From Paracyclopina nana (taxonomy: Eukaryota > Arthropoda > Copepoda > Cyclopoida > Cyclopettidae): a stretch of 64,000 nt of DNA. The notes beneath the pieces were generated by a model. It saw only the letters and a list, made by a program, of their open reading frames with translations, searched no databases and was not told the origin of the DNA. A program made the translations under genes and the position numbers. Below, piece by piece: positions 1 through 64,000 of the stretch; the first letter of the stretch is position 1; every line of letters starts with the position of its first letter. The stretch covers positions 124,001-188,000 of the forward strand of contig JAGUCH010000005.1 of NCBI GenBank assembly GCA_019096065.1, given 5' to 3'.

Positions 1-3000
1 CCTTTGGATTCATTGTCCAGCTCAAATGGAGCTGAATCTTTCATGGCTCTTAGAATAGAGACTGCTGCACAGCTACAGCTAGAAATAACAGAGTTTAACA
101 TAAATGACTACACATTACCAAGGAAAAAAGCAGGCTACATATGTGAAAAAGAAGGTAAGAAGTTACATCACAGCAAAACAATAATTCCAAGAATTATATC
201 CAGAGTTGTGGGGCTGTCCTGAGGGCTACATCATGAATCAAGGTCATTGCTACAAATTGTTCCGCAATGGCATGGACTACATTGATGCTTTGTTTCAATG
301 CCAAGAAGAAAAAGGTGCTCTAGCAACACCTCAAACATTCACCCAAGCAGAGTTTTTAGAGAGCTATGTTAGTCACATGGATAGGGTAGAAAACATTACA
401 GACCAAGAAAAGAAAATATTGCTTGGTTTCCGCTTGGAGGATATTGATGATGGCTCCTACTTCCAAAAACTGGATGGCCATGGACTGGGCACTTATGCTA
501 CCCAAGATGGTGACTGTGTGGTGATGTCTATGGATAGCTCTGGAGTGCACCAAGGATGGGAAAGGCAGCAATGCAACATACCTTCGCCTTTCATCTGCCA
601 ATTGAGTAAGGCATCCCACTTTTCATTAACAATGTACACCTATCATGTCCAATTTTCACCTAGATGAGACATTAAGTACCAAGTTCATACAATATGTCAA
701 GGGACCCACTGCCATCCTGCCACTGAATAAGAACATTGCTGCTAAAAATGTCATTGGCTCAGATGTGGCAACAAAGGTACATAGTGTGGGCTGGGACACA
801 TTATGGGCACCTTCATACCAACTGGGAAGCCCTATGTTTTCAAAAAAGCTTGCTCACTCATCTTACATAACAGCGGACTTGTCTTCAAAGTTAGTAGACC
901 TGAAAGCATTCACCATACTTCTTTGGGTGAGGCCTTCATCAAAAACCCCAGGAGTTGCTTTGGTGAATATGCGAAAAAAGCCTTCTAGAACAACAATTGC
1001 AATTAAATTACTTTCAATTTAGAGTGCCATCCATAATGGTTTCAGCTTTAAGTTACAAATTGGAGAAACTGTAGAAGTCATATACAAGGACAGCTCAACA
1101 GAGGATAGATTTGCAAGCATTGGTAAGAATAATGAAAATAGACAGCAAGGGCACATTTTTAAATCCGATGACTTTCAGATACAAACAAGCTGGCAATCAA
1201 AAAGTGGAACTTTGTTGGAGTGACAATTGATGGTATAACCCATCAAAATACAATTTTTGTCAATGAAGGGTATGGTTTTGATGGAACTAGCCTCAACATC
1301 AATGGACGTTTGAAATTCCACTCACTGAGCACCTATGATTGGATACCAGAAATATTTCAGTCTCCTGTGATCCTTGGATCAGATGAAGCAGCATCATCAC
1401 TTGATCCATTTGATGGATCAATCAGCTGCATTCAATTTTACAACTATGCTTTGGATCCAGCTACAGTTCACCTCAAAAAGTTTTGCCCAGATGTGCCTGG
1501 TGCTAATTCTCACAAACAATGCTTACCTGGTTATGTCTTTTTTGAAGATCACTGCTATAAAATATCTCTAAGCATTTCAACTTTTGCTCAAGCAGAGAGC
1601 TTCTGCATGCCAGACTTGGACAGCTCTTACGAGTCCCAACTCATGTTCACAACAAACCCAAAGCACTGGGACTATGTTGCAAGATTGGTTGAAGATCAAA
1701 TAGGTGCCACATCTTATTGGGCTGGTATATCAGATAGGGATGAAGATGGCTACTTCATCACCAGCCATGGAGAAAACATGACCAGTCTGTCCAACTTCTT
1801 TGCAACTCCTGGAGATCAAGCATCAACTTGTGGAGTTGTAAACAAAGGGACCAATGGCTACCTCACCACTGGGTACTGTTTGGACAAGAAACCTTTTGCA
1901 TGTTCAATGAGGCCCCTCTATGCAAAACCAAACTACCACTGCCCATCTGGTTTTTACCCTTATCGAGGTACATGCCTATACCCAAGCAGAAAATCAGTGT
2001 TTTATGAAGATGCAGTGGTTGAATGCTCCAAAGTGGGCTCCATTTTGCTGCCTGTCAAAGACATTGAGCTCTATGAGTTTCTGAAAATATGGGCCAGTGG
2101 AGAGGTGGGGGCTGACACATGGCTGGGTGTGCGCAAATTCAAGTGGAATCAGTTTTACGATGATGATGGCTCCCTGCCTCAACCCCTCCAGGAAACAATA
2201 ACAACTGACCTCACTTACTCTGATGGATCACCGTTTGACCCTGATACTCAGTTCAATTTTGGGTTAAAAAAGTTTGACACCGATTGCTACTATTTTAAGC
2301 AAAGTGCTGAATTTGAGCTGAGAGGAAGTTCATGCACTAAGGAGCGATCATTTGTTTGCTTGTGGAAAGAATATGACTGTCCAGCCGGTTATTCTTATAT
2401 TGGCCAAATTTCAGATGGCAGAACTTGTCATGGGATACCTTCAAGCGCAACAGACAATTTCTATGATGCCACTTGCCACAGCAACAATGATTACCTAAGA
2501 GAGAGATGGACACCAGAAACACCTTATTTCCTAGACCGATTCAGAAGGCTTCATGCTATGTAAGTAATAAAGTATGGAAGTAGTTGGCATTTCTCATCAT
2601 CATGTTGATTTATTAGGGACATGTCTGTTTGGACAGATGCATCAATGGATCCTCAAGGGGATTGGTTTTACAACTTTGAGTTCAGTATGCTAACTGCTCA
2701 GTTCTCAGACCTGAGGCATGCTGTTGAAGGAACATGGGTGCCTCCCCTATCAATACTAGATGTCAATGGAACAACTGATGGCTGTCTAGAAATCACATCA
2801 AATGGACTGCTCAATACTCGCATCAAATCTGAGTGCGACACAATCCAACCAACTGCTTGCAAATATACTGGTGAGCCTATTACAATGCTAAATAACCGCA
2901 TAATGCTAACATGCTTCTTTCTGCCAGCATGCCTGACAACTCAAGGGAAGAAGTGTCTATTCCCATTCCGCTATCACAATGACTCAAATCCTGACCTAAC

Positions 3001-4740
3001 ATACAAGATTTGCTCATCACTTGATGTCTACAGACCATGGTGTCCCACAAAGCTAGATGCCAATCTCAATGTTTTGGAGTGGGGTGATTGTTTGGAAGAC
3101 TGCCCCAAAGAGCCAGTCATGTCTGTTTGCTTGGAGGAGCCAGAGTTTCCCATCAGCTCTGATGGCAGTGATCATTCTGTTAACTACACCTCAAGCTATG
3201 AAAAGGGGTCAAAAGTTGTCACTGATGAGGTAGCCATGAAACAAAACGCTCTTTTGTAACAAAAGTTTAAACATGTTTTTAGCTGGACTATGTTGCTTTC
3301 ACTTGTCCTTTGGGATATGTATTCCAAGGCACCAATAACATTACTCATTATGCTCTCTGCCATAACTGGGAATTTATCTATTTGTATGACCCAGAAGTTG
3401 TTTGTATTCGTAAGTGCAATTTTTGCTTTTTTAAGCTTTGCAAAATAGTTTTAAACAAATGCTTATCTTGAATCATAGCTGTGGAATGTCCACCTGCTCC
3501 AACCTTTCAGCCTAATACAACTGTGGGTGAAACTACTTGGGATCCAGATACTGATTTGCCAATATATGGAGCAGTGGCTCAATATTCTTGTCCAGAAGGA
3601 TATGTGTTTCAGATTTACCAAGACTTTCCAGACCCAGACATAAACTTTGGCCTTGTAGAAAATGAAACAGCAGTGATCAACATCACTTGTGCAGCATTTG
3701 GAGACTGGAGCCCTAAACAAGTTCCTAAATGCATTCGTAAAATTCAACATACTAATTACACCCCAAATTGAAGGCACTAGATTGACTTTCATTATAGCTA
3801 AAAATTGTACAACACCACCTGTTGCAGTACCAGAGAATGACAGGGGAATGACTAATTGGAATAATGTTAGTCAAAGCTATGGAACCAAGATACGCTATTA
3901 CTGTCCCAAGGTTGGCTGGGGATTTCCATCAAATGGCCAATCTGAGGTTTTCAATGAATGCCAAGCAGATAAGACATGGACACTACAAGAAGTAGAAACA
4001 TGTGTTTGTAAGAGCTTAGAAAAGCCAGCTTTTGCATGAGCTTTAGGGGTTAAACTTTTGACCTGTTCTTCTAGTGCTGCCATGTCCCAAAATGCCACCA
4101 GCCAAGCCTGAAGGTGGATGGTTTTGGTATGGTTTGGAAAATGCTAGATACAAGTGCCCAAATGGATACCAGTTTGAGAAAGGAAATTATCCATATTGGT
4201 ATTCAAACTGCACTGTTGCCAAGACATGGGAGCCTCTAGAAGCCGAGAAATGCATACGTAATTTAGCTAAAATTATTAAATCCAAGTTCCCTTGAATTTC
4301 TCCTTATATAGCTCGCAAATGCATGACAGAGCCTCCAGAGCCATTTTTGGGCATTGACCTGATATGGCCAGCAAAAAATCGAGAACTAGGAAGTGAGATC
4401 ACATATATTTGCCCCTACAGAAAGGGAACCCATTTACAGCAGCTGAAAAGTAAGTTTTTACACCCTCAATGAGGATCTGGATGATGTAAATAGAATGGTC
4501 CTGGTGTAGCTAATTTTCAAAGAATCCTCCAGCATTTTTTTACCAAACTGCTCCAATTCAACCTATAGATCAATATGTCAACTGCATTTGGGATAAGGAC
4601 ACTGATAATATGGTTTGGTGGCCACCTTATATCCAGGAATGTAACAGTAAGCTAATATACTAATTTTGTAAAAGTAATCATGCATTACAGCTAATGATGT
4701 CCTTCTGCATCTACCATCATCACAATCCATCCTTAAATAA
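1..4740 (+). CDS. Gene A, 3' part: secreted lectin/sushi mosaic protein
   Basis: This is the 3' part of the first of three tandem paralogues; the 5' part lies left of the window. The exons encode, in order: the C-terminal part of a C-type lectin-like domain (CTLD, about 1-150), a full CTLD (about 203-603, starting WGCPEGYIMNQGHCYKL), a LamG-like jellyroll (about 660-1506), three CTLDs (about 1512-1912, 1913-2372, 2373-2873), an FN2 module (about 2929-3120, with CLFPFRY and PWC) and five sushi/CCP modules (about 3121-4654). A last small exon adds a tail ending SQSILK and a TAA at 4738-4740. No membrane helix follows the sushi modules, so secretion is inferred. I see no canonical EPN/QPD plus WND sugar-binding set in the CTLDs. 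Nucleotide identity with the same parts of B and C is very high, introns included. The function is unknown; an extracellular adhesive or recognition role is only an inference from the domains. Confidence 0.8.
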
Positions 4741-5520
4741 GGTAAGTTTATTATCATTATTCTTTTAAAAAAAGAAGCATTGATCACCAGTTATGTAATG
4801 CATAAGTCTTAAACTAATGTATATTCTTGAATGATGTGGTACATTATATTATACAATCTGACCGTTCAAAATTGGACGGTACGGGAATCTAAACTTTTTG
4901 TCACATATTCAAGAAATACAGGACTTTTAAATGATATTGTTAGAAAGATTGAGCCTTTTTCCATCTTTTTTGTAAAAGTAGAAAAAATCAATTGAAAAAG
5001 GAAAAAACCAGGAAAATTCAATTTTCCCAAGGCAACCAGAAAATTGTTACGAAAAAACTGATGCATCATTTATTTTTGCTGTCACGCTAAATTCACAATA
5101 GTATTTTTCATTTTGTCAGAAAACAAAAAAGATGTCCAAAGGTTCAAGCTTTCCAATGACACCCATTAAGCCTCAAAATTCATGAATTCATAACACAAAC
5201 TTTTGATTCCCGCACCGTCCAATTTTGAATGGTCAGACGGTATATTTTTCAATTATGATGAACTTTTCATGCATTATGAGGTACTAAAATGTTCATAATG
5301 TACAAAAAGGAAGAGCAGAAACGCATAGAAATCCTAACTATAGTATTTGCCAACAACATGATGAAATAATCAGGAGCATGCACCAGTTCAAGCCTGACTT
5401 TAGCAATGTTGCTCTGCAAAAAAGCCCTGTATTCACATGATCACCTAGCAACCTCCTTGTTTGTGAAAGTCAATTCTTTGCAAATTAACACAACAGTTGT
5501 TTGTTGGATGTTTACATTCA
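4741..5520. other. Spacer between genes A and B
   Basis: This is about 780 bp of noncoding sequence. It starts with a short stretch around tattgatcaccagtt that is also found just after the stop codons of B and C, so it is probably shared 3' flank or UTR. A MITE-like element fills about half of the rest. It must also hold the promoter of gene B, but I see no convincing TATA box. Confidence 0.6.
4857..5237. mobile_element. MITE-like element with terminal inverted repeats
   Basis: The left end (TCTGACCGTTCAAAATTGG, 4857-4875) and the right end are imperfect inverted repeats of about 35 bp; read on the minus strand from 5237 the right end begins TCTGACCATTCAAAATTGG. Both arms continue through GACGG(T)xCGGGAATC. 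The interior of about 300 bp has no coding potential. TATA-containing sequence flanks both sides, so a TA or TATA target duplication is possible but not certain. It lies about 280 bp upstream of the start of gene B. Confidence 0.65.
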
Positions 5521-5931
5521 ATGGCAATGGCCAATTTAATTGTGATTTTGAGTATCCTTTGGAGCTCACTTCATCAATTAAAAGCATCACCTAACGTAAG
5601 TACCATAATTTTGGTCAAAATGTTGGGCCATTCATACATCATATTTTACCTTAAAGTTTTCAAAGCGTTATGGAATTTATGACTACACAGATGCAGAGAG
5701 TAAGAATAGTAAGCATATGTATAAATTGAGTAAAAATATTGTCAATTGCAGCTTTGCGCAGAGACAGGTTAATGGAAAATGAAGATGTCAACTTAGGGAC
5801 CTCCCAATATGTCAATGGTATTTTTGAGCCAGAGTGGTTTGTGCATGATGTCATGAACTCTGTTAGCTCTCCATCTGCATACACAGGAGGGCACAATTAT
5901 TTGGCACAGCATTATGGATTTCTGGCAAAAG
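5521..5931 (+). other. Gene B exons 1-3: signal peptide and N-terminal module
   Basis: Exon 1 (5521-5595) encodes the signal peptide and ends at SPN. Exon 2 (5657-5699) encodes FSKRYGIYDYTDAE. Exon 3 (5752-5931) continues TLRRDRLMENEDVN and runs through FEPEWFVHDVMNSVSS. All three have clean GT-AG borders with phases 0, 1 and 1. Gene C has the same three exons at 23590-23658, about 23720-23762 and about 24003-24179. I do not recognise this N-terminal module. Confidence 0.75.
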
Positions 5932-8900
5932 GTTGAAAGTTTTTCTCAGATACTCATACGAAAGAATCCTGATCTTCTGATAGTTAAGTAGTCTCAAAAA
6001 AGAACCCTGGCCAAAATTCCTGCAGCTTGATTCACAATCCTTAATTGCTAGGCTTTCTCCTATTTTGAATTAATAATTGAGTGGACTCATTCTTGAGCCT
6101 AGAAAGTTCCTACAAAAAGCATGAGAGCTCAATGACCAGTGCTAACACAGAAACCAAAAAAAACATATTCTTTTTCATGATGAGCTTTGCATGGCAAGTG
6201 ACTTGAAAAGGCAAAACTTTTGTTTGAAAGAATATACTATGAGCGAACTTGCAGCTTGTTTGCATTTATACAGAAAAATGGTATTGAGGCAAACTGTTGA
6301 AACACTGTAGTAAAATGTTTTGTCTTGTCGATATGATATTGATACCAATAGAACTGTTTTACATATAGGATATTGTTCAATGGGAATGATGACTGCTCCA
6401 TCCGGAAAGAAAGTTTGCTTTGCAAATCGAATCCAAACTGTTCCAAAACCAGATCCTGAAGGGCAAACTGAGTGCCAAGCAAAAGGGTTCACAGGACTTT
6501 TTGAGCCAAGAACAGCAGATGATGTCAAATTTATGCATGAAACTTTCCTATGTAAAACACTGCTTTCTTTTGGTCCTAACTTCATTCTCAAACTGGTTTA
6601 TTCTTGCTGTTTTCATTTATAGATTTAACAGGGTATCCAAAAGCAGGAACTGGTCCAGAGGGCAGGCCTAGTTTGCCTAGTAGAGTCTCAAATTGGGACA
6701 ACAATTACTATTTTTATGTTGGAAGTAAGCTTTACCTTAACTTAATACTTAATATGCAACATTGATCATAATACCAAAATTGCTACAAACAGTATCAGCA
6801 GCCTCTACCAGCTTCAAGCATTTCTGGCTAACTGATCCCAAAGATGCAATTGATAGGTCAATAATCCCACTTTGGAATGGAGTGGCTTGTACTGCACCAA
6901 ATTGTTTTGTATCAATCATGGACTATGCTGATGTAGTGTATACATGGCCTTTTTATGGGAACACAAACTACAAGTTTGTCTGTGAACTGAAAAGTAAAAC
7001 TTACTAGGATCAATTAGTAGCAAAGTAAAGCACTTTTTTTAGCAGCCACACCAGGGAGTCAAGCTGTTGGCAAAGGAATGTTTTATTACCAGAAATCTCC
7101 CTGTGGACTCAATGTATCATTGCCAACAAATTTAAAGCTTGAGGATTTGGATGTGACCACTCCTGGAACCTCTACTGATATAGGATTTGCAAGTAGGAAC
7201 AATGAAAAATCAAATTTTCAGCTCAAGTATCCTAAACAGTCATGTTTAGACTACCTTTTTGGGTGCAGCCTTGTAACTGATGCTACCATTCCAACTCTGA
7301 TTGAAAATGACCTCACCCTGCCCAAAATGGTGAAACTAAAGTATAACTTGATAGCAAAGTAATTCTAGGTAAACTAAATGATTTTCCTCAAAGGAGATCA
7401 CACATCACTTTTCATCATGCTTGTGGGACATCTGACAGTAATGGCCAACCCTGCTCAATGAAACTTATTACACTCAAAGATGGCAATTCATCTGAGATTG
7501 CAGAGATTACAAGGCTGTTCAATAATGGCTCAATGTATAACCTGAAAGCTTGGCCCTGGGAAGACTTGAAGCTGCCAGTGATCCAGCCTGAGTCTAAACT
7601 CCAATTTCTTTCTCGCTTTGACCCAGATTTTGGCTCAGCCAACCTTGACAACATTCATTTCTACACCCCACAAAAGTACAATATATGCTTGCTTATGATA
7701 CAAATATGTAGTTTATAGAGCAATCAATGACTTAGGTGCATGCCAAAATGGTCAATCATGAGAAGGTCAAAATTCAAGAGAGACTCCCAATCCACAGTCA
7801 ATTTATTTCCAGTTGATGTGGAGACCATGCATCTTGCAGGACTCTCTTACAGCCACTTTGATGCAAGATATACTAGCCAATATGCTAACAGGTTTACGGC
7901 AAAAAATATTGAGCATTGTGCTAGGTATATGTTCCTGAAGGTCTTAGAAGTTCTGATCAGCCCAACTGACAAATTTTTGCAGGTTGTGCCTTTTGAGTAG
8001 GTCTTGTGACATGTTTGAGTTCAGTGTTTCTTCAACAACATGCTCATTTTATGCAACTGCTCAGCAAAAATTATCAAATATTCAAGATATCATTGAACCA
8101 ACAGCACCTGGGGAAGATTATAGAATCTACATCCTACATTGCTCAACATCGCTGGAAAATTGGATTGCCAATCCTGACCCATTTACCCATTCCAGAGAGC
8201 GTATGTCAAAAACACCTAGTATCATATGAGCATAAAACAGTTTTTCTAAATAGCTTGGAGCATCAAAAGTACCTGTTCTGACTTTAAAATTGCAGAGAAC
8301 AAAGGCTTCTCCCACAGTAATAGACACTCTATCAATTCAGGCTATCAGTATACATCATACATTGCCTGTGATCAAGGTATGCCATCCACGCTTTGGAATC
8401 AACTCCCATCTCAAACATAAAATTGTTTAGGACAAAGATTTCAGATGGAGCAAGTCATAACTGAGTGGCCATATGGAATAGACAAGGCCTATTTTACTTT
8501 GGTAAAGCCCCAAGGGGTGTTACGGTACTGGATGAAATCAAAATCTGGCAGAAACAAGAAAATTTTCAAGCTGGAAGTATCAGTGGCTTTTGTCCAAGGG
8601 ACAACAGAAAATGCTAAAGCTGGATCTCAAGAAGATATTGATGAGGGATCAATTGCATATGGATCTACGAAAGAAAGAATAATCAGGCTACCAGATCTTT
8701 CATCATTTGACTTTGACAAAATTATGTAACGCTTCTTTTTATGCCTATGGCTTCTTAGCTAACAACCTTTTTTCATTTTGATCATCTAGAGTCACAGTAG
8801 ACCTCCAAAATCCTGATAATGATGGGACATCCTTATATTTGGGTCCGTTTGATGTCCTAATAGATGTACCATTTGATGCAGGCTGCTATAAAGTTCTGTC

Positions 8901-11900
8901 AGGCTTATCAGGCAAAATTTCAGATGAAGCTGATGCGATAACACCTGCTTGGTGCATAACCAAGTGCCTGCAATCAAGTGACACAAAAAGATTTGCATGT
9001 GAGTAAAACTCCTACATTCCTAGTTTCTTATTTAATACTGTATTTGTTAGTGCTTCAAAATGGGATGGATTGTTTTTGCTACGAAAATTTGCCTTTGGCT
9101 CAACTGCAGTTGGTACCACCAGAAAATGAGACTGTATCCTGCTCAATTGGATGTAAGGGAACAAACAATTCATATCTTTGTGGTGGTCCTTCAGCTGTCT
9201 CAGTCTACATAGGAAGTAATTTATTTTGGGTTCCTTTTGAAATGTGCCAAAACTAAGAGAGACATATTTTAGAATGTCCTAGCAATCAAAAAAGATTTGG
9301 AGACAGTTGTTTTGAACAGCTAACTTTGCCTTCAGCATCTTTGTATGCTAATGCGGATGAATGTTTGGAAAGAGGTGGCCTCCTATGGTACCCGGAAACA
9401 AGCCTTGAATTGGAGTTTGTAACTCAGACATATCCAATACCATCTGGCAGCATTTATCATATTGGATACAAAAATTTTTCAAAGAATATGGGCATGACAT
9501 TTTTGGATGGCTCTCAAAGTCCAGGCATACCAGGATTTACGCGTAATATTCATATTCTTTTTTCATAGTCACTAATAGTTATTTATTTCGAGCTGGGGCA
9601 CGTAAAGTAGGGTCATTAAATAGCTGAGCGAGGATTTTAAAATGGGAAAACTCGAGTACAGCTTTACTAGCCCGAGCCTGTGAGGGCTGTAATTGTACGT
9701 GAAGAACTTAGAACTTAAAAGAAAATTTTCAAATTTCATGGTCACTTATAGTTATTTATATACTGTTATATACTGTAATATGATTTCCGCGTGTTATAAT
9801 TCAGTTTACCGATCCGACTCAGCTCTTTTATATCACAGTTCTTTCTAAGCAATTTGGGGGTTATTAAGTACTTAACAGCCCTTGAATCAAATTTGAGGGA
9901 TTTTAAGTAATTTAATGCCCCTCATATTCAAGGAAGTAATGCAAACTCCTAAGAAGTAGCATAAAAGAAAGAATCATTCACGTGTTGAACCTTAGAAAGT
10001 TGGAGTTGCATTCCAATGCTCTATACCCTGAGCTATGGAAACATCATAAAGATTGGATGCTATGTACAGGACTTTAACCATAACTTAAGCCAGATAAAGA
10101 AATAAAAAAAGTTAAGGAATGACTGGGTTTTGAACCCTAGACTGCTGAATTAAGAGCCCAGTGCTCTAACCATTGTGCCATAGGAGCACAACTGCAAAAA
10201 TTAATTTTTAAAGTCTAGTTTATTGCTCCCAAACCACAGGATGCTAGCACATGAGAGCCAGTGAAGCAACTAAAAACCGAGCAGCATTTTCAAGGGCACG
10301 GGCCAGCCCGGTAACTTCATTAAAACACTCAAAAATCATATTACATGATATAAAATTGCATATTTTGAGCTAGGGCACGTAAAATTGGGTCATTAAATAG
10401 CTGACCCTACTTTACGTGCCCCAGCTTGAAATAAATAACTATAATTTTAATTTCCCCCAAATTGCTTAGAAAGAACTGATATAAAAGAGCTGAGTTGGAT
10501 AAGTAAACTGAATTATAACACGAGGAAATCGTATTACAGTATATAAAATACTAAGATTTCTTGAAATTAAAGTTTGTATTTTCTTTTAAATAGCTAATAA
10601 ACAGGCTGTACATAATTAGAATATTTACATTGAAAGCAAGCTGACAATGATTTGAAAAAGCAGATCATGAAATACAAAATAAATAGTCATAGTTATGTAA
10701 GGGATAATTTTAAGCTATCACTGAAAAATAAATACCCATCAATAGAAATGCATAAAAAAAACCCAAGCTTTAAATACAAATCAAATAGCAATTACACTTT
10801 ACCACATCAATTATGAAAAGTATGTGCCCTCTTGCAGAGAAACAACTAGACAATGCAGATACTTTTGGGCCAGGACCAATTGAGGACTTAATGAGCCCAA
10901 CATCATGCATCACACTTGATCCAGAAAAGGAAAACGACAAAGCTTTCACTCATGAAAATAAGATCTGCCCAGATGGAAAAGGAATTTGCAAGTTCAGGCT
11001 CAGTGAGATGATGTCTTTAAATAGCTACTGTTCAAGACCAAATAATTAATTTTCTATTTTTCAGTTTCTTCACATGAACCAATAAAAAATAATGTGGACT
11101 ATTTGACTGTTAGCAGTGCAAAAGATGAAAATCCAACAGACTTTAATGGTGAAGGAACAGTCAGGATAAAACTTCTACCAGATGTTTTTGTGGCCAAAAG
11201 ATTTATTGAAATTACTTTTTCCTCCCAAATAGTAATTTCAGGCCTCAAGTTTGAAATGCCAGACAGCAAAGCTCTAAGGAAATTTACTTTGCTTGTCGAG
11301 GAAGCAGGAATATCATATCCTGACACATTCACCCATTGGGGGGTAAATGATACATAGTAATCTAACCACTTGAAATGAGCATTACATATTTTTAGGTGCA
11401 CACTCTTAATTATGGAAACTTACCTTTGCCTGCTACACCAAAAGTGCTGAAGAGACTTGCCCACTTTCAACCAATAGCTGCTGATAGAATAAGACTTGAA
11501 GTTGAAGATGGAGCCAATGAAATTGACTTAAAAATTGAAATACTTGGTATTCCTAATCGAAAAGTTCATGGAATGAATCCAATTCAAGAGCCAATCAACT
11601 ATGAGACAAGTAATGATTTCTGATCTTTCACTATGTTTAGCCTATAAACAATCTTTTGTTTTGTCTGATTAATTAATGAGTAGCCAAATTGCAGATGTTG
11701 GCAAAACAAGAGATCAAATTTTTAAGTTAACTATGCAGCTAATTTCAAAAAAATTGAAAGTTGTATGCTTTTCTAGTTTTTCTAGCTAATGCTAGACAAA
11801 ATTAGGGTTTTTTTAGTTTTGAACAAGAACAAACTCATGCTAATAATTGGGATTGAGTAAATATGATTTGAGACATAATCTGCATTCAGGTATTCAAAGT

Positions 11901-14900
11901 GCCATTTGGGCATAGGTTTCCACACTGTGTCCTTTAAATAAACATTACTTAACTTAGGCTATTATTCATCAAATTCCTACGACCTGAAAGACTATGTGTC
12001 CAACTATGGTTTCTGCCCGTCTGGCTCTATCAAACTAAGCACACGTCCAACAATAGACATAGATGCTTACCCAAGTTGGAAAGGTATTAAAAAAATCATC
12101 TAAACACTCTTGTTACTGCTATTGCCTTTATTTCATTTGTAGTTACTGCATTCACCCTTTATCTGACAAACAGCAAAACCCCAGAATACACTTGGGGTTT
12201 ACGCTTTGAATTTAATCCATCATCGCTGATTGAAGTTGATTCAACAGGCTATGTTGAATTAAGCAAAATCACAAATGTTCCAACTCTTGAAAATGGGAAA
12301 ACAGCAAATTTTGAAATATTTTGCACTCAAGATTCATTGAAAATCTTTGTTAATGGAGCCTTTATAGCCAGCTCAAGTACATTTCATCAACAATCTGGAG
12401 GCATTCCAACAATTAAGGAGATAAAATTAACTCAAACCTACCCAACATCATATTTTACATTCTCATCAATGACCACCTCATACAGTAAAATTATTAACAA
12501 AATATTACTCTTAAGAAGGCACCAAGCACAATTAAATTTTCTAGTTCCACCCTTTGGAATAATTGATGTCTTCAAGCAAGTTCAAAATCCAAGCCCAGCC
12601 AAAAGACCAGAGCCTTATATTTATGGAAGCTATGGTTACCCAGTTAATATGAAGAAAAACTTCGCTCTCTTGAACATCTATGAAAAAGGAGTAGCTCCAA
12701 AACAAAATGAAACCATCTACATGCCAGTGCAAGCAGCTCAACACTGTTTTATGTAAGATTGCCCTTCAACAAATTTTAGGTGCAACAGTAAATTCAAGAT
12801 CAACTAAGAAGGCCAAGATTTTAGAGCAGATCATTTCTCTTAGTGGGCTTCTACTAGCATACTTTCAAGGTTCAAAATGCCCTTGATTAATGTAGCCCAT
12901 GTATTAGCAATTTTGAAAATAGACTTATAGCTTGAGCACATTTCTTCTGCTAAACCCTACATAAAGTCACATTTCCAATGTTTCAACATATACTATTTGC
13001 CTCATAGCAACCAGCATGGAGGAGTTCAGTGTAAGCTCCACCAAGCTATTTACAATAAAAACTATTTGTCATCTGGCTTTGGAGGAGCTGATGGAGGGAA
13101 GTATGCCGTGCAATGCAGGGCTGGTTACAGTGCTGTTGGCAAAGTGTGCTTAGTTCTGCCCATTGGATCAGACCAAGTTATAGCAAAGGCATCACTAGAT
13201 TGCTCAGACCAAGGAGCTACACTCTATGCACCAATAGACCAGATTCAAAATACCATCATGGCTGGTTTGATGCAGAAATGGGCAAGAAAACATAACAATA
13301 CTAAAGTATGCAATGATTTATTTAACAAATCTTTTTTTAGGGAATTGATGAAATGTGGATTGATGTAAGACGAGAAAATGGGGTGTGGAAATCAAAAGGG
13401 AAAACCCTGAATGGCTTCAAGGCTGATTGGGCATCTGGAGAACCAAGAAATACATCAGGATTGGATTGTGCCATTGTATCAAAATCTGCAGGCTTTGCAA
13501 TGAAAGCTGAGAATTGCAAAACTCCAAAAAAGTACTTTTGTATGGCTCAGAAACCAGATTGTCCAGAAGGATTCACATGGCTACCATCCTACAATCAAGG
13601 AAGATCATGTTTTAAGATTGCTGGTCCAACTTTCAATGAATTTAATGCAGCCAACAAAAAGTGTCTCAAAGAAAAAACTCGGCTAGCTACACCAATGACA
13701 GCCACTGACTTACAAGCTCTAAGTCAGTGGATTCCATCAAGTGGATCATTGGCATCTAATGGTGGAAAATATGCTGATGTCATTGCTGACTTTTCACTTG
13801 GGATGTTCCAGACAATAAATGCAAATCAAAAGTTTCTGTTTGTGGACAGGTTAACAACAACAGTGGCTTGCAGACTGATTCTAACTTCAAACTACTTTTT
13901 TCAGGTCAGCCATCATTGACTGGGCAAACTTCACAGCACTATGGTCAACCTCCAACACATATTATGCTAAAATAGTGCTCAACTATGGCCTGAGTCCATC
14001 TTATGGGAGCTACAGCAGATCTACTTCATACACATCAAGCCAAGCTATCTGTGAATACACTGAGTGCTCCACCAGTGCTGGTACCAATTGCAGGTACCCA
14101 TTCAAATACAAGGGAAGGATGTATGATACTTGCATCACCATTGATGGAAAAGGCACTGCACCAGGAACACCATGGTGCAGCACAGCAATTGATGAGCTAC
14201 AAAACAGTATTGCTGGGAGTGAGCAAACTTGTACAGCAACTTGCCAAAGGATCACTAACTGTCCAGTGGGGTTTTTGCCTATGTATCCTGACAATACTTG
14301 CTACCAAGACTCATCTTCTACCACTTTTGATGTGGTTCAGTCATTTGCTGCTGCTGAGGCAAAATGCGCTGAGCAAGGAGCAAGGCTCTTCAAAATTAGA
14401 TCAACAGCTTCAATAGAGCATTTGAAGAAAACCAGGGCAGAGTATTTTGTCAATTCAGACTACATTCCATCCCAGACCAATTCAATGGTTGCAATAGACT
14501 TAAAATTCATGAAATTGGATGCAGATGCATCAAGAAAGCTCTATTACAGGTGCAATAATTTTGTTATCAATACCAAACATTCATTAAGCAATTTTGTTTT
14601 TCTTCTAAGTGACATGAGTCCAGTTGACCCTCAACTTGCAAAGCTACTTGTTTGGAAAACTGGATACCCAGTGGATGATCCTACTTTTACATGCATTGCA
14701 TTATTCAAGCTAGAGCTTATAAATGTGCCCTGTGGTGATGAAAACTATTACTTTGGCAATGTGGTCAATGCAGTAGACACTCCAACACTGGGATATTTGT
14801 GTGAGGCAAGAGTGAATAAGGCTATCAATTCACCAGAATCATGCTCCTTCCCATTCATTTACCAAGGAGAAAAGTTCACTAGCTGTGCCTTAAAAACAGT

Positions 14901-17900
14901 TCCTGGGTTCAATCCTGCAGGGAAACCCTGGTGTGCAACTCTGACCGACCAAAACTCCCTTGTGGTTCCAGGAAAATGGATTCTATGTGAAGATGAAAGG
15001 GAAATAATATATGATGGAGATGGAGCCGGTTACCAATGTCCAATGCCTTTCATCTTCAACAGAATCTACTTTGATTACTGCACAAAGTTGAAGCCCTCTG
15101 GAGCTGTTGGGTTTGCTCAAGATTACTGGTGTCCAGACCCAAAATCTGTGGGAATCAACAATGTTTACACTACTTCACAACCAGTAGGAAAATGCACTGA
15201 ATTTCTGCATCCTCCAGGTAATAAGTGCAAAAAAGAAGTCAACTGTTTCTACTTTGAGCACACAAAAAATTGCAGAAAATGGATGTGCTGAGTTGTATGA
15301 GCCAATATCTGATAAGATTTGTGTAAGAATCTCGTCTTACAAAGAAACATATGAAGCAGCACAAGCCAAATGCAAATCTGAGGGTGGATTTCTTCTCTAT
15401 GACATTAATGCCATCATCCATGTAAGGACAGTTCATGTAGAATAATGCTTTGGTGTTATTCAAATATCTAATTCTATAGAGTGGCCTAGAGGCTTTACTC
15501 AGAGAAAAGTATGTCAAGTATGCAAGATTCAAGGATGCTACAGGATTCTGGATGGATGCAGACTTTTCAGCAACATCAAGGTGGAAGTGGAGAAACCATC
15601 CCCAGGCCTTTAAAGGTTGGTCAAAATATCAGATAAAGACCAAACTATAAAGGCTTTATCCTTTCAACAGAATTCACAAGATGGGATGGCGGGATTGAGG
15701 AAATTGGTTGCAGTCCTTCAGCTGGGTGCAGTGAAACAGATGGTATTTTGTTTAGTGCCTTTTATGATTCTGCAAAAGACAAAGTGGCTGGGTCATGGAT
15801 TGCTAAAGACAAGTTTTTAGAGCAACCATATGTTTGCATGGCCAAATGCCCAAGATACTACACTTGGTTCCCAAGTATGATCAATTCACTCAATATTATT
15901 CCCTTAAATAGCATTGCATTTCTAAAGATGCTGGCAAGTGCTTGAAAGTAGTGAATGTTAAGGAAAGCAAAACAATTGGAGATGCAATGGTTCAATGCAG
16001 CATAGATAATGGCAGACTTGTATCACTGAAATCTTGTGCCACCATCAAAGCCTTGATGGATGAGCTTTTGCTACTTAAGGGACTTGTCAATCAAACATAC
16101 TTCTTTGGCACCTTTGCATTCAAAAGTGGCAAGGGTTCATCCTACAGGAATTGGGAAGACAACTCCATCATTGATGCGTAAAGAAATACTCATCATCCTA
16201 TTCAATTTCTGATTTCTTTGCTTTTCATAGCCTTGGAAATGGAGTTTTTGATCTGGAACCATCAGGTGGCTCACTCTGCAACTTTGGTCCTTTGGATTCA
16301 TTGTCCAGCTCAAATGGAGCTGAATCTTTCATGGCTCTTAGAATAGAGACTGCTGCACAGCTACAGCTAGAAATAACAGAGTTTAACATAAATGACTACA
16401 CATTACCAAGGAAAAAAGCAGGCTACATATGTGAAAAAGAAGGTAAGAAGTTACATCACAGCGAAACAATAATTCCAAGAATTTTATCCAGAGTTGTGGG
16501 GCTGTCCTGAGGGCTACATCATGAATCAAGGTCATTGCTACAAATTGTTCCGCAATGGCATGGACTACATTGATGCTTTGTTTCAATGCCAAGAAGACAA
16601 AGGTGCTCTAGCAACACCTCAAACATTCACCCAAGCAGAGTTTTTAGAGAGCTATGTTAGTCACATGGATAGGGTGGAAAACATTACAGACCAAGAAAAG
16701 AAAATATTGCTTGGTTTCCGCTTGGAGGATATTGATGATGGCTCCTACTTCCAAAAACTTGATGGCCATGGACTGGGCACTTATGCTACCCAAGATGGTG
16801 ACTGTGTGGTGATGTCTATGGATAGCTCTGGAGTGCACCAAGGATGGGAAAGGCAGCAATGCAACATACCTTCGCCTTTCATCTGCCAATTTTGTAAGGC
16901 ATCCCACTTTTCATTTAGAATGTACACCTATCATGTCTAATTTTCACATAGATGAGACATTAAGTACCAAGTTCATACCATATGTCAAGGGACCCACTGC
17001 CATCTTGCCACTGAATAAGAACATTGCTGCTAAAAATGTCATTGGCTCAGATGTGGCAACAAAGGTACAGAATGTGGGCTGGGACACATTATGGGCACCT
17101 TCATATCAACTGGGAAGCCCTATGTTTTCAAAAAAGCTTGCTCACTCATCTTACATAACAGCGGACTTGTCTTCAAAGTTAGCAGACCTGAAAGCATTCA
17201 CCATACTTCTTTGGGTGAGGCCTTCATCAAAAACCCCAGGAGTTGCTTTGGTGAATATGCGAAACAAGCCTTCTAGAACAACAATTGCAATTAAATTACT
17301 TTCAATTTAGAGTGCCACCCATAATGGTTTCAGCTTTAAGTTACAAATTGGAGAAACTGTAGAAGTCATATACAAGGACAGCTCAACAGAGGATAGATTT
17401 GCAAGCATTGGTAAGAATAATGAAAATAGACAGCAAGGGCACATTTTTAAACCCGATGACTTTCAGATGCAAACAAGCTGGCAATCAAAAAGTGGAACTT
17501 TGTTGGAGTGACAATTGATGCTACATCCCATCAAAATACAATTTTTGTCAATGAAGGATATGGTTTTGACGGAACTAGCATCAACATCAATGGACGATTG
17601 AAATTCCACTCACTGAGCACCTATGATTGGATACCAGAAATATTTCAGTCTCCTGTGATCCTTGGATCAGATGAAGCAGCATCATCACTTGATCCATTTG
17701 ATGGATCAATTAGCTGCATCCAATTTTACAACTATGCTTTGGATCCAGCTACAGTTCACCTCAAAAAGTTTTGCCCAGATGTGCCTGGTGCTAATTCTCA
17801 CAAACAATGCTTACCTGGTTATGTCTTTTTTCAAGATCAGTGCTATAAAGTATCTCTAAGCATTTCAACTTTTGCTCAAGCAGAGAGCTTCTGCATGCCA

Positions 17901-20900
17901 GACTTGGACAGCTCTTACGAGTCCCAACTCATGTTCACAACAAACCCAAAGCACTGGGACTATGTTGCAAGATTGGTTGAAGATCAAATAGGTGCCACAT
18001 CTTATTGGGCTGGTATATCAGATAGGGATGAAGATGGCTACTTCATCACCAGCCATGGAGAAAACATGACCAGTCTGTCCAACTTCTTTGCAACTCCTGG
18101 AGATCAAGCATCAACCTGTGGAGTTGTAAACAAAGGGACCAATGGCTACCTCACCACTGGGTACTGTTTGGACAAGAAACCTTTTGTATGTTCAATGAGG
18201 CCCCTCTATGCAAAACCAGACTACCACTGCCCATCTGGTTTTTACCCTTATCGAGGTACATGCCTATACCCAAGCAGAAAATCAGTGTTTTATGAAGATG
18301 CAGTGGTTGAATGCTCAAAAGTGGGCTCCATTTTGCTGCCTGTCAAAGACATTGAGCTCTATGAGTTTCTGAAAATATGGGCCAGTGGAGAGGTGGGGGC
18401 TGACACATGGCTGGGTGTGCGCAAATTCAAGTGGAATCAGTTTTACGATGATGATGGCTCCCTGCCTCAACCCCTCCAGGAAACAATAACAACTGACCTC
18501 ACTTACTCTGATGGATCACCGTTTGACCCTGATACTCAGTTCAATTTTGGGTTGAAAAAGTTTGACACTGATTGCTACTATTTTAAGCAAAGTGCTGAAT
18601 TTGAGCTGAGAGGAAGTTCATGCACTAAGGAGCGATCATTTGTTTGCTTGTGGAAAGAATATGACTGTCCAGCCGGTTATTCTTATATTGGCCAAATTTC
18701 AGATGGCAGAACTTGTCATGGGACACCTTCAAGCGCAACAGACAATTTCTATGATGCCACTTGCCACAGCAACAATGATTACCTAAGAGAGAGATGGACA
18801 CCAGAAACACCTTATTTCCTAGACCGATTCAGAAGGCTTCATGCCATGTAAGTAATAAAGTATAGCAGTAGTTCACATTTCTCATCATTATGTTGATTTA
18901 TTAGGGACATGTCTGTTTGGACAGATGCATCAATGGATCCTCAAGGGGATTGGTTTTACAACTTTGAATTCAGTATGCCAACTGCTCAGTTCTCTGATAT
19001 GAGGCATTCTGTTGAAGGAACATGGGTGCCGCCCCTATCAATACTAGATGTCAATGGAACAACTGATGGCTGTCTAGAAATCACATCAAATGGACTGCTC
19101 AATACTCGCATCAAATCTGAGTGCGACACAATCCAACCAACTGCTTGCAAATATACTGGTGAGCCTATTACAATGCTAAATAACCACATAATGCTAACAT
19201 GCTTTTTTCTTCCAGCTTGTCTGACAACTCAAGGGAAGAAGTGTCTATTCCCATTCCGCTATCACAATGACTCAAATCCTGACCTAACATACAAGATTTG
19301 CTCATCACTTGATGTCTACAGACCATGGTGTCCCACAAAGCTAGATGCCAATCTCAATGTTTTGGAGTGGGGTGATTGTTTGGAAGACTGCCCCAAAGAA
19401 CCAGTCATGTCTGTTTGCTTGGAGGAGCCAGAGTTTCCCATCAGCTCTGATGGCAGTGATCATTCTGTTAACTACACCTCAAGCTATGAAAAGGGGTCAA
19501 AAATTGTCACTGATGAGGTAGCCATGAAACAAAACACTACTTTGTAACAAAAGTTTTAACATGTTTTTAGCTGGACTATGTTGCCTTCACTTGTCCTTTG
19601 GGATATGTATTCCAAGGCACCAATAACATTACTCATTATGCTCTCTGCCACAACTGGGAATTTATCTATTTGTATGACCCAGAAGTTGTTTGTATTCGTA
19701 AGTGCAATTTTTGCTTTTTCAGCTTTGCAAAATAGTTTTAAACACTGCTCATTTTGAATCATAGCTGTGGAATGTCCACCTGCTCCAACCTTTCAGCCTA
19801 ATACAACTGTGGGTGAAACTACTTGGGATGCAGATACTGATTTGCCAATATATGGAGCAGTGGCTCAATATTCTTGTCCAGAAGGATATGTGTTTCAGAT
19901 TTACCAAGACTTTCCAGACCCAGACATAAACTTTGGCCTTGTAGAAAATGAAACAGCAGTGATCAACATCACTTGTGCAGCATTTGGAGACTGGAGCCCT
20001 AAACAAGTTCCTAAATGCATTCGTAAAATTCAACATACTAATTACACTTTAAATTGAAGGCACTAGATTGACTTTCATTTTAGCTAAAAATTGTACAACA
20101 CCACCTGTTGCGGTACCAGAGAATGACAAGGGAATGTCTAATTGGAACAATGTCAGTCAAAGCTATGGAACCAAGATACGCTATTACTGTCCCAAAAATG
20201 GCTGGGGATTTCCATCAAATGGCCTGTCTGAGGTTTTCAATGAATGCCAAGCAGATAAAACTTGGACACTAGAAGAAGTAGAAACTTGTGTTTGTGAGAA
20301 CTTAAAAAAGCCAATTTTTGGATGAGCTTTAGGGGTTAAACTTTTGACCTGTTTCTCTAGTGCTGCCATGTCCCAAGATGCCACCAGCCAAGCCTGAAGG
20401 TGGGTGGTTTTGGTATGGTTTGGAAAATGCTAGATACAAGTGCCCAAATGGATACCAGTTTGAGAAAGGAAATTACCCATATTGGTATTCAAACTGCACT
20501 GTTGCCAAGACATGGGAGCCTTTAGAAGCTGAGAAATGCATACGTAATTCAGTCTCAATAAATGTTTGTCAAGCTCCCTTGAATTTCTTCTTAAATAGCT
20601 CGCAAATGCTTGACAGAGCCTCCAGAACCATTTTTGGGCATTGACCTGATATGGCCAGCAAAAAATCGAGAACTAGGAAGCATGCTCACTTATGTTTGCC
20701 CCTACAGAAAAGGAACCCATTTGCAGCAACTGAAAAGTAAGCTTTAGGCATTATATATCATTATGTTTTGATAAAAAAACGTTTATAACTCCTTAGATCA
20801 ATATGTCCACTGCATTTGGGACAAGGACACAGATAACATGGTTTGGTGGCCAACATTCATTGAGGAGTGTAACAGTAAATATATTTTTTTACTCTTAATA

Positions 20901-20966
20901 ATTCATTTATGCATTGCAGCTAATACCTTTTCACAAATGCCATTGCCATTATCCATCTTCAAATAA
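5521..20966 (+). CDS. Gene B: giant secreted mosaic protein (CTLD, PAN, WSC, F5/8C, FN2, LamG, CCP)
   Basis: This gene is complete, with about 40 exons and introns mostly of 40-250 bp. The chosen ATG at 5521 opens a signal peptide (MAMANLIVILSILWSSLH) that aligns with the start of gene C; an in-frame ATG at 5527 is the exact equivalent of C's start. The modules in order are N-terminal module, CTLD-1, unassigned module, PAN/apple, WSC, CTLD-2, F5/8C-like, galectin-like, CTLD-3, CTLD-4, FN2, CTLD-5, FN2, FN2, CTLD-6 to CTLD-8, LamG-like, CTLD-9 to CTLD-11, FN2 and five CCPs. The last exon (about 20921-20966) gives a tail ending PLPLSIFK and TAA. There is no membrane helix or GPI-type hydrophobic tail, so the protein is predicted to be secreted. 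The CTLDs mostly keep the structural Cys/Trp pattern but lack complete EPN/QPD and WND motifs, so Ca2+-dependent sugar binding is doubtful. One intron carries a 979-bp tRNA-bearing element. The molecular role is unknown. Confidence 0.82.
6369..6992 (+). other. Gene B CTLD-1
   Basis: Three exons together encode a C-type lectin-like domain. It begins GYCSMGMMTAPSGKKVCFAN, carries an acidic/aromatic middle (SNWDNNYYFYVG), then FWLTDPKDAIDRS, and closes with NYKFVCELK. The Cys spacing and the closing F-V-C-E signature are typical of the fold. The EPN/QPD and WND calcium motifs are absent. Confidence 0.65.
7042..7700 (+). other. Gene B unassigned module
   Basis: The exons encode a stretch including GMFYYQKSPCGLNVSLP, YLFGCSLVTDATIPT and a segment with FGSANLDNIHFYTPQK. 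It is conserved in gene C (about 25140-25785) with the same exon layout. It has few cysteines and looks beta-rich. I do not recognise a named family. Confidence 0.5.
7739..8206 (+). other. Gene B PAN/apple-like module
   Basis: Two exons encode a segment whose core is NIEHCARLCLLSRSCDMFEF followed by SSTTCSFY. The C-x3-C, then C, then TTCSFY spacing is that of PAN/apple domains, which mediate protein or carbohydrate contacts. Gene C keeps the same core (NIEECSRICLISRSCDMFEY). The join runs across the intron at about 7925-7983. Confidence 0.65.
8790..9212 (+). other. Gene B WSC domain
   Basis: The two exons read DAGCYKVL, PAWCITKCLQSSDTKRFA, then (exon 2) LQNGMDCFCYENLP and SCSIGCKGTNNSYLCGGPSA, ending VSVY. 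This matches the WSC pattern GCY, C-x3-C, FALQ, CFC, C-x3-C, CGG, SVY, with all eight cysteines in place. WSC domains are extracellular and putatively carbohydrate-binding. Gene C has the same module at about 26873-27314. Confidence 0.8.
9980..10045 (-). pseudogene. tRNA-Cys(GCA)-like sequence
   Basis: On the minus strand the D-arm TAGCTCAGGGTATAGAGCA is followed by a perfect five-pair anticodon stem TTGGA/TCCAA enclosing ATGCAAC, giving anticodon GCA (Cys). The T-arm and acceptor stem do not pair well, so this is probably a degenerate or element-borne tRNA copy and not a working gene. A parallel copy is at about 42501-42570. Confidence 0.5.
10116..10188 (-). pseudogene. tRNA-Lys(CTT)-like sequence with Pol III boxes
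   Basis: On the minus strand the sequence has an A-box match (TGGCACAATGG) and a B-box match (GGTTCAAAACC), with an anticodon stem CTGGG/TTCAG around loop CTCTTAA, giving anticodon CTT (Lys). The acceptor stem pairs poorly. The intact A and B boxes mean polymerase III transcription is possible. The matching copy is at about 42356-42429 in the other element. Confidence 0.55.
11065..11574 (+). other. Gene B F5/8 type C (discoidin)-like module
   Basis: The two exons encode RFIEITFSSQIVISGLKFEM, KFTLLVEEAG, then FQPIAADRIRLEVEDGANE and DLKIEILG. The pattern 'ITF+hydrophobic, KF+L, F-P-I-x-ADRIRL, L-K-I-E-I-L-G' is characteristic of coagulation factor 5/8 C / discoidin domains. Gene C has it at about 28733-29250, split by a longer intron upstream. 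Confidence 0.65.
12142..12485 (+). other. Gene B galectin-like jellyroll module
   Basis: The exon encodes AFTLYLTNSKTPEYTWGLRF, then ANFEIFCTQDSLKIFVNGAF and IPTIKEIKL. The 'FEI+F...KIFVNG...F...IP.IK.+.+' layout resembles the F-face strands of galectins. The galactose-binding H-NPR/W-E-R residues are not visible, so any lectin activity is unproven. Gene C has it at about 29535-29879. Confidence 0.5.
13010..14080 (+). other. Gene B CTLD-3 and CTLD-4
   Basis: CTLD-3 reads CRAGYSAVGKVCLVLPIG, SLDCSDQGATLYAP, MWIDVRRENGVW, GEPRNTSGLDC and closes KKYFCMA; the EPR here is the closest thing to an EPN motif in the protein. CTLD-4 reads CPEGFTWLPSYNQGRSCFKI, ANKKCLKEKTRLATP, and continues across an intron (about 13852-13906) to AIICEYTE-type closing residues. 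Near-identity with gene C begins inside CTLD-4 at about 13685. Confidence 0.75.
14071..15215 (+). other. Gene B FN2, CTLD-5, FN2, FN2
   Basis: The first FN2 module (about 14071-14250) has CRYPFKYKGRMYDTC and PWCSTA. CTLD-5 (about 14251-14820) starts CPVGFLPMYPDNTCYQD and ends LGYLCEAR. Two more FN2-like modules follow, with CSFPFIYQGEKFTSC/PWCATL and CPMPFIFNRIYFDYC/YWCPDP. FN2 modules typically bind collagen-like or choline ligands. A 60-bp segment at 14550-14609 can be read either as coding or as a GT-AG intron. Confidence 0.75.
15275..16893 (+). other. Gene B CTLD-6, CTLD-7 and CTLD-8
   Basis: CTLD-6 starts NGCAELYEPISDKICVR and ends PYVCMAK. CTLD-7 starts CPRYYTWFP and continues across a short intron (to about 15928) into NAGKCLKVVNVKESKTIGDA, closing KAGYICEK at about 16440. 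CTLD-8 starts WGCPEGYIMNQGHCYKL and closes SPFICQ. All three have the CTLD cysteine/aromatic frame but no complete calcium-site motifs. Confidence 0.75.
16950..17796 (+). other. Gene B LamG-like (concanavalin-type) jellyroll
   Basis: The exons encode KAFTILLWVRPSSKTPGVAL, a short exon with NGFSFKLQIGETVEVIYKD, and a longer exon with KKWNFVGVTID, NEGYGFDGTSI, PVILGSD and FDGSISCIQFYNYALDP. This is the pattern of LamG/pentraxin-like jellyrolls, with the strand 'W-x-F-V-G-V', 'ILGSD' and the closing 'G-S-I-S-C-I-Q-F-Y-N-Y-A-L'. Genes A and C carry the same module. Confidence 0.75.
17800..19160 (+). other. Gene B CTLD-9, CTLD-10 and CTLD-11
   Basis: One long exon (to 18848) holds CTLD-9 (CLPGYVFFQDQCYKVSL to KKPFVCSM), CTLD-10 (YHCPSGFYPYRGTCLYP to RSFVCLWK) and the first half of CTLD-11 (YDCPAGYSYIGQISDGRTC). 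The second exon (about 18905-19158) completes CTLD-11 (TDGCLEITSNG to PTACKYT). CTLD-9 has YWAGISDRDEDGYF, the conserved WxGL-like core. These residues are almost invariant between A, B and C. Confidence 0.78.
19216..20966 (+). other. Gene B FN2 and five sushi/CCP modules with C-terminal tail
   Basis: The FN2 module has GKKCLFPFRYHND and YRPWCPT. Five CCP modules follow on separate exons: about 19410-19696 (FTCPLGYVF), 19765-20026 (YSCPEGYVF), 20085-20300 (YYCPKNGWGF), 20362-20541 (YKCPNGYQF) and 20602-20877 (YVCPYRKGTH). Each has the expected Cys, aromatic-C-P-x-G-Y and terminal W-x-C signatures. The last exon gives TNTFSQMPLPLSIFK and a stop. Confidence 0.8.
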
Positions 20967-21275
20967 GGTAATTTGCTTTTATAGATAAGTATTGATCACC
21001 AGTTATTTTTAAAATATGTATGACAATAATTTTCTGTCTCTTGTGAGCAACTATACAATCATATAACCTAAATCTTGTTCAAATATTAACAGAATGTTTT
21101 CACCCAAGCTCTTGACTTCAGGTTTAATGTAATGATAAGGTTATAGTCCTAGTTTGAAAGCTAAAAATGCAGCCAAAGAGTAACCATCTTCTTGGTGGTG
21201 ACCATTGGAAGGCCAAGGTATGAATGTTTCCATATTTCTACTTGCCTATGTGTGACAAGGTCTTTGAGACAGCTC

Positions 21276-22005
21276 TACTGGCTAAAGGCTAATCGGTAAA
21301 AGGCTAATTGGTAAAAGGCAAAATGGTGAAAGGCCAATTGGCCAAAGGCTAGATTGGTGAAAGGCTACCAAAAAGGCTAAATTGATAACGGTACAAGACA
21401 TTTAGTGACATCTATTTTGATCATTGAATTCCACCAATGAAACTCAGCTGTATCTTAAAAATGTTGAGCAAAATAAATGGTTTTCATTGCCTAATTTTCC
21501 TCATAATTTGATAAAAACAGCTGCTTTGCTATAATTGTTACGGGTTTGCTAAGCTATTTTACCTTAGCTTAGCTTCTTCTGGCAACATTAGAAAGGCCTA
21601 GTGTCTTGAAAATAAATTAAAGTTATTTACTTTGGTGACAAGAGAATCAAGTCTTGCTTATTCTCAACAAGCTAAATCAGCTTGGTTAGTCAAGTCAGTC
21701 AAGTCAAGTCAAGACAAGTAAGTCTTGTTTGTAAAATGTTCCTTTGTACAGATCCAAGTCTTTTTAGGAATTCCTAAGCTAGGCCCAAAAAAAGCAGTTT
21801 AAACTGAGACTTTTAAAACTAAAAGATAATGATATATCACTTGTGAACCAATCAAACATTTGCACTCAAAAACATCTGCTTTTGGCCTTTTAAATATAGC
21901 CTTCTACCAATGCAGCCTTTGCCCAATTGGCCTTTTAACAATTGGCCTTTAACCAATTAGCCTTACACCAAATAGCCTTTTTGCCGATGAGCCTTTAATC
22001 AGTAT
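21276..22005. mobile_element. Element bounded by inverted arrays of short repeats
   Basis: The left end (about 21276-21390) is an irregular array of 11-14-bp units of the type AAAGGCTAATTGGT. The right end (about 21890-22005) is the same kind of array in inverted orientation (ACCAATTAGCCTTTA). About 500 bp of non-repeated AT-rich sequence lie between them. This looks like a non-autonomous element with subterminal repeat arrays. No protein is encoded and no family is assigned. Confidence 0.5.
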
Positions 22006-22102
22006 ACCCATAGAACTAATTAAGTAGCAGTGCCCCACTTCTTTTTCATAAATTCAACTCTCTTTATGAGTCAAACAATTTAAAGCATGGTAAATACGAA
22101 TT

Positions 22103-22310
22103 GAGGCCGCTCAAAACTGCAAATTTTGGCCGCTCAAAGATTTCTACTTGAGGCTGCTTAAAGACTTCTAATTGAGACTGCTCAAGAATAAAAACTGAGG
22201 CCGCTCAAGACTACCAATTTAGGCTGCTCAAGACTACAAATTGAGGCTGCACAAGACTACTAATTGAGGCCGCTCAAGACTACAAATTGAAGCTGCTCAT
22301 AACTTCAAAG
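22103..22310. repeat. Minisatellite, ~25-bp unit, about 8-9 copies
   Basis: A unit close to TTGAGGCCGCTCAAGACTAC plus a few bases is repeated about eight or nine times with mismatches. The inner GGCCGCTC/GGCTGCTC word is the most constant part. Confidence 0.75.
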
Positions 22311-23527
22311 CATCTGCCTCAAATCTCCGATCATAACATCAAGCTGCCAAAAAAGCTCTAGGATATTAATTCACCAGATGATATTTTTCCCAAGTTATTT
22401 TTTTCTCTGTGTTGTTGTTTACATTTCTTTTTTATATGCTAGTCTTGGTAAAGAAATAAACTGCAAAATATTTGAAAATTGAAGCCTAAACAGGGATTTT
22501 TGGTTACCGGTAGAGAAAATAAACACAAGTTTAACACTTTGTTAAATCATTAGGTCACATCCATGCATCATGACTCATAAGAAATAGAACATAGGCTAGA
22601 AAAAACCACATAAATGTTCTAGCTACCAAAGATTGATCTCAAATCTCATAAATAAAATCAATTCAATGAAAAGGAAGACGCTAATTATGGCTAAAAAACT
22701 GCAGGAAATAATGTCAAATTAGTTATTTGAGTAACAAGTTATCTCACTGTGGTTAAAAAGCTTCCTTTAGGGCATTCCCATATTGATCTGCCAATCAAGT
22801 TAAGTTAGTTAAAAAGTTAAGTTTAGTTCAGTTCCCAGATATTTTTGTAGGTAGAGCTTAACTTAGCTTAATTTATGTGCTACTAGCTTGCTTGCCTAGT
22901 TACAATAAGTTGCCAAACTGAACTAGCCACAAAAAGTATCAATTAAGGGTGCAGTTTTAGCAAGGTAACTTGACTAAAAATTTGAATATGGGATGGCCCT
23001 ATGTTTGATTAAGCTTTTGCAAGCCCTTAAAGGCAGAAAGTTTTGAGGCTTGGCTAAGCTCTAGGTTTCATGGCTTGGTTGTTTTTGTCCTTACACATTT
23101 ATTAAATTGGCACTGAAAGTGCTGAATAATCAACTCTCACAACTTTTTAGCTATTGTTTCCAATAGCTATGCTATTTGCTTAAGAAGTACAAAACCAGGA
23201 TAAGGATGAAGAAAACAGCGAAATAAGTTCAATTTCACTTTGAACTCATTGGGAAACCTTGAGGAAAACCATTAACTCAGATATTATTACTCAACTCAAT
23301 ATCAAGTCCTTGAGGTGCTTTATTTTGCTGAATAGTTAAAGCCAAGTTACTTTGGCAACATTTGTTTGCAAATCATAGTAGCTAAGACAGACCAGACAAT
23401 TTTGCCAAAAAATTGCCATTTATAGCAAAGATTAATTAATGATAGACACTGAGTGAGGCCTTTTGATTGAGAAAGGCTCAAGAGTGAATATTTCATTCCT
23501 TGATGCCCTAGCAACAGCTAAAGGGAG

Positions 23528-23535
23528 TATTTAAA
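23528..23535 (+). promoter_or_regulatory. Possible TATA box of gene C
   Basis: The sequence TATTTAAA lies 55 bp upstream of the start codon at 23590, a spacing that would give a short 5' leader of roughly 25-30 bases. It is a plausible but unproven TATA box. Confidence 0.4.
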
Positions 23536-23589
23536 GATCAACTCCCTTTGTGTGACTCAATCAGTTAGGAATTGGATGGAGACACTACC

Positions 23590-26500
23590 ATGGTGAATGT
23601 AGGATTTATTTTGGCTATCTTATGTAGCTCAGCTCACCAATCATTATCTTCACCAAATGTAACTGCTCTCATGAATTACATTGCTGCACAAATTTGAACC
23701 AATAACCTCTCTCCTTAAGTTCTCAAAACGCTATGGAATTTATGACTACACAGATGCAGAGAGTGAGTATAATTTCTTTGGGGGAACAACTGGGAAAGTC
23801 TTCTTCAACATTTCAAAAAATGATACCTGAAGCAATTGTTCATATGGAATAAAATGAAAATATTGACCTTTGCTTTCAAATGACAATGAACTTTGCAAAA
23901 CTTATTGCTCTTTTGCTCTTTAAAATAGATCAATGAATGGTTTTAAGGACCCTTTCAATTTTATTTCTCAAGAAATGGTTTTTAAATTATGTTTGTGATT
24001 AGCCCTTCGCAGAGACAGACTCACAGAAAATGTTGATGTAAGCCTTGACATTTCCCAATATGTCAATGGGATCTTTGAGCCAGAATGGTTTGTTCATGAT
24101 ATCCTGAACTCTGTGAGCTCACCTCAGCCCAACACAGAGCACAACTTTTTGGTTCAATCATATGGATTTTATGAAAAAGGTGCTGAACCAAACTGCTGAT
24201 ACCAATTGGAACTTGAGTCAAAATTAAGTCAATTTCATTCTAGCTTACTGTGCAATGGGATTGTTCAAGGATCCCTTAGGGAAAAAAGTTTGCTTTGTAA
24301 ATGAACAATATAAAGTTGCAAACCCAGAGGTAGGAGAGGATCAATGTGTGAAAAATGGGTTTAGTGGTGCTCTGGAACTGAGAACAACTCCAGAAGTAAA
24401 GTTTGCTCAGGACATTGTGAAATGTAAAAAATTAAAGGTTCACTCATCAGTGAGGAATTGACACAATTCCCTCTTTTAGACTTGAATGGAAACTTGCCAG
24501 CTGGAAAATCTATGGAGGGCAGGCCTAGCTTACCAAGTAGACTATCAAAATGGAGTGACACTTTTTTCTACATTGGAAGTAAGAATTTTTTCTTGACAGT
24601 GTAGGTTGCTGAATTGAATGAGCCATGGAATTATATATTGCAAGCACACACAGGAAAGGATTCATAATTCACCTTAATCCAATTGTATAGCTAGATCTGT
24701 GCATATCTTTCCTAAAATACTTGAAAATATATCAACAAATTCAATACTTTGAAAAAGCCATTTAATACCTACTCTAAGTTACTGAGTAAATTGAATCAGT
24801 AATAGTTGCTTTTATTCCATGGGTAGACCATGGATGGGAATGACAAGTATTTTCTATGATATCTATTATTTTTTCAGTTAGATCAAAAAGTGCCCCACCA
24901 TCAGGAAAATGGTTTTGGATGTCTGATCCCTTAGAAGAAGTCAATAGATCAGTTATAAAGTCTTATTCAGATACATGCTGGACCTTTTATCCATGCAAAA
25001 CATTTGCATTTGATTGGGTTGATGGTGAATTATATACCCAAAATTATTGGGCTGATTGGAATCGCAGATACACTTGTGAGTTGAAAAGTAAGCATTTATC
25101 CCATGTCAAAAGATGAATCACATTTATGAGGATATCTTTATAGCATCCCCCAAAAGTACTATTATTGGCAAAGCAATGTTTTATTACCAAGATAAACCTT
25201 GTGGATTCAATGTATCAATGCCTAACAACCTTAAGCTCAGTGATTTGGACATAACTGAGCCTGGAACTTCAACCACAATAGGAAACACAAGTAAAAAAAG
25301 AAGAATAACAATTTTTGAACATTAGAAAATTACAAGAGTTTTAGATTACCTTTTTGGATGCAGCCTGCTAACAGATGCAAGCACTCCAACTGAAGTCGAC
25401 AATGACCTAACTCTTCCCAAGATGGTTAAACTAAAGCAAGAACCATACACACACCCATGTAAAACAGCAAATGATAACATTGATTTTACAGGAGATCACA
25501 TATCACTTTTCACCATGCTTGTGGAACCACTAATTCAAATGGTAAGCCATGCTCGCTGAAACTTGAGCTAGACCGTGGAGGAAATTCATCTGCTTTTGTG
25601 GAAATGTCTAAATTATTCAATGATGGCTCAATGGCTACACTTTCTGCTTGGCCATGGGAAGACATAAAATTGCCAATAATACATCCTGAAACCAAGATAA
25701 GATTTATTTCTCGGTTTGACCCAGAGTATGGCTCATCAAATCTTGACAACATCCACTTCTACACCCAACAAAAGTCAGACAATACATAACTTACAACATA
25801 AAAAGTCTTATTAGTTTCAATTAGGTGCATGCCAAAATGGTCAATAATGAGGAATTCAAAGTTCTCTAGGAGCCTCCCATCTGGCATTAATAAATTCCCT
25901 GTGGATGTCACAACATTTCATCATGCTGGGATAACTACCCAAATATTTGATGACAGATTTACAAGTCAATTTGTAGATAAAATCACAGTCAAAAACATAG
26001 AGGAATGTTCTAGGTAACTTTTAATTCTTATAACCGCGGTTTGTAGGTTATCTTATGGTACTTCTTATATTGTTTCAGAATTTGCCTAATAAGCAGGTCA
26101 TGTGACATGTTTGAGTACAGTTCAGCCTCCTCAACTTGCTCCTTTTATCCAACTGCTCAGCAAAAGCTATCCAACATTCAAGACATAATTGAACCTGATG
26201 GAGCTGGAGAAGATTACAACATTTATATCCTACACTGCTCCTCTTCCCTTGAAAACTGGCTACTAAATGTTGATCCATTCACTCATTCTAGAGAACGTAT
26301 GCCTTCACACCAAGTTAATCATAGAATTTTTATATCTTAGCTTCATTACAGCATGGAGTATAAAAAGCACTTGCATTGACCTCAAAATTGCGGAAAATAA
26401 AGACTTTAGTTTTCGAAATGGACATTCTATCAATGGGTGGTATCAGTACACAACTTATGTAGTCTGTGACCAAGGCATTGTTTTCTTAAAATTGTGATTG

Positions 26501-29500
26501 CTCCTAGAATTACATCTTTTTCCAGGACAAAGATTTTTAATGGAACAAGTGATAACTGAGTGGCCTTACATGATTGACAAAGACTATATTTCAGTTGTGA
26601 AACCTCTAGGAGTCTTCAGATACTGGTTAAGATCACCTTCAGCAAGAAAAAGCAACTTCAAGTTGGAAATTTCTGCTGCTTTCCTGCAAGGGACCACAGA
26701 AAATGCTAAAATTGGAAACCAGGAAGATATGATAGAATCAACAATAGAGGACAAAAAAATGGTGGAACTAACATATAGGTTACCAGATTTGTCGACATTT
26801 GACTTCGACAAAATTATGTGAGCAACTGATAATCAAAATATTATAATTTAATTAAGACATCCTTTTAAAGAGTGACAGTAGACCTTCAAAATCCTGAAAG
26901 TGATGCAGCAGCATTCATGTTGGGTCCATTTGAGGTTTTAATTGATGTCCCATTTGATGCTGGATGCTATAAAGTTTTGTCATCATTATCAGGGCAAATT
27001 GCAGATGACTCCGAGATTATCACACCCTCATGGTGCATCACTAAATGCCTTCAATCTAGTGACTCCAAAATATTTGCATGTAAGTGGACAATGCTAATAT
27101 TCTTCTAGGGTAGCTCTAAATCATTTTAAACTATTAAATAATTCAGTACTTAAAAATGGCATGGAATGCTACTGCTATGAAAATCTACCGTTGCATCAGC
27201 TGCAATTGGTCCCAGCTGAAAATGAAACTGAATCATGCTCAATTGGTTGCAAAGGTACAAACAACTCCTATCTATGTGGTGGTCCTTCTGCTGTCTCAGT
27301 CTACATAGGAAGTAATTATTACTGACTACCTTTCTAAAGTAACACAGCTGGTAAAAAATATCTTAGAATGTCCTGGAAGTCAAAAAAGGTTTGGAGACAG
27401 TTGCTTTGAAGAGCTACCTTTGCCTTCAGCATCTTTGTATGCAAATGCAGATGAATGCATGGAAAAAGGTGGTCTCCTTTGGTACCCGGAAACAAGCCTG
27501 GAATTGGCCTTTGTTGCTCAGACATTTCCAATACCATCTGGCAGTATCTACAACATTGGATACAAAAACTTTTCCAAAGATTGGGGAATTACATTTTTAG
27601 ACGGCTCAACTAGTCCAGGGATTGCAGGATACACCCGTAATTTTCACAATGATTATAGGATATCTTAGCACAATGCATAATAATTTCCAGAGGTGCAAGC
27701 AAATGGCAAAGACACTTTTGGACCAGGACCAATAGAAGATTTGATGAGTTCAACATCCTGCATTACATATAACCCTGAGGTAGCAGATTCGCAAAGTAGA
27801 TTCACCCATGAGAAAATAAGCTGTCCAGAAGGCAAAGGAGTTTGCAAATTCAAACTAAGTAAAAAATTGCATGTTACAAGATTCTGGACATCCCACAGAA
27901 AGAGGAGCAAAAAGTGTACATATGCAAACCAACTTTTAACTTTGACCAACTAATACAGACCCAATACCAAATGGCATTACAGGCAAGGACCATGGCCAAA
28001 AAGCTTCCCAGCTCAGCCTTCAAATCACACTTATTTGGTATGACTATCAATAGCTTGTTCTCATAAACATTTCTATAAGGTAAGCAAGGCACTTTGCGCG
28101 CTTATATCTCAGCATCTACTCGTCCGATTGGAACCAAAATTGGAGGAATTCATAAGGATATATTGAAGAATCTTCATGTCAATTTTCATCCGGATCGGAG
28201 GACGCTAAGGCCGCCTTACTGAAAGTGAGGCAAATCAGTTAAGCAAGGGAGAAAAATCAGCCACCCCCTTAGAGACCTCCGATCCGGATGAAAATTGGCA
28301 TGAAGATTCTTCAATATGCTCTTATGAATCCCTCCAAATTTGGTTCCAATCGGCTCAGTACTTACTGAGTTATGAGCTTCCAAAGTGCCTTGCTTTGCTT
28401 ACTGCCTGCCTTACTGAGTTTTATGAGAACAAGCTAATGTCAAAATTCACTTAGCCTAAACTATGCTGCAGTAGGCATATGAATTTTTTATTAAGGATTT
28501 TTGACATGTAGGCTTCATTGCTAAGACTTTCTACACGAGTATTATTTGGACTTAAACAATTCCAGACTTTTCACAGTATTCCCGTTGGTCATGGTTCTGA
28601 TATGACATTTTGGTTGGTCTATGGTCCTGTTTGCCTAACTTGATTGTTTAGAGTTTAGGGCCCTCAAAGCTTTTTGCTCCACTTATGCTAGGATGCCTTG
28701 AAAGCTAAACTACAGCATAATTCAAATTGTGTTTAGTCACTCCTCATGAACCCTTGGAAAACAATGTGGATTACACAACATTGAGCAGCACAAAAGAAGA
28801 GAATCCAACTGATTTTGGAGGAGATGGATCAATAAGAGTGAAGCTTTTGCCGGATGCTTTCACAACAAAAAGATTTATTGAGATTACTTTTTCATCCCAA
28901 ATTCTTCTGTCAGGCATTAAGTTTGAAATGACAGACACCAATGCTTTGAAAAAATTTACTTTACTTGTTGAAGAAGCAGGAATAGCATATCCTGATAGGT
29001 TTACCCACTGGGGAGTTAGTTCATTTAAAAAGTAACATAGCTGGTGCAAAATATGAAGAACTTAATTTCTAGGTCCATCAGCTACATTATGGTCCATTGA
29101 CTACAACAGGAACACCCAAAATATTGAAGAGATTTGCTCATTTCCAACCAATTATGGCAGATAGAATAAGGATTGAGATAGAGGATGGAGCGAATGAGAT
29201 TGACCTAAAAATTGAAATTCTGGGAGTACCAAATCAGAAAGTGCATGCAATGAACCCAATTCAAGAAACTATAAACTATGAGACAAGTAACCAAACTTTC
29301 CACTTAAAAAGCAAAAAAAAAATTTGTAGCCAAATTGTCACATCATTTTGCCAGCCTACTATTCAACAAGCAATAAAAACTTGGAAGATGTCATTTCCAA
29401 CTATGGCCTGTGTCCTATGGGATCAATCAAAATAAGCAGCCACCCTACAGTTGATGGTGCCAAAACATCATGTAAGTAATAAAGAAGCATTGTTTCAATG

Positions 29501-32500
29501 TGGTTGCAATATGGTTTCTCTTCTTTTATTGAAGATGTCGCGTTTACTCTTTACCTTACAAATACAAAGACACCTGAATACACTTGGGGGCTAAAATTTA
29601 GCTTCAACCCGTTTGTTTTATCAGAAGTTGATGCTACTGGCTTAATAGAATTAGCCACATTTACAAGTGCTCCTCAGCTTGAGTCCGGATTCACTGCTGA
29701 GTTTGAAATATTCTGTGCATCAGACTCCATGAAAATCTACATCAATGGAGAATTCATAGCAAGCTCAAGCACATTTCATCTGGCTACAGGAGATATACCT
29801 GTTATAAAAAAGCTGAAGCTATTCAACAATAACATCAATTCATTTGTTCCTTTTGCCTCAATGACAACATCTTATTGTAAGAGTTGATTTATAAAACATG
29901 GCAGGGATTGAAATCAAGAAATTGACTTTTTATCTAGTTCCTCCTTTTGGGATCTTAGATGTTTTCAAGCAAGTCCAAAATCCCAGCCCAGCAATGAGAC
30001 CAGAACCATTAATTTTTGGCAGCTATGGGTACCCTGGAGCTATGAAAAAAAACTTTGCTCTTCTAAGCCTGTATGAAAAAGGAGTAGCTCCATCACAAAA
30101 TGAAACTGTGTATGTCCCAGCACAAGCAGTTCAACACTGCTTCATGTGAGTATAACTGCATGTTAGCCCTTTCTCATATTTTTCTAGCTAGGCTCCTATA
30201 ATGTTAAGCAAGGCTCTTTGGAGGCGCATATCTCAACAACTACAGAGCCAATCAGCACCTTACTTGGTAGGATTTGCCAGAAGATCCTAATAATTGTTAA
30301 TACAAAAATTCATCCTGATTGAAGGCTGATTAGAGGAGGCCTTTTTTGTTATAAATGTTAAGCTGCCTTGCTTCGTATTTTAAGCGGCCTCGGATCTCAA
30401 CCAAATTTGGCATACAGTCGTAGATAGCATCAATGAAGAATCCTGCCAAGTTTGATTCCAATCAGCTCAGCATTTGCTCAGTTATTTGTTTCCAAAAAAA
30501 ATTTGTTTCCTTGCTTAACACCATAGAGCTTTGCTTAACTAATATGAGAACGGGCTATTATCTATGATAAACTAGATTCACTTCAATGATCATTTAGTAA
30601 TCAACATGGGGGAATTCAGTGCAAAATGCATCAAGCAATTTACAACAAAGATTACCTAGTTTCTGGATTAGGGGGCACACAAGGATGGAAATATGCTGTG
30701 CAATGCAGGGCTGGTTTTATTGCAGTAGGCAAGGTGTGCTTAGTATTTCCAGTAGGAAGTGAACAAGTATTTGCCAAAGCATCCTTGGATTGCTCAGATC
30801 AAGGAGCAACACTTTATGCACCAACTGACCAAACTCAAAATACCATCATGGCTGGATCAATGAAGAAATGGGTAAGTTAATTTCTAATGTAAAAGAAGTA
30901 AAAGAGGAAAAGTAACGAAAAAAATTAGGGAATAGATGAAATGTGGATTGATTTAAGAAGGGAGAATGGTGCTTGGAAATCAAAAGGGAAAACTCTGAAT
31001 GGTTTTCAGTTGGATTGGGGTACTGGAGAGCCAAGAAATACAACAGGATTAGATTGTGCCATAATATCAAAATCTGCAGGCTTTGCAATGAAAGCTGAGA
31101 ATTGCAAAGCTCCCAAAAAGTATTTTTGTATGGCTGTGAAACCAGATTGCCCACAAGGATTTGCATGGCTACCATCCTACAACCAAGGAAGATCATGTTT
31201 TAAGATTGCTGGTCCAACTTTCAATGAATTCAATGCAGCCAACAAAAAGTGTCTGAAAGAAAAGACTCGATTAGCTACACCAATGACAGCCACTGACTTA
31301 CAAGCTCTAAGTCAGTGGATTCCATCAAGTGGATCATTGGCATCTAATGGTGGAAAATATGCTGATGTCATTGCCGACTTTTCCCTTGGGATGTTCCAGA
31401 CAATAAATGCAAATCAAAAGTTTCTTTTTGTAGACAGGTTAACAACAACACAATAACAGCAGTCAGCAGACTGATTCTAATTTCATAATACTTATTTCAG
31501 GTCAGCCATCATTGACTGGGCAAACTTCACAGCACTATGGTCAACCTCCAACACATATTATGCTAAAATAGTGCTCAACTATGGCCTGAGTCCATCTTAT
31601 GGGAGCTACAGCAGATCTACTTCATACACATCAAGCCAAGCTATCTGTGAATACACTGAGTGCTCCACCGTTGCTGGTACCAATTGCAGGTACCCATTCA
31701 AATACAAGGGAAGGATGTATGATACTTGCATCACCATTGATGGAAAAGGCACTGCATCAGGAACACCATGGTGCAGTACAGCAATAGACGAGCTACAAAA
31801 CAGTATTGCTGGGAGTGAGCAAACTTGTACACCAACTTGCCAAAGGATCACTAACTGTCCAGTGGGGTTTTTGCCTATGTATCCTGACAATACTTGCTAC
31901 CAAGACTCATCTTCAACCACATTTGATGTGGTTCAGTCATTTACTGCTGCTGAGGCAAAATGCGCTGAGCAAGGAGCAAGGCTCTTCAAAATTAGATCAA
32001 CAGCTTCAATTGAGCATTTGAAGAAAACCAGGGCAGAGTATTTTGTCAATTCAGATTACATTCCAGCACAGACCAATTCAATGGTTGCAATAGACTTAAA
32101 ATTCATGAAATTGGATGCAGATGCATCAAGAAAGCTCTATTACAGGTGCAATAATTTTGTTATCAATACCAAACATTCATTAAGCAATTTTGTTTTTCTT
32201 CTAAGTGACATGAGTCCAGTTGACCCTCAACTTGCAAAGCTACTTGTTTGGAAAACTGGATACCCAGTGGATGATCCTACTTTTACATGCATTGCATTAT
32301 TCAAGCTAGAGCTTATAAATGTGCCCTGTGGTGATGAAAACTATTACTTTGGCAATGTGGTCAATGCAGTAGACACTCCAACACTGGGATATTTGTGTGA
32401 GGCAAGAGTGAATAAGGCTATCAATTCACCAGAATCATGCTCCTTCCCATTCATTTACCAAGGAGAAAAGTTCACTAGCTGTGCCTTAAAAACAGTTCCT

Positions 32501-35500
32501 GGGTTCAATCCTGCAGGGAAACCCTGGTGTGCAACTCTGACCGACCAAAACTCCCTTGTGGTTCCAGGAAAATGGATTCTATGTGAAGATGAAAGGGAAA
32601 TAATATATGATGGAGATGGAGCCGGTTACCAATGTCCAATGCCTTTCATCTTCAACAGAATCTACTTTGATTACTGCACAAAGTTGAAGCCCTCTGGAGC
32701 TGTTGGGTTTGCTCAAGATTACTGGTGTCCAGACCCAAAATCTGTGGGAATCAACAATGTTTACACTACTTCACAACCAGTAGGAAAATGCACTGAATTT
32801 CTGCATCCTCCAGGTAATAAGTGCAAAAAAGAAGTCAACTGTTTCTACTTTGAGCACACAAAAAATTGCAGAAAATGGATGTGCTGAGTTGTATGAGCCA
32901 ATATCTGATAAGATTTGTGTAAGAACCTCGTCTTACAAAGAAACATATGAAGCAGCACAAGCCAAATGCAAATCTGAGGGTGGATTTCTTCTCTATGACA
33001 TTAATGCCATCATCCATGTAAGGACAGTTCATGTAGAGTAATGCTTCGGTGTTATTCAAATCTCTTATTCTACAGAGTGGCCTAGAGGCTTTACTCAGAG
33101 AAAAGTATGTCAAGTATGCAAGATTCAAGGATGCTACAGGATTCTGGATGGATGCAGACTTTTCAGCAACATCAAGGTGGAAGTGGAGAAACCATCCCCA
33201 GGCCTTTAAAGGTTGGTCAAAATATCAGATAAAGACCAAACTATAAAGGCTTTATCCTTTCAACAGAATTCACAAGATGGGATGGCGGAATTGAGGAAAT
33301 TGGTTGCAGTCCTTCAGCTGGGTGCAGTGAAACAGATGGTATTTTGTTTAGTGCCTTTTATGATGCTGCAAAAGATAAAGTGGCTGGGTCATGGATTGCA
33401 AAAGACAAGTTTTTAGAGCAACCATATGTTTGCATGGCCAAATGCCCAAGATACTACACTTGGTTCCCAAGTATGATCAATTCACTCAATATTATTCCCT
33501 TAAATAGCATTGCATTTCTAAAGATGCAGGCAAGTGCTTGAAAGTAGTGAATGTTAAGGAAAGCAAAACAATTGGAGATGCAATGGTTCAATGCAGCATA
33601 GATAATGGCAGACTTGTATCACTGAAATCTTGTGCCACCATCAAAGCCTTGATGGATGAGCTTTTGCTACTTAAGGGACTTGTCAATCAAACATACTTCT
33701 TTGGTACCTTTGCATTCAAAAGTGGCAAGGGTTCCTCGTACAGAAATTGGGAAGACAGCTCCATCATTGATGCGTAAAGAAATACTCATCATCCTATTCA
33801 GTTTCTGATTTCTTTGCTTTTCATAGCCTTGGAAATGGAGTTTTTGATCTGGAACCATCAGGTGGCTCACTCTGCAACTTTGGCCCCTTGGATTCATTGT
33901 CTACCTCAAATGGAGCTGAATCTTTCATGGCTCTTAGAATAGAGACTGCTGCACAGCTACAGCTAGAAATCACAGAGTTTAACATAAATGACTACACATT
34001 ACCAAGGAAAAAAGCAGGCTACATATGTGAAAAAGAAGGTAAGAAGTTACATCACAGCGAAACAATAATTCCAAGAATTATATCCAGAGTTGTGGGGCTG
34101 TCCTGAGGGCTACATCATGAATCAAGGTCATTGCTACAAATTGTTCCGCAATGGCATGGACTACATTGATGCTTTGTTTCAATGCCAAGAAGACAAAGGT
34201 GTTCTAGCAACGCCTCAAACATTCACCCAAGCAGAGTTTTTAGAGAGCTATGTTAGTCACATGGATAGGGTGGAAAACATTACAGACCAAGAAAAGAAAA
34301 TATTGCTTGGTTTCCGCTTGGAGGATATTGATGATGGCTCCTACTTCCAAAAACTGGATGGCCATGGACTGGGCACTTATGCTACCCAAGATGGTGACTG
34401 TGTGGTGATGTCTATGGATAGCTCTGGAGTGCACCAAGGATGGGAAAGGCAGCAATGCAACATACCTTCGCCTTTCATCTGCCAATTGAGTAAGGCATCC
34501 CACTTTTCATTAACAATGTACACCTATCATGTCCAATTTTCACCTAGATGAGACATTAAGTACCAAGTTCATACCATATGTCAAGGGACCCACTGCCATC
34601 TTGCCACTAAATAAGAACATTGCTGCTAAAAATGTCATTGGCTCAGATGTGGCAACAAAGGTACAGAATGTGGGCTGGGACACATTATGGGCACCTTCAT
34701 ATCAACTGGGAAGCCCTATGTTTTCAAAAAAGCTTGCTCACTCATCTTACATAACAGCGGACTTGTCTTCAAAGTTAGCAGACCTGAAAGCATTCACCAT
34801 ACTTCTTTGGGTGAGGCCTTCATCAAAAACCCCAGGAGTTGCTTTGGTGAATATGCGAAACAAGCCTTCTAGAACAACAATTGCAATTGAATTACTTTCA
34901 ATTTAGAGTGCCACCCATAATGGTTTCAGCTTTAAGTTACAAATTGGAGAAACTGTAGAAGTCATATACAAGGACAGCTTAACAGAGGATAGATTTGCAA
35001 GCATTGGTAAGAATAATGAAAATAGACAGCAAGGGCACATTTTTAAACCCGATGACTTTCAGATGCAAACAAGCTGGCAATCAAAAAGTGGAACTTTGTT
35101 GGAGTGACAATTGATGCTACATCCCATCAAAATACAATTTTTGTCAATGAAGGATATGGTTTTGACGGAACTAGCATCAACATCAATGGACGATTGAAAT
35201 TCCACTCACTGAGCACCTATGATTGGATACCAGAAATATTTCAGTCTCCTGTGATCCTTGGATCAGATGAAGCAGCATCATCACTTGATCCATTTGATGG
35301 ATCAATTAGCTGCATCCAATTTTACAACTATGCTTTGGATCCAGCTACAGTTCACCTCAAAAAGTTTTGCCCAGATGTGCCTGGTGCTAATTCTCACAAA
35401 CAATGCTTACCTGGTTATGTCTTTTTTCAAGATCAGTGCTATAAAGTATCTCTAAGCATTTCAACTTTTGCTCAAGCAGAGAGCTTCTGCATGCCAGACT

Positions 35501-38500
35501 TGGACAGCTCTTACGAGTCCCAACTCATGTTCACTACAAACCCAAAGCACTGGGACTATGTTGCAAGATTGGTTGAAGATCAAATAGGTGCCACATCTTA
35601 TTGGGCTGGTATATCAGATAGGGATGAAGATGGCTACTTCATCACCAGCCATGGAGAAAACATGACCAGTCTGTCCAACTTCTTTGCAACTCCTGGAGAT
35701 CAAGCATCAACTTGCGGAGTTGTAAACAAAGGCACCAATGGCTACCTCACCACTGGGTACTGTATGGACAAGAAACCTTTTGTATGTTCAATGAGGCCCC
35801 TCTATGCAAAACCAGACTACCACTGCCCATCTGGTTTTTACCCTTATCGAGGTACATGCCTATACCCAAGCAGAAAATCAGTGTTTTATGAAGATGCAGT
35901 GGTTGAATGCTCAAAAGTGGGCTCCATTTTGCTGCCTGTCAAAGACATTGAGCTCTATGAATTTCTGAAAATATGGGCCAGTGGAGAGGTGGGGGCTGAC
36001 ACATGGCTGGGTGTGCGCAAATTCAAGTGGAATCAGTTTTACGATGATGATGGCTCCCTGCCTCAACCCCTCCAGGAAACAATAACAACTGACCTCACTT
36101 ACTCTGATGGATCACCGTTTGACCCTGATACTCAGTTCAATTTTGGGTTGAAAAAGTTTGACACTGATTGCTACTATTTTAAGCAAAGTGCTGAATTTGA
36201 GCTGAGAGGAAGTTCATGCACTAAGGAGCGATCATTTGTTTGCTTGTGGAAAGAATATGACTGTCCAGCCGGTTATTCTTATATTGGCCAAATTTCAGAT
36301 GGCAGAACTTGTCATGGGATACCTTCAAGCGCAACAGACAATTTCTATGATGCCACTTGCCACAGCAACAATGATTACCTAAGAGAGAGATGGACACCAG
36401 AAACACCTTATTTCCTAGACCGATTCAGAAGGCTTCATGCCATGTAAGTAATAAAGTATAGCAGTAGTTCACATTTCTCATTATCATGTTGATTTCATAG
36501 GGACAAATCCGTTTGGACAGATGCATCAATGGATCCTCAAGGGGATTGGTTTTACAACTTTGAATTCAGTATGCTAACTGCTCAGTTCTCTGATATGAGG
36601 CATGCTGTTGAAGGAACATGGGTGCCTCCCCTATCAATACTAGATGTCAATGGAACAACTGATGGCTGTCTAGAAATCACATCAAATGGACTGCTCAATA
36701 CTCGCATCAAATCTGAGTGCAACACAATTCAACCAACTGCTTGCAAATATACTGGTGAGCCTATTACAATGCTAAATAACCACATAATGCTAACATGCTT
36801 CTTTCTTCCAGCTTGTCTGACAACTCAAGGGAAGAAGTGTCTATTCCCATTCCGCTATCACAATGACTCAAATCCTGACTTAACATATAAGATTTGCTCA
36901 TCACTTGATGTCTACAGACCATGGTGTCCCACAAAGCTAGATGCCAATCTCAATGTTTTGGAGTGGGGTGATTGTTTGGAAGATTGCCCCAAAGAGCCAG
37001 TCATGTCTGTTTGCTTGGAGGAGCCAGAGTTTCCCATCAGCTCTGATGGCAGTGATCATTCTGTTAACTACACCTCAAGCTATGAAAAGGGGTCAAAAAT
37101 TGTCACTGATGAGGTAGCCATGAAACAAAACACTACTTTGTAACAAAAGTTTAAACATGTTTTTAGCTGGACTATGTTGCCTTCACTTGTCCTTTGGGAT
37201 ATGTATTCCAAGGCACCAATAACATTACTCATTATGCTCTCTGCCACAACTGGGAATTCATCTATTTGTATGACCCAGAAGTTGTTTGTGTTCGTAAGTG
37301 CAATTTTTGCTTTTTCAGCTTTGCAAAATAGTTTTAAACACATGCTCATCTTGAATCATAGCTGTGGAATGTCCACCTGCTCCAACCTTTCAGCCTAATA
37401 CAACTGTGGGTGAAACTACTTGGGATGCAGATACTGATTTGCCAATATATGGAGCAGTGGCTCAATATTCTTGTCCAGAAGGATATGTGTTTCAGATTTA
37501 CCAAGACTTTCCAGATCCAGACATAAACTTTGGCCTTGTAGAAAATGAAACAGCAGTGATCAACATCACTTGTGCAGCATTTGGAGACTGGAGCCCTAAA
37601 CAAGTTCCTAAATGCATTCGTAAAATTCAACATACTAATTACACTTTAAATTGAAGGCACTAGATTGACTTTCATTATAGCTAAAAATTGTACAACACCA
37701 CCTGTTGCAGTACCAGAGAATGACAGGGGAATGTCTAATTGGAATAATGTTAGTCAAAGCTATGGAACCAAGATAAGCTATTACTGTCCCAAAAATGGCT
37801 GGGGATTTCCATCAAATGGCCAGTCTGAGGTTTTCAATGAATGCCAAGCAGATAAAACTTGGACACTAGAAGAAGTAGAAACTTGTGTTTGTGAGAACTT
37901 AGAAAAGCCAACTTTTGGATGAGCTTTAGGGGTTAAACTTTTGACCTGTTTTTCTAGTGCTGCCATGTCCCAAGATGCCACCAGCCAAGCCTGAAGGTGG
38001 GTGGTTTTGGTATGGTTTGGAAAATGCTAGATACAAGTGCCCAAATGGATACCAGTTTGAGAAAGGAAATTACCCATATTGGTATTCAAACTGCACTGTT
38101 GCCAAGACATGGGAGCCTCTAGAAGCTGAGAAATGCATATGTAATTTAGCTAAAACTATTAAAGCCTAGCTCCCTTGAATTTCTCATTACATAGCTCGCA
38201 AATGTGTGACAGAGCCTCCAGAGCCATTTTTGGGCATTGACTTGATATGGCCAAACAAGAATCGTCAATTAGGTAGCATGCTCACTTATGTTTGCCCCTA
38301 CAGAAAAGGAACCCATTTGCAGCAACTGAAAAGTAAGCCTGAAGTATTCTCTGCCAATATGTTGAGATCAAAATATGACATATATCAACCCATAGATCAA
38401 TATGTCCATTGCAAATGGGACAAGGACACTGATAATATGGTTTGGTGGCCTCCCTACATTGAAGAATGTAACAGTAAGTTCATATCATTTTTCCACAAAA

Positions 38501-38523
38501 TGTATGCATCAGTTGCAGCTTAA
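23590..38523 (+). CDS. Gene C: giant secreted mosaic protein, paralogue of gene B
   Basis: This is the third paralogue, complete and with the same module order as gene B. The ATG at 23590 opens a signal peptide (MVNVGFILAILCSSAHQSL). Modules: CTLD-1 (about 24246-25086), unassigned module (25140-25785), PAN (25827-26298), WSC (26873-27314), CTLD-2 (27363-27858), F5/8C-like (28733-29250), galectin-like (29535-29879), CTLD-3 and -4 (30600-31675), FN2, CTLD-5, FN2, FN2 (31667-32812), CTLD-6 to -8 (32871-34490), LamG-like (34550-35392), CTLD-9 to -11 (35396-36755), FN2 (36811-37005), five CCPs (37006-38473). The last exon starts at 38519 and meets TAA at 38521, so it lacks the 13-14-residue tail of A and B. 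Two related TA-flanked MITEs sit in introns. The 5' half is clearly diverged from B; the 3' half is almost identical. Secreted, function unknown. Confidence 0.82.
28053..28434. mobile_element. Palindromic MITE with TA target duplication
   Basis: The outer ends are inverted repeats GCTTGTTCTCATAAA / TTTATGAGAACAAGC, each flanked by TA. Inside, arms of about 120 bp (28083-28200 and about 28285-28402) are imperfect inverted repeats with CATCCGGATCGGAGG at their inner ends. TA duplication and size suit a Tc1/mariner-type MITE. It lies in an intron of gene C before the F5/8C-like module; gene B lacks it there. Confidence 0.75.
30166..30555. mobile_element. Second MITE of the same family, more degenerate
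   Basis: The ends GCCCTTTCTCATA and TATGAGAACGGGC are inverted and flanked by TA. Inner segments (AAGCAAGGCTCTTTGGAGG at the left, TTGCTTAAC at the right) correspond to the element at 28053-28434. Its length (390 bp) is almost the same. It sits in the intron of gene C before CTLD-3; the matching intron of gene B has no such insert. Confidence 0.7.
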
Positions 38524-39011
38524 TTCTTATCCACTTCAACTATTGCCCTGTCATCAATGAACTTCAAAATGAGGTAAGGATAAAACTTTTTGTTCAGCAA
38601 GAGAGCATTGATCACCAGTTTTGCGACAAAAAAAGTGTTGAATATTGGCTATGAAAAAAGGCCATATTGAGGCCATGCCATGTCCAAGGTTTGCAGTATT
38701 TGACTTTAGAATTGAGACTAGGTGTATTGTACCAAAAAAAGGTATGACACACTTTTCTTGTCTCTCCCCTCCCCTGAATATTCCTTAAAAAGAAAGATTG
38801 ACCATGTATTAAGCATGAAATGTGCCATTTGCTTGCCAACTTCCATTGAGCAAGGACAGAATGATAGGCCACAAAGTACCATAAGATATCTTCCCAAAAA
38901 ATAAAATTGCAAAGGATCATGACAACTTTGGGAAAGCCTTGCCAGACTTTTTCAACACTCTGAGCCAGACACACAAAGAGCTAAGTCTAGTCTAGTCCAA
39001 TCTTTGGCTAG
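38524..39011. other. Spacer between gene C and the SINA-like gene
   Basis: Just after the stop of gene C comes the attgatcaccagtt block that also follows genes A and B. The rest is AT-rich with no coding frame I can support. It must hold the 3' end of gene C and the promoter of the next gene. Confidence 0.5.
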
Positions 39012-41083
39012 ATGAAGAAGGTGAAGAGGAAAATGTCTGAAAAGTACTTGCAAATCGGTGCTCCCATGACTGAACTGCCACGCCCTGTCACCAGTTCACA
39101 CTACACCAGAATTGAATCAGCTCTCAGCAATCCCAGTGCAAACATTGTCAAATTTCATGATTGCTACCACAACACAACCATGACTCATCTGCGTGATATC
39201 AGGGATTCTGTAAGTGAACCCTCTCTATTTTCTTGCTCTCAATTCTTTTTTAATTTTTTTGTGCTTTTCTTTTGGCTTTTTTTGGCTTGGCTTGGAATTA
39301 ACTTGATTCAAAAAAATATATTAAAAATTACAATTTTAAAACTGTTTTGGAGTAAAATAGATGAGTCTATATATTTTTGTTAGGATTCAATCTATTTTTT
39401 AAATCTTGCTTGTAGGGAGCTGCTATCAAGGTGTCAAATCAGAGCTCTTCAGCACTGAATATTTGCATAATGGCCAAGGAAGACATTGTGCAAACCAAAG
39501 ACTCCAAGTTTGCTTCAGGCATGCAAGTCTCTTGCCCCTACATTCAATGCAACTTCAAAAACTCTCAATTTCAAGGGGCTGGACGGTTCCCCTCAGGTGA
39601 GCAGTTTGAATTTCCCGCGCTTTTTGAACTGACACTCAGCTGACAGTGTGCATTATTGAACCAATTATCAAACATTCCTAGTTTCTACAAGAAAAAAGGA
39701 GGAATTGTTATAATCTATGAAAAGCATCTATACATCTATAGATATCAAGTATCTATTTTCAGAATTTCTGCTGAATCATCTCCACAGCAATCATAAGCAC
39801 AGGAGATTCAATGGTGACAACTTGGACTTGACCATGGTGGTGCCCCAGGTGGAAATCGTGACCGAATTCCGGCGGTCTTCGACCAAAATCGACCTTTCTC
39901 TGCCAAATGGGACACCAACCATCCCCACTCAACAGCAGCAGGCTCAAATGACCACCCAAACGTGGCCCTTTGTCGAGATTTTCGCGCACAAACGATATTT
40001 CTACCTTGAAGCCCAATCTTTTACTTTAGATGGACACCCGGAAATTTTCCTTTGGCTTTGGTTCTTGGGTAAAAGTCAATCCAACTTTACAATATCAGAG
40101 ATATCCGGACTTAAAAGTCAAATCTCAGCCAAAAAGGGTCCAAATCCGGATTTTACAGATTATAGCTCCAATTCAATCAGGACCTCAGTGAACCTTAAGT
40201 TAAGTTCAAGCAAAGCTGAACCCGCTTGAAATCCGGAAGAAATTCAAGTCTAAAATCCGGAGAAAACCTTCCAAGCTAAAATCTTTTGATTTAACTGAAG
40301 TTTTCATCAAATTCCGAACTTTAAAATCCGGATTTAAATTCAGAGAAATGCTCGAAATTTCACTAGACAAATTGAGAAAACTCCAAATCCGGATGAAACT
40401 CACAATAGCATAAAACTCTGATAATTTAAATCTATGAAATATTTGAATTCGAAAATGGTAAAAGGGTGATAGCCCGAAATCCGGTAAAAACTTAATTAAT
40501 TTGAACCTGAATGATCATGCAAAGCTTAATACGTTTGAAATCCGGAAGACACTAGTCTAAAATCCGGCTAAAATATTTTGATTTAACTAAAGTTCAAATT
40601 CCCCAACTCAAAATCCGGATTTAAATCATGAAAGGATGAGCGTGAAAAGCTCGGAATTTCAACAAGTCAAATTGAGAAAAATCCGAATCCGGATGAAACT
40701 CAACGAAGCTTTTTCGGATTCCGGATTTGAACTAATTCACAGCCGGGAAACATCCGAATTTGAACATGATCCAAATCCGGACGAAAATCGAAATCTAGAA
40801 TCAACACAAGTCCTACAAAAAAGCTTAGAAATTCGAAAATATCATAAATCCGGAATCCGGATTGCTCTAATATATGGATTTTTTTTCAGGTAGTGAACAA
40901 GAAGAGCTGCATTACCGCTACAATTTGACGGTTTTGCACGGGAAATCCGAGTACACCTACAAAGGTCCGGTGATTTCCATGGTCAAAAATTGCCAAGAAA
41001 TCAAAACTGAAGGCCGCTGCCTGGTGATTCGCGAAAAAGTCTGGGATTACTTGAGCTACCGGCTTAAAATTACCAAACACTAA
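39012..41083 (+). CDS. SINA/SIAH-like protein lacking the RING finger
   Basis: There are four exons: 39012-39209, 39416-39596, 39763-40068 and 40890-41083, with phases 0, 1 and 1 and GT-AG borders, giving 292 residues. Exons 2-3 join into SCPYIQCNF...FLLNHLHSNHKH, a Cys/His zinc-finger arrangement like that of SINA/SIAH proteins. The C-terminal half (FVEIFAHKRYFYLEAQSF, then HYRYNLTVLHGKSEYTYKG and RCLVIREKVWDYL) follows the SIAH substrate-binding (TRAF-like) domain, including the closing 'C-L-V-I/F...I' strand. The first 66 residues have no RING cysteines, so E3 ligase activity of its own is not expected; an adaptor or substrate-binding role is an inference. SIAH proteins are normally about 280-310 residues with an N-terminal RING. 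Intron 3 is long and full of CCGGAT-type motifs. Confidence 0.7.
40069..40889. repeat. TCCGGA-rich intron of the SINA-like gene
   Basis: This 821-bp intron contains about fifteen to twenty occurrences of AATCCGG or its variants, often as palindromic AAATCCGGATTT. The surrounding words (TTTAAA, AAACTC, GAAAT) also recur, as if built from diverged copies of a short unit. It is the densest CpG run in this part of the window. Confidence 0.6.
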
Positions 41084-41322
41084 TGAAGGCAATAAAAAAA
41101 AACGAGGCAATTCCTACCTTAAAATCCGATTCTCCTCACTTTGCACTGCTTTATTTACACTCTTTAAATTCCGCGAAAACGCGCGGCGTGCTTTTGTTTA
41201 CGTTTTGAGTCAGCTGACGAAACTTGCCGCGCATCAACTGGAGGCAGCGTTACCAGAGGAAAGTAAGCATTAATGAAAACCGCCACTAAGCCCAGCCTTT
41301 AATTATTTTCTTTATCTTATTT

Positions 41323-43664
41323 TTACAAGCGCAAAAATGGCAATTTTGTTCTCTTCAGCGGTTCATAAAAAGTTCTTTGAAATCTGAAAAGAAAAAGGCT
41401 TTGAAATGGCATAAAAAGGAAAATATTGAAAGATTTCTGACTTGCTCTCAATGCGGGATTTTTGTAGTAGGAAATAGCCATGAAGATCCAAAAGTAAAGT
41501 GCTACAAAGCTTTGGTGCCAATAGATCATAAAAGAGCCTGAAAAGACATTTAAAAAAAAGTGGAGGCAGATTCAAAAAAGAATTTTTCTTAAAAGAATAA
41601 CTTACTGAAAGGATCAGACATGATTTGCTTTGGTGACATTTTGTTCACAACTTGGCTAAATACAATAGATTCTCCCATGAGTGCCACACCCAAAAACTGA
41701 AAAAAAGCAAACTAAGATTTCCTCCAAAAAAAATGTTCTTTTGCTTACCACAACACTCAAATTGGCCAGGGTGGATTTGTTTGCAATCTTGGACATTTGA
41801 AAGCAAGCAACATTTGTCCCCTCAGAGTTTGGTTCATTATTTTGTATGTTGATTGGAATTTGGGCCAATTTTCTCTTGTGAATGCGAATTTTCACAGTGA
41901 TGACAACATAACAAACCAAAGACAGAGCTGGCAAAATCCCATTCATGGCAAACTGAAAAGCTCAAATTTTTCCAGTAAATTCTTAAAGTAATAGTTATTT
42001 ATTTCGAGCTGGGGCACGTAAAGTAGGGTCATTAAATAGCTGAGCGAGGATTTTAAAATGGGAAAACTTTACTAGCCCGTGCCTGCGAGGGCTGTAATTG
42101 TACGAGTGTTTTTCCATTTTAAAATCCGAGGTCAGCTATTTAATGACCCAATTTTACGTGCCCTAGCTCAAAATATACAATTTTATATTCTGTAATACGA
42201 TTTTTGAGTGTTTTAATGAAGTTACCGGGCTGCCCCGTGCCCTAGAAAATACTGCTCGGTTTTTAGTTGCTATGTGAATATCACTGGCTCTCATGAGCTA
42301 GCATCCAGTGTTTTGGGAGCAATTAAATAGACTTTTAAAATCCATTTCATCAGATGTGTGCCTATGGCACAATGGTTAGAGTGCTAGGCTCTTGATTCAG
42401 GAGTCTAGGGTTCAAACCCCACTCACTCCTTAACTTATTTTTTTTCTTTATCTGGCTTAAATTATGGTTAAAGTCCTATTCATAGTATGCTATTTTCTTC
42501 ATGTTTCTATAGCTTAGTGGTTAGATCTTTGGGAAGCAAATCCAACTGTCTAAGTCTCGGATCGTGGATGATACTCTCGTTTTTCCAACTTCTTTGGAAT
42601 TTGGATTACTTCCATGGAACATCAGGGCCATTACATTACTGAAAATCCCTCAAATTTGATTCAAGGGCTGTTAAGTATTTAATATCCCCCAAATTGCTTA
42701 GAAAGAACTGTGATATAAAAGAGCTGAGTCGGATCGGTAAACTGAATTATAACACGAGGAAATCGTATTACAGTATATAAAGTACTTAAAGACCCACTTT
42801 TTTGTTAGGATAAGCATCAATAGAGGGATCTTCACCAGTGCAAATGTAAAAGTTCACTGGCAATTTTCCAGGAATGTACAGGAAAATGAGGCCGAAGGAG
42901 TTGCTCAAAATGGCGACCAGAATGTACAGAAATCGGCCAAAAAAGTCCTCATCCAATGGCGCGAAATTTTTAAACACAAAAATAAATAAATACTGAGGTT
43001 TTAGGTTAGAAAATGGCTAAAAGTCACAGAATTTGTTAACTTACTCTAAAAATCACCAGGACATCAAGGCAAAGAATGGAGCCAATGGACATTGATGAAT
43101 TTTTGAGGAAAAAGTTCAAATAGCAGACAAATTTTGGCATTGGGCCAAAAAATAGTCTAGCATCTTCCATTAGCATGATTGGAATCAAAGTAAAACCGTT
43201 CCACATGATTCCATTTTCCATGTGATGCAAAATTGTCCTATATTGAATACATTTGAAAACTACACAGAATTTGACCATGCTAAATGTGCTTGCCTTATGT
43301 GCCTATTTTGGTTGTAGTTGATGACATTCAGAATGACAGGACCTGAGAAAATGACAGTAAACAGGCTAATGAAAGCTGAAAAATACCTGATACCATCATA
43401 GTCAACCAATTCTTGCCAAAAATCTATAATAATCAACTTTGTGAATTGAGGCTTATAAGGTCTTATGAAATATTACCTTCAGTAGAAGTAAATTCAGAGA
43501 GAGAAGAATTGTCAGGGAGAAATTCTAGTGCTGTGAAATTGCAAGTTTCACCTAAAAAAAATCTGCTTTCACATTTTTTGAAAAAATTGGTCAAAAATTG
43601 ACTTACTTGAATTGCTGCCAAAAAAGTCATAATCTTCATCAGGGAAAACCTCACTGAAATTCAT
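41323..43664 (-). CDS. Divergent rhodopsin-like GPCR
   Basis: There are eight exons on the minus strand: 43664-43607, 43551-43477, 43423-43294, 43237-43045, 42992-42798, about 41958-41751, about 41699-41607 and about 41543-41323. The N-terminus (MNFSEVFPDEDYDFFGSNSS, then ETCNFT) is short, acidic and has N-glycosylation sites. Hydrophobic segments follow in GPCR order: TM1 FSAFISLFTVIFSGPVIL, TM2 WNGFTLIPIMLM, TM3 CYLNFFLKNSSMSIGSILCL, TM4 FLYILVAILSNSFGLIFLYI, TM5 GILPALSLVCYVVITVKI, TM6 LSVVFLGVALMGESIVF, TM7 MIYWHQSFVALYFWIFMAI. The DRY and NPxxY motifs are not recognisable (VIFRYLF and YYKNPAL stand there), so this is an atypical receptor whose ligand cannot be guessed. The third intron starts with GC. 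I read one A fewer in the poly-A run near 43620 than a literal count gives, as the frame requires. Confidence 0.65.
42356..42429 (+). pseudogene. tRNA-Lys(CTT)-like sequence with Pol III boxes
   Basis: A-box TGGCACAATGG and B-box GGTTCAAACCC are intact. The anticodon loop CTCTTGA gives CTT (Lys). The anticodon stem has a mismatch and the acceptor stem is weak, so function as a tRNA is doubtful, though Pol III transcription is possible. Confidence 0.55.
42501..42570 (+). pseudogene. tRNA-Cys(GCA)-like sequence, degenerate
   Basis: The A-box TAGCTTAGTGG is intact and an anticodon stem TTGGG/TCCAA surrounds a loop with GCA, but U33 is replaced and the T-arm is lost. It corresponds to the better kept copy at 9980-10045. 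Confidence 0.4.
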
Positions 43665-44398
43665 TTCAATTCCTTAACAATTTTTATTTTTTATTCTTCT
43701 TGTCTTGAAAAAAAAGGTCAAGTTTTATTGTTATTTTACTCTGGTTAGAATGAAGCCAAGCTAATGTCTGGTGCACAGAGTCAGACATAATTCACTTAAG
43801 TAAGCTTTTCTCTTATTTGGCCAAAGAAAGAGAAGAAGCAAAAAAAAAATGACTAATTTGGTGAGCCGTACTTTATCATCTAAATCATCCTTTTTTTGGA
43901 GCTGCTCAGTATTCTTAAACTAAAAGCTGATAAAAAAGGGCAAAAATAAACGCAAGCAAAACTTCTAATTATAGCATGAAAATATGACCGCTTCTTTGTT
44001 TGAGTGTCTATATAAGCTTTTGTTCAAATAAGCTCTACAATGTGCTCAAAAATGTCAGACTGTTGCCCTTGTTCTTTTTAAATAGTATTTTTGTAGTAAA
44101 GACTTTTCCTCTTCATGACTTTTTTTCTTAGTTCAACAATTCCTTAATAGATAATCCATCTTAGTTAAGAAGTATGAAACCATGAAGAAAGTGTTTTTGG
44201 CTGTTGTGCAATTAAGCTCCACACAAAACTAGAATTTGCATATTTGGAGCAATGAAATACACCTTTTAGTCATACCATAAAGTAAATGTTTCTTACTGTT
44301 GTTATATGGCTTGATAAATTCAAGAGCAAATACTGACCTTATTTGATAAGATGACTATAAAAGTTTTGAGCCTTTGTCTCTAGCTATTAGAATTAAAA
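43665..44398. promoter_or_regulatory. Divergent promoter spacer between GPCR and collar-repeat gene
   Basis: The two genes point away from each other across about 730 bp of AT-rich sequence with no coding frame. The right end contains a TATA box for the collar-repeat gene. I see no clear core promoter element for the GPCR. Confidence 0.5.
44356..44363 (+). promoter_or_regulatory. TATA box of the collar-repeat gene
   Basis: TATAAAAG lies 43 bp upstream of the ATG at 44399. With the usual ~30-bp spacing transcription would start around 44386, leaving a very short leader. Confidence 0.6.
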
Positions 44399-46226
44399 AT
44401 GTACTTTGAGCTGCTTGGAGCTTTACTAGTTTGTTCACATTTGGCCTTTTCTGCTCCATTGGCTGAAAAGGGCCAAGTTTTGCCCATTGGCACCATCCTC
44501 ACTTGGAACCCAATTCACAATAGAGAAATTCCCCAAGGTTGGGAACTGAGCAATGGTCAAGTTGTCCAAGGTACGCTAAGCTTCATTGCGCTTCTTTTTT
44601 TACCTATTTGCACATTTCCAGATCCTGAGTCTCCTCTGTATGGCCAAGTGCTGCCACCTTTGAATACAGAAAAGCTGTTTTTGAAAGGCGCCATTGGTGA
44701 CCAAGTTGGCCTGATCCAACTTGATACCTTACCCGAACATGGCCATGTCAGCAAAGGCCATACCCACACAGATGCTGGCCACACCCACAAAGATGCTGGC
44801 CACACCCATCCTTTGGATTTGCCCAAGATTCCCTTCCCAGTTTTGCTGTATGGGCACAGGTATGGAGATAGCGATGGTGGGCCAAGGTGGGCCATTCAGG
44901 GCCATTGGCCTCCTTACAAATCAGATTTGGCCTTATCGAAGGCCAACATCCAATCAGGTAACGCTTAACTTTTAACATTTACAGCTTGTGTTCTAAGTTA
45001 TGATTTAGGCAAAGCTCAACTCAGGCAAGGGCAAGCCGATGTATCAGGAATGGCCTCAGGTTCATCCGGAAGCGAAACAAGGCCAAAGAATGTCAAGTAC
45101 CCTTTCATCATCAAGGTCAAGCATGTGGACCAAGCAGCAATTGTGGACACCATTGTGGCCTCTAGAAGCCAAAGGGCAACCAGGAATGTCAATCTGGTTG
45201 AACACTTGAATCAAGGCCACTTCTTCCTCCGGGGTGGCCTCTTAAGCGAACAAGGCCAAGTGGAGAGCTTCGCATTGCAAGACCACTCACATGAGGATGA
45301 AGGCCACACTCATGCAGATCAGGGCCATGGCCATGATGATTTGGGTCATATGCATGACCTAGATCTAGAAGATGACTTGGGACACAAGATCACCTATGAT
45401 GTTCTAAGGCCAGGCGATGCTTGGGGAGATGGAGATGGTGGCCCTAAATTTGGTGAATCGTTCGACATGGAGGGTAAAGCTGGCACTGGCCATGCAAACA
45501 TCCAAGTAACCGCTTTGATCAATATGTTTTATAAAGCGATAACTCTTTTCTTAGATCTCCCATGCTGAAGTTCAGCCCTCCAAGGAACTCATTGGTTCTC
45601 CTATAGGAACCAATGTAGGATCAGAAACAAGGCCAAGGAATATGAAGGTCAGGTATTTGTTTGAGCAAATTCAGCTGAGGCCAGAAGAATTCCCTGTGGG
45701 TGCCATTCTACCTTGGTTGTCTAATTTGGCCCCAGAGGCCACAAATTTGCCAGAGGGCTGGGTGATCTATGAACAGTTGAACAGAGAAGGCAGATTTTTG
45801 AGGGGAGGATCAGCAGAAGAAGTTGGCACCTTTGAAGAGTCCCAAATGGAGGACCACACCCATGAAGACAAAGGCCACACCCACATTGATGCTGGCCACA
45901 CCCATCTTGATGCTGGCCACATTCCAAAGGTTCTTTAACTTGATACTTTGATACTTATTCAGATCTTTATTTCTAAATCCTAGATTTATAATATCCTCAT
46001 ACCTGGACCAGCTTATGGAGACCAGGATGGAGGTCCAGCTTTTGCTGAGGAAGGAGTCATCAACATTGGTAAGACCTTGATCAAGGAGTCAAAGGCCATC
46101 TTGTCCAGGTCCAAGGCAAGCTTGGAGACATCAAAGGCCAACATTGGAAAGGTTCTTTTGGCCAAGACTGGCCTTGAAGTCATGCCCAGAAATATTGGAG
46201 TCACTTTTATTGTTAAAATGTTCTGA
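44399..46226 (+). CDS. Secreted His-x-His protein with phage tail-collar-like repeats
   Basis: Five exons (44399-44570, 44622-44957, 45009-45505, 45555-45929, 45984-46226) join in frame to 540 residues. The signal peptide is MYFELLGALLVCSHLAFSAP. Then a unit appears three times in varied form: PIGTIL..W / PVGAILPWLS with P-x-GW, FLKG or FLRGG, a His cluster (GHTHTDAGHTHKDAGHTH; DHSHEDEGHTHADQGHGH; DHTHEDKGHTH), GDxDGGP, ANIQ, and SETRPKNV / SETRPRNM / EVMPRNI plus a hydrophobic strand. This is the layout of the tail-collar and tip part of phage long tail fibres, where HxH motifs bind metal along a trimeric stem. Unit 2 lacks the PIGTIL start. In the animal the protein should be extracellular; metal binding and trimerisation are inferences. 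The gene is spliced and has normal base composition for the window, so it is a settled host gene. Function unknown. Confidence 0.75.
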
Positions 46227-47802
46227 AATGTCTAACTCCTTCTTAAAATTAAAGATTTTCATTTCCATCACTCATGAAACATACCTATTTAAAAAGAATT
46301 TTTTGGGAATAGTTAAAAAAAGATTCTTGATGTGAAATGACTTGGATTTTAAAGTCTGTACATCATTAATGTTGAATTTCTTTACATTTTTAAGGGTTCA
46401 TTATTCAGCCTGAACATTCTAAAATCATATCACTTTTAAAGATTGCTTGATAATGTTGCATGAAATAACAATGTTTGCAAAAAGTGAAAATTAGGATATT
46501 TGCAGCCAAGTGGTGGCCAAGATATATTTAAGGTTTTTAAGGCCATTGTGGTTATTACCAAGATGATCTAGGATGTAATTAGCTGAAATTAGTTAAACAC
46601 GGAGTCTAACTATGCTATGGAAGGGCTTCTGACAGAATAAATAGAATTCTGTGGAAATAACCGGGCAGAGCTACTCTTTTTGATTAGAAAAAAATCTGTC
46701 CCTTATAGAAAGAGTCAAATGAGGGCAAATTTGTTGGGAAAAAAGCCAAATCTGGTAGCTCAGATTAATACGTCACTCTAAAAACTGTTTTGGCAAACTC
46801 TTTTATTTTTGGACGGAACATTTTTCGCTCAAATCACTCAACCTCTCGTAATTATTTCCAAAGTTTACTCCTAAAAACCCACTTTTATCAATATTTTAAT
46901 TGATATAACAAGCTCAACTCTTTCAATTCAATTATTAGCAAATGTTCAAAAATTAATAATTCCAGCTGAAAATGATGCGCGTTTCAATTGCAAAAAAGCT
47001 CACTGTGCTTTCTTAGCAGGAGTATGCAAAAGAAAAATGTCCACTTAGTTTTACAGCTTTTTTCATTCATTTACTTTTTGCAAATTGCTTTTTCGAGTCA
47101 CTCTTTATTAGCTGAGGCGGAAGCTTGAAGCTCTAACTAGGTGTCCAAGACGGAGAAGCAGAGCTTTGCCGCCTCGGATTATTTGACTCGAGTTAAGAAA
47201 TTTAAAGCCTCAATCTTCAATGGGAAGGCATCCATTTCCCATGGTAAGATGACTGATTAGATTTTTCTTGTTAGACGTCCAAGGCGGGATGTCAATGAAA
47301 CACCTCCTCGGATTATTTGAGCGGCAACCAAATTTAACTTTTTTTAGCTTTTTCTAAACTGTGTGGACTTGATTTGATTTTTTGTAGCTCTCGCGCATCT
47401 GGGTCATGGATTGAAACCCACTCAGGACTTTTTTCATGTTTAACAAAACTCCATATGCTCATTTTTGATTATAACCAAAATTCCATTTTATTCATTTTTT
47501 ATTAATACCAAAATTCCATTTTCTCTTTAAGGGGAATGAATTTTTAACTTCTTTTAACAGTTTACTTCATAGATTATCAACAAATAGAAGGCCCAAGTAA
47601 AAACGCGTCACAAAGTTTGCGGCCTTCGGCGACTCGCTCCGCTCCGCTCAAACAAATTACTTCTCCAATAAAGACCAGAACTTTGCTGCCGCTTTTACAG
47701 CGAGGAACCCAGGGAATAAAAGGAGAGCTGTAAATGTCCTAGTTGAGACATGAGGGATCACACACCAACGTGTCACAGAGTGGATTAAAACACATTGCCG
47801 CC
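46227..47802. other. Spacer with dispersed repeats
   Basis: No coding frame is supported. About 46530-46665 is shared with 57668-57790. Two related blocks at about 47135-47190 and 47270-47330 both carry a GTCCAAG-CGG ... CTCGGATTATTTGA pattern. The stretch 47610-47660 is CpG-rich (GCGGCCTTCGGCGACTCGC). Confidence 0.5.
46530..46665 (+). repeat. Dispersed repeat, copy 1
   Basis: It contains CAAGATGATCTA and ACTATGCTATGGAAGGGCTT with CTGAC and TAGA-TTCT-TG words following. The same order is found at 57668-57790. It is probably the remnant of a transposable element; the family is unknown. Confidence 0.55.
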
Positions 47803-48310
47803 GCCACAGTGGATTTTTTCCAAAATTCCCCCGCATAGTGAAAAATGCGAATTTCGGCCAAAAATGCAATCACAAATCAGCCGCCAAATCGAGAACGAGT
47901 AAAATTACTGGAATTCGTGAAAAGTGCCACAGTGGATTTTTCCCAAAATTCCCCCGCATAATAAAAAATGCGAATTTTGGCCAAAAAAGCAATCACAAAT
48001 CAGCCGCCAAATCGAGAACGAGTAAAATTACAGGAATTCGTGAAAAGTGCCACAGTGGATTTTTTCCAAAATTCCCCCGCATAATAAAAAATGCGAATTT
48101 TGGCCAAAAAAGCAATCACAAATCAGCCGCCAAATCGAGAACGAGTAAAATTACAGGAATTCGTGAAAAGTGCCACAGTGGATTTTTCCCAAAATTCCCC
48201 CGCATAATAAAAAATGCGAATTTTGGCCAAAAAAGCAATCACAAATCAGCCGCCAAATCGAGAACGAGTAAAATTACAGGAACTCGTGAAAAGTGCCACA
48301 GTGGATTATT
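47803..48310. repeat. 123-bp minisatellite, four full copies plus a partial
   Basis: GCCACAGTGGATT starts at 47803, 47926, 48049, 48172 and 48295, an exact 123-bp period. The copies are nearly identical. A diverged partial relative starts at about 48427. Because 123 is a multiple of three, a repeat-only frame (about 41 residues per unit) stays open across the array, but it has no start context or homology that I can support as a gene. Confidence 0.9.
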
Positions 48311-48429
48311 TTACCCGCATATATACTCATAATCCATAATTTCACGCCAAAAATGAAGACATCAACTGAATAAAAAGTTGTAATGAAAAAAAAACAAAAA
48401 AAACAGTAAAACATGAATTTAGCTGAGTG

Positions 48430-49439
48430 CCACAGTGGATTATTTTCGAATTTGGCCCGCATGCTCAAAAATTCAAATTTCGAGGTTTGAGGCCAAACTG
48501 GAATTAATAAAAATGGAAATTTGTCCGCTCTTTCAAAATAATAATTTTAAGGGCCAGAAATGCATTTAAAAATCGCCTGAAATTCGTGTTGAAAAAAGCT
48601 ATTAATGGCTTTTTTTGTGGCCTGAATTTGGAATTTTGGTGCGAGAAAAAGCCTGAAATACATATAATGAGTCAAAGCTCTGCCGAGTTTCAGATCAAAG
48701 GTGAATTTCTGGCCTTTGAAGGTCCTTGAAAAGATGCAAATTAACATTTTTATGGTCGTGTATTTGGTTTGTTGCAGTAGAATATTTCATCACAGTTTGA
48801 AGTAGTGGAACGACATTTTTTGCCTTGAAAATAAGGATATTTTTCATCGTGTCATGCCACCACTATAAGAATTGAAATTGAGGCTCGTTCCCTCGCCGGT
48901 TTCTAGCAAAATATCCCATAACAATAACAGCACTACTTAATTAATCTTTAAGCCAAAATAAGTGAAAAAAAATCAACCTTTATCTTTTTAGCTTGCTGCT
49001 GTTGTAAAAAAATAGTATATTATAAAGTTTCCGTTTTGTCCTAATTTTGCTTAAAAAAGTCATATTAAGCATCTTATGCAGTAAAAGTATACCAGTAAAT
49101 AAGAAGCTAAAAAAGCCTTCAGACTTTATAAAAGTTAGATTCAATTATCAAAAGAAGGGCTCTTACAAAGTCAAATTTTCAAAAAAGATTTCTTATTGAG
49201 TATCTTATGTAGTAAAAATCAAATTTCCAAAAACTTTTCCTCTAATAGCAACTCGATCCTTTAGGTTTGCCAATAAGGAAGAGCCCAACATAAGCATATT
49301 TATGGCCTGTTTTCCTTCTAGAATCTCTCATTTGAAACCCTTCTTAATGCTTGTTAAAGCAGCGAGGGACCGAGCCCCAGAAGTAGCAGCAGCAGAAGAA
49401 GAAGAGTGGTCTCATGTTTTCACCTCCCAGGGGAGATAT
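48430..49439. other. Spacer downstream of the claudin-like gene
   Basis: This is about 1 kb of AT-rich sequence without a gene that I can support. It should contain the 3' UTR of the minus-strand claudin-family gene near its right end. Confidence 0.5.
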
Positions 49440-52090
49440 TTAAGTAACTTTGAGAAAGGGCGGGTATCTCATGAGTCTTGACAGAGTGTACACAGAGATG
49501 GAAGAGAGCAGGCAAGTTGTCACACCCACCCAGCCAATGTAGGCAGACCAGGAGGGCTCAAAGGAGCGGGCTGGGTAAAATTGGGCATCAATTTGCCCAT
49601 CCAGGACCAAATCTCCCACCCCTGGAATCAGCTCTTGGCCTGGTGAAGTAGGACTCTGGTTGTTCAAAGGGTTCCTTTTGGCCTTCATGATGCTCAGGGC
49701 AAAGGAAGCAAAAACAGCTGAAAAGACTGCTTTTTATTTATTCAAAAAAAATCCTTTTATTAATTACCTGCCAGGACATAGAGGACACTGACAACCAGGA
49801 CTGGAGGCACTTGTCTCAGGGCAAATCCCACCCAAAAGACAACCAGGCAGGCCAGAAGGATGATGACACAAACCAGGGAGCTGGAAATGCACAGGTTCTG
49901 CAGACCTGGGGAGAAAGTGCATCAGAAAAGGGTACAAGCCGTTGTTTTAGAGAGTCGCGAACGCTTCAAAAGGCCAGATTGGCTGGCTCTTTGGCATTCT
50001 TGATTGGGTCAAAGGACTCATAAAAATGGCTTTGATCATAAAATAACCTGCTTTGAAGGCTGCTCTGGGCCTCAGAGGCAAATTGGAGGAGGCCAAGGCC
50101 TCAAAAAATGCTTACGTAGATGCCTATGGTGGGCTGTGGTGAGGTTCTCATCATCCTCACTGATTGAAGTTTGCTGGCTAAGACAAGTGTGATTTCCATA
50201 GATGCCTTTGACACTGCCATTAAACATGCTGAACAAGTCTGTCATTTCCTGAGCTGAAAAAAAAAGCAGTGAAACTTAATTGAGCCTCAAACCTCGGAAT
50301 TGCCTCATTACTGGCTTAGCTTGATTGAAAGTCCACAGAGCTCTACTTTCAAGATTTCCAGCAAACCTAGCTCAGCTTTTCTGGTTTTTTTTTTGGTTGG
50401 TGTTGAAGGAGTGCAAAAGGTGGAATTTCTCAGCTAAGAGAAGAGATAAAAGTTTGGGGCTGCTCTGTACACATAAAGAATGATTTATTCTACCTTTGGC
50501 CAAAAATAGTCCACTTAAAAAAAGAGAAAAAAAAATTCATAGGAAACTATGTTCTTGCTAGTCATAAATCTTTTGTTGTCTATTCTGAGCAAAAAGGTGA
50601 CACAAAAAAAGAGAGGAAGCAAAATAATCCTCTATTTGCTCAAGGAATTGCATCTTCACACAAATTTGAAAGGGGATTTTAAGGCTCCTTGAGTTTTTTC
50701 CTACTTTTTTTACTTTACCTTCTACATGGTACTTCTTCTTAGGGAGATACAGAGTAGTAATCAAGAAAATAGTTTTTCTGCTACCAGCCAAATAATTAAT
50801 GACAATCACAAGACACTTAAGCATGACTTAATGATCAAATTTGCATTAATGAGAAAAGATGTCATTCATTCCAAAGGATCATCATGGATACAGCTGAATG
50901 TATCCAATACATCTACTTCTAGTACGAAGAATCAATAGTATACACAACTTTCTGTATGCATTCAATATCGGATACATCAGATACATATTTCAGTTTGCGA
51001 TAAATAAAAGAAATACAGTCGGTGCTTCCACAATCTGATCAAGTTGGTAATTGTGCTGTTGTTTGCATTTTCTCCATGCCATTTGTAACGGTCACAATTT
51101 TTGGTACATTTTCACCTTACAAATCCACTCCATCACATGAAATGCTCTGAAAATCCTTAGCTAGATCATTGCTTTTTGTGGAGCTACGTCAAAACAAGTG
51201 GTAGTATTGATACAAAGTGAATACTTGGAGCCTTTCAAGAGCAACAAATTGACAACGCTCCTCCTCCTGTCTGACCACAAAAGATTATTACATTAGCATG
51301 GATAGATGTACTATTTCTCTGCATTGCTGTATCCCGCACATATACGAAAACATTTATGTTTTTCGTGAAAGCAACTTGGCTTGAAAGGCTTTCCAAAGAT
51401 GCTTTCAAGCATTATGATTTATTGAAGCCCCTAACATCCTACAGTGGATTTCAAAATAATATCTGGCCAAAACTGGCACTTTAGCACTGTTATTGTAAGA
51501 ATACGTCAAAATTGCATAGTGTTGCTTTGTAAAGGCTTTTGGCATTCACTTTGCCTCAATACAACCACACATTTTGACGTATCAGAAAGAAAAGCTCAGA
51601 TGCAAAAAAGGATTTTCTGAGCATTTCATGGGATGGAGAAGACTTGTAAAGTGAAATTGTATCCCAAATTGTAAAGTTAACAAATGGCGAACAAAAAATG
51701 ATAATTAGCTTACAACGCTACGCAAAGTGAGGCTTTCTAAATCCCACAACTAATTTGATAATGTCTTAAAAATACTGTTTTAAGTCAAGTTTAAGTTGGC
51801 TTACGTGTAAGATCATAGCAAGCTGCCCATAGGCCAGCATGCATTCTGACTAGCAGTTCATTGTCATGTGTAGGTGTTGTGATTGCCAGGACTCTTCCAT
51901 CAAGCATTTGTCTGACTGTGGTTTTGTTGTCATAGATGACAGACTCCACAATTGGCTGAGAATAGGAGATGACTTCCCAGTGACTTGTCAATATGGCCAC
52001 GCCCATCAGACCGGTTGTCACAAGTGTCAACAAAGCTGTCACCAGACTCCAAACAATGTTCAGTGTTTTCCCCATTGCAAATTGGTTCAA
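49440..52090 (-). CDS. Claudin/PMP22-superfamily four-helix membrane protein
   Basis: Four exons on the minus strand (52090-51805, 50253-50116, 49905-49768, 49717-49440) join in phase 1 throughout and give 279 residues. The start may be MNQFAMGKTL at 52090 or the Met five residues later. TM1 is LVTALLTLVTTGLMGVAIL. The first extracellular loop carries HWEVISY, GLWAACYDL and later GNHTCLS, i.e. the W...GLW-x2-C...C signature of claudins, on a loop lengthened by a Ser/Asp/Glu-rich stretch. TM2 is SSLVCVIILLACLVVFWVGF, TM3 VPPVLVVSVLYVLAAVFA, TM4 AYIGWVGVTTCLLSSISVYT. The family includes claudins, PMP22/EMP and invertebrate septate-junction proteins; it also resembles LHFPL proteins in size. A cell-junction or membrane-organising role is likely but not shown. 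Confidence 0.75.
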
Positions 52091-53009
52091 AATGAGGATT
52101 GGCTGAAAAGAAAAAATAATTTAAAAAAATTCCGAATTGGAGAGGAGCACGGTTATATCTGGTATAAAATGTAATGTTTGATTACTTTGAGTGGTTTTCG
52201 TTTCCGAGATTTATTCTCATACTTTATGGCTTTCTTCCCCTGCAAAATGCAGTGAAAAGTTTCTCAACTTTTGACAGCAATTGCAAATTTGATTGATGAG
52301 AGCATTTCGATTTTGCACAAGTTTGATTTCCATCAATTTTTGGTTGTACTAGCAGAAGAACACTGCACTACTGAGCAAGAAAATCATGCAAAAGTTCAGT
52401 TCACATCCTTTTGTATTATATTGCTGAGATAAAAAATGGCTTTTTGGAATTCCTCCAATCGATTAAACCCAATTGAATTTTCCCAGTGGAAAGCTCAAGA
52501 ATGTAAATTGGCATCAGAAGATTTATTGTCCAAATTGAACCTTTTTTATTGAAAGTCAGATCAGTGAGAAAACAAGCCAGGTTGATTGTAAAGTAGAAGT
52601 AAAAAAAGGCGTACTAGGGTGTGTCAAAGAAAGCAGTAGAAGATAATGGCTTTCCCTGGGAACATCGGCTAAAAATAGGCCTTTCCACTGCAATTGTTCC
52701 ATGTCCAGGGTCAAAATGCCCTTTTCAACTACATCAGCTAAAGAAAACAGCTCCAAAATGAGTTCAAATCCTGCTGAAAAATGAATTGATGGGGTATGCC
52801 CGCCCCCGTCAATTGGCAGGTTGGACGCGCCCTTCTGAATTCGCCCAAATCCTTAAATTACAACTCTGTAAAATAAGCATTTCGCTCTCCTTTTTCTTGC
52901 CTAAATAATTGATTTGCAGATTGTGTGGAAAAGGCCAAGCTTTGCTGACTTTTTCCTGGGAAAAGCACCAGTTTCATGCTTGCAACCTTCAATTTTGGCT
53001 ATCATTGGA

Positions 53010-53034
53010 GGCGGGCGGGAGTAGCCCGCCCGCC
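53010..53034. repeat. Perfect GC-only hairpin
   Basis: GGCGGGCGGG and CCCGCCCGCC form a perfect 10-bp inverted repeat around AGTAG, in otherwise AT-rich sequence. Confidence 0.8.
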
Positions 53035-54673
53035 ACACCGACCTTAATTTTTATCTTCTCATTTTTTTTGCCAACTCTAATGAATGTTCTATATTACTTC
53101 TTGGCTCCTTGGGGCAAAAGGTGGGCAACTTTGGTGTTGGTACCAAAAAATAACAATAACAGTGACAAGGGGGGAAGAAAAATTGCAACTAATGAAAAAA
53201 GCGTTGAACGCCAGATGTCGCCCTTCTCCACTTTATTTGATAAGTTAAGAAAACAGTAGGCTGACATGTTTCAAATAAATGTCAGCTCACACTGCTCTGT
53301 TTTTTCTCGTTGCCAGGTAACTTTTTCCTTCCTCTTTTCTGCCATTATTTGAGAAATAATAACAAATGCAGTACAGCGATACATCATCATGTATTCTAAT
53401 ACAACACAAAAGTATTCACTTGTTCTCACCGAATTTTGGGAGCAGTTGTAGTAAGCAGGATCATCTCCACCAAAAACCATTGGGCAGAGCAAGCAAAGTA
53501 ATGCTTTTTTCTAAAAAATATCTATTTTTAGAGCTGTTGAGAATATGCAGTGAATTGTCTGTTCTTGGCTGCTTTTGCAAACCAACTAAACTACTAACTG
53601 GTGCAGTAAGTAGTGTGGCTACAGGTTTCGGCGACTCCCAGGGAAATGTGGAGTAAAAGCAGACTATTAGGAGAGCCTAGACTTGTTGCTTTCTTCAGAA
53701 AAAAAACCAAAATCCTTATTGAAAATACAATATCTGCCTTACTTTAAAAGACATTTGAAAACTTTCAATTTTGACATTGAGCCTGGTTCATTAAAAAAGT
53801 TGCTTTTTGTTGTTTTCTTCACTGGTATGAATTTAAGATGTTAATTTAGTTAAGTGACCCTTGGCTCTACAAAATGTGAATTTTTTGTAATAATGCCTTA
53901 CTTTTGAGCTAAGAGTCAGAGTCAAGGAAACTTTTTAGAGTCTGAATCATTTAAAAAAAACTTGATTTTTTCAAGGCAATTTTTTTGAACTTTTTTCATC
54001 ATTAAAGAAAAACTACAATGCTAGTGTCAGAAATAAACTGCCAAGTTTAAGTGGATCCAAGCTAACAGCAATCTTAGCAGAAAATCTTAAAGACAGCCAA
54101 GTTTTCTTTAAGATAAGAAATATAATCACATTTAGCAGCAAGTGGAAGACTGCAGCTTTCACTCTCTTGAATTGAAGCAGCTAACTTTAATCCTCTTTTG
54201 GGTTAGCAGTAGCTTCTTCTTGCAAACTGTGTAGTAGTATAATGCTATAGAGTAAGCAAGCCCAGTTTTTGAATTAATGAGGCAGCTCTGTATTTTCAAC
54301 AAAGGAGATTGAAAAGCCACCCACAATAGCCATCATTCTGCTCAAGTGAGGAGGCCATTCTCAGGCTGAAAATGAGCTGAGCAAATGCCTCAAATCAAAT
54401 CACTCAATGCCCTGCTTTTCAAAGCTTTCTACCAACATTCTACAACTCTCAAAGTAGATCCAAGTATACTTTGCTTCAACTACAAAAATAACAACTAAGC
54501 CGTATTTAAAAAAAAAACTCTTAAATATTTTAGGCCTTACTTTTTAAATCAACTTTTCATCCTTGAATAATTTAGCCAAGGGAAAAAATGAGACAATTGA
54601 CTCATAGCTGAAAATGCTGAATTTTTTTTTTTGAAAAAGTCAAATTAAGAGATGCTGAGGATTATTTAAATGT

Positions 54674-54703
54674 GGGGGGCGCGCACTTCGCCCGCTCGCC
54701 CCC
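54674..54703. repeat. GC-rich hairpin
   Basis: A run GGGGGGCG is followed about 13 bases later by CGCCCCC, giving a stable inverted repeat with CGCACTTCGCCCGCT in the loop region. Confidence 0.6.
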
Positions 54704-55129
54704 AATATCCAAATTGTGCACCCAACTCTTAAATTGCTAAATATTTCTCATTTTCAGTACTATTAGAAGGGAAAGCCATGTCATACTGCAAATTCACATT
54801 TTAATCAGCTTTTTGGGGGGAAACCAGTTGAAAAGTTGTCAAGTCTCCAAATGTGCATCTTCTAGTTCTTCTTTTGAAATAGCCGGAAATTGTTCCTCTC
54901 CTTGATAGAAGAAGTAGCTGGGAGAGCTTCTTTCCCAGCACCAATTTAAGGACACACAAAAAAGTACAAGTGAGAAAAAATACAGCCTTAAAAATGTTTG
55001 CTTAAAGGCCTCAGTTGTAAATGGCCTTTTTAGAGCTAAGCAGGGCATAAATTACCACTAATATTTACCTTCAGGGGCAATTAAAAAAGAGAGCCTTAAT
55101 CTTGTTTGCATGAGCGGCAAAACGTTAAG

Positions 55130-55910
55130 GCTTGTGTGCATGAAGGCAGGTGTAGCAGGTGCGCGCGCAAATGGAAAGGTGCGGCAAACAGGTGTGGTAA
55201 TTTGTGTAGGTGCAGAAGTCATTTCTTGTGGTTTTAGAAAAAAGAAGAGGTTAGTGATTAAGGTGCGGTAGGAAGTTATGGTGCTGAAGGAAGTTAAGGT
55301 GCTGAAGGAAGTTAAGGTGTGGAAGGTAGCTAAGGTGCAGTTAGAAATAAGAGTACTGTAAGCATTTCCGGTGAGGCGGGAGTTGAGGTGCGTTAGGCAG
55401 CAAAGGTGCGTAAGGCATCAAAGGTGATGTTGGAAGTGAAGGTGTGGTAGGAATTAAAGGTGCTTAGGCAGCAAAGGTGCGTTAGGCATCAAAGGTGATG
55501 TTGGAAGTGAAAGTGTAGTAGAAATTAAAGGTGCGAAGGTAGCGAAGGGGCATTAGGCACCAAAGGTGCATTCTATATTAAGGTGCAGAAGTAATTAAAG
55601 GTGTGATATGTTGTTTAGGTGCGGTAGGCGATACAGGTGCGTAGGGAAATAAGGTAGTGGAAGGCAGTTTTGCCAGGTGCAACAATCAGGCAAGGTGTTG
55701 CAGGTGCAGAAAGCATGTAAGGTGCAGATAATAGACCTTGCGCAGAACACTGGTCAGGTGTGAATGGGTATTCTAGGCACCTGGGTTGAGGTGCAGAAAG
55801 AAGCTGGCCAGGTGTGGAAGGCAGTCAGGTGTAGCTAGCTAGGCCAAGTTAGGTGAGGCGGGAATGCCAGGTGTTGCAGGTGGATTTTCACTATACTGCT
55901 ATAAAGGTGC
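55130..55910 (+). repeat. G-biased degenerate minisatellite (AGGTGCG family)
   Basis: The word AAGGTG or AGGTGCG recurs about every 10-22 bp over roughly 780 bp, with GGAAGT, GGCAGC and GGCATC words between. A higher-order unit of 71 bp (from TTAGGCAGCAAAGGTGCG) is repeated at 55393 and 55464. The plus strand is strongly G over C, so the tract is strand-asymmetric. Confidence 0.75.
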
Positions 55911-56654
55911 AAGCAAGTTGTTTACTAAGCTTTGTATGCACGGATTGCCTTAATGGAAAATGAAGGCAGGGCCAGTCTATTTTTAGCACCTTTTGTAGCT
56001 GCTTGCTTGAAAAGAGCATGAAAAACAGTTATTACTGTTAAAACGCATTGCGTGCTGGAAGGTATATTATGATGGTGAAAATCGTGACTCCCTTTTATTA
56101 CACATCCAGTTCGTTGTAGTACATCAGCTGATTCTCTGAGCCCTTCACAGCATTTGTCTATACATTAAAAAACTTTTAATTGAACTTTTAAATCAATTTT
56201 AATATATCAAATAGGTGAAAGATTCCTACAAATAGGAAGAGTACCCGAGTGCTTAATTGACTAGCCCGAGCGAGCGAAGTCACTAAAATGAATTTTAACA
56301 CAATATGCCATTTTTAAATATTTGGGTAATTTTTGTGCTTTTGGCAAATTTTGTTAAGCCCATGAGAAAGGACAAAAGGCCTTATTTTTGGACTGTAATA
56401 ACCTAGCTTTCACTATTTTATATGGTGGACAACTTCACATGGTGGAAAGCATGGTATTATTATTTATGGCAGAAGTTAGGTAATTGTAATGATGATGCAC
56501 TGAAGAATTGTTCGTGGTAATCTATTGTTTTTCGGGGGAAAACGAGATTTGCAGCCAACATCAGCAACAATAACAAAGCTTCTTGCAATGGTGGAAAACC
56601 CAAAAAGATTTGTCATTCTTGATATTGAACAAATACAGACAAAAGAGACAGATA

Positions 56655-56820
56655 TGTATACCTTATACCACTAGGTATATGGTATACCATGTGGACAAAA
56701 AATACCATCCTTGGGGAATTTACCACACTCTCACCCTTTTGGAACTCATGCATGCTCAAGTACACATGTATAGTATACCACACAATATACCTTAAAATGT
56801 ACCAGCATAGTATACCAACC
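56655..56820. repeat. Cluster of GTATACC palindromes
   Basis: GGTATACC, AGTATACC, ATATACC and GGTATATGG words occur about eight times in both orientations within 165 bp. This may be a decayed palindromic element; no ends are resolved. Confidence 0.4.
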
Positions 56821-57667
56821 TGGCTTACATAACAAGTTTCAAGCTCAAGGTTATAATACTGTAATATCCTCACCCTTTCTCTTTGAGTGCAGAAAGCATA
56901 AAGATTGAGGCAATTACATTGTCCACCTCCTTGTCACAGAGGCTCAGTACACATAAATGTATTTTGTACAAAAAATACAGGAGATACTAGGCTGAAAAGA
57001 TTGGGAATAAAAATAAACAAAACAACAGCAAATAACATTTCTAAAAAGGCATGAACCTTGCCTTGATTCCTACTGTATTGTAAGATACTACCATGTTGTG
57101 TATTTTGGGATACATTGTTAGTAGTCTGAAGCATGCTCTCACACTATCTGTCCACTATGAGTGGATGCCTTTACCTGATGATGTGCTGCAATAAAACTGC
57201 CATGTCATGATGGCAAGAAGTATTTTTAATTTCCTTCACTGTACATGATGTACTAGTACAACAACAAACACAATTTTATATGTAATTGACAATTTTATGT
57301 CGAGCCATCCATCTTGAACGTAACTTTAATAAAGTTGCAGGATAAAACAATATTTTTGAAAATTGAACAATGGGATTGTAAACTGGACAAGTGAGGGAAA
57401 TGAGCATGCACATTTTCTGGCAAGCTTTTATAAGTTTTTGGCAAGCTCGACAAGTTATTATGAAAAGTAATGCTAATGCAATGTACTACGATGGTCTATG
57501 GTTTTGGTGCAAAGGCCACAGCTGGAAACTTTTAACACTACTAGATACTTCTCTTTTATTTTTTGGTGGGCCAAAAAGGAACAACTTTTATCTTTGCAGA
57601 AAAGAAGAAAAGGCCATAAAAAATAGCAACTTTTACTTAAAGAACAAAAAGGAAGAAGTGATCGCAA

Positions 57668-57790
57668 CATTTGTCGCCATACTCAAGATGATCTATAATG
57701 TAAGGTGACCCCTTATCTCAGCTGTACTTCTACACTTCATCTGACTATGCTATGGAAGGGCTTCTGACGAAAAAAGTAGAGTTCTATGAA
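57668..57790 (+). repeat. Dispersed repeat, copy 2
   Basis: It shares CAAGATGATCTA...ATGTAA and ACTATGCTATGGAAGGGCTT plus flanking words with 46530-46665. The middle differs. Confidence 0.55.
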
Positions 57791-59529
57791 TTGTGAGTTT
57801 CACGAAAAAGCTGTCAGATGATAGAAAACGCCATATTTAAGCAATTCTTGAAGTATAAATTCCATGTCTGGTAAAGCTGATTAACAGGCTCCTCCCACTC
57901 GAGCACTAAAAAATTGGCGCTAAAATCTAAATTTGAATTTCCCGCTTTTTCATTGAAGCAAGCAGCATAAGCGCCACCGCACAAATGACGAAAGAACTAA
58001 AATAAGTTTAGTGAATTAACTTGCATACTTCCGTCTAGAATTGTCATAGTGGATGGCCCTGGCCATACTAATAAAAGGCAATGAGAAGAGCTTTCCAAAA
58101 ACTGTTGAGGGCTGGCCAAAAAATTGTGGATCTTCATTTCCTCTCTTGTTGATTTCACAACTCGATAGTTCAACTTACAAACATATTGTTGCATGAACTT
58201 AAAACATAATTATCATTGCAAACGACGCCAAGCTTCTTCAAAGTTGTAATTTGTAGCCTCAAAAGATGAAGCTGCACTTTTGCCCAAAGAAAATGGGATT
58301 TTCGCAAAAAATATCTTGTAACCCTTTATTTTTTGCCGATACCAAAAAAACTGGAGTGAAATCGACCAAGCAAATGGGGTTCCATGATCCCCCCAAAAAA
58401 CCTGGAATGCTTTCTTCCTACCACAACCACACACAAAGTAGAAGTACACACACAAAAAGGAGAAGTGGATTTGCAAAAGGTCTCCAAAGTATTGCATTTT
58501 TCATGCCCACACATCCACAAAGTAGGAAAGGAAATTGAAAGCAAATCCTGCTTTTCATCACTTGAATACATTTAAGTTTCTCCTGAGATAAAAAAATTTC
58601 CACTCTTGAAAACCTAAGAAATGGTAGGTTAACATATTTGGAATACAGTGGGAAAAACTCCCAAGGGACTGCAAATAAAAAAAGGGCTGAGGCAAAATAA
58701 AAAATAATAGCATGAGCCAACTTGGATGTTGTGTATAATGGAGAGAAATGTGACTTTCACTGCAATTTGTTGTTGTTGCTGCTTGTGCAAAACAGAGCTA
58801 CAGAATATAATGAAATCTCATTACTACATAAATAAAGGGAGGCAATTAGCAAGTTCCTTTTGTTGACATTTGGCCAACTTTGATGAGAGAGAAAGCCCGC
58901 ATGTTTCAAACTTTAAAAAGCCAGTATTAAAAATAAGTGAATGCCATTTCAAGATTTCTTACTGAAAAAAGCAATATTTTTCAATATTTTCCCCCTATTT
59001 TTTATCAATGTACTCAACACATCAAAGAGCATCAAAAGTTTATTCAACATATTGGATTTTTCCCTTTGAGGTTTTTATTTGGAGGAAAACATAAAGTTCA
59101 TCTGCGTTTACTTTCCCAGCTTATTTTTCAAATCAAATAAGGTTATTCTTAAAAAAATGTATTCCAGCACTTATTTCAAATGGGCAAGGAAACCTAAAAA
59201 AATGTGAGGTTGCGTGAGCATTTTGATGACAAGTTGCGTTCTACAAAAATAATTTCAAGGCTATACATCTCTTTGTTGCATTAAAGAAGATCTCTTTGTA
59301 TTCAGTGGAGTGGGAAATACTAAAGAATATCCTTGACCTTCCCTTATTAAGGATTGGCTGTGGCAAAAACATTGACAAAGAGTCATCGACCCTAAAGCTG
59401 GCAAACAGCTTGCAATTGAGCCAAAAAAGCCCAATATCTGGCAAAGTAGTAAAAAGGGAGTTTTTGCTACACAAAGACCTTTATTAGATACAAGGTAATA
59501 AACCTCAATACAGCCCATAAATAATTGAA

Positions 59530-59778
59530 AGAGTCTCAATGACTCAGCACCTTTTGACCTCATCAGCTGACTCCCTTAAATGACCTTTTCAAATTGTAAA
59601 CACCAAACCCTGAAAAAAATAACATAACATAGCTTGTTTGACCTAATATAGTACTAAAATGTGGAAAAAGACAAAAAAGGAGTTCATTTTTAATTGTAAG
59701 AGTGTAAATGACTCAGCATCTTTTGACCTCATCAGCTGACTCCCTTAAATGACCTTTTCTAAATGTAAACACCATAAA
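59530..59778. repeat. Direct duplication containing AP-1/ARE-like sites
   Basis: A block of about 78 bp is present at about 59530-59608 and again at about 59700-59778, about 170 bp apart, with few differences. Each copy holds ATGACTCAGCA, which fits both the AP-1 site TGACTCA and the CNC-Maf antioxidant element TGACnnnGC, and then CATCAGCTGACTCCC. The block may act as an enhancer for the gene downstream; this is inference. Confidence 0.6.
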
Positions 59779-60029
59779 ACTTTAAAATCAACACCTAACC
59801 TTTTTTAACCCAAAAGAAGACTAAATTGTGGAAAAAGTATAATTTCAATTTTCTTGAATTATATGTGAGTCATTTCCGGTTTTATTAGCATCATCATTTA
59901 TCAATGAGTTGTGGAATTTTAATCTTCAACCAGCTGCAGATTTTGAGCGAGTTGTGTGAGAAATTCGCGGTCTTTGTTTGAACTGGGTCAATCTCCTTTC
60001 ATCTGCTGCTGAGTTTAAAGACCACACTT

Positions 60030-60150
60030 TGGCAGTTAAAAGCATGCGCGTGTTCGAGCGCACGCGCGCACGCTCACTTCAATAACAAAAGGCGCGCCCG
60101 CACTTCCTTGATGCCCCCAGCAGCCGTTCGCGCTGGGCCGAGCGAGCCAG
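60030..60150. promoter_or_regulatory. CpG-rich block, possible promoter region
   Basis: This is one of the strongest concentrations of GC and CpG in the right part of the window (GCGCGTGTTCGAGCGC, GCGCGCACGCTCAC, GGCGCGCCCGCAC). It lies upstream of a candidate 5' exon and of the A20-type zinc-finger gene. A promoter role is inferred from composition only. Confidence 0.35.
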
Positions 60151-60544
60151 GCCATTATCTCAATCTTTTTTGTTCTCAGCTGTGAACAGTTTGGCTTTGT
60201 CACAATCGAGCCCAGCTGCTCGCAGCCAAAATTCGCCAAATCAACTGTGAAAGCGCCAAAATCACAAATTCGCCACCCACCTTTTCCCCTACTTTGACTG
60301 CTTCAAGCAGAAAATGATTGAAGCAAAACCTGCTCACATTACACTTTTCCACTCAAAATCATGAAAACATTGCACTTTTCATGCTGCCCAATGGGATTTC
60401 TTGTCGTTCCTCGAATCGCATATTCGGCCAAAAATCCACTTTGCAGCCCAAATCATGGTACAAGCTAATAAGCAAAAATGATCAGTGCAATGAAATATTA
60501 AAGTTTGCTATTGGGAAATGTGCATTATCTTGTATTGATTATCC

Positions 60545-61013
60545 TCTAGGAGTGTAAAAGGCAGGCGGTCTGGTCGCTCTGAATCTCGAGTCAGGCAGGG
60601 CCAGGTAGAGAGCTGTGGCTGCTGGTGCAGAGAGCGAGGCGTGACTCGTTCCAGCTGAGCTCAACGAGTAGTACTCAGTTCTATACTTGCCTTGCTAGAG
60701 CTTTTAGCTGCTGCCAGCTTTGGCTCTCAGCTTTTTGCTTCTTTCTCCCCACTTTTTGGCTTCCCTGGCTACCTCACCGCTCACCTCGGATACCTCATAG
60801 CTCAGGGAGCCCCGCCGCAGCCCCCAAAGGCCAGTTTTCAGTGTGCAAAGGCCATTCTTAGTGGCCTTTTAAAATTGGCCTTGGCCCAATCCGGCCCGAG
60901 CCTGCCAGCCCACCAGTGCAGTAGTGAGGAACTAGCCAGCAGCAAAATTACTTGAGACGCCACCAGCTTAAGTACCCTGGTATTTTGGTATTCTACTCAT
61001 CTTCCAGGTAAGG
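60545..61013 (+). other. Candidate noncoding 5' exon of the A20-type gene
   Basis: The stretch is more GC-rich than its surroundings and ends at a good donor (CTTCCAG followed by GTAAGG at 61014). The first coding exon of the downstream gene has a matching acceptor (TATTTTCAG ending at about 62675) in front of a short untranslated leader. A leader exon here is plausible but not proven; a frame of 87 codons inside it has no recognisable similarity. Confidence 0.3.
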
Positions 61014-61643
61014 AATACCCCCAATGCCCCTTATTAAAGAGCCCTCAAAAGAGGCGTTGCAGGCTGAGCACCCCACGTTGGGCGCCATGTTTGATATCTA
61101 TGCATCTACATTGATGAGTAAGCAAAAAAAACTTGAATTTGATGATCCTTTCTTTGTTGTTGCAAACTGGTTAGGCTACTGATGTGTGAGGCATGTGGGG
61201 TATTTTTGCAATTGCATTAGGTAATTTTGCCAATTGTTTGGTTTTTCAAGTCACGTGGCTGTCAAATCCAAGCTTGTGACGTCATCAAATGAGAAGAAGA
61301 GCCCATGACATTCATTTTTTTCCCATATAAAAATGACTCAATTTTGCCCATGACAAAGAAAATGGGGACTATAGTTTTTCAACAATTTTGGCAGGGGTCC
61401 AAAGTTCTACTGCGAATTTCGAGTTTTTCCACAACGCAGCAGCAGTCTCAGTATTTAGAGGGCGCAATTGTTGTCAAAGCTCTCAGTTTTCAGCTGTCAT
61501 CCAGTGAATCAAGAGCAAATCTTCCAAGTCGCAAATACAAACCTTATCAGCTTTGCATACTAAGGACACACTATAGTGATTCAAACTTTGAAAGAGTACA
61601 CAAAGGTAGGACTCTGACTGTTAAAAGTATTTATTTATGACAT

Positions 61644-61922
61644 AGAACATTCAAGAATTTTCCAAATTGACTTTTTAAAAAAAAATTCAAAGGCAAAATA
61701 ATGTTTGGAAAATATAATGGCCTAAGGCTCTAGCCAAGACCTACTTTTTGCAAAAGAACAACAAAGTTAAATGTCTTTACTTTTGACAGAACATTCAAGA
61801 ATCCTTTTTTTCTTCTTGACTTTTTTTAAATTCAAAGGCTAAAGAATATTTGGAAAATATAATGGCCTAAGGCTCTCTAACCAAGACCTACTTTTTTTTG
61901 CAAAACAACAACAAAGTTAAGT
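61644..61922. repeat. Tandem duplication of ~140 bp
   Basis: The block AGAACATTCAAGAAT...GGAAAATATAATGGCCTAAG...CAACAAAGTTAA appears at about 61644-61772 and again at about 61788-61922 with small length differences in the T and A runs. Confidence 0.8.
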
Positions 61923-62710
61923 TCTTTGTTTGTAGCTGGCAACAGCTGACTTTTTTGACTCTGCAGGTAACTTTACCTCTCTCTGTTTGAATGCACAACC
62001 AGGCCTCACTTTTTTCTGGCCTTAGTCATGATCATAATTATTTTTTCTGGCCTTGGTACAAGCAATGTTATTGCTCTTTTTTTGCTGTTGGCCTGCTTTT
62101 GACAAAGAAAGCACATCTCAGTGCTGGCAATTGTTCAAGAGTTCATCTTTTTAAGGCCACAATGACCTTTTTTTCAATTGGGCCAACATTTTTTCAAACC
62201 ACCCTTGAAATCAATTTTTTTCCAATCAAGTGGGCGTTTTTTTCCTGCTGTTGCCATTTTTTGAAAATATTTGGCAGCCTCATTTGTCGATCTAATTTTA
62301 GGAACTTAATCAAGTCATTATGCTTACGTAGTCGATCCGGTTTCATGCAGCTCCTTAGAGCTTCTGACGTCAAACGAATCATACTTTTTAGGGCTTGATC
62401 CCCATGAATTTCATTGTTCAAATATACTTTGGGCGTTCTCTAGAAACTCTGCATTTTCCGACTTTTTTTTCTGAAAAAATGCGGAAAATCTCTGATTTCG
62501 CAGTCCTCCAAAATCACAACAAACTCGCGCGCATGAGTCAGCATTTTTCCCTGAGATTAGAGAAACAACAACAAAACTCAATTTAGCAGTGAGATAAAGG
62601 CATTTAAGCAAGTTTCTAGCTGCCTCAACTTCAAATTTGGACCTACGTCTCATTTTGGACCTACTCTATTTTCAGCCGCAAGAAGCAAACCGTAGATTAA
62701 AAAAATTGAG

Positions 62711-62998
62711 ATGGACCAGGAATCGAACCAGATGGAACAGCACCCCGTGTTGTGTCGAAACGGGTGCGGGTTCTACTCGAACCACGGCACGGACGGGTTA
62801 TGCTCCGTGTGCTACAAGGACATGATCAAGAAGAAGCAACAGCTGCCGCAACAGCTGACAGCGCCTGCGCCCGGCGCCATGGCCTCCCTCTCCATTGACG
62901 AGTCCTCATCCTCGTCCTCGTCATCCTCTAGTCCAGCCAAAACATCTGTGGACACCGCCTTGCCCACGGTCATCCTACCCTCATCACAGACTGACAAG
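62711..62998 (+). CDS. A20-type zinc-finger protein (ZFAND5/6-like), first coding exon
   Basis: The exon starts MDQESNQMEQHPVLCRNGCG and ends QTDK at a GTAAGC donor (62999), 96 codons in phase 0. It holds a full A20 zinc finger: C-x3-C-GFYSNHGTDG-LC-x2-CYKDM. A Gln/Pro/Ala-rich linker and a ten-residue Ser run follow. ZFAND5/6 proteins have this arrangement, with an AN1 finger at the C-terminus; the AN1 exon must lie beyond the right edge. The family binds ubiquitin and is linked to proteasome regulation and stress response, in cytoplasm and nucleus. An acceptor just upstream (about 62675) shows there is at least one noncoding 5' exon. Confidence 0.85.
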
Positions 62999-64000
62999 GT
63001 AAGCCTCTGGACCTACTTTTAAAAAAGCTTAATTTTACCCTAAGTTGAGATCCGGATTAAGACTCTGGATCTAATTGTAAGACTTGATAGCAATTTTTTC
63101 ACTCGAGATCCGGATTTAGATCTTCGCACTTGAAATCTGTTGTATCATGTAGGTCTAAGATTGGACCCACTTTTTAAAAAGCTTAATTTTAGCTACAGTT
63201 GTTCCTGAGATCCGGATTAAGACTCTGGATCTAATTGTAAGACTTGACAGCAATTTTTTCACTCGAGATCCGGATTAAGATTTTCACACTTGAAATCTGT
63301 TGCATCAAATAGGTCTAAGATTGGACCTACTTTTTAAAAAAAAGCTTAATTTTACCTTAAGTTGGATCTGAGTTCTGTATTAAGTCTCTAGATCCAATTT
63401 TAAGACTTGGCAGCCATTTTTCACCCGAAACCCAAATTAAGATTTTCGCACTTGAGATCCGTGTTGCATGATAGTAGGTCAAAGATCTAATTTAAAGACT
63501 TGAACTATGTATCTTCAGAAGTAGTCTTACTTTTTTAAGGCTTTAGATCCGGATACAGCGCGCATATATTAAGACTTGAAGTCTGGCTCAAAGGAGAGCT
63601 TAACTTTAAGGTTCAGGATCCGTATTTCGATTCTTGATCTTTGTTGACTTGATGACTTCTCAAGATCTACTTTGAAGACTTGAGATCCGGATTTCGGCTT
63701 TAGATCTAAATATAAGTCTGGCATTCCCATTGATTCCAATGAGCTTTTAAGCTCACGATCCGGATTTCTTTTCGTGGTCAATTGATATTTGCTCTAGCTT
63801 CGATTTTATTGCTGTTAATGTGCACAGTACCTAATCTTGAGATCCGGGTGCTGATTCCGGATCTTACTTTAATATTATAACCGATTTTTAGAGGATCTAG
63901 GGTCGTTGGATACAATGGTTGCAAAGATCTACCACTTAGTTAAAAATGAGTGTACCTTTGGATGTACTCTCAAGGCTCGAATGTCATGCTGATTGTGTAC
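62999..64000. repeat. Intron of the A20-type gene with GATCCGGAT repeats
   Basis: The intron runs to the window edge. Its first part is a tandem array of about 155-160-bp units starting at about 63009, 63163 and 63323 (GGACCYACTTTTTAAA, AAGCTTAATTTTA, GAGATCCGGATTAAGA, AAGACTTGA). After about 63480 the units are scrambled, but GATCCGGAT-type words continue to the end. No AN1 exon is visible. Confidence 0.75.

What the first reader, a model, noticed from the sequence alone, without database searches (positions are those of the whole stretch)
1..38523. Tandem array of three giant secreted proteins with an unusual domain mix
Three head-to-tail genes each combine about eleven C-type lectin-like domains with FN2, PAN, WSC, F5/8C-like, galectin-like, LamG-like and five sushi modules in one chain of about 3,000 residues. 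I know no described family with this order. Nearly all modules belong to fold classes that bind glycans or extracellular matrix, so this could be a lineage-specific recognition, adhesive or secreted-matrix system. Most CTLDs lack the EPN/QPD and WND calcium motifs, so the binding mode may be protein-directed.
Basis: partly seen in the sequence, partly recalled or inferred. Interest (0 to 1): 0.85.

Follow-up and report, generated by a model that had tools for sequence, protein, structure and literature searches.

The report
Giant secreted lectin-like gene array
An arthropod chromosome carries a row of very large genes for proteins, probably secreted, built from sugar- and matrix-binding modules; the second part of three neighbouring genes has been copied back and forth until nearly identical, while their first part has drifted far apart.

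Summary
Spliced models give three intact 45-exon genes coding for 3,596, 3,596 and 3,579 residues, with identical intron phases. Gene 1 starts 10.3 kb before the window; a diverged fourth copy lies further upstream; two near-full-length relatives and a degenerate 3' piece lie elsewhere in the genome. Pfam supports PAN, WSC, LamG, FN2, CTLD and sushi modules. Galectin is weak, F5/8C unsupported, two modules match nothing, and 8 of 11 CTLDs have support. No CTLD pairs EPN/QPD with WND. The N-terminus is signal-like; no C-terminal anchor shows.

New here: between genes 1-3 synonymous divergence is 1.0-1.6 over the first 1,480 alignment columns but 0.05-0.07 afterwards. Introns inside a ~7.4 kb block are mostly 88-100% identical, before it 44-77%. 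Site patterns in the block are patchy. This is recurrent interlocus gene conversion of the second part of the gene, with both parts under purifying selection (omega 0.14-0.23). The genome is an arthropod's, perhaps a copepod's. I found no described protein with this module order in the open papers and PDB sequences searched. Function (secreted matrix or coat versus recognition) is inferred.

The parts
1..4740 (+). Gene 1 (g1), 3' part with its stop codon; the gene starts at -10317 (C5:113,683) outside the window; 3,596 aa, 45 exons
   Evidence: Spliced open frame
5521..20966 (+). Gene 2 (g2), complete: 45 exons, 3,596 aa, signal-like start MAMANLIVILSILWSSLHQLKASPN
23590..38523 (+). Gene 3 (g3), complete: 45 exons, 3,579 aa; stop codon ends at 38523
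5931..7044 (+). g2 module 1, CTLD by eye only
   Evidence: No Pfam, PDB or profile support
7045..7673 (+). g2 module B, 173 aa, unassigned; 43-69% identical to g2 in g0, g1, g3, g4
7674..8142 (+). g2 PAN module
   Evidence: Pfam PAN_1 2.6e-6, 27.6 bits, cut-off 21.4
8143..8874 (+). g2 module D, 187 aa, unassigned
8875..9214 (+). g2 WSC module
   Evidence: Pfam WSC 1.2e-9, 38.6 bits, cut-off 27.8
9215..11001 (+). g2 CTLD2 (weak support; contains a 1.3 kb intron)
   Evidence: Profile match to CTLD10 only, 47-71%
   Evidence: no match
11609..12546 (+). g2 galectin-like module (weak)
   Evidence: Gal-bind_lectin E 0.013, 3 of 5 members, 15.4 bits against cut-off 22.1
13108..16892 (+). g2 CTLD3, CTLD4, FN2a, CTLD5, FN2b, FN2c, CTLD6, CTLD7, CTLD8
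   Evidence: Pfam, PDB and profile matches; coordinates
16893..17804 (+). g2 LamG module
   Evidence: Laminin_G_3 2.1e-14
17805..19403 (+). g2 CTLD9, CTLD10, CTLD11 and FN2d
   Evidence: Lectin_C 7.2e-10 and 1.1e-4; CTLD11 weak; FN2d by profile, 97-98% with FN2a and FN2b
19404..20867 (+). g2 five sushi-like modules
   Evidence: Sushi 9e-5 for the whole piece, best stretch in one module; module-to-module profiles range from 86% to 1%
13085..20567 (+). Homogenised block in g2 (CTLD3 to sushi 4): at least 92% identical to g1 in 30 of 30 windows of 250 columns, at least 94% to g3 in the 28 windows from about 13578 on
1..4280 (+). Part of the g1 homogenised block (about -3203 to 4280) inside the window
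31166..38163 (+). g3 homogenised block (transition from about 30922)

Best explanation
The array is an old tandem family of about 400 kDa, probably secreted, mosaic proteins in an arthropod genome. Shown from sequence: intact single-chain gene models, a fixed module order, purifying selection, and repeated interlocus gene conversion that keeps the part from CTLD3 to sushi 4 (about 58% of the protein) nearly identical in g1-g3, while the N-terminal head (module 1, B, PAN, D, WSC, CTLD2, F5/8C-like, galectin-like) and the extreme C-terminal tip keep separate, old identities. Inferred: the protein is a multivalent extracellular scaffold. The shared CTLD/FN2/LamG/sushi tail attaches to a common matrix, secretion or partner through contacts that do not use the classical sugar-type calcium site, and each paralogue's head presents a different, conserved binding surface. 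A coat or gland secretion on the body surface, or an extracellular matrix, is my first guess for the site. Probabilities: gene family and conversion about 0.9; shared-tail/distinct-head division of labour about 0.4; surface or matrix role about 0.35.
For: Three 45-exon models with no internal stop and the same 44 intron phases. dS/dN: g1-g2 1.283/0.201 before column 1480 and 0.052/0.012 after; g1-g3 1.017/0.161 and 0.072/0.012; g2-g3 1.608/0.225 and 0.057/0.008. In 250-column genomic windows, identity left of the block is at most 0.90 (short overlaps apart) and mostly 0.5-0.8; it rises to 0.92-1.00 within one window (g1-g2) or two (g3) and falls again on the right inside the gene. In the inner block 153 informative sites change pattern 63 times against a shuffled mean of 98.7, with 0 of 5,000 shuffles as low, as expected from several separate conversion events. 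g0 and g4 are 39-84% identical to g2 across the block modules, so the identity is not forced by selection on the sequence itself. Secretion: hydrophobic N-termini of 2.02, 1.51 and 1.40 on the Kyte-Doolittle scale and no C-terminal window among the four best. FN2 is the most expanded domain in a copepod, the salmon louse, and LsFNII1-3 there are made by tegumental glands, with lubrication, anti-fouling or fuzzy-coat roles proposed (PMC7201535, passages read).
Against: No transcript or protein data; splice sites are predicted (6 of 132 introns are GC-AG), and the predictor was trained partly on exons of these same genes. In g3 an internal segment (1.54, start of CTLD3) is more hydrophobic than the N-terminus (1.40). 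Role, tissue and ligands are unknown. The shared-tail/distinct-head division is not needed to explain the pattern: conversion may be a by-product of tandem arrangement. Low omega in the head speaks against a fast-diversifying recognition surface. For the salmon louse FN2 proteins, host immune modulation has also been suggested, so the analogy does not point to a coat alone. An assembly error cannot be fully excluded, although each copy has private differences (92, 59 and 152 of 309 variable sites) and its own flanks. The one structure model was useless (mean pLDDT 30).
Confidence: 0.6

Rival explanations
1. Secreted immune recognition protein: the CTLD, WSC, galectin-like and sushi modules bind microbes, and tandem copies plus conversion provide a repertoire.
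For: CTLDs and galectins are common in invertebrate recognition (general knowledge); tandem copies with diverged N-terminal heads.
Against: Purifying selection in the head: omega 0.14-0.16 overall and 0.07-0.29 in 200-column windows up to column 1400, two saturated windows left out; no paired sugar-type calcium motifs; only four tandem copies.
Confidence: 0.25
2. Reproductive or embryonic coat, or egg-sac/spermatophore adhesive, made by a gland.
For: Giant, probably secreted mosaic chain with many matrix-type modules.
Against: Nothing in the sequence points to it; expression unknown.
Confidence: 0.2
3. The near-identity of the second part reflects one recent segmental duplication, not recurrent conversion.
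For: Low dS of 0.05-0.07 across the block.
Against: The block is internal to old genes with diverged flanks on both sides, intergenic windows are only about 50-60% alike, and site patterns are patchy; g1-g2 and g3 have different left boundaries.
Confidence: 0.05
4. Assembly artefact: reads of one copy were used to fill the block of the others.
For: A stretch of at least 500 bp (g2 14500-14999) has no difference between the three copies.
Against: 309 variable sites among 7,474 gap-free columns, with private sites in every copy.
Confidence: 0.05
5. The models join several adjacent small genes.
For: No RNA evidence; modules often end at introns, and 28 of 44 introns are of phase 1.
Against: One frame, one start with a signal-like segment and one stop per copy, identical intron phases, and much the same colinear order in g4 and in g5 on another contig.
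Confidence: 0.04

Closest known systems
Mannose receptor family (MRC1, PLA2R, DEC-205, Endo180; definition recalled)
   Same: FN2 together with many CTLDs in one long extracellular chain.
   Different: No ricin-type N-terminal domain found, four FN2 interleaved with CTLDs instead of one before them, added PAN, WSC, LamG and sushi, no membrane anchor seen at the C-terminus.
Lecticans such as aggrecan (definition recalled)
   Same: CTLDs and sushi in one chain; CTLD8 matches the aggrecan CTLD (1tdq, E 1.4e-6).
   Different: No Link match, many more CTLDs; a glycosaminoglycan region was not examined.
FN2-domain tegumental gland proteins of the salmon louse (LsFNII1-3; PMC7201535, passages)
   Same: Arthropod, gland-secreted, FN2 modules; also a copepod if the genome here is one.
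   Different: No CTLD/PAN/WSC/LamG mosaic is mentioned in the passages read; this genome has 38 fn2 matches against over 200 copies reported there.
Variable/constant exon clusters such as protocadherins and UGT1 (PMC1885805, PMC4151104, PMC3325998: listing with start of abstract; the splicing scheme partly recalled)
   Same: Tandem array in which one part of the product is shared and another part differs.
   Different: There a common set of downstream exons serves many variable first exons; here every gene has its own complete copy, kept alike by conversion.

Membership tests
Mannose receptor family | One FN2 followed by 8-10 CTLDs (recalled) | tested here: not met
   FN2 interleaved: CTLD4-FN2a-CTLD5-FN2b-FN2c-CTLD6 and FN2d after CTLD11
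Mannose receptor family | N-terminal ricin-type domain | tested here: not met
   No such Pfam match at E <= 0.5 in 16 pieces covering the g2 model, bar 21 residues at the start of CTLD2 that were added later
Mannose receptor family | Membrane anchor near the C-terminus | tested here: not met
   Of the four best 19-residue hydropathy windows printed per copy none is C-terminal; outside the N-terminus the highest is 1.54; no dedicated program was run
Lecticans | Link modules | tested here: not met
   No Link match at E <= 0.5
Lecticans | Glycosaminoglycan attachment region | not tested
   Not examined
Selectins | CTLD-EGF-sushi-membrane anchor | tested here: not met
   No EGF over its cut-off (one sub-threshold EGF_Tme5, 13.8 against 22 bits); no C-terminal anchor seen
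Calcium-dependent sugar-binding CTLDs | EPN or QPD plus WND in one CTLD | tested here: not met
   No pair in the CTLD modules of six copies; isolated single motifs only, e.g. WND in g0 CTLD6, EPN in g0 CTLD7
CTLD fold | Lectin_C profile match in each of the 11 modules | tested here: inconclusive
   5 of 11 over cut-off, 3 by profile comparison, 2 weak, 1 none; structure model failed
F5/8 type C (discoidin) domain | F5_F8_type_C profile match | tested here: not met
   0 of 6 members match any Pfam family at E <= 1, 0 PDB hits; a distant fold relation remains possible
Galectin domain | Gal-bind_lectin over cut-off | tested here: inconclusive
   3 of 5 members match weakly, best 15.4 bits against 22.1
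Concerted evolution by gene conversion | Internal tract far more alike than flanks, introns included, with patchy sites | tested here: met

The most novel reading that the evidence does not exclude
A variable-head, common-tail binding system. Each tandem gene keeps an old, private, constrained head, while conversion holds the tail identical so that every head is displayed on the same scaffold. Because intron phases are the same in g1, g2 and g3, a head from one gene could even be spliced in frame to the tail of the next.
Probability: 0.15. Interest if true: 0.75.

Novelty: new variant of a known kind. Interest (0 to 1): 0.45.

Why it matters
It adds a mosaic of CTLD, FN2, PAN, WSC, LamG and sushi modules that I could not find described, and it gives a clean natural case of half-gene concerted evolution: the second part of a 3,600-residue chain is homogenised among neighbours and the first part is not, with boundaries that can be placed within one or two exons. 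If heads and tails have separate jobs, the conversion boundary marks the functional joint and predicts which modules bind shared and which bind distinct partners.

Tried and rejected
Structure prediction of the longest single exon (17469-18845, aligned with g1, g3 and g0) gave mean pLDDT 30 and was not used; no fold search was run. GC-biased conversion: the tail is richer in GC than the head in g1-g3, but about equally so in the non-converted g0, so no signature. Organism by rRNA: the Rfam search failed twice; no mitochondrial cox1 was found. No tRNA and no Rfam match at gathering score in the window. The CTLD reference set contained one wrong-strand row (L007) and was repeated without it; of the eight CTLD loci, four were used in the end. 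dS and intron identities were computed before a 63-base extension of exon 16 was found, so 'intron 15' of that table is partly coding; introns longer than 600 bases were not compared, and two pair-windows with saturated dS are given as nan. Automatic models of g0, g4 and g5 are unreliable in their first 200-280 residues; no curated start was made for them. Automatic g0 models ran into retroelement sequence and those exons were discarded.
Full report
WHERE IT IS. The window is contig C5:124001-188000 of a 91.95 Mb assembly in 10 contigs. C5 begins with CCTAA repeats, i.e. TTAGG telomere on the other strand, and the genome has 80 matches (E <= 0.001, 85 candidates scored) to the arthropod cuticle family Chitin_bind_4, so it is an arthropod. 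It also has 38 matches to the LNR (Notch) family with only 150 of 437 first-look candidates scored. [quoted passage not shown] PMC8301441, passages read). A copepod is therefore my guess, but this is inference; rRNA and cox1 searches gave nothing.

GENE MODELS. No annotation or RNA was available. I wrote a splice-aware predictor, trained on long open frames of the region including some of these genes, and a protein-guided aligner, then checked exon borders by hand. Genes 1, 2 and 3 each have 45 exons and 44 introns, one open frame, and the same string of intron phases (28 of phase 1, 9 of phase 2, 7 of phase 0). Lengths are 3,596, 3,596 and 3,579 residues. Of 132 introns, 126 are GT-AG and 6 GC-AG. 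One border was settled because other copies disproved a reading: a 57-base intron that is open in g2 has stops in g1 and g3. Gene 1 begins 10.3 kb before the window; gene 3 ends at 38523.

RELATIVES IN THE SAME GENOME. A diverged copy, g0, lies upstream. Matches to the N-terminal exons (-45783 to -45111) are separated from the rest (from about -34385) by about 10.7 kb holding a retroelement with reverse transcriptase and RNase H. A dispersed near-full-length copy, g4, is on the minus strand of C5 at about 3.6887-3.7022 Mb, and a more distant one, g5, on C7 at about 3.082-3.095 Mb. A 3' fragment close to g5 lies on C4 near 5.063-5.064 Mb, with one stop and one frame break in its homologous part; two further frame marks fall in the upstream stretch that does not resemble the family. 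In g0, g4 and g5 the modules from B to sushi 5 align colinearly with g2 at 31-84%, 34-82% and 20-55% identity. The aligner can only report colinear matches, and for g5 the modules B, PAN, D, F5/8C-like, galectin-like and linker reach just 20-29%, so their presence there is not independently shown. The first 200-280 residues of these three copies are not reliably modelled.

MODULES. Over Pfam cut-offs in g2: PAN_1 (27.6 bits), WSC (38.6), fn2 in FN2a and FN2b (28.9, 30.8), Laminin_G_3 (54.4), Lectin_C in CTLD3, 6, 8, 9, 10 (23.3-40.0), Sushi (23.2). FN2c and FN2d join the FN2 set by profile comparison (FN2c 93% with FN2b, 67% with FN2a and 46% with FN2d; FN2d 97-98% with FN2a and FN2b). CTLD5 has 15.9 Pfam bits, 92% against a reference of four CTLDs from elsewhere in the genome, and PDB rows to NKG2-D. 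CTLD4 and CTLD7 reach 84-93% with three other CTLDs of the chain each but only 25% and 0.3% against the reference. CTLD2 and CTLD11 are weak, CTLD1 unsupported. As a control, 16 non-CTLD modules compared with CTLD5, 8 and 9 gave at most about 10%. Galectin is below cut-off. The F5/8C-like module and modules B and D have no meaningful match; chance-level rows (nucleophosmin, a galactosaminidase) were not used. A below-cut-off Pfam row of the LamG module to a bacterial neurotoxin binding domain (18.4 against 23.8 bits) I take as a cross-match between concanavalin-like folds without functional meaning. No CTLD module in six copies has both EPN/QPD and WND; isolated motifs occur, e.g. WND in g0 CTLD6 and EPN in g0 CTLD7.

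THE SECOND PART OF EACH GENE IS HOMOGENISED. On codon alignments, dS before column 1480 is 1.28 (g1-g2), 1.02 (g1-g3) and 1.61 (g2-g3); after it, 0.052, 0.072 and 0.057. dN/dS is 0.14-0.16 before and 0.15-0.23 after. Among introns compared, numbers 1-22 are 44-77% identical (intron 15, at 75-77%, proved partly coding), numbers 25-41 88-100%, numbers 42-44 50-89%; introns 23-24 are near-identical only between g1 and g2. On a three-way genomic alignment in 250-column windows the block runs in g2 from about 13085 to 20567, from the edge of CTLD3 to the end of sushi 4: g1-g2 is 0.92-1.00 in 30 of 30 windows; g3 joins about 500 bases later and is 0.94-1.00 to both in 28 of 28. Of 7,474 gap-free block columns 309 vary: 92 with g1 odd, 59 g2, 152 g3, 6 all different. 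Over the whole block 303 informative sites change pattern 107 times, and in the inner part (g2 14000-20290) 153 sites 63 times against a shuffled mean of 98.7; in both cases none of 5,000 shuffles is as low. One duplication followed by even mutation would not give this; repeated conversion does. g0 and g4, at 39-84% identity in the same modules, show that the sequence itself is free to change.

FUNCTION. From sequence: a hydrophobic N-terminus in each copy (2.02, 1.51, 1.40 on the Kyte-Doolittle scale; in g3 one internal segment is higher, 1.54), no C-terminal segment among the four most hydrophobic, 130-132 cysteines, 23-25 sequons, constraint on both parts. Inferred: an extracellular multivalent scaffold whose contacts do not use the classical sugar-type calcium site. 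The conversion boundary suggests that tails must stay compatible with one common partner or with each other, whereas heads do different, conserved jobs; alternatively conversion is a neutral outcome of tandem arrangement. For the site of action I lean to a surface coat, gland secretion or matrix, because FN2 proteins are expanded in the salmon louse and LsFNII1-3 are made in tegumental glands; roles proposed there are lubrication, anti-fouling, fuzzy coat and also host immune modulation (PMC7201535, passages). This is an analogy, not evidence about these genes.

NOVELTY. A PDB sequence search with 1,102 central residues found 33 distinct sequences; the best stretches cover one module or, for fibronectin, two adjacent FN2. 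Literature searches for WSC/PAN/C-type lectin/fibronectin type II (2 of 2 papers listed), for C-type lectin with fibronectin type II and copepod (2 of 2), for six module and taxon terms (10 of 11 listed), and for gene conversion with C-type lectin in arthropods (10 of 13 listed) showed no title or abstract start that describes such a protein. Only passages of two papers were read (PMC7201535, PMC8301441). The library holds open-licence papers only, and no protein database of eukaryotes was available, so an annotated but unpublished or differently named relative may well exist.

CHANGES ON CHECKING.

Noticed in passing
C5:189918-192362 (L016:1918-4362, minus; about 1.9 kb beyond the window end) and C5:198586-207715 (L017:586-9715, plus): Major vault protein (Vault repeats, MVP_shoulder) lies about 6 kb from a TEP1-like gene (TROVE, DUF4062, NACHT and WD40 over cut-off; TEP1 propeller model below its cut-off): two vault-particle genes side by side.
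   Followed up: partly
upstream of the window, about -44 to -36 kb (L010-L012): A retroelement with reverse transcriptase and RNase H open frames on the minus strand sits between the N-terminal exons and the rest of paralogue g0.
   Followed up: partly
window 44384-45565: Two adjacent open frames that look alike by eye (histidine-rich GHTH/GHGH stretches), reminiscent of tail-collar-like proteins; no Pfam match at 0.01.
   Followed up: partly
window 47803-48307, 55258-55568, 63008-63486: Tandem repeats of 123 bp (4.1 copies, 97%), units of 18, 54 and 71 bp in a stretch with GC skew +0.22 (54-56 kb), and 160 bp (3 copies).
   Followed up: no
g1, g2, g3 introns: Six of 132 introns are GC-AG, and they differ between paralogues at the same site, e.g. 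GT in g2 but GC in g1 and g3 after the exon ending LPKMVKLK.
   Followed up: partly
C1:6,013,368-6,020,601: Another dense cluster of CTLD matches in the genome, some with better Lectin_C scores than any in the window.
   Followed up: no
genome-wide: LNR (Notch repeat) matches are abundant: 38 at E <= 0.001 with only 150 of 437 candidates scored; an LNR burst is reported for Oithona nana.
   Followed up: partly
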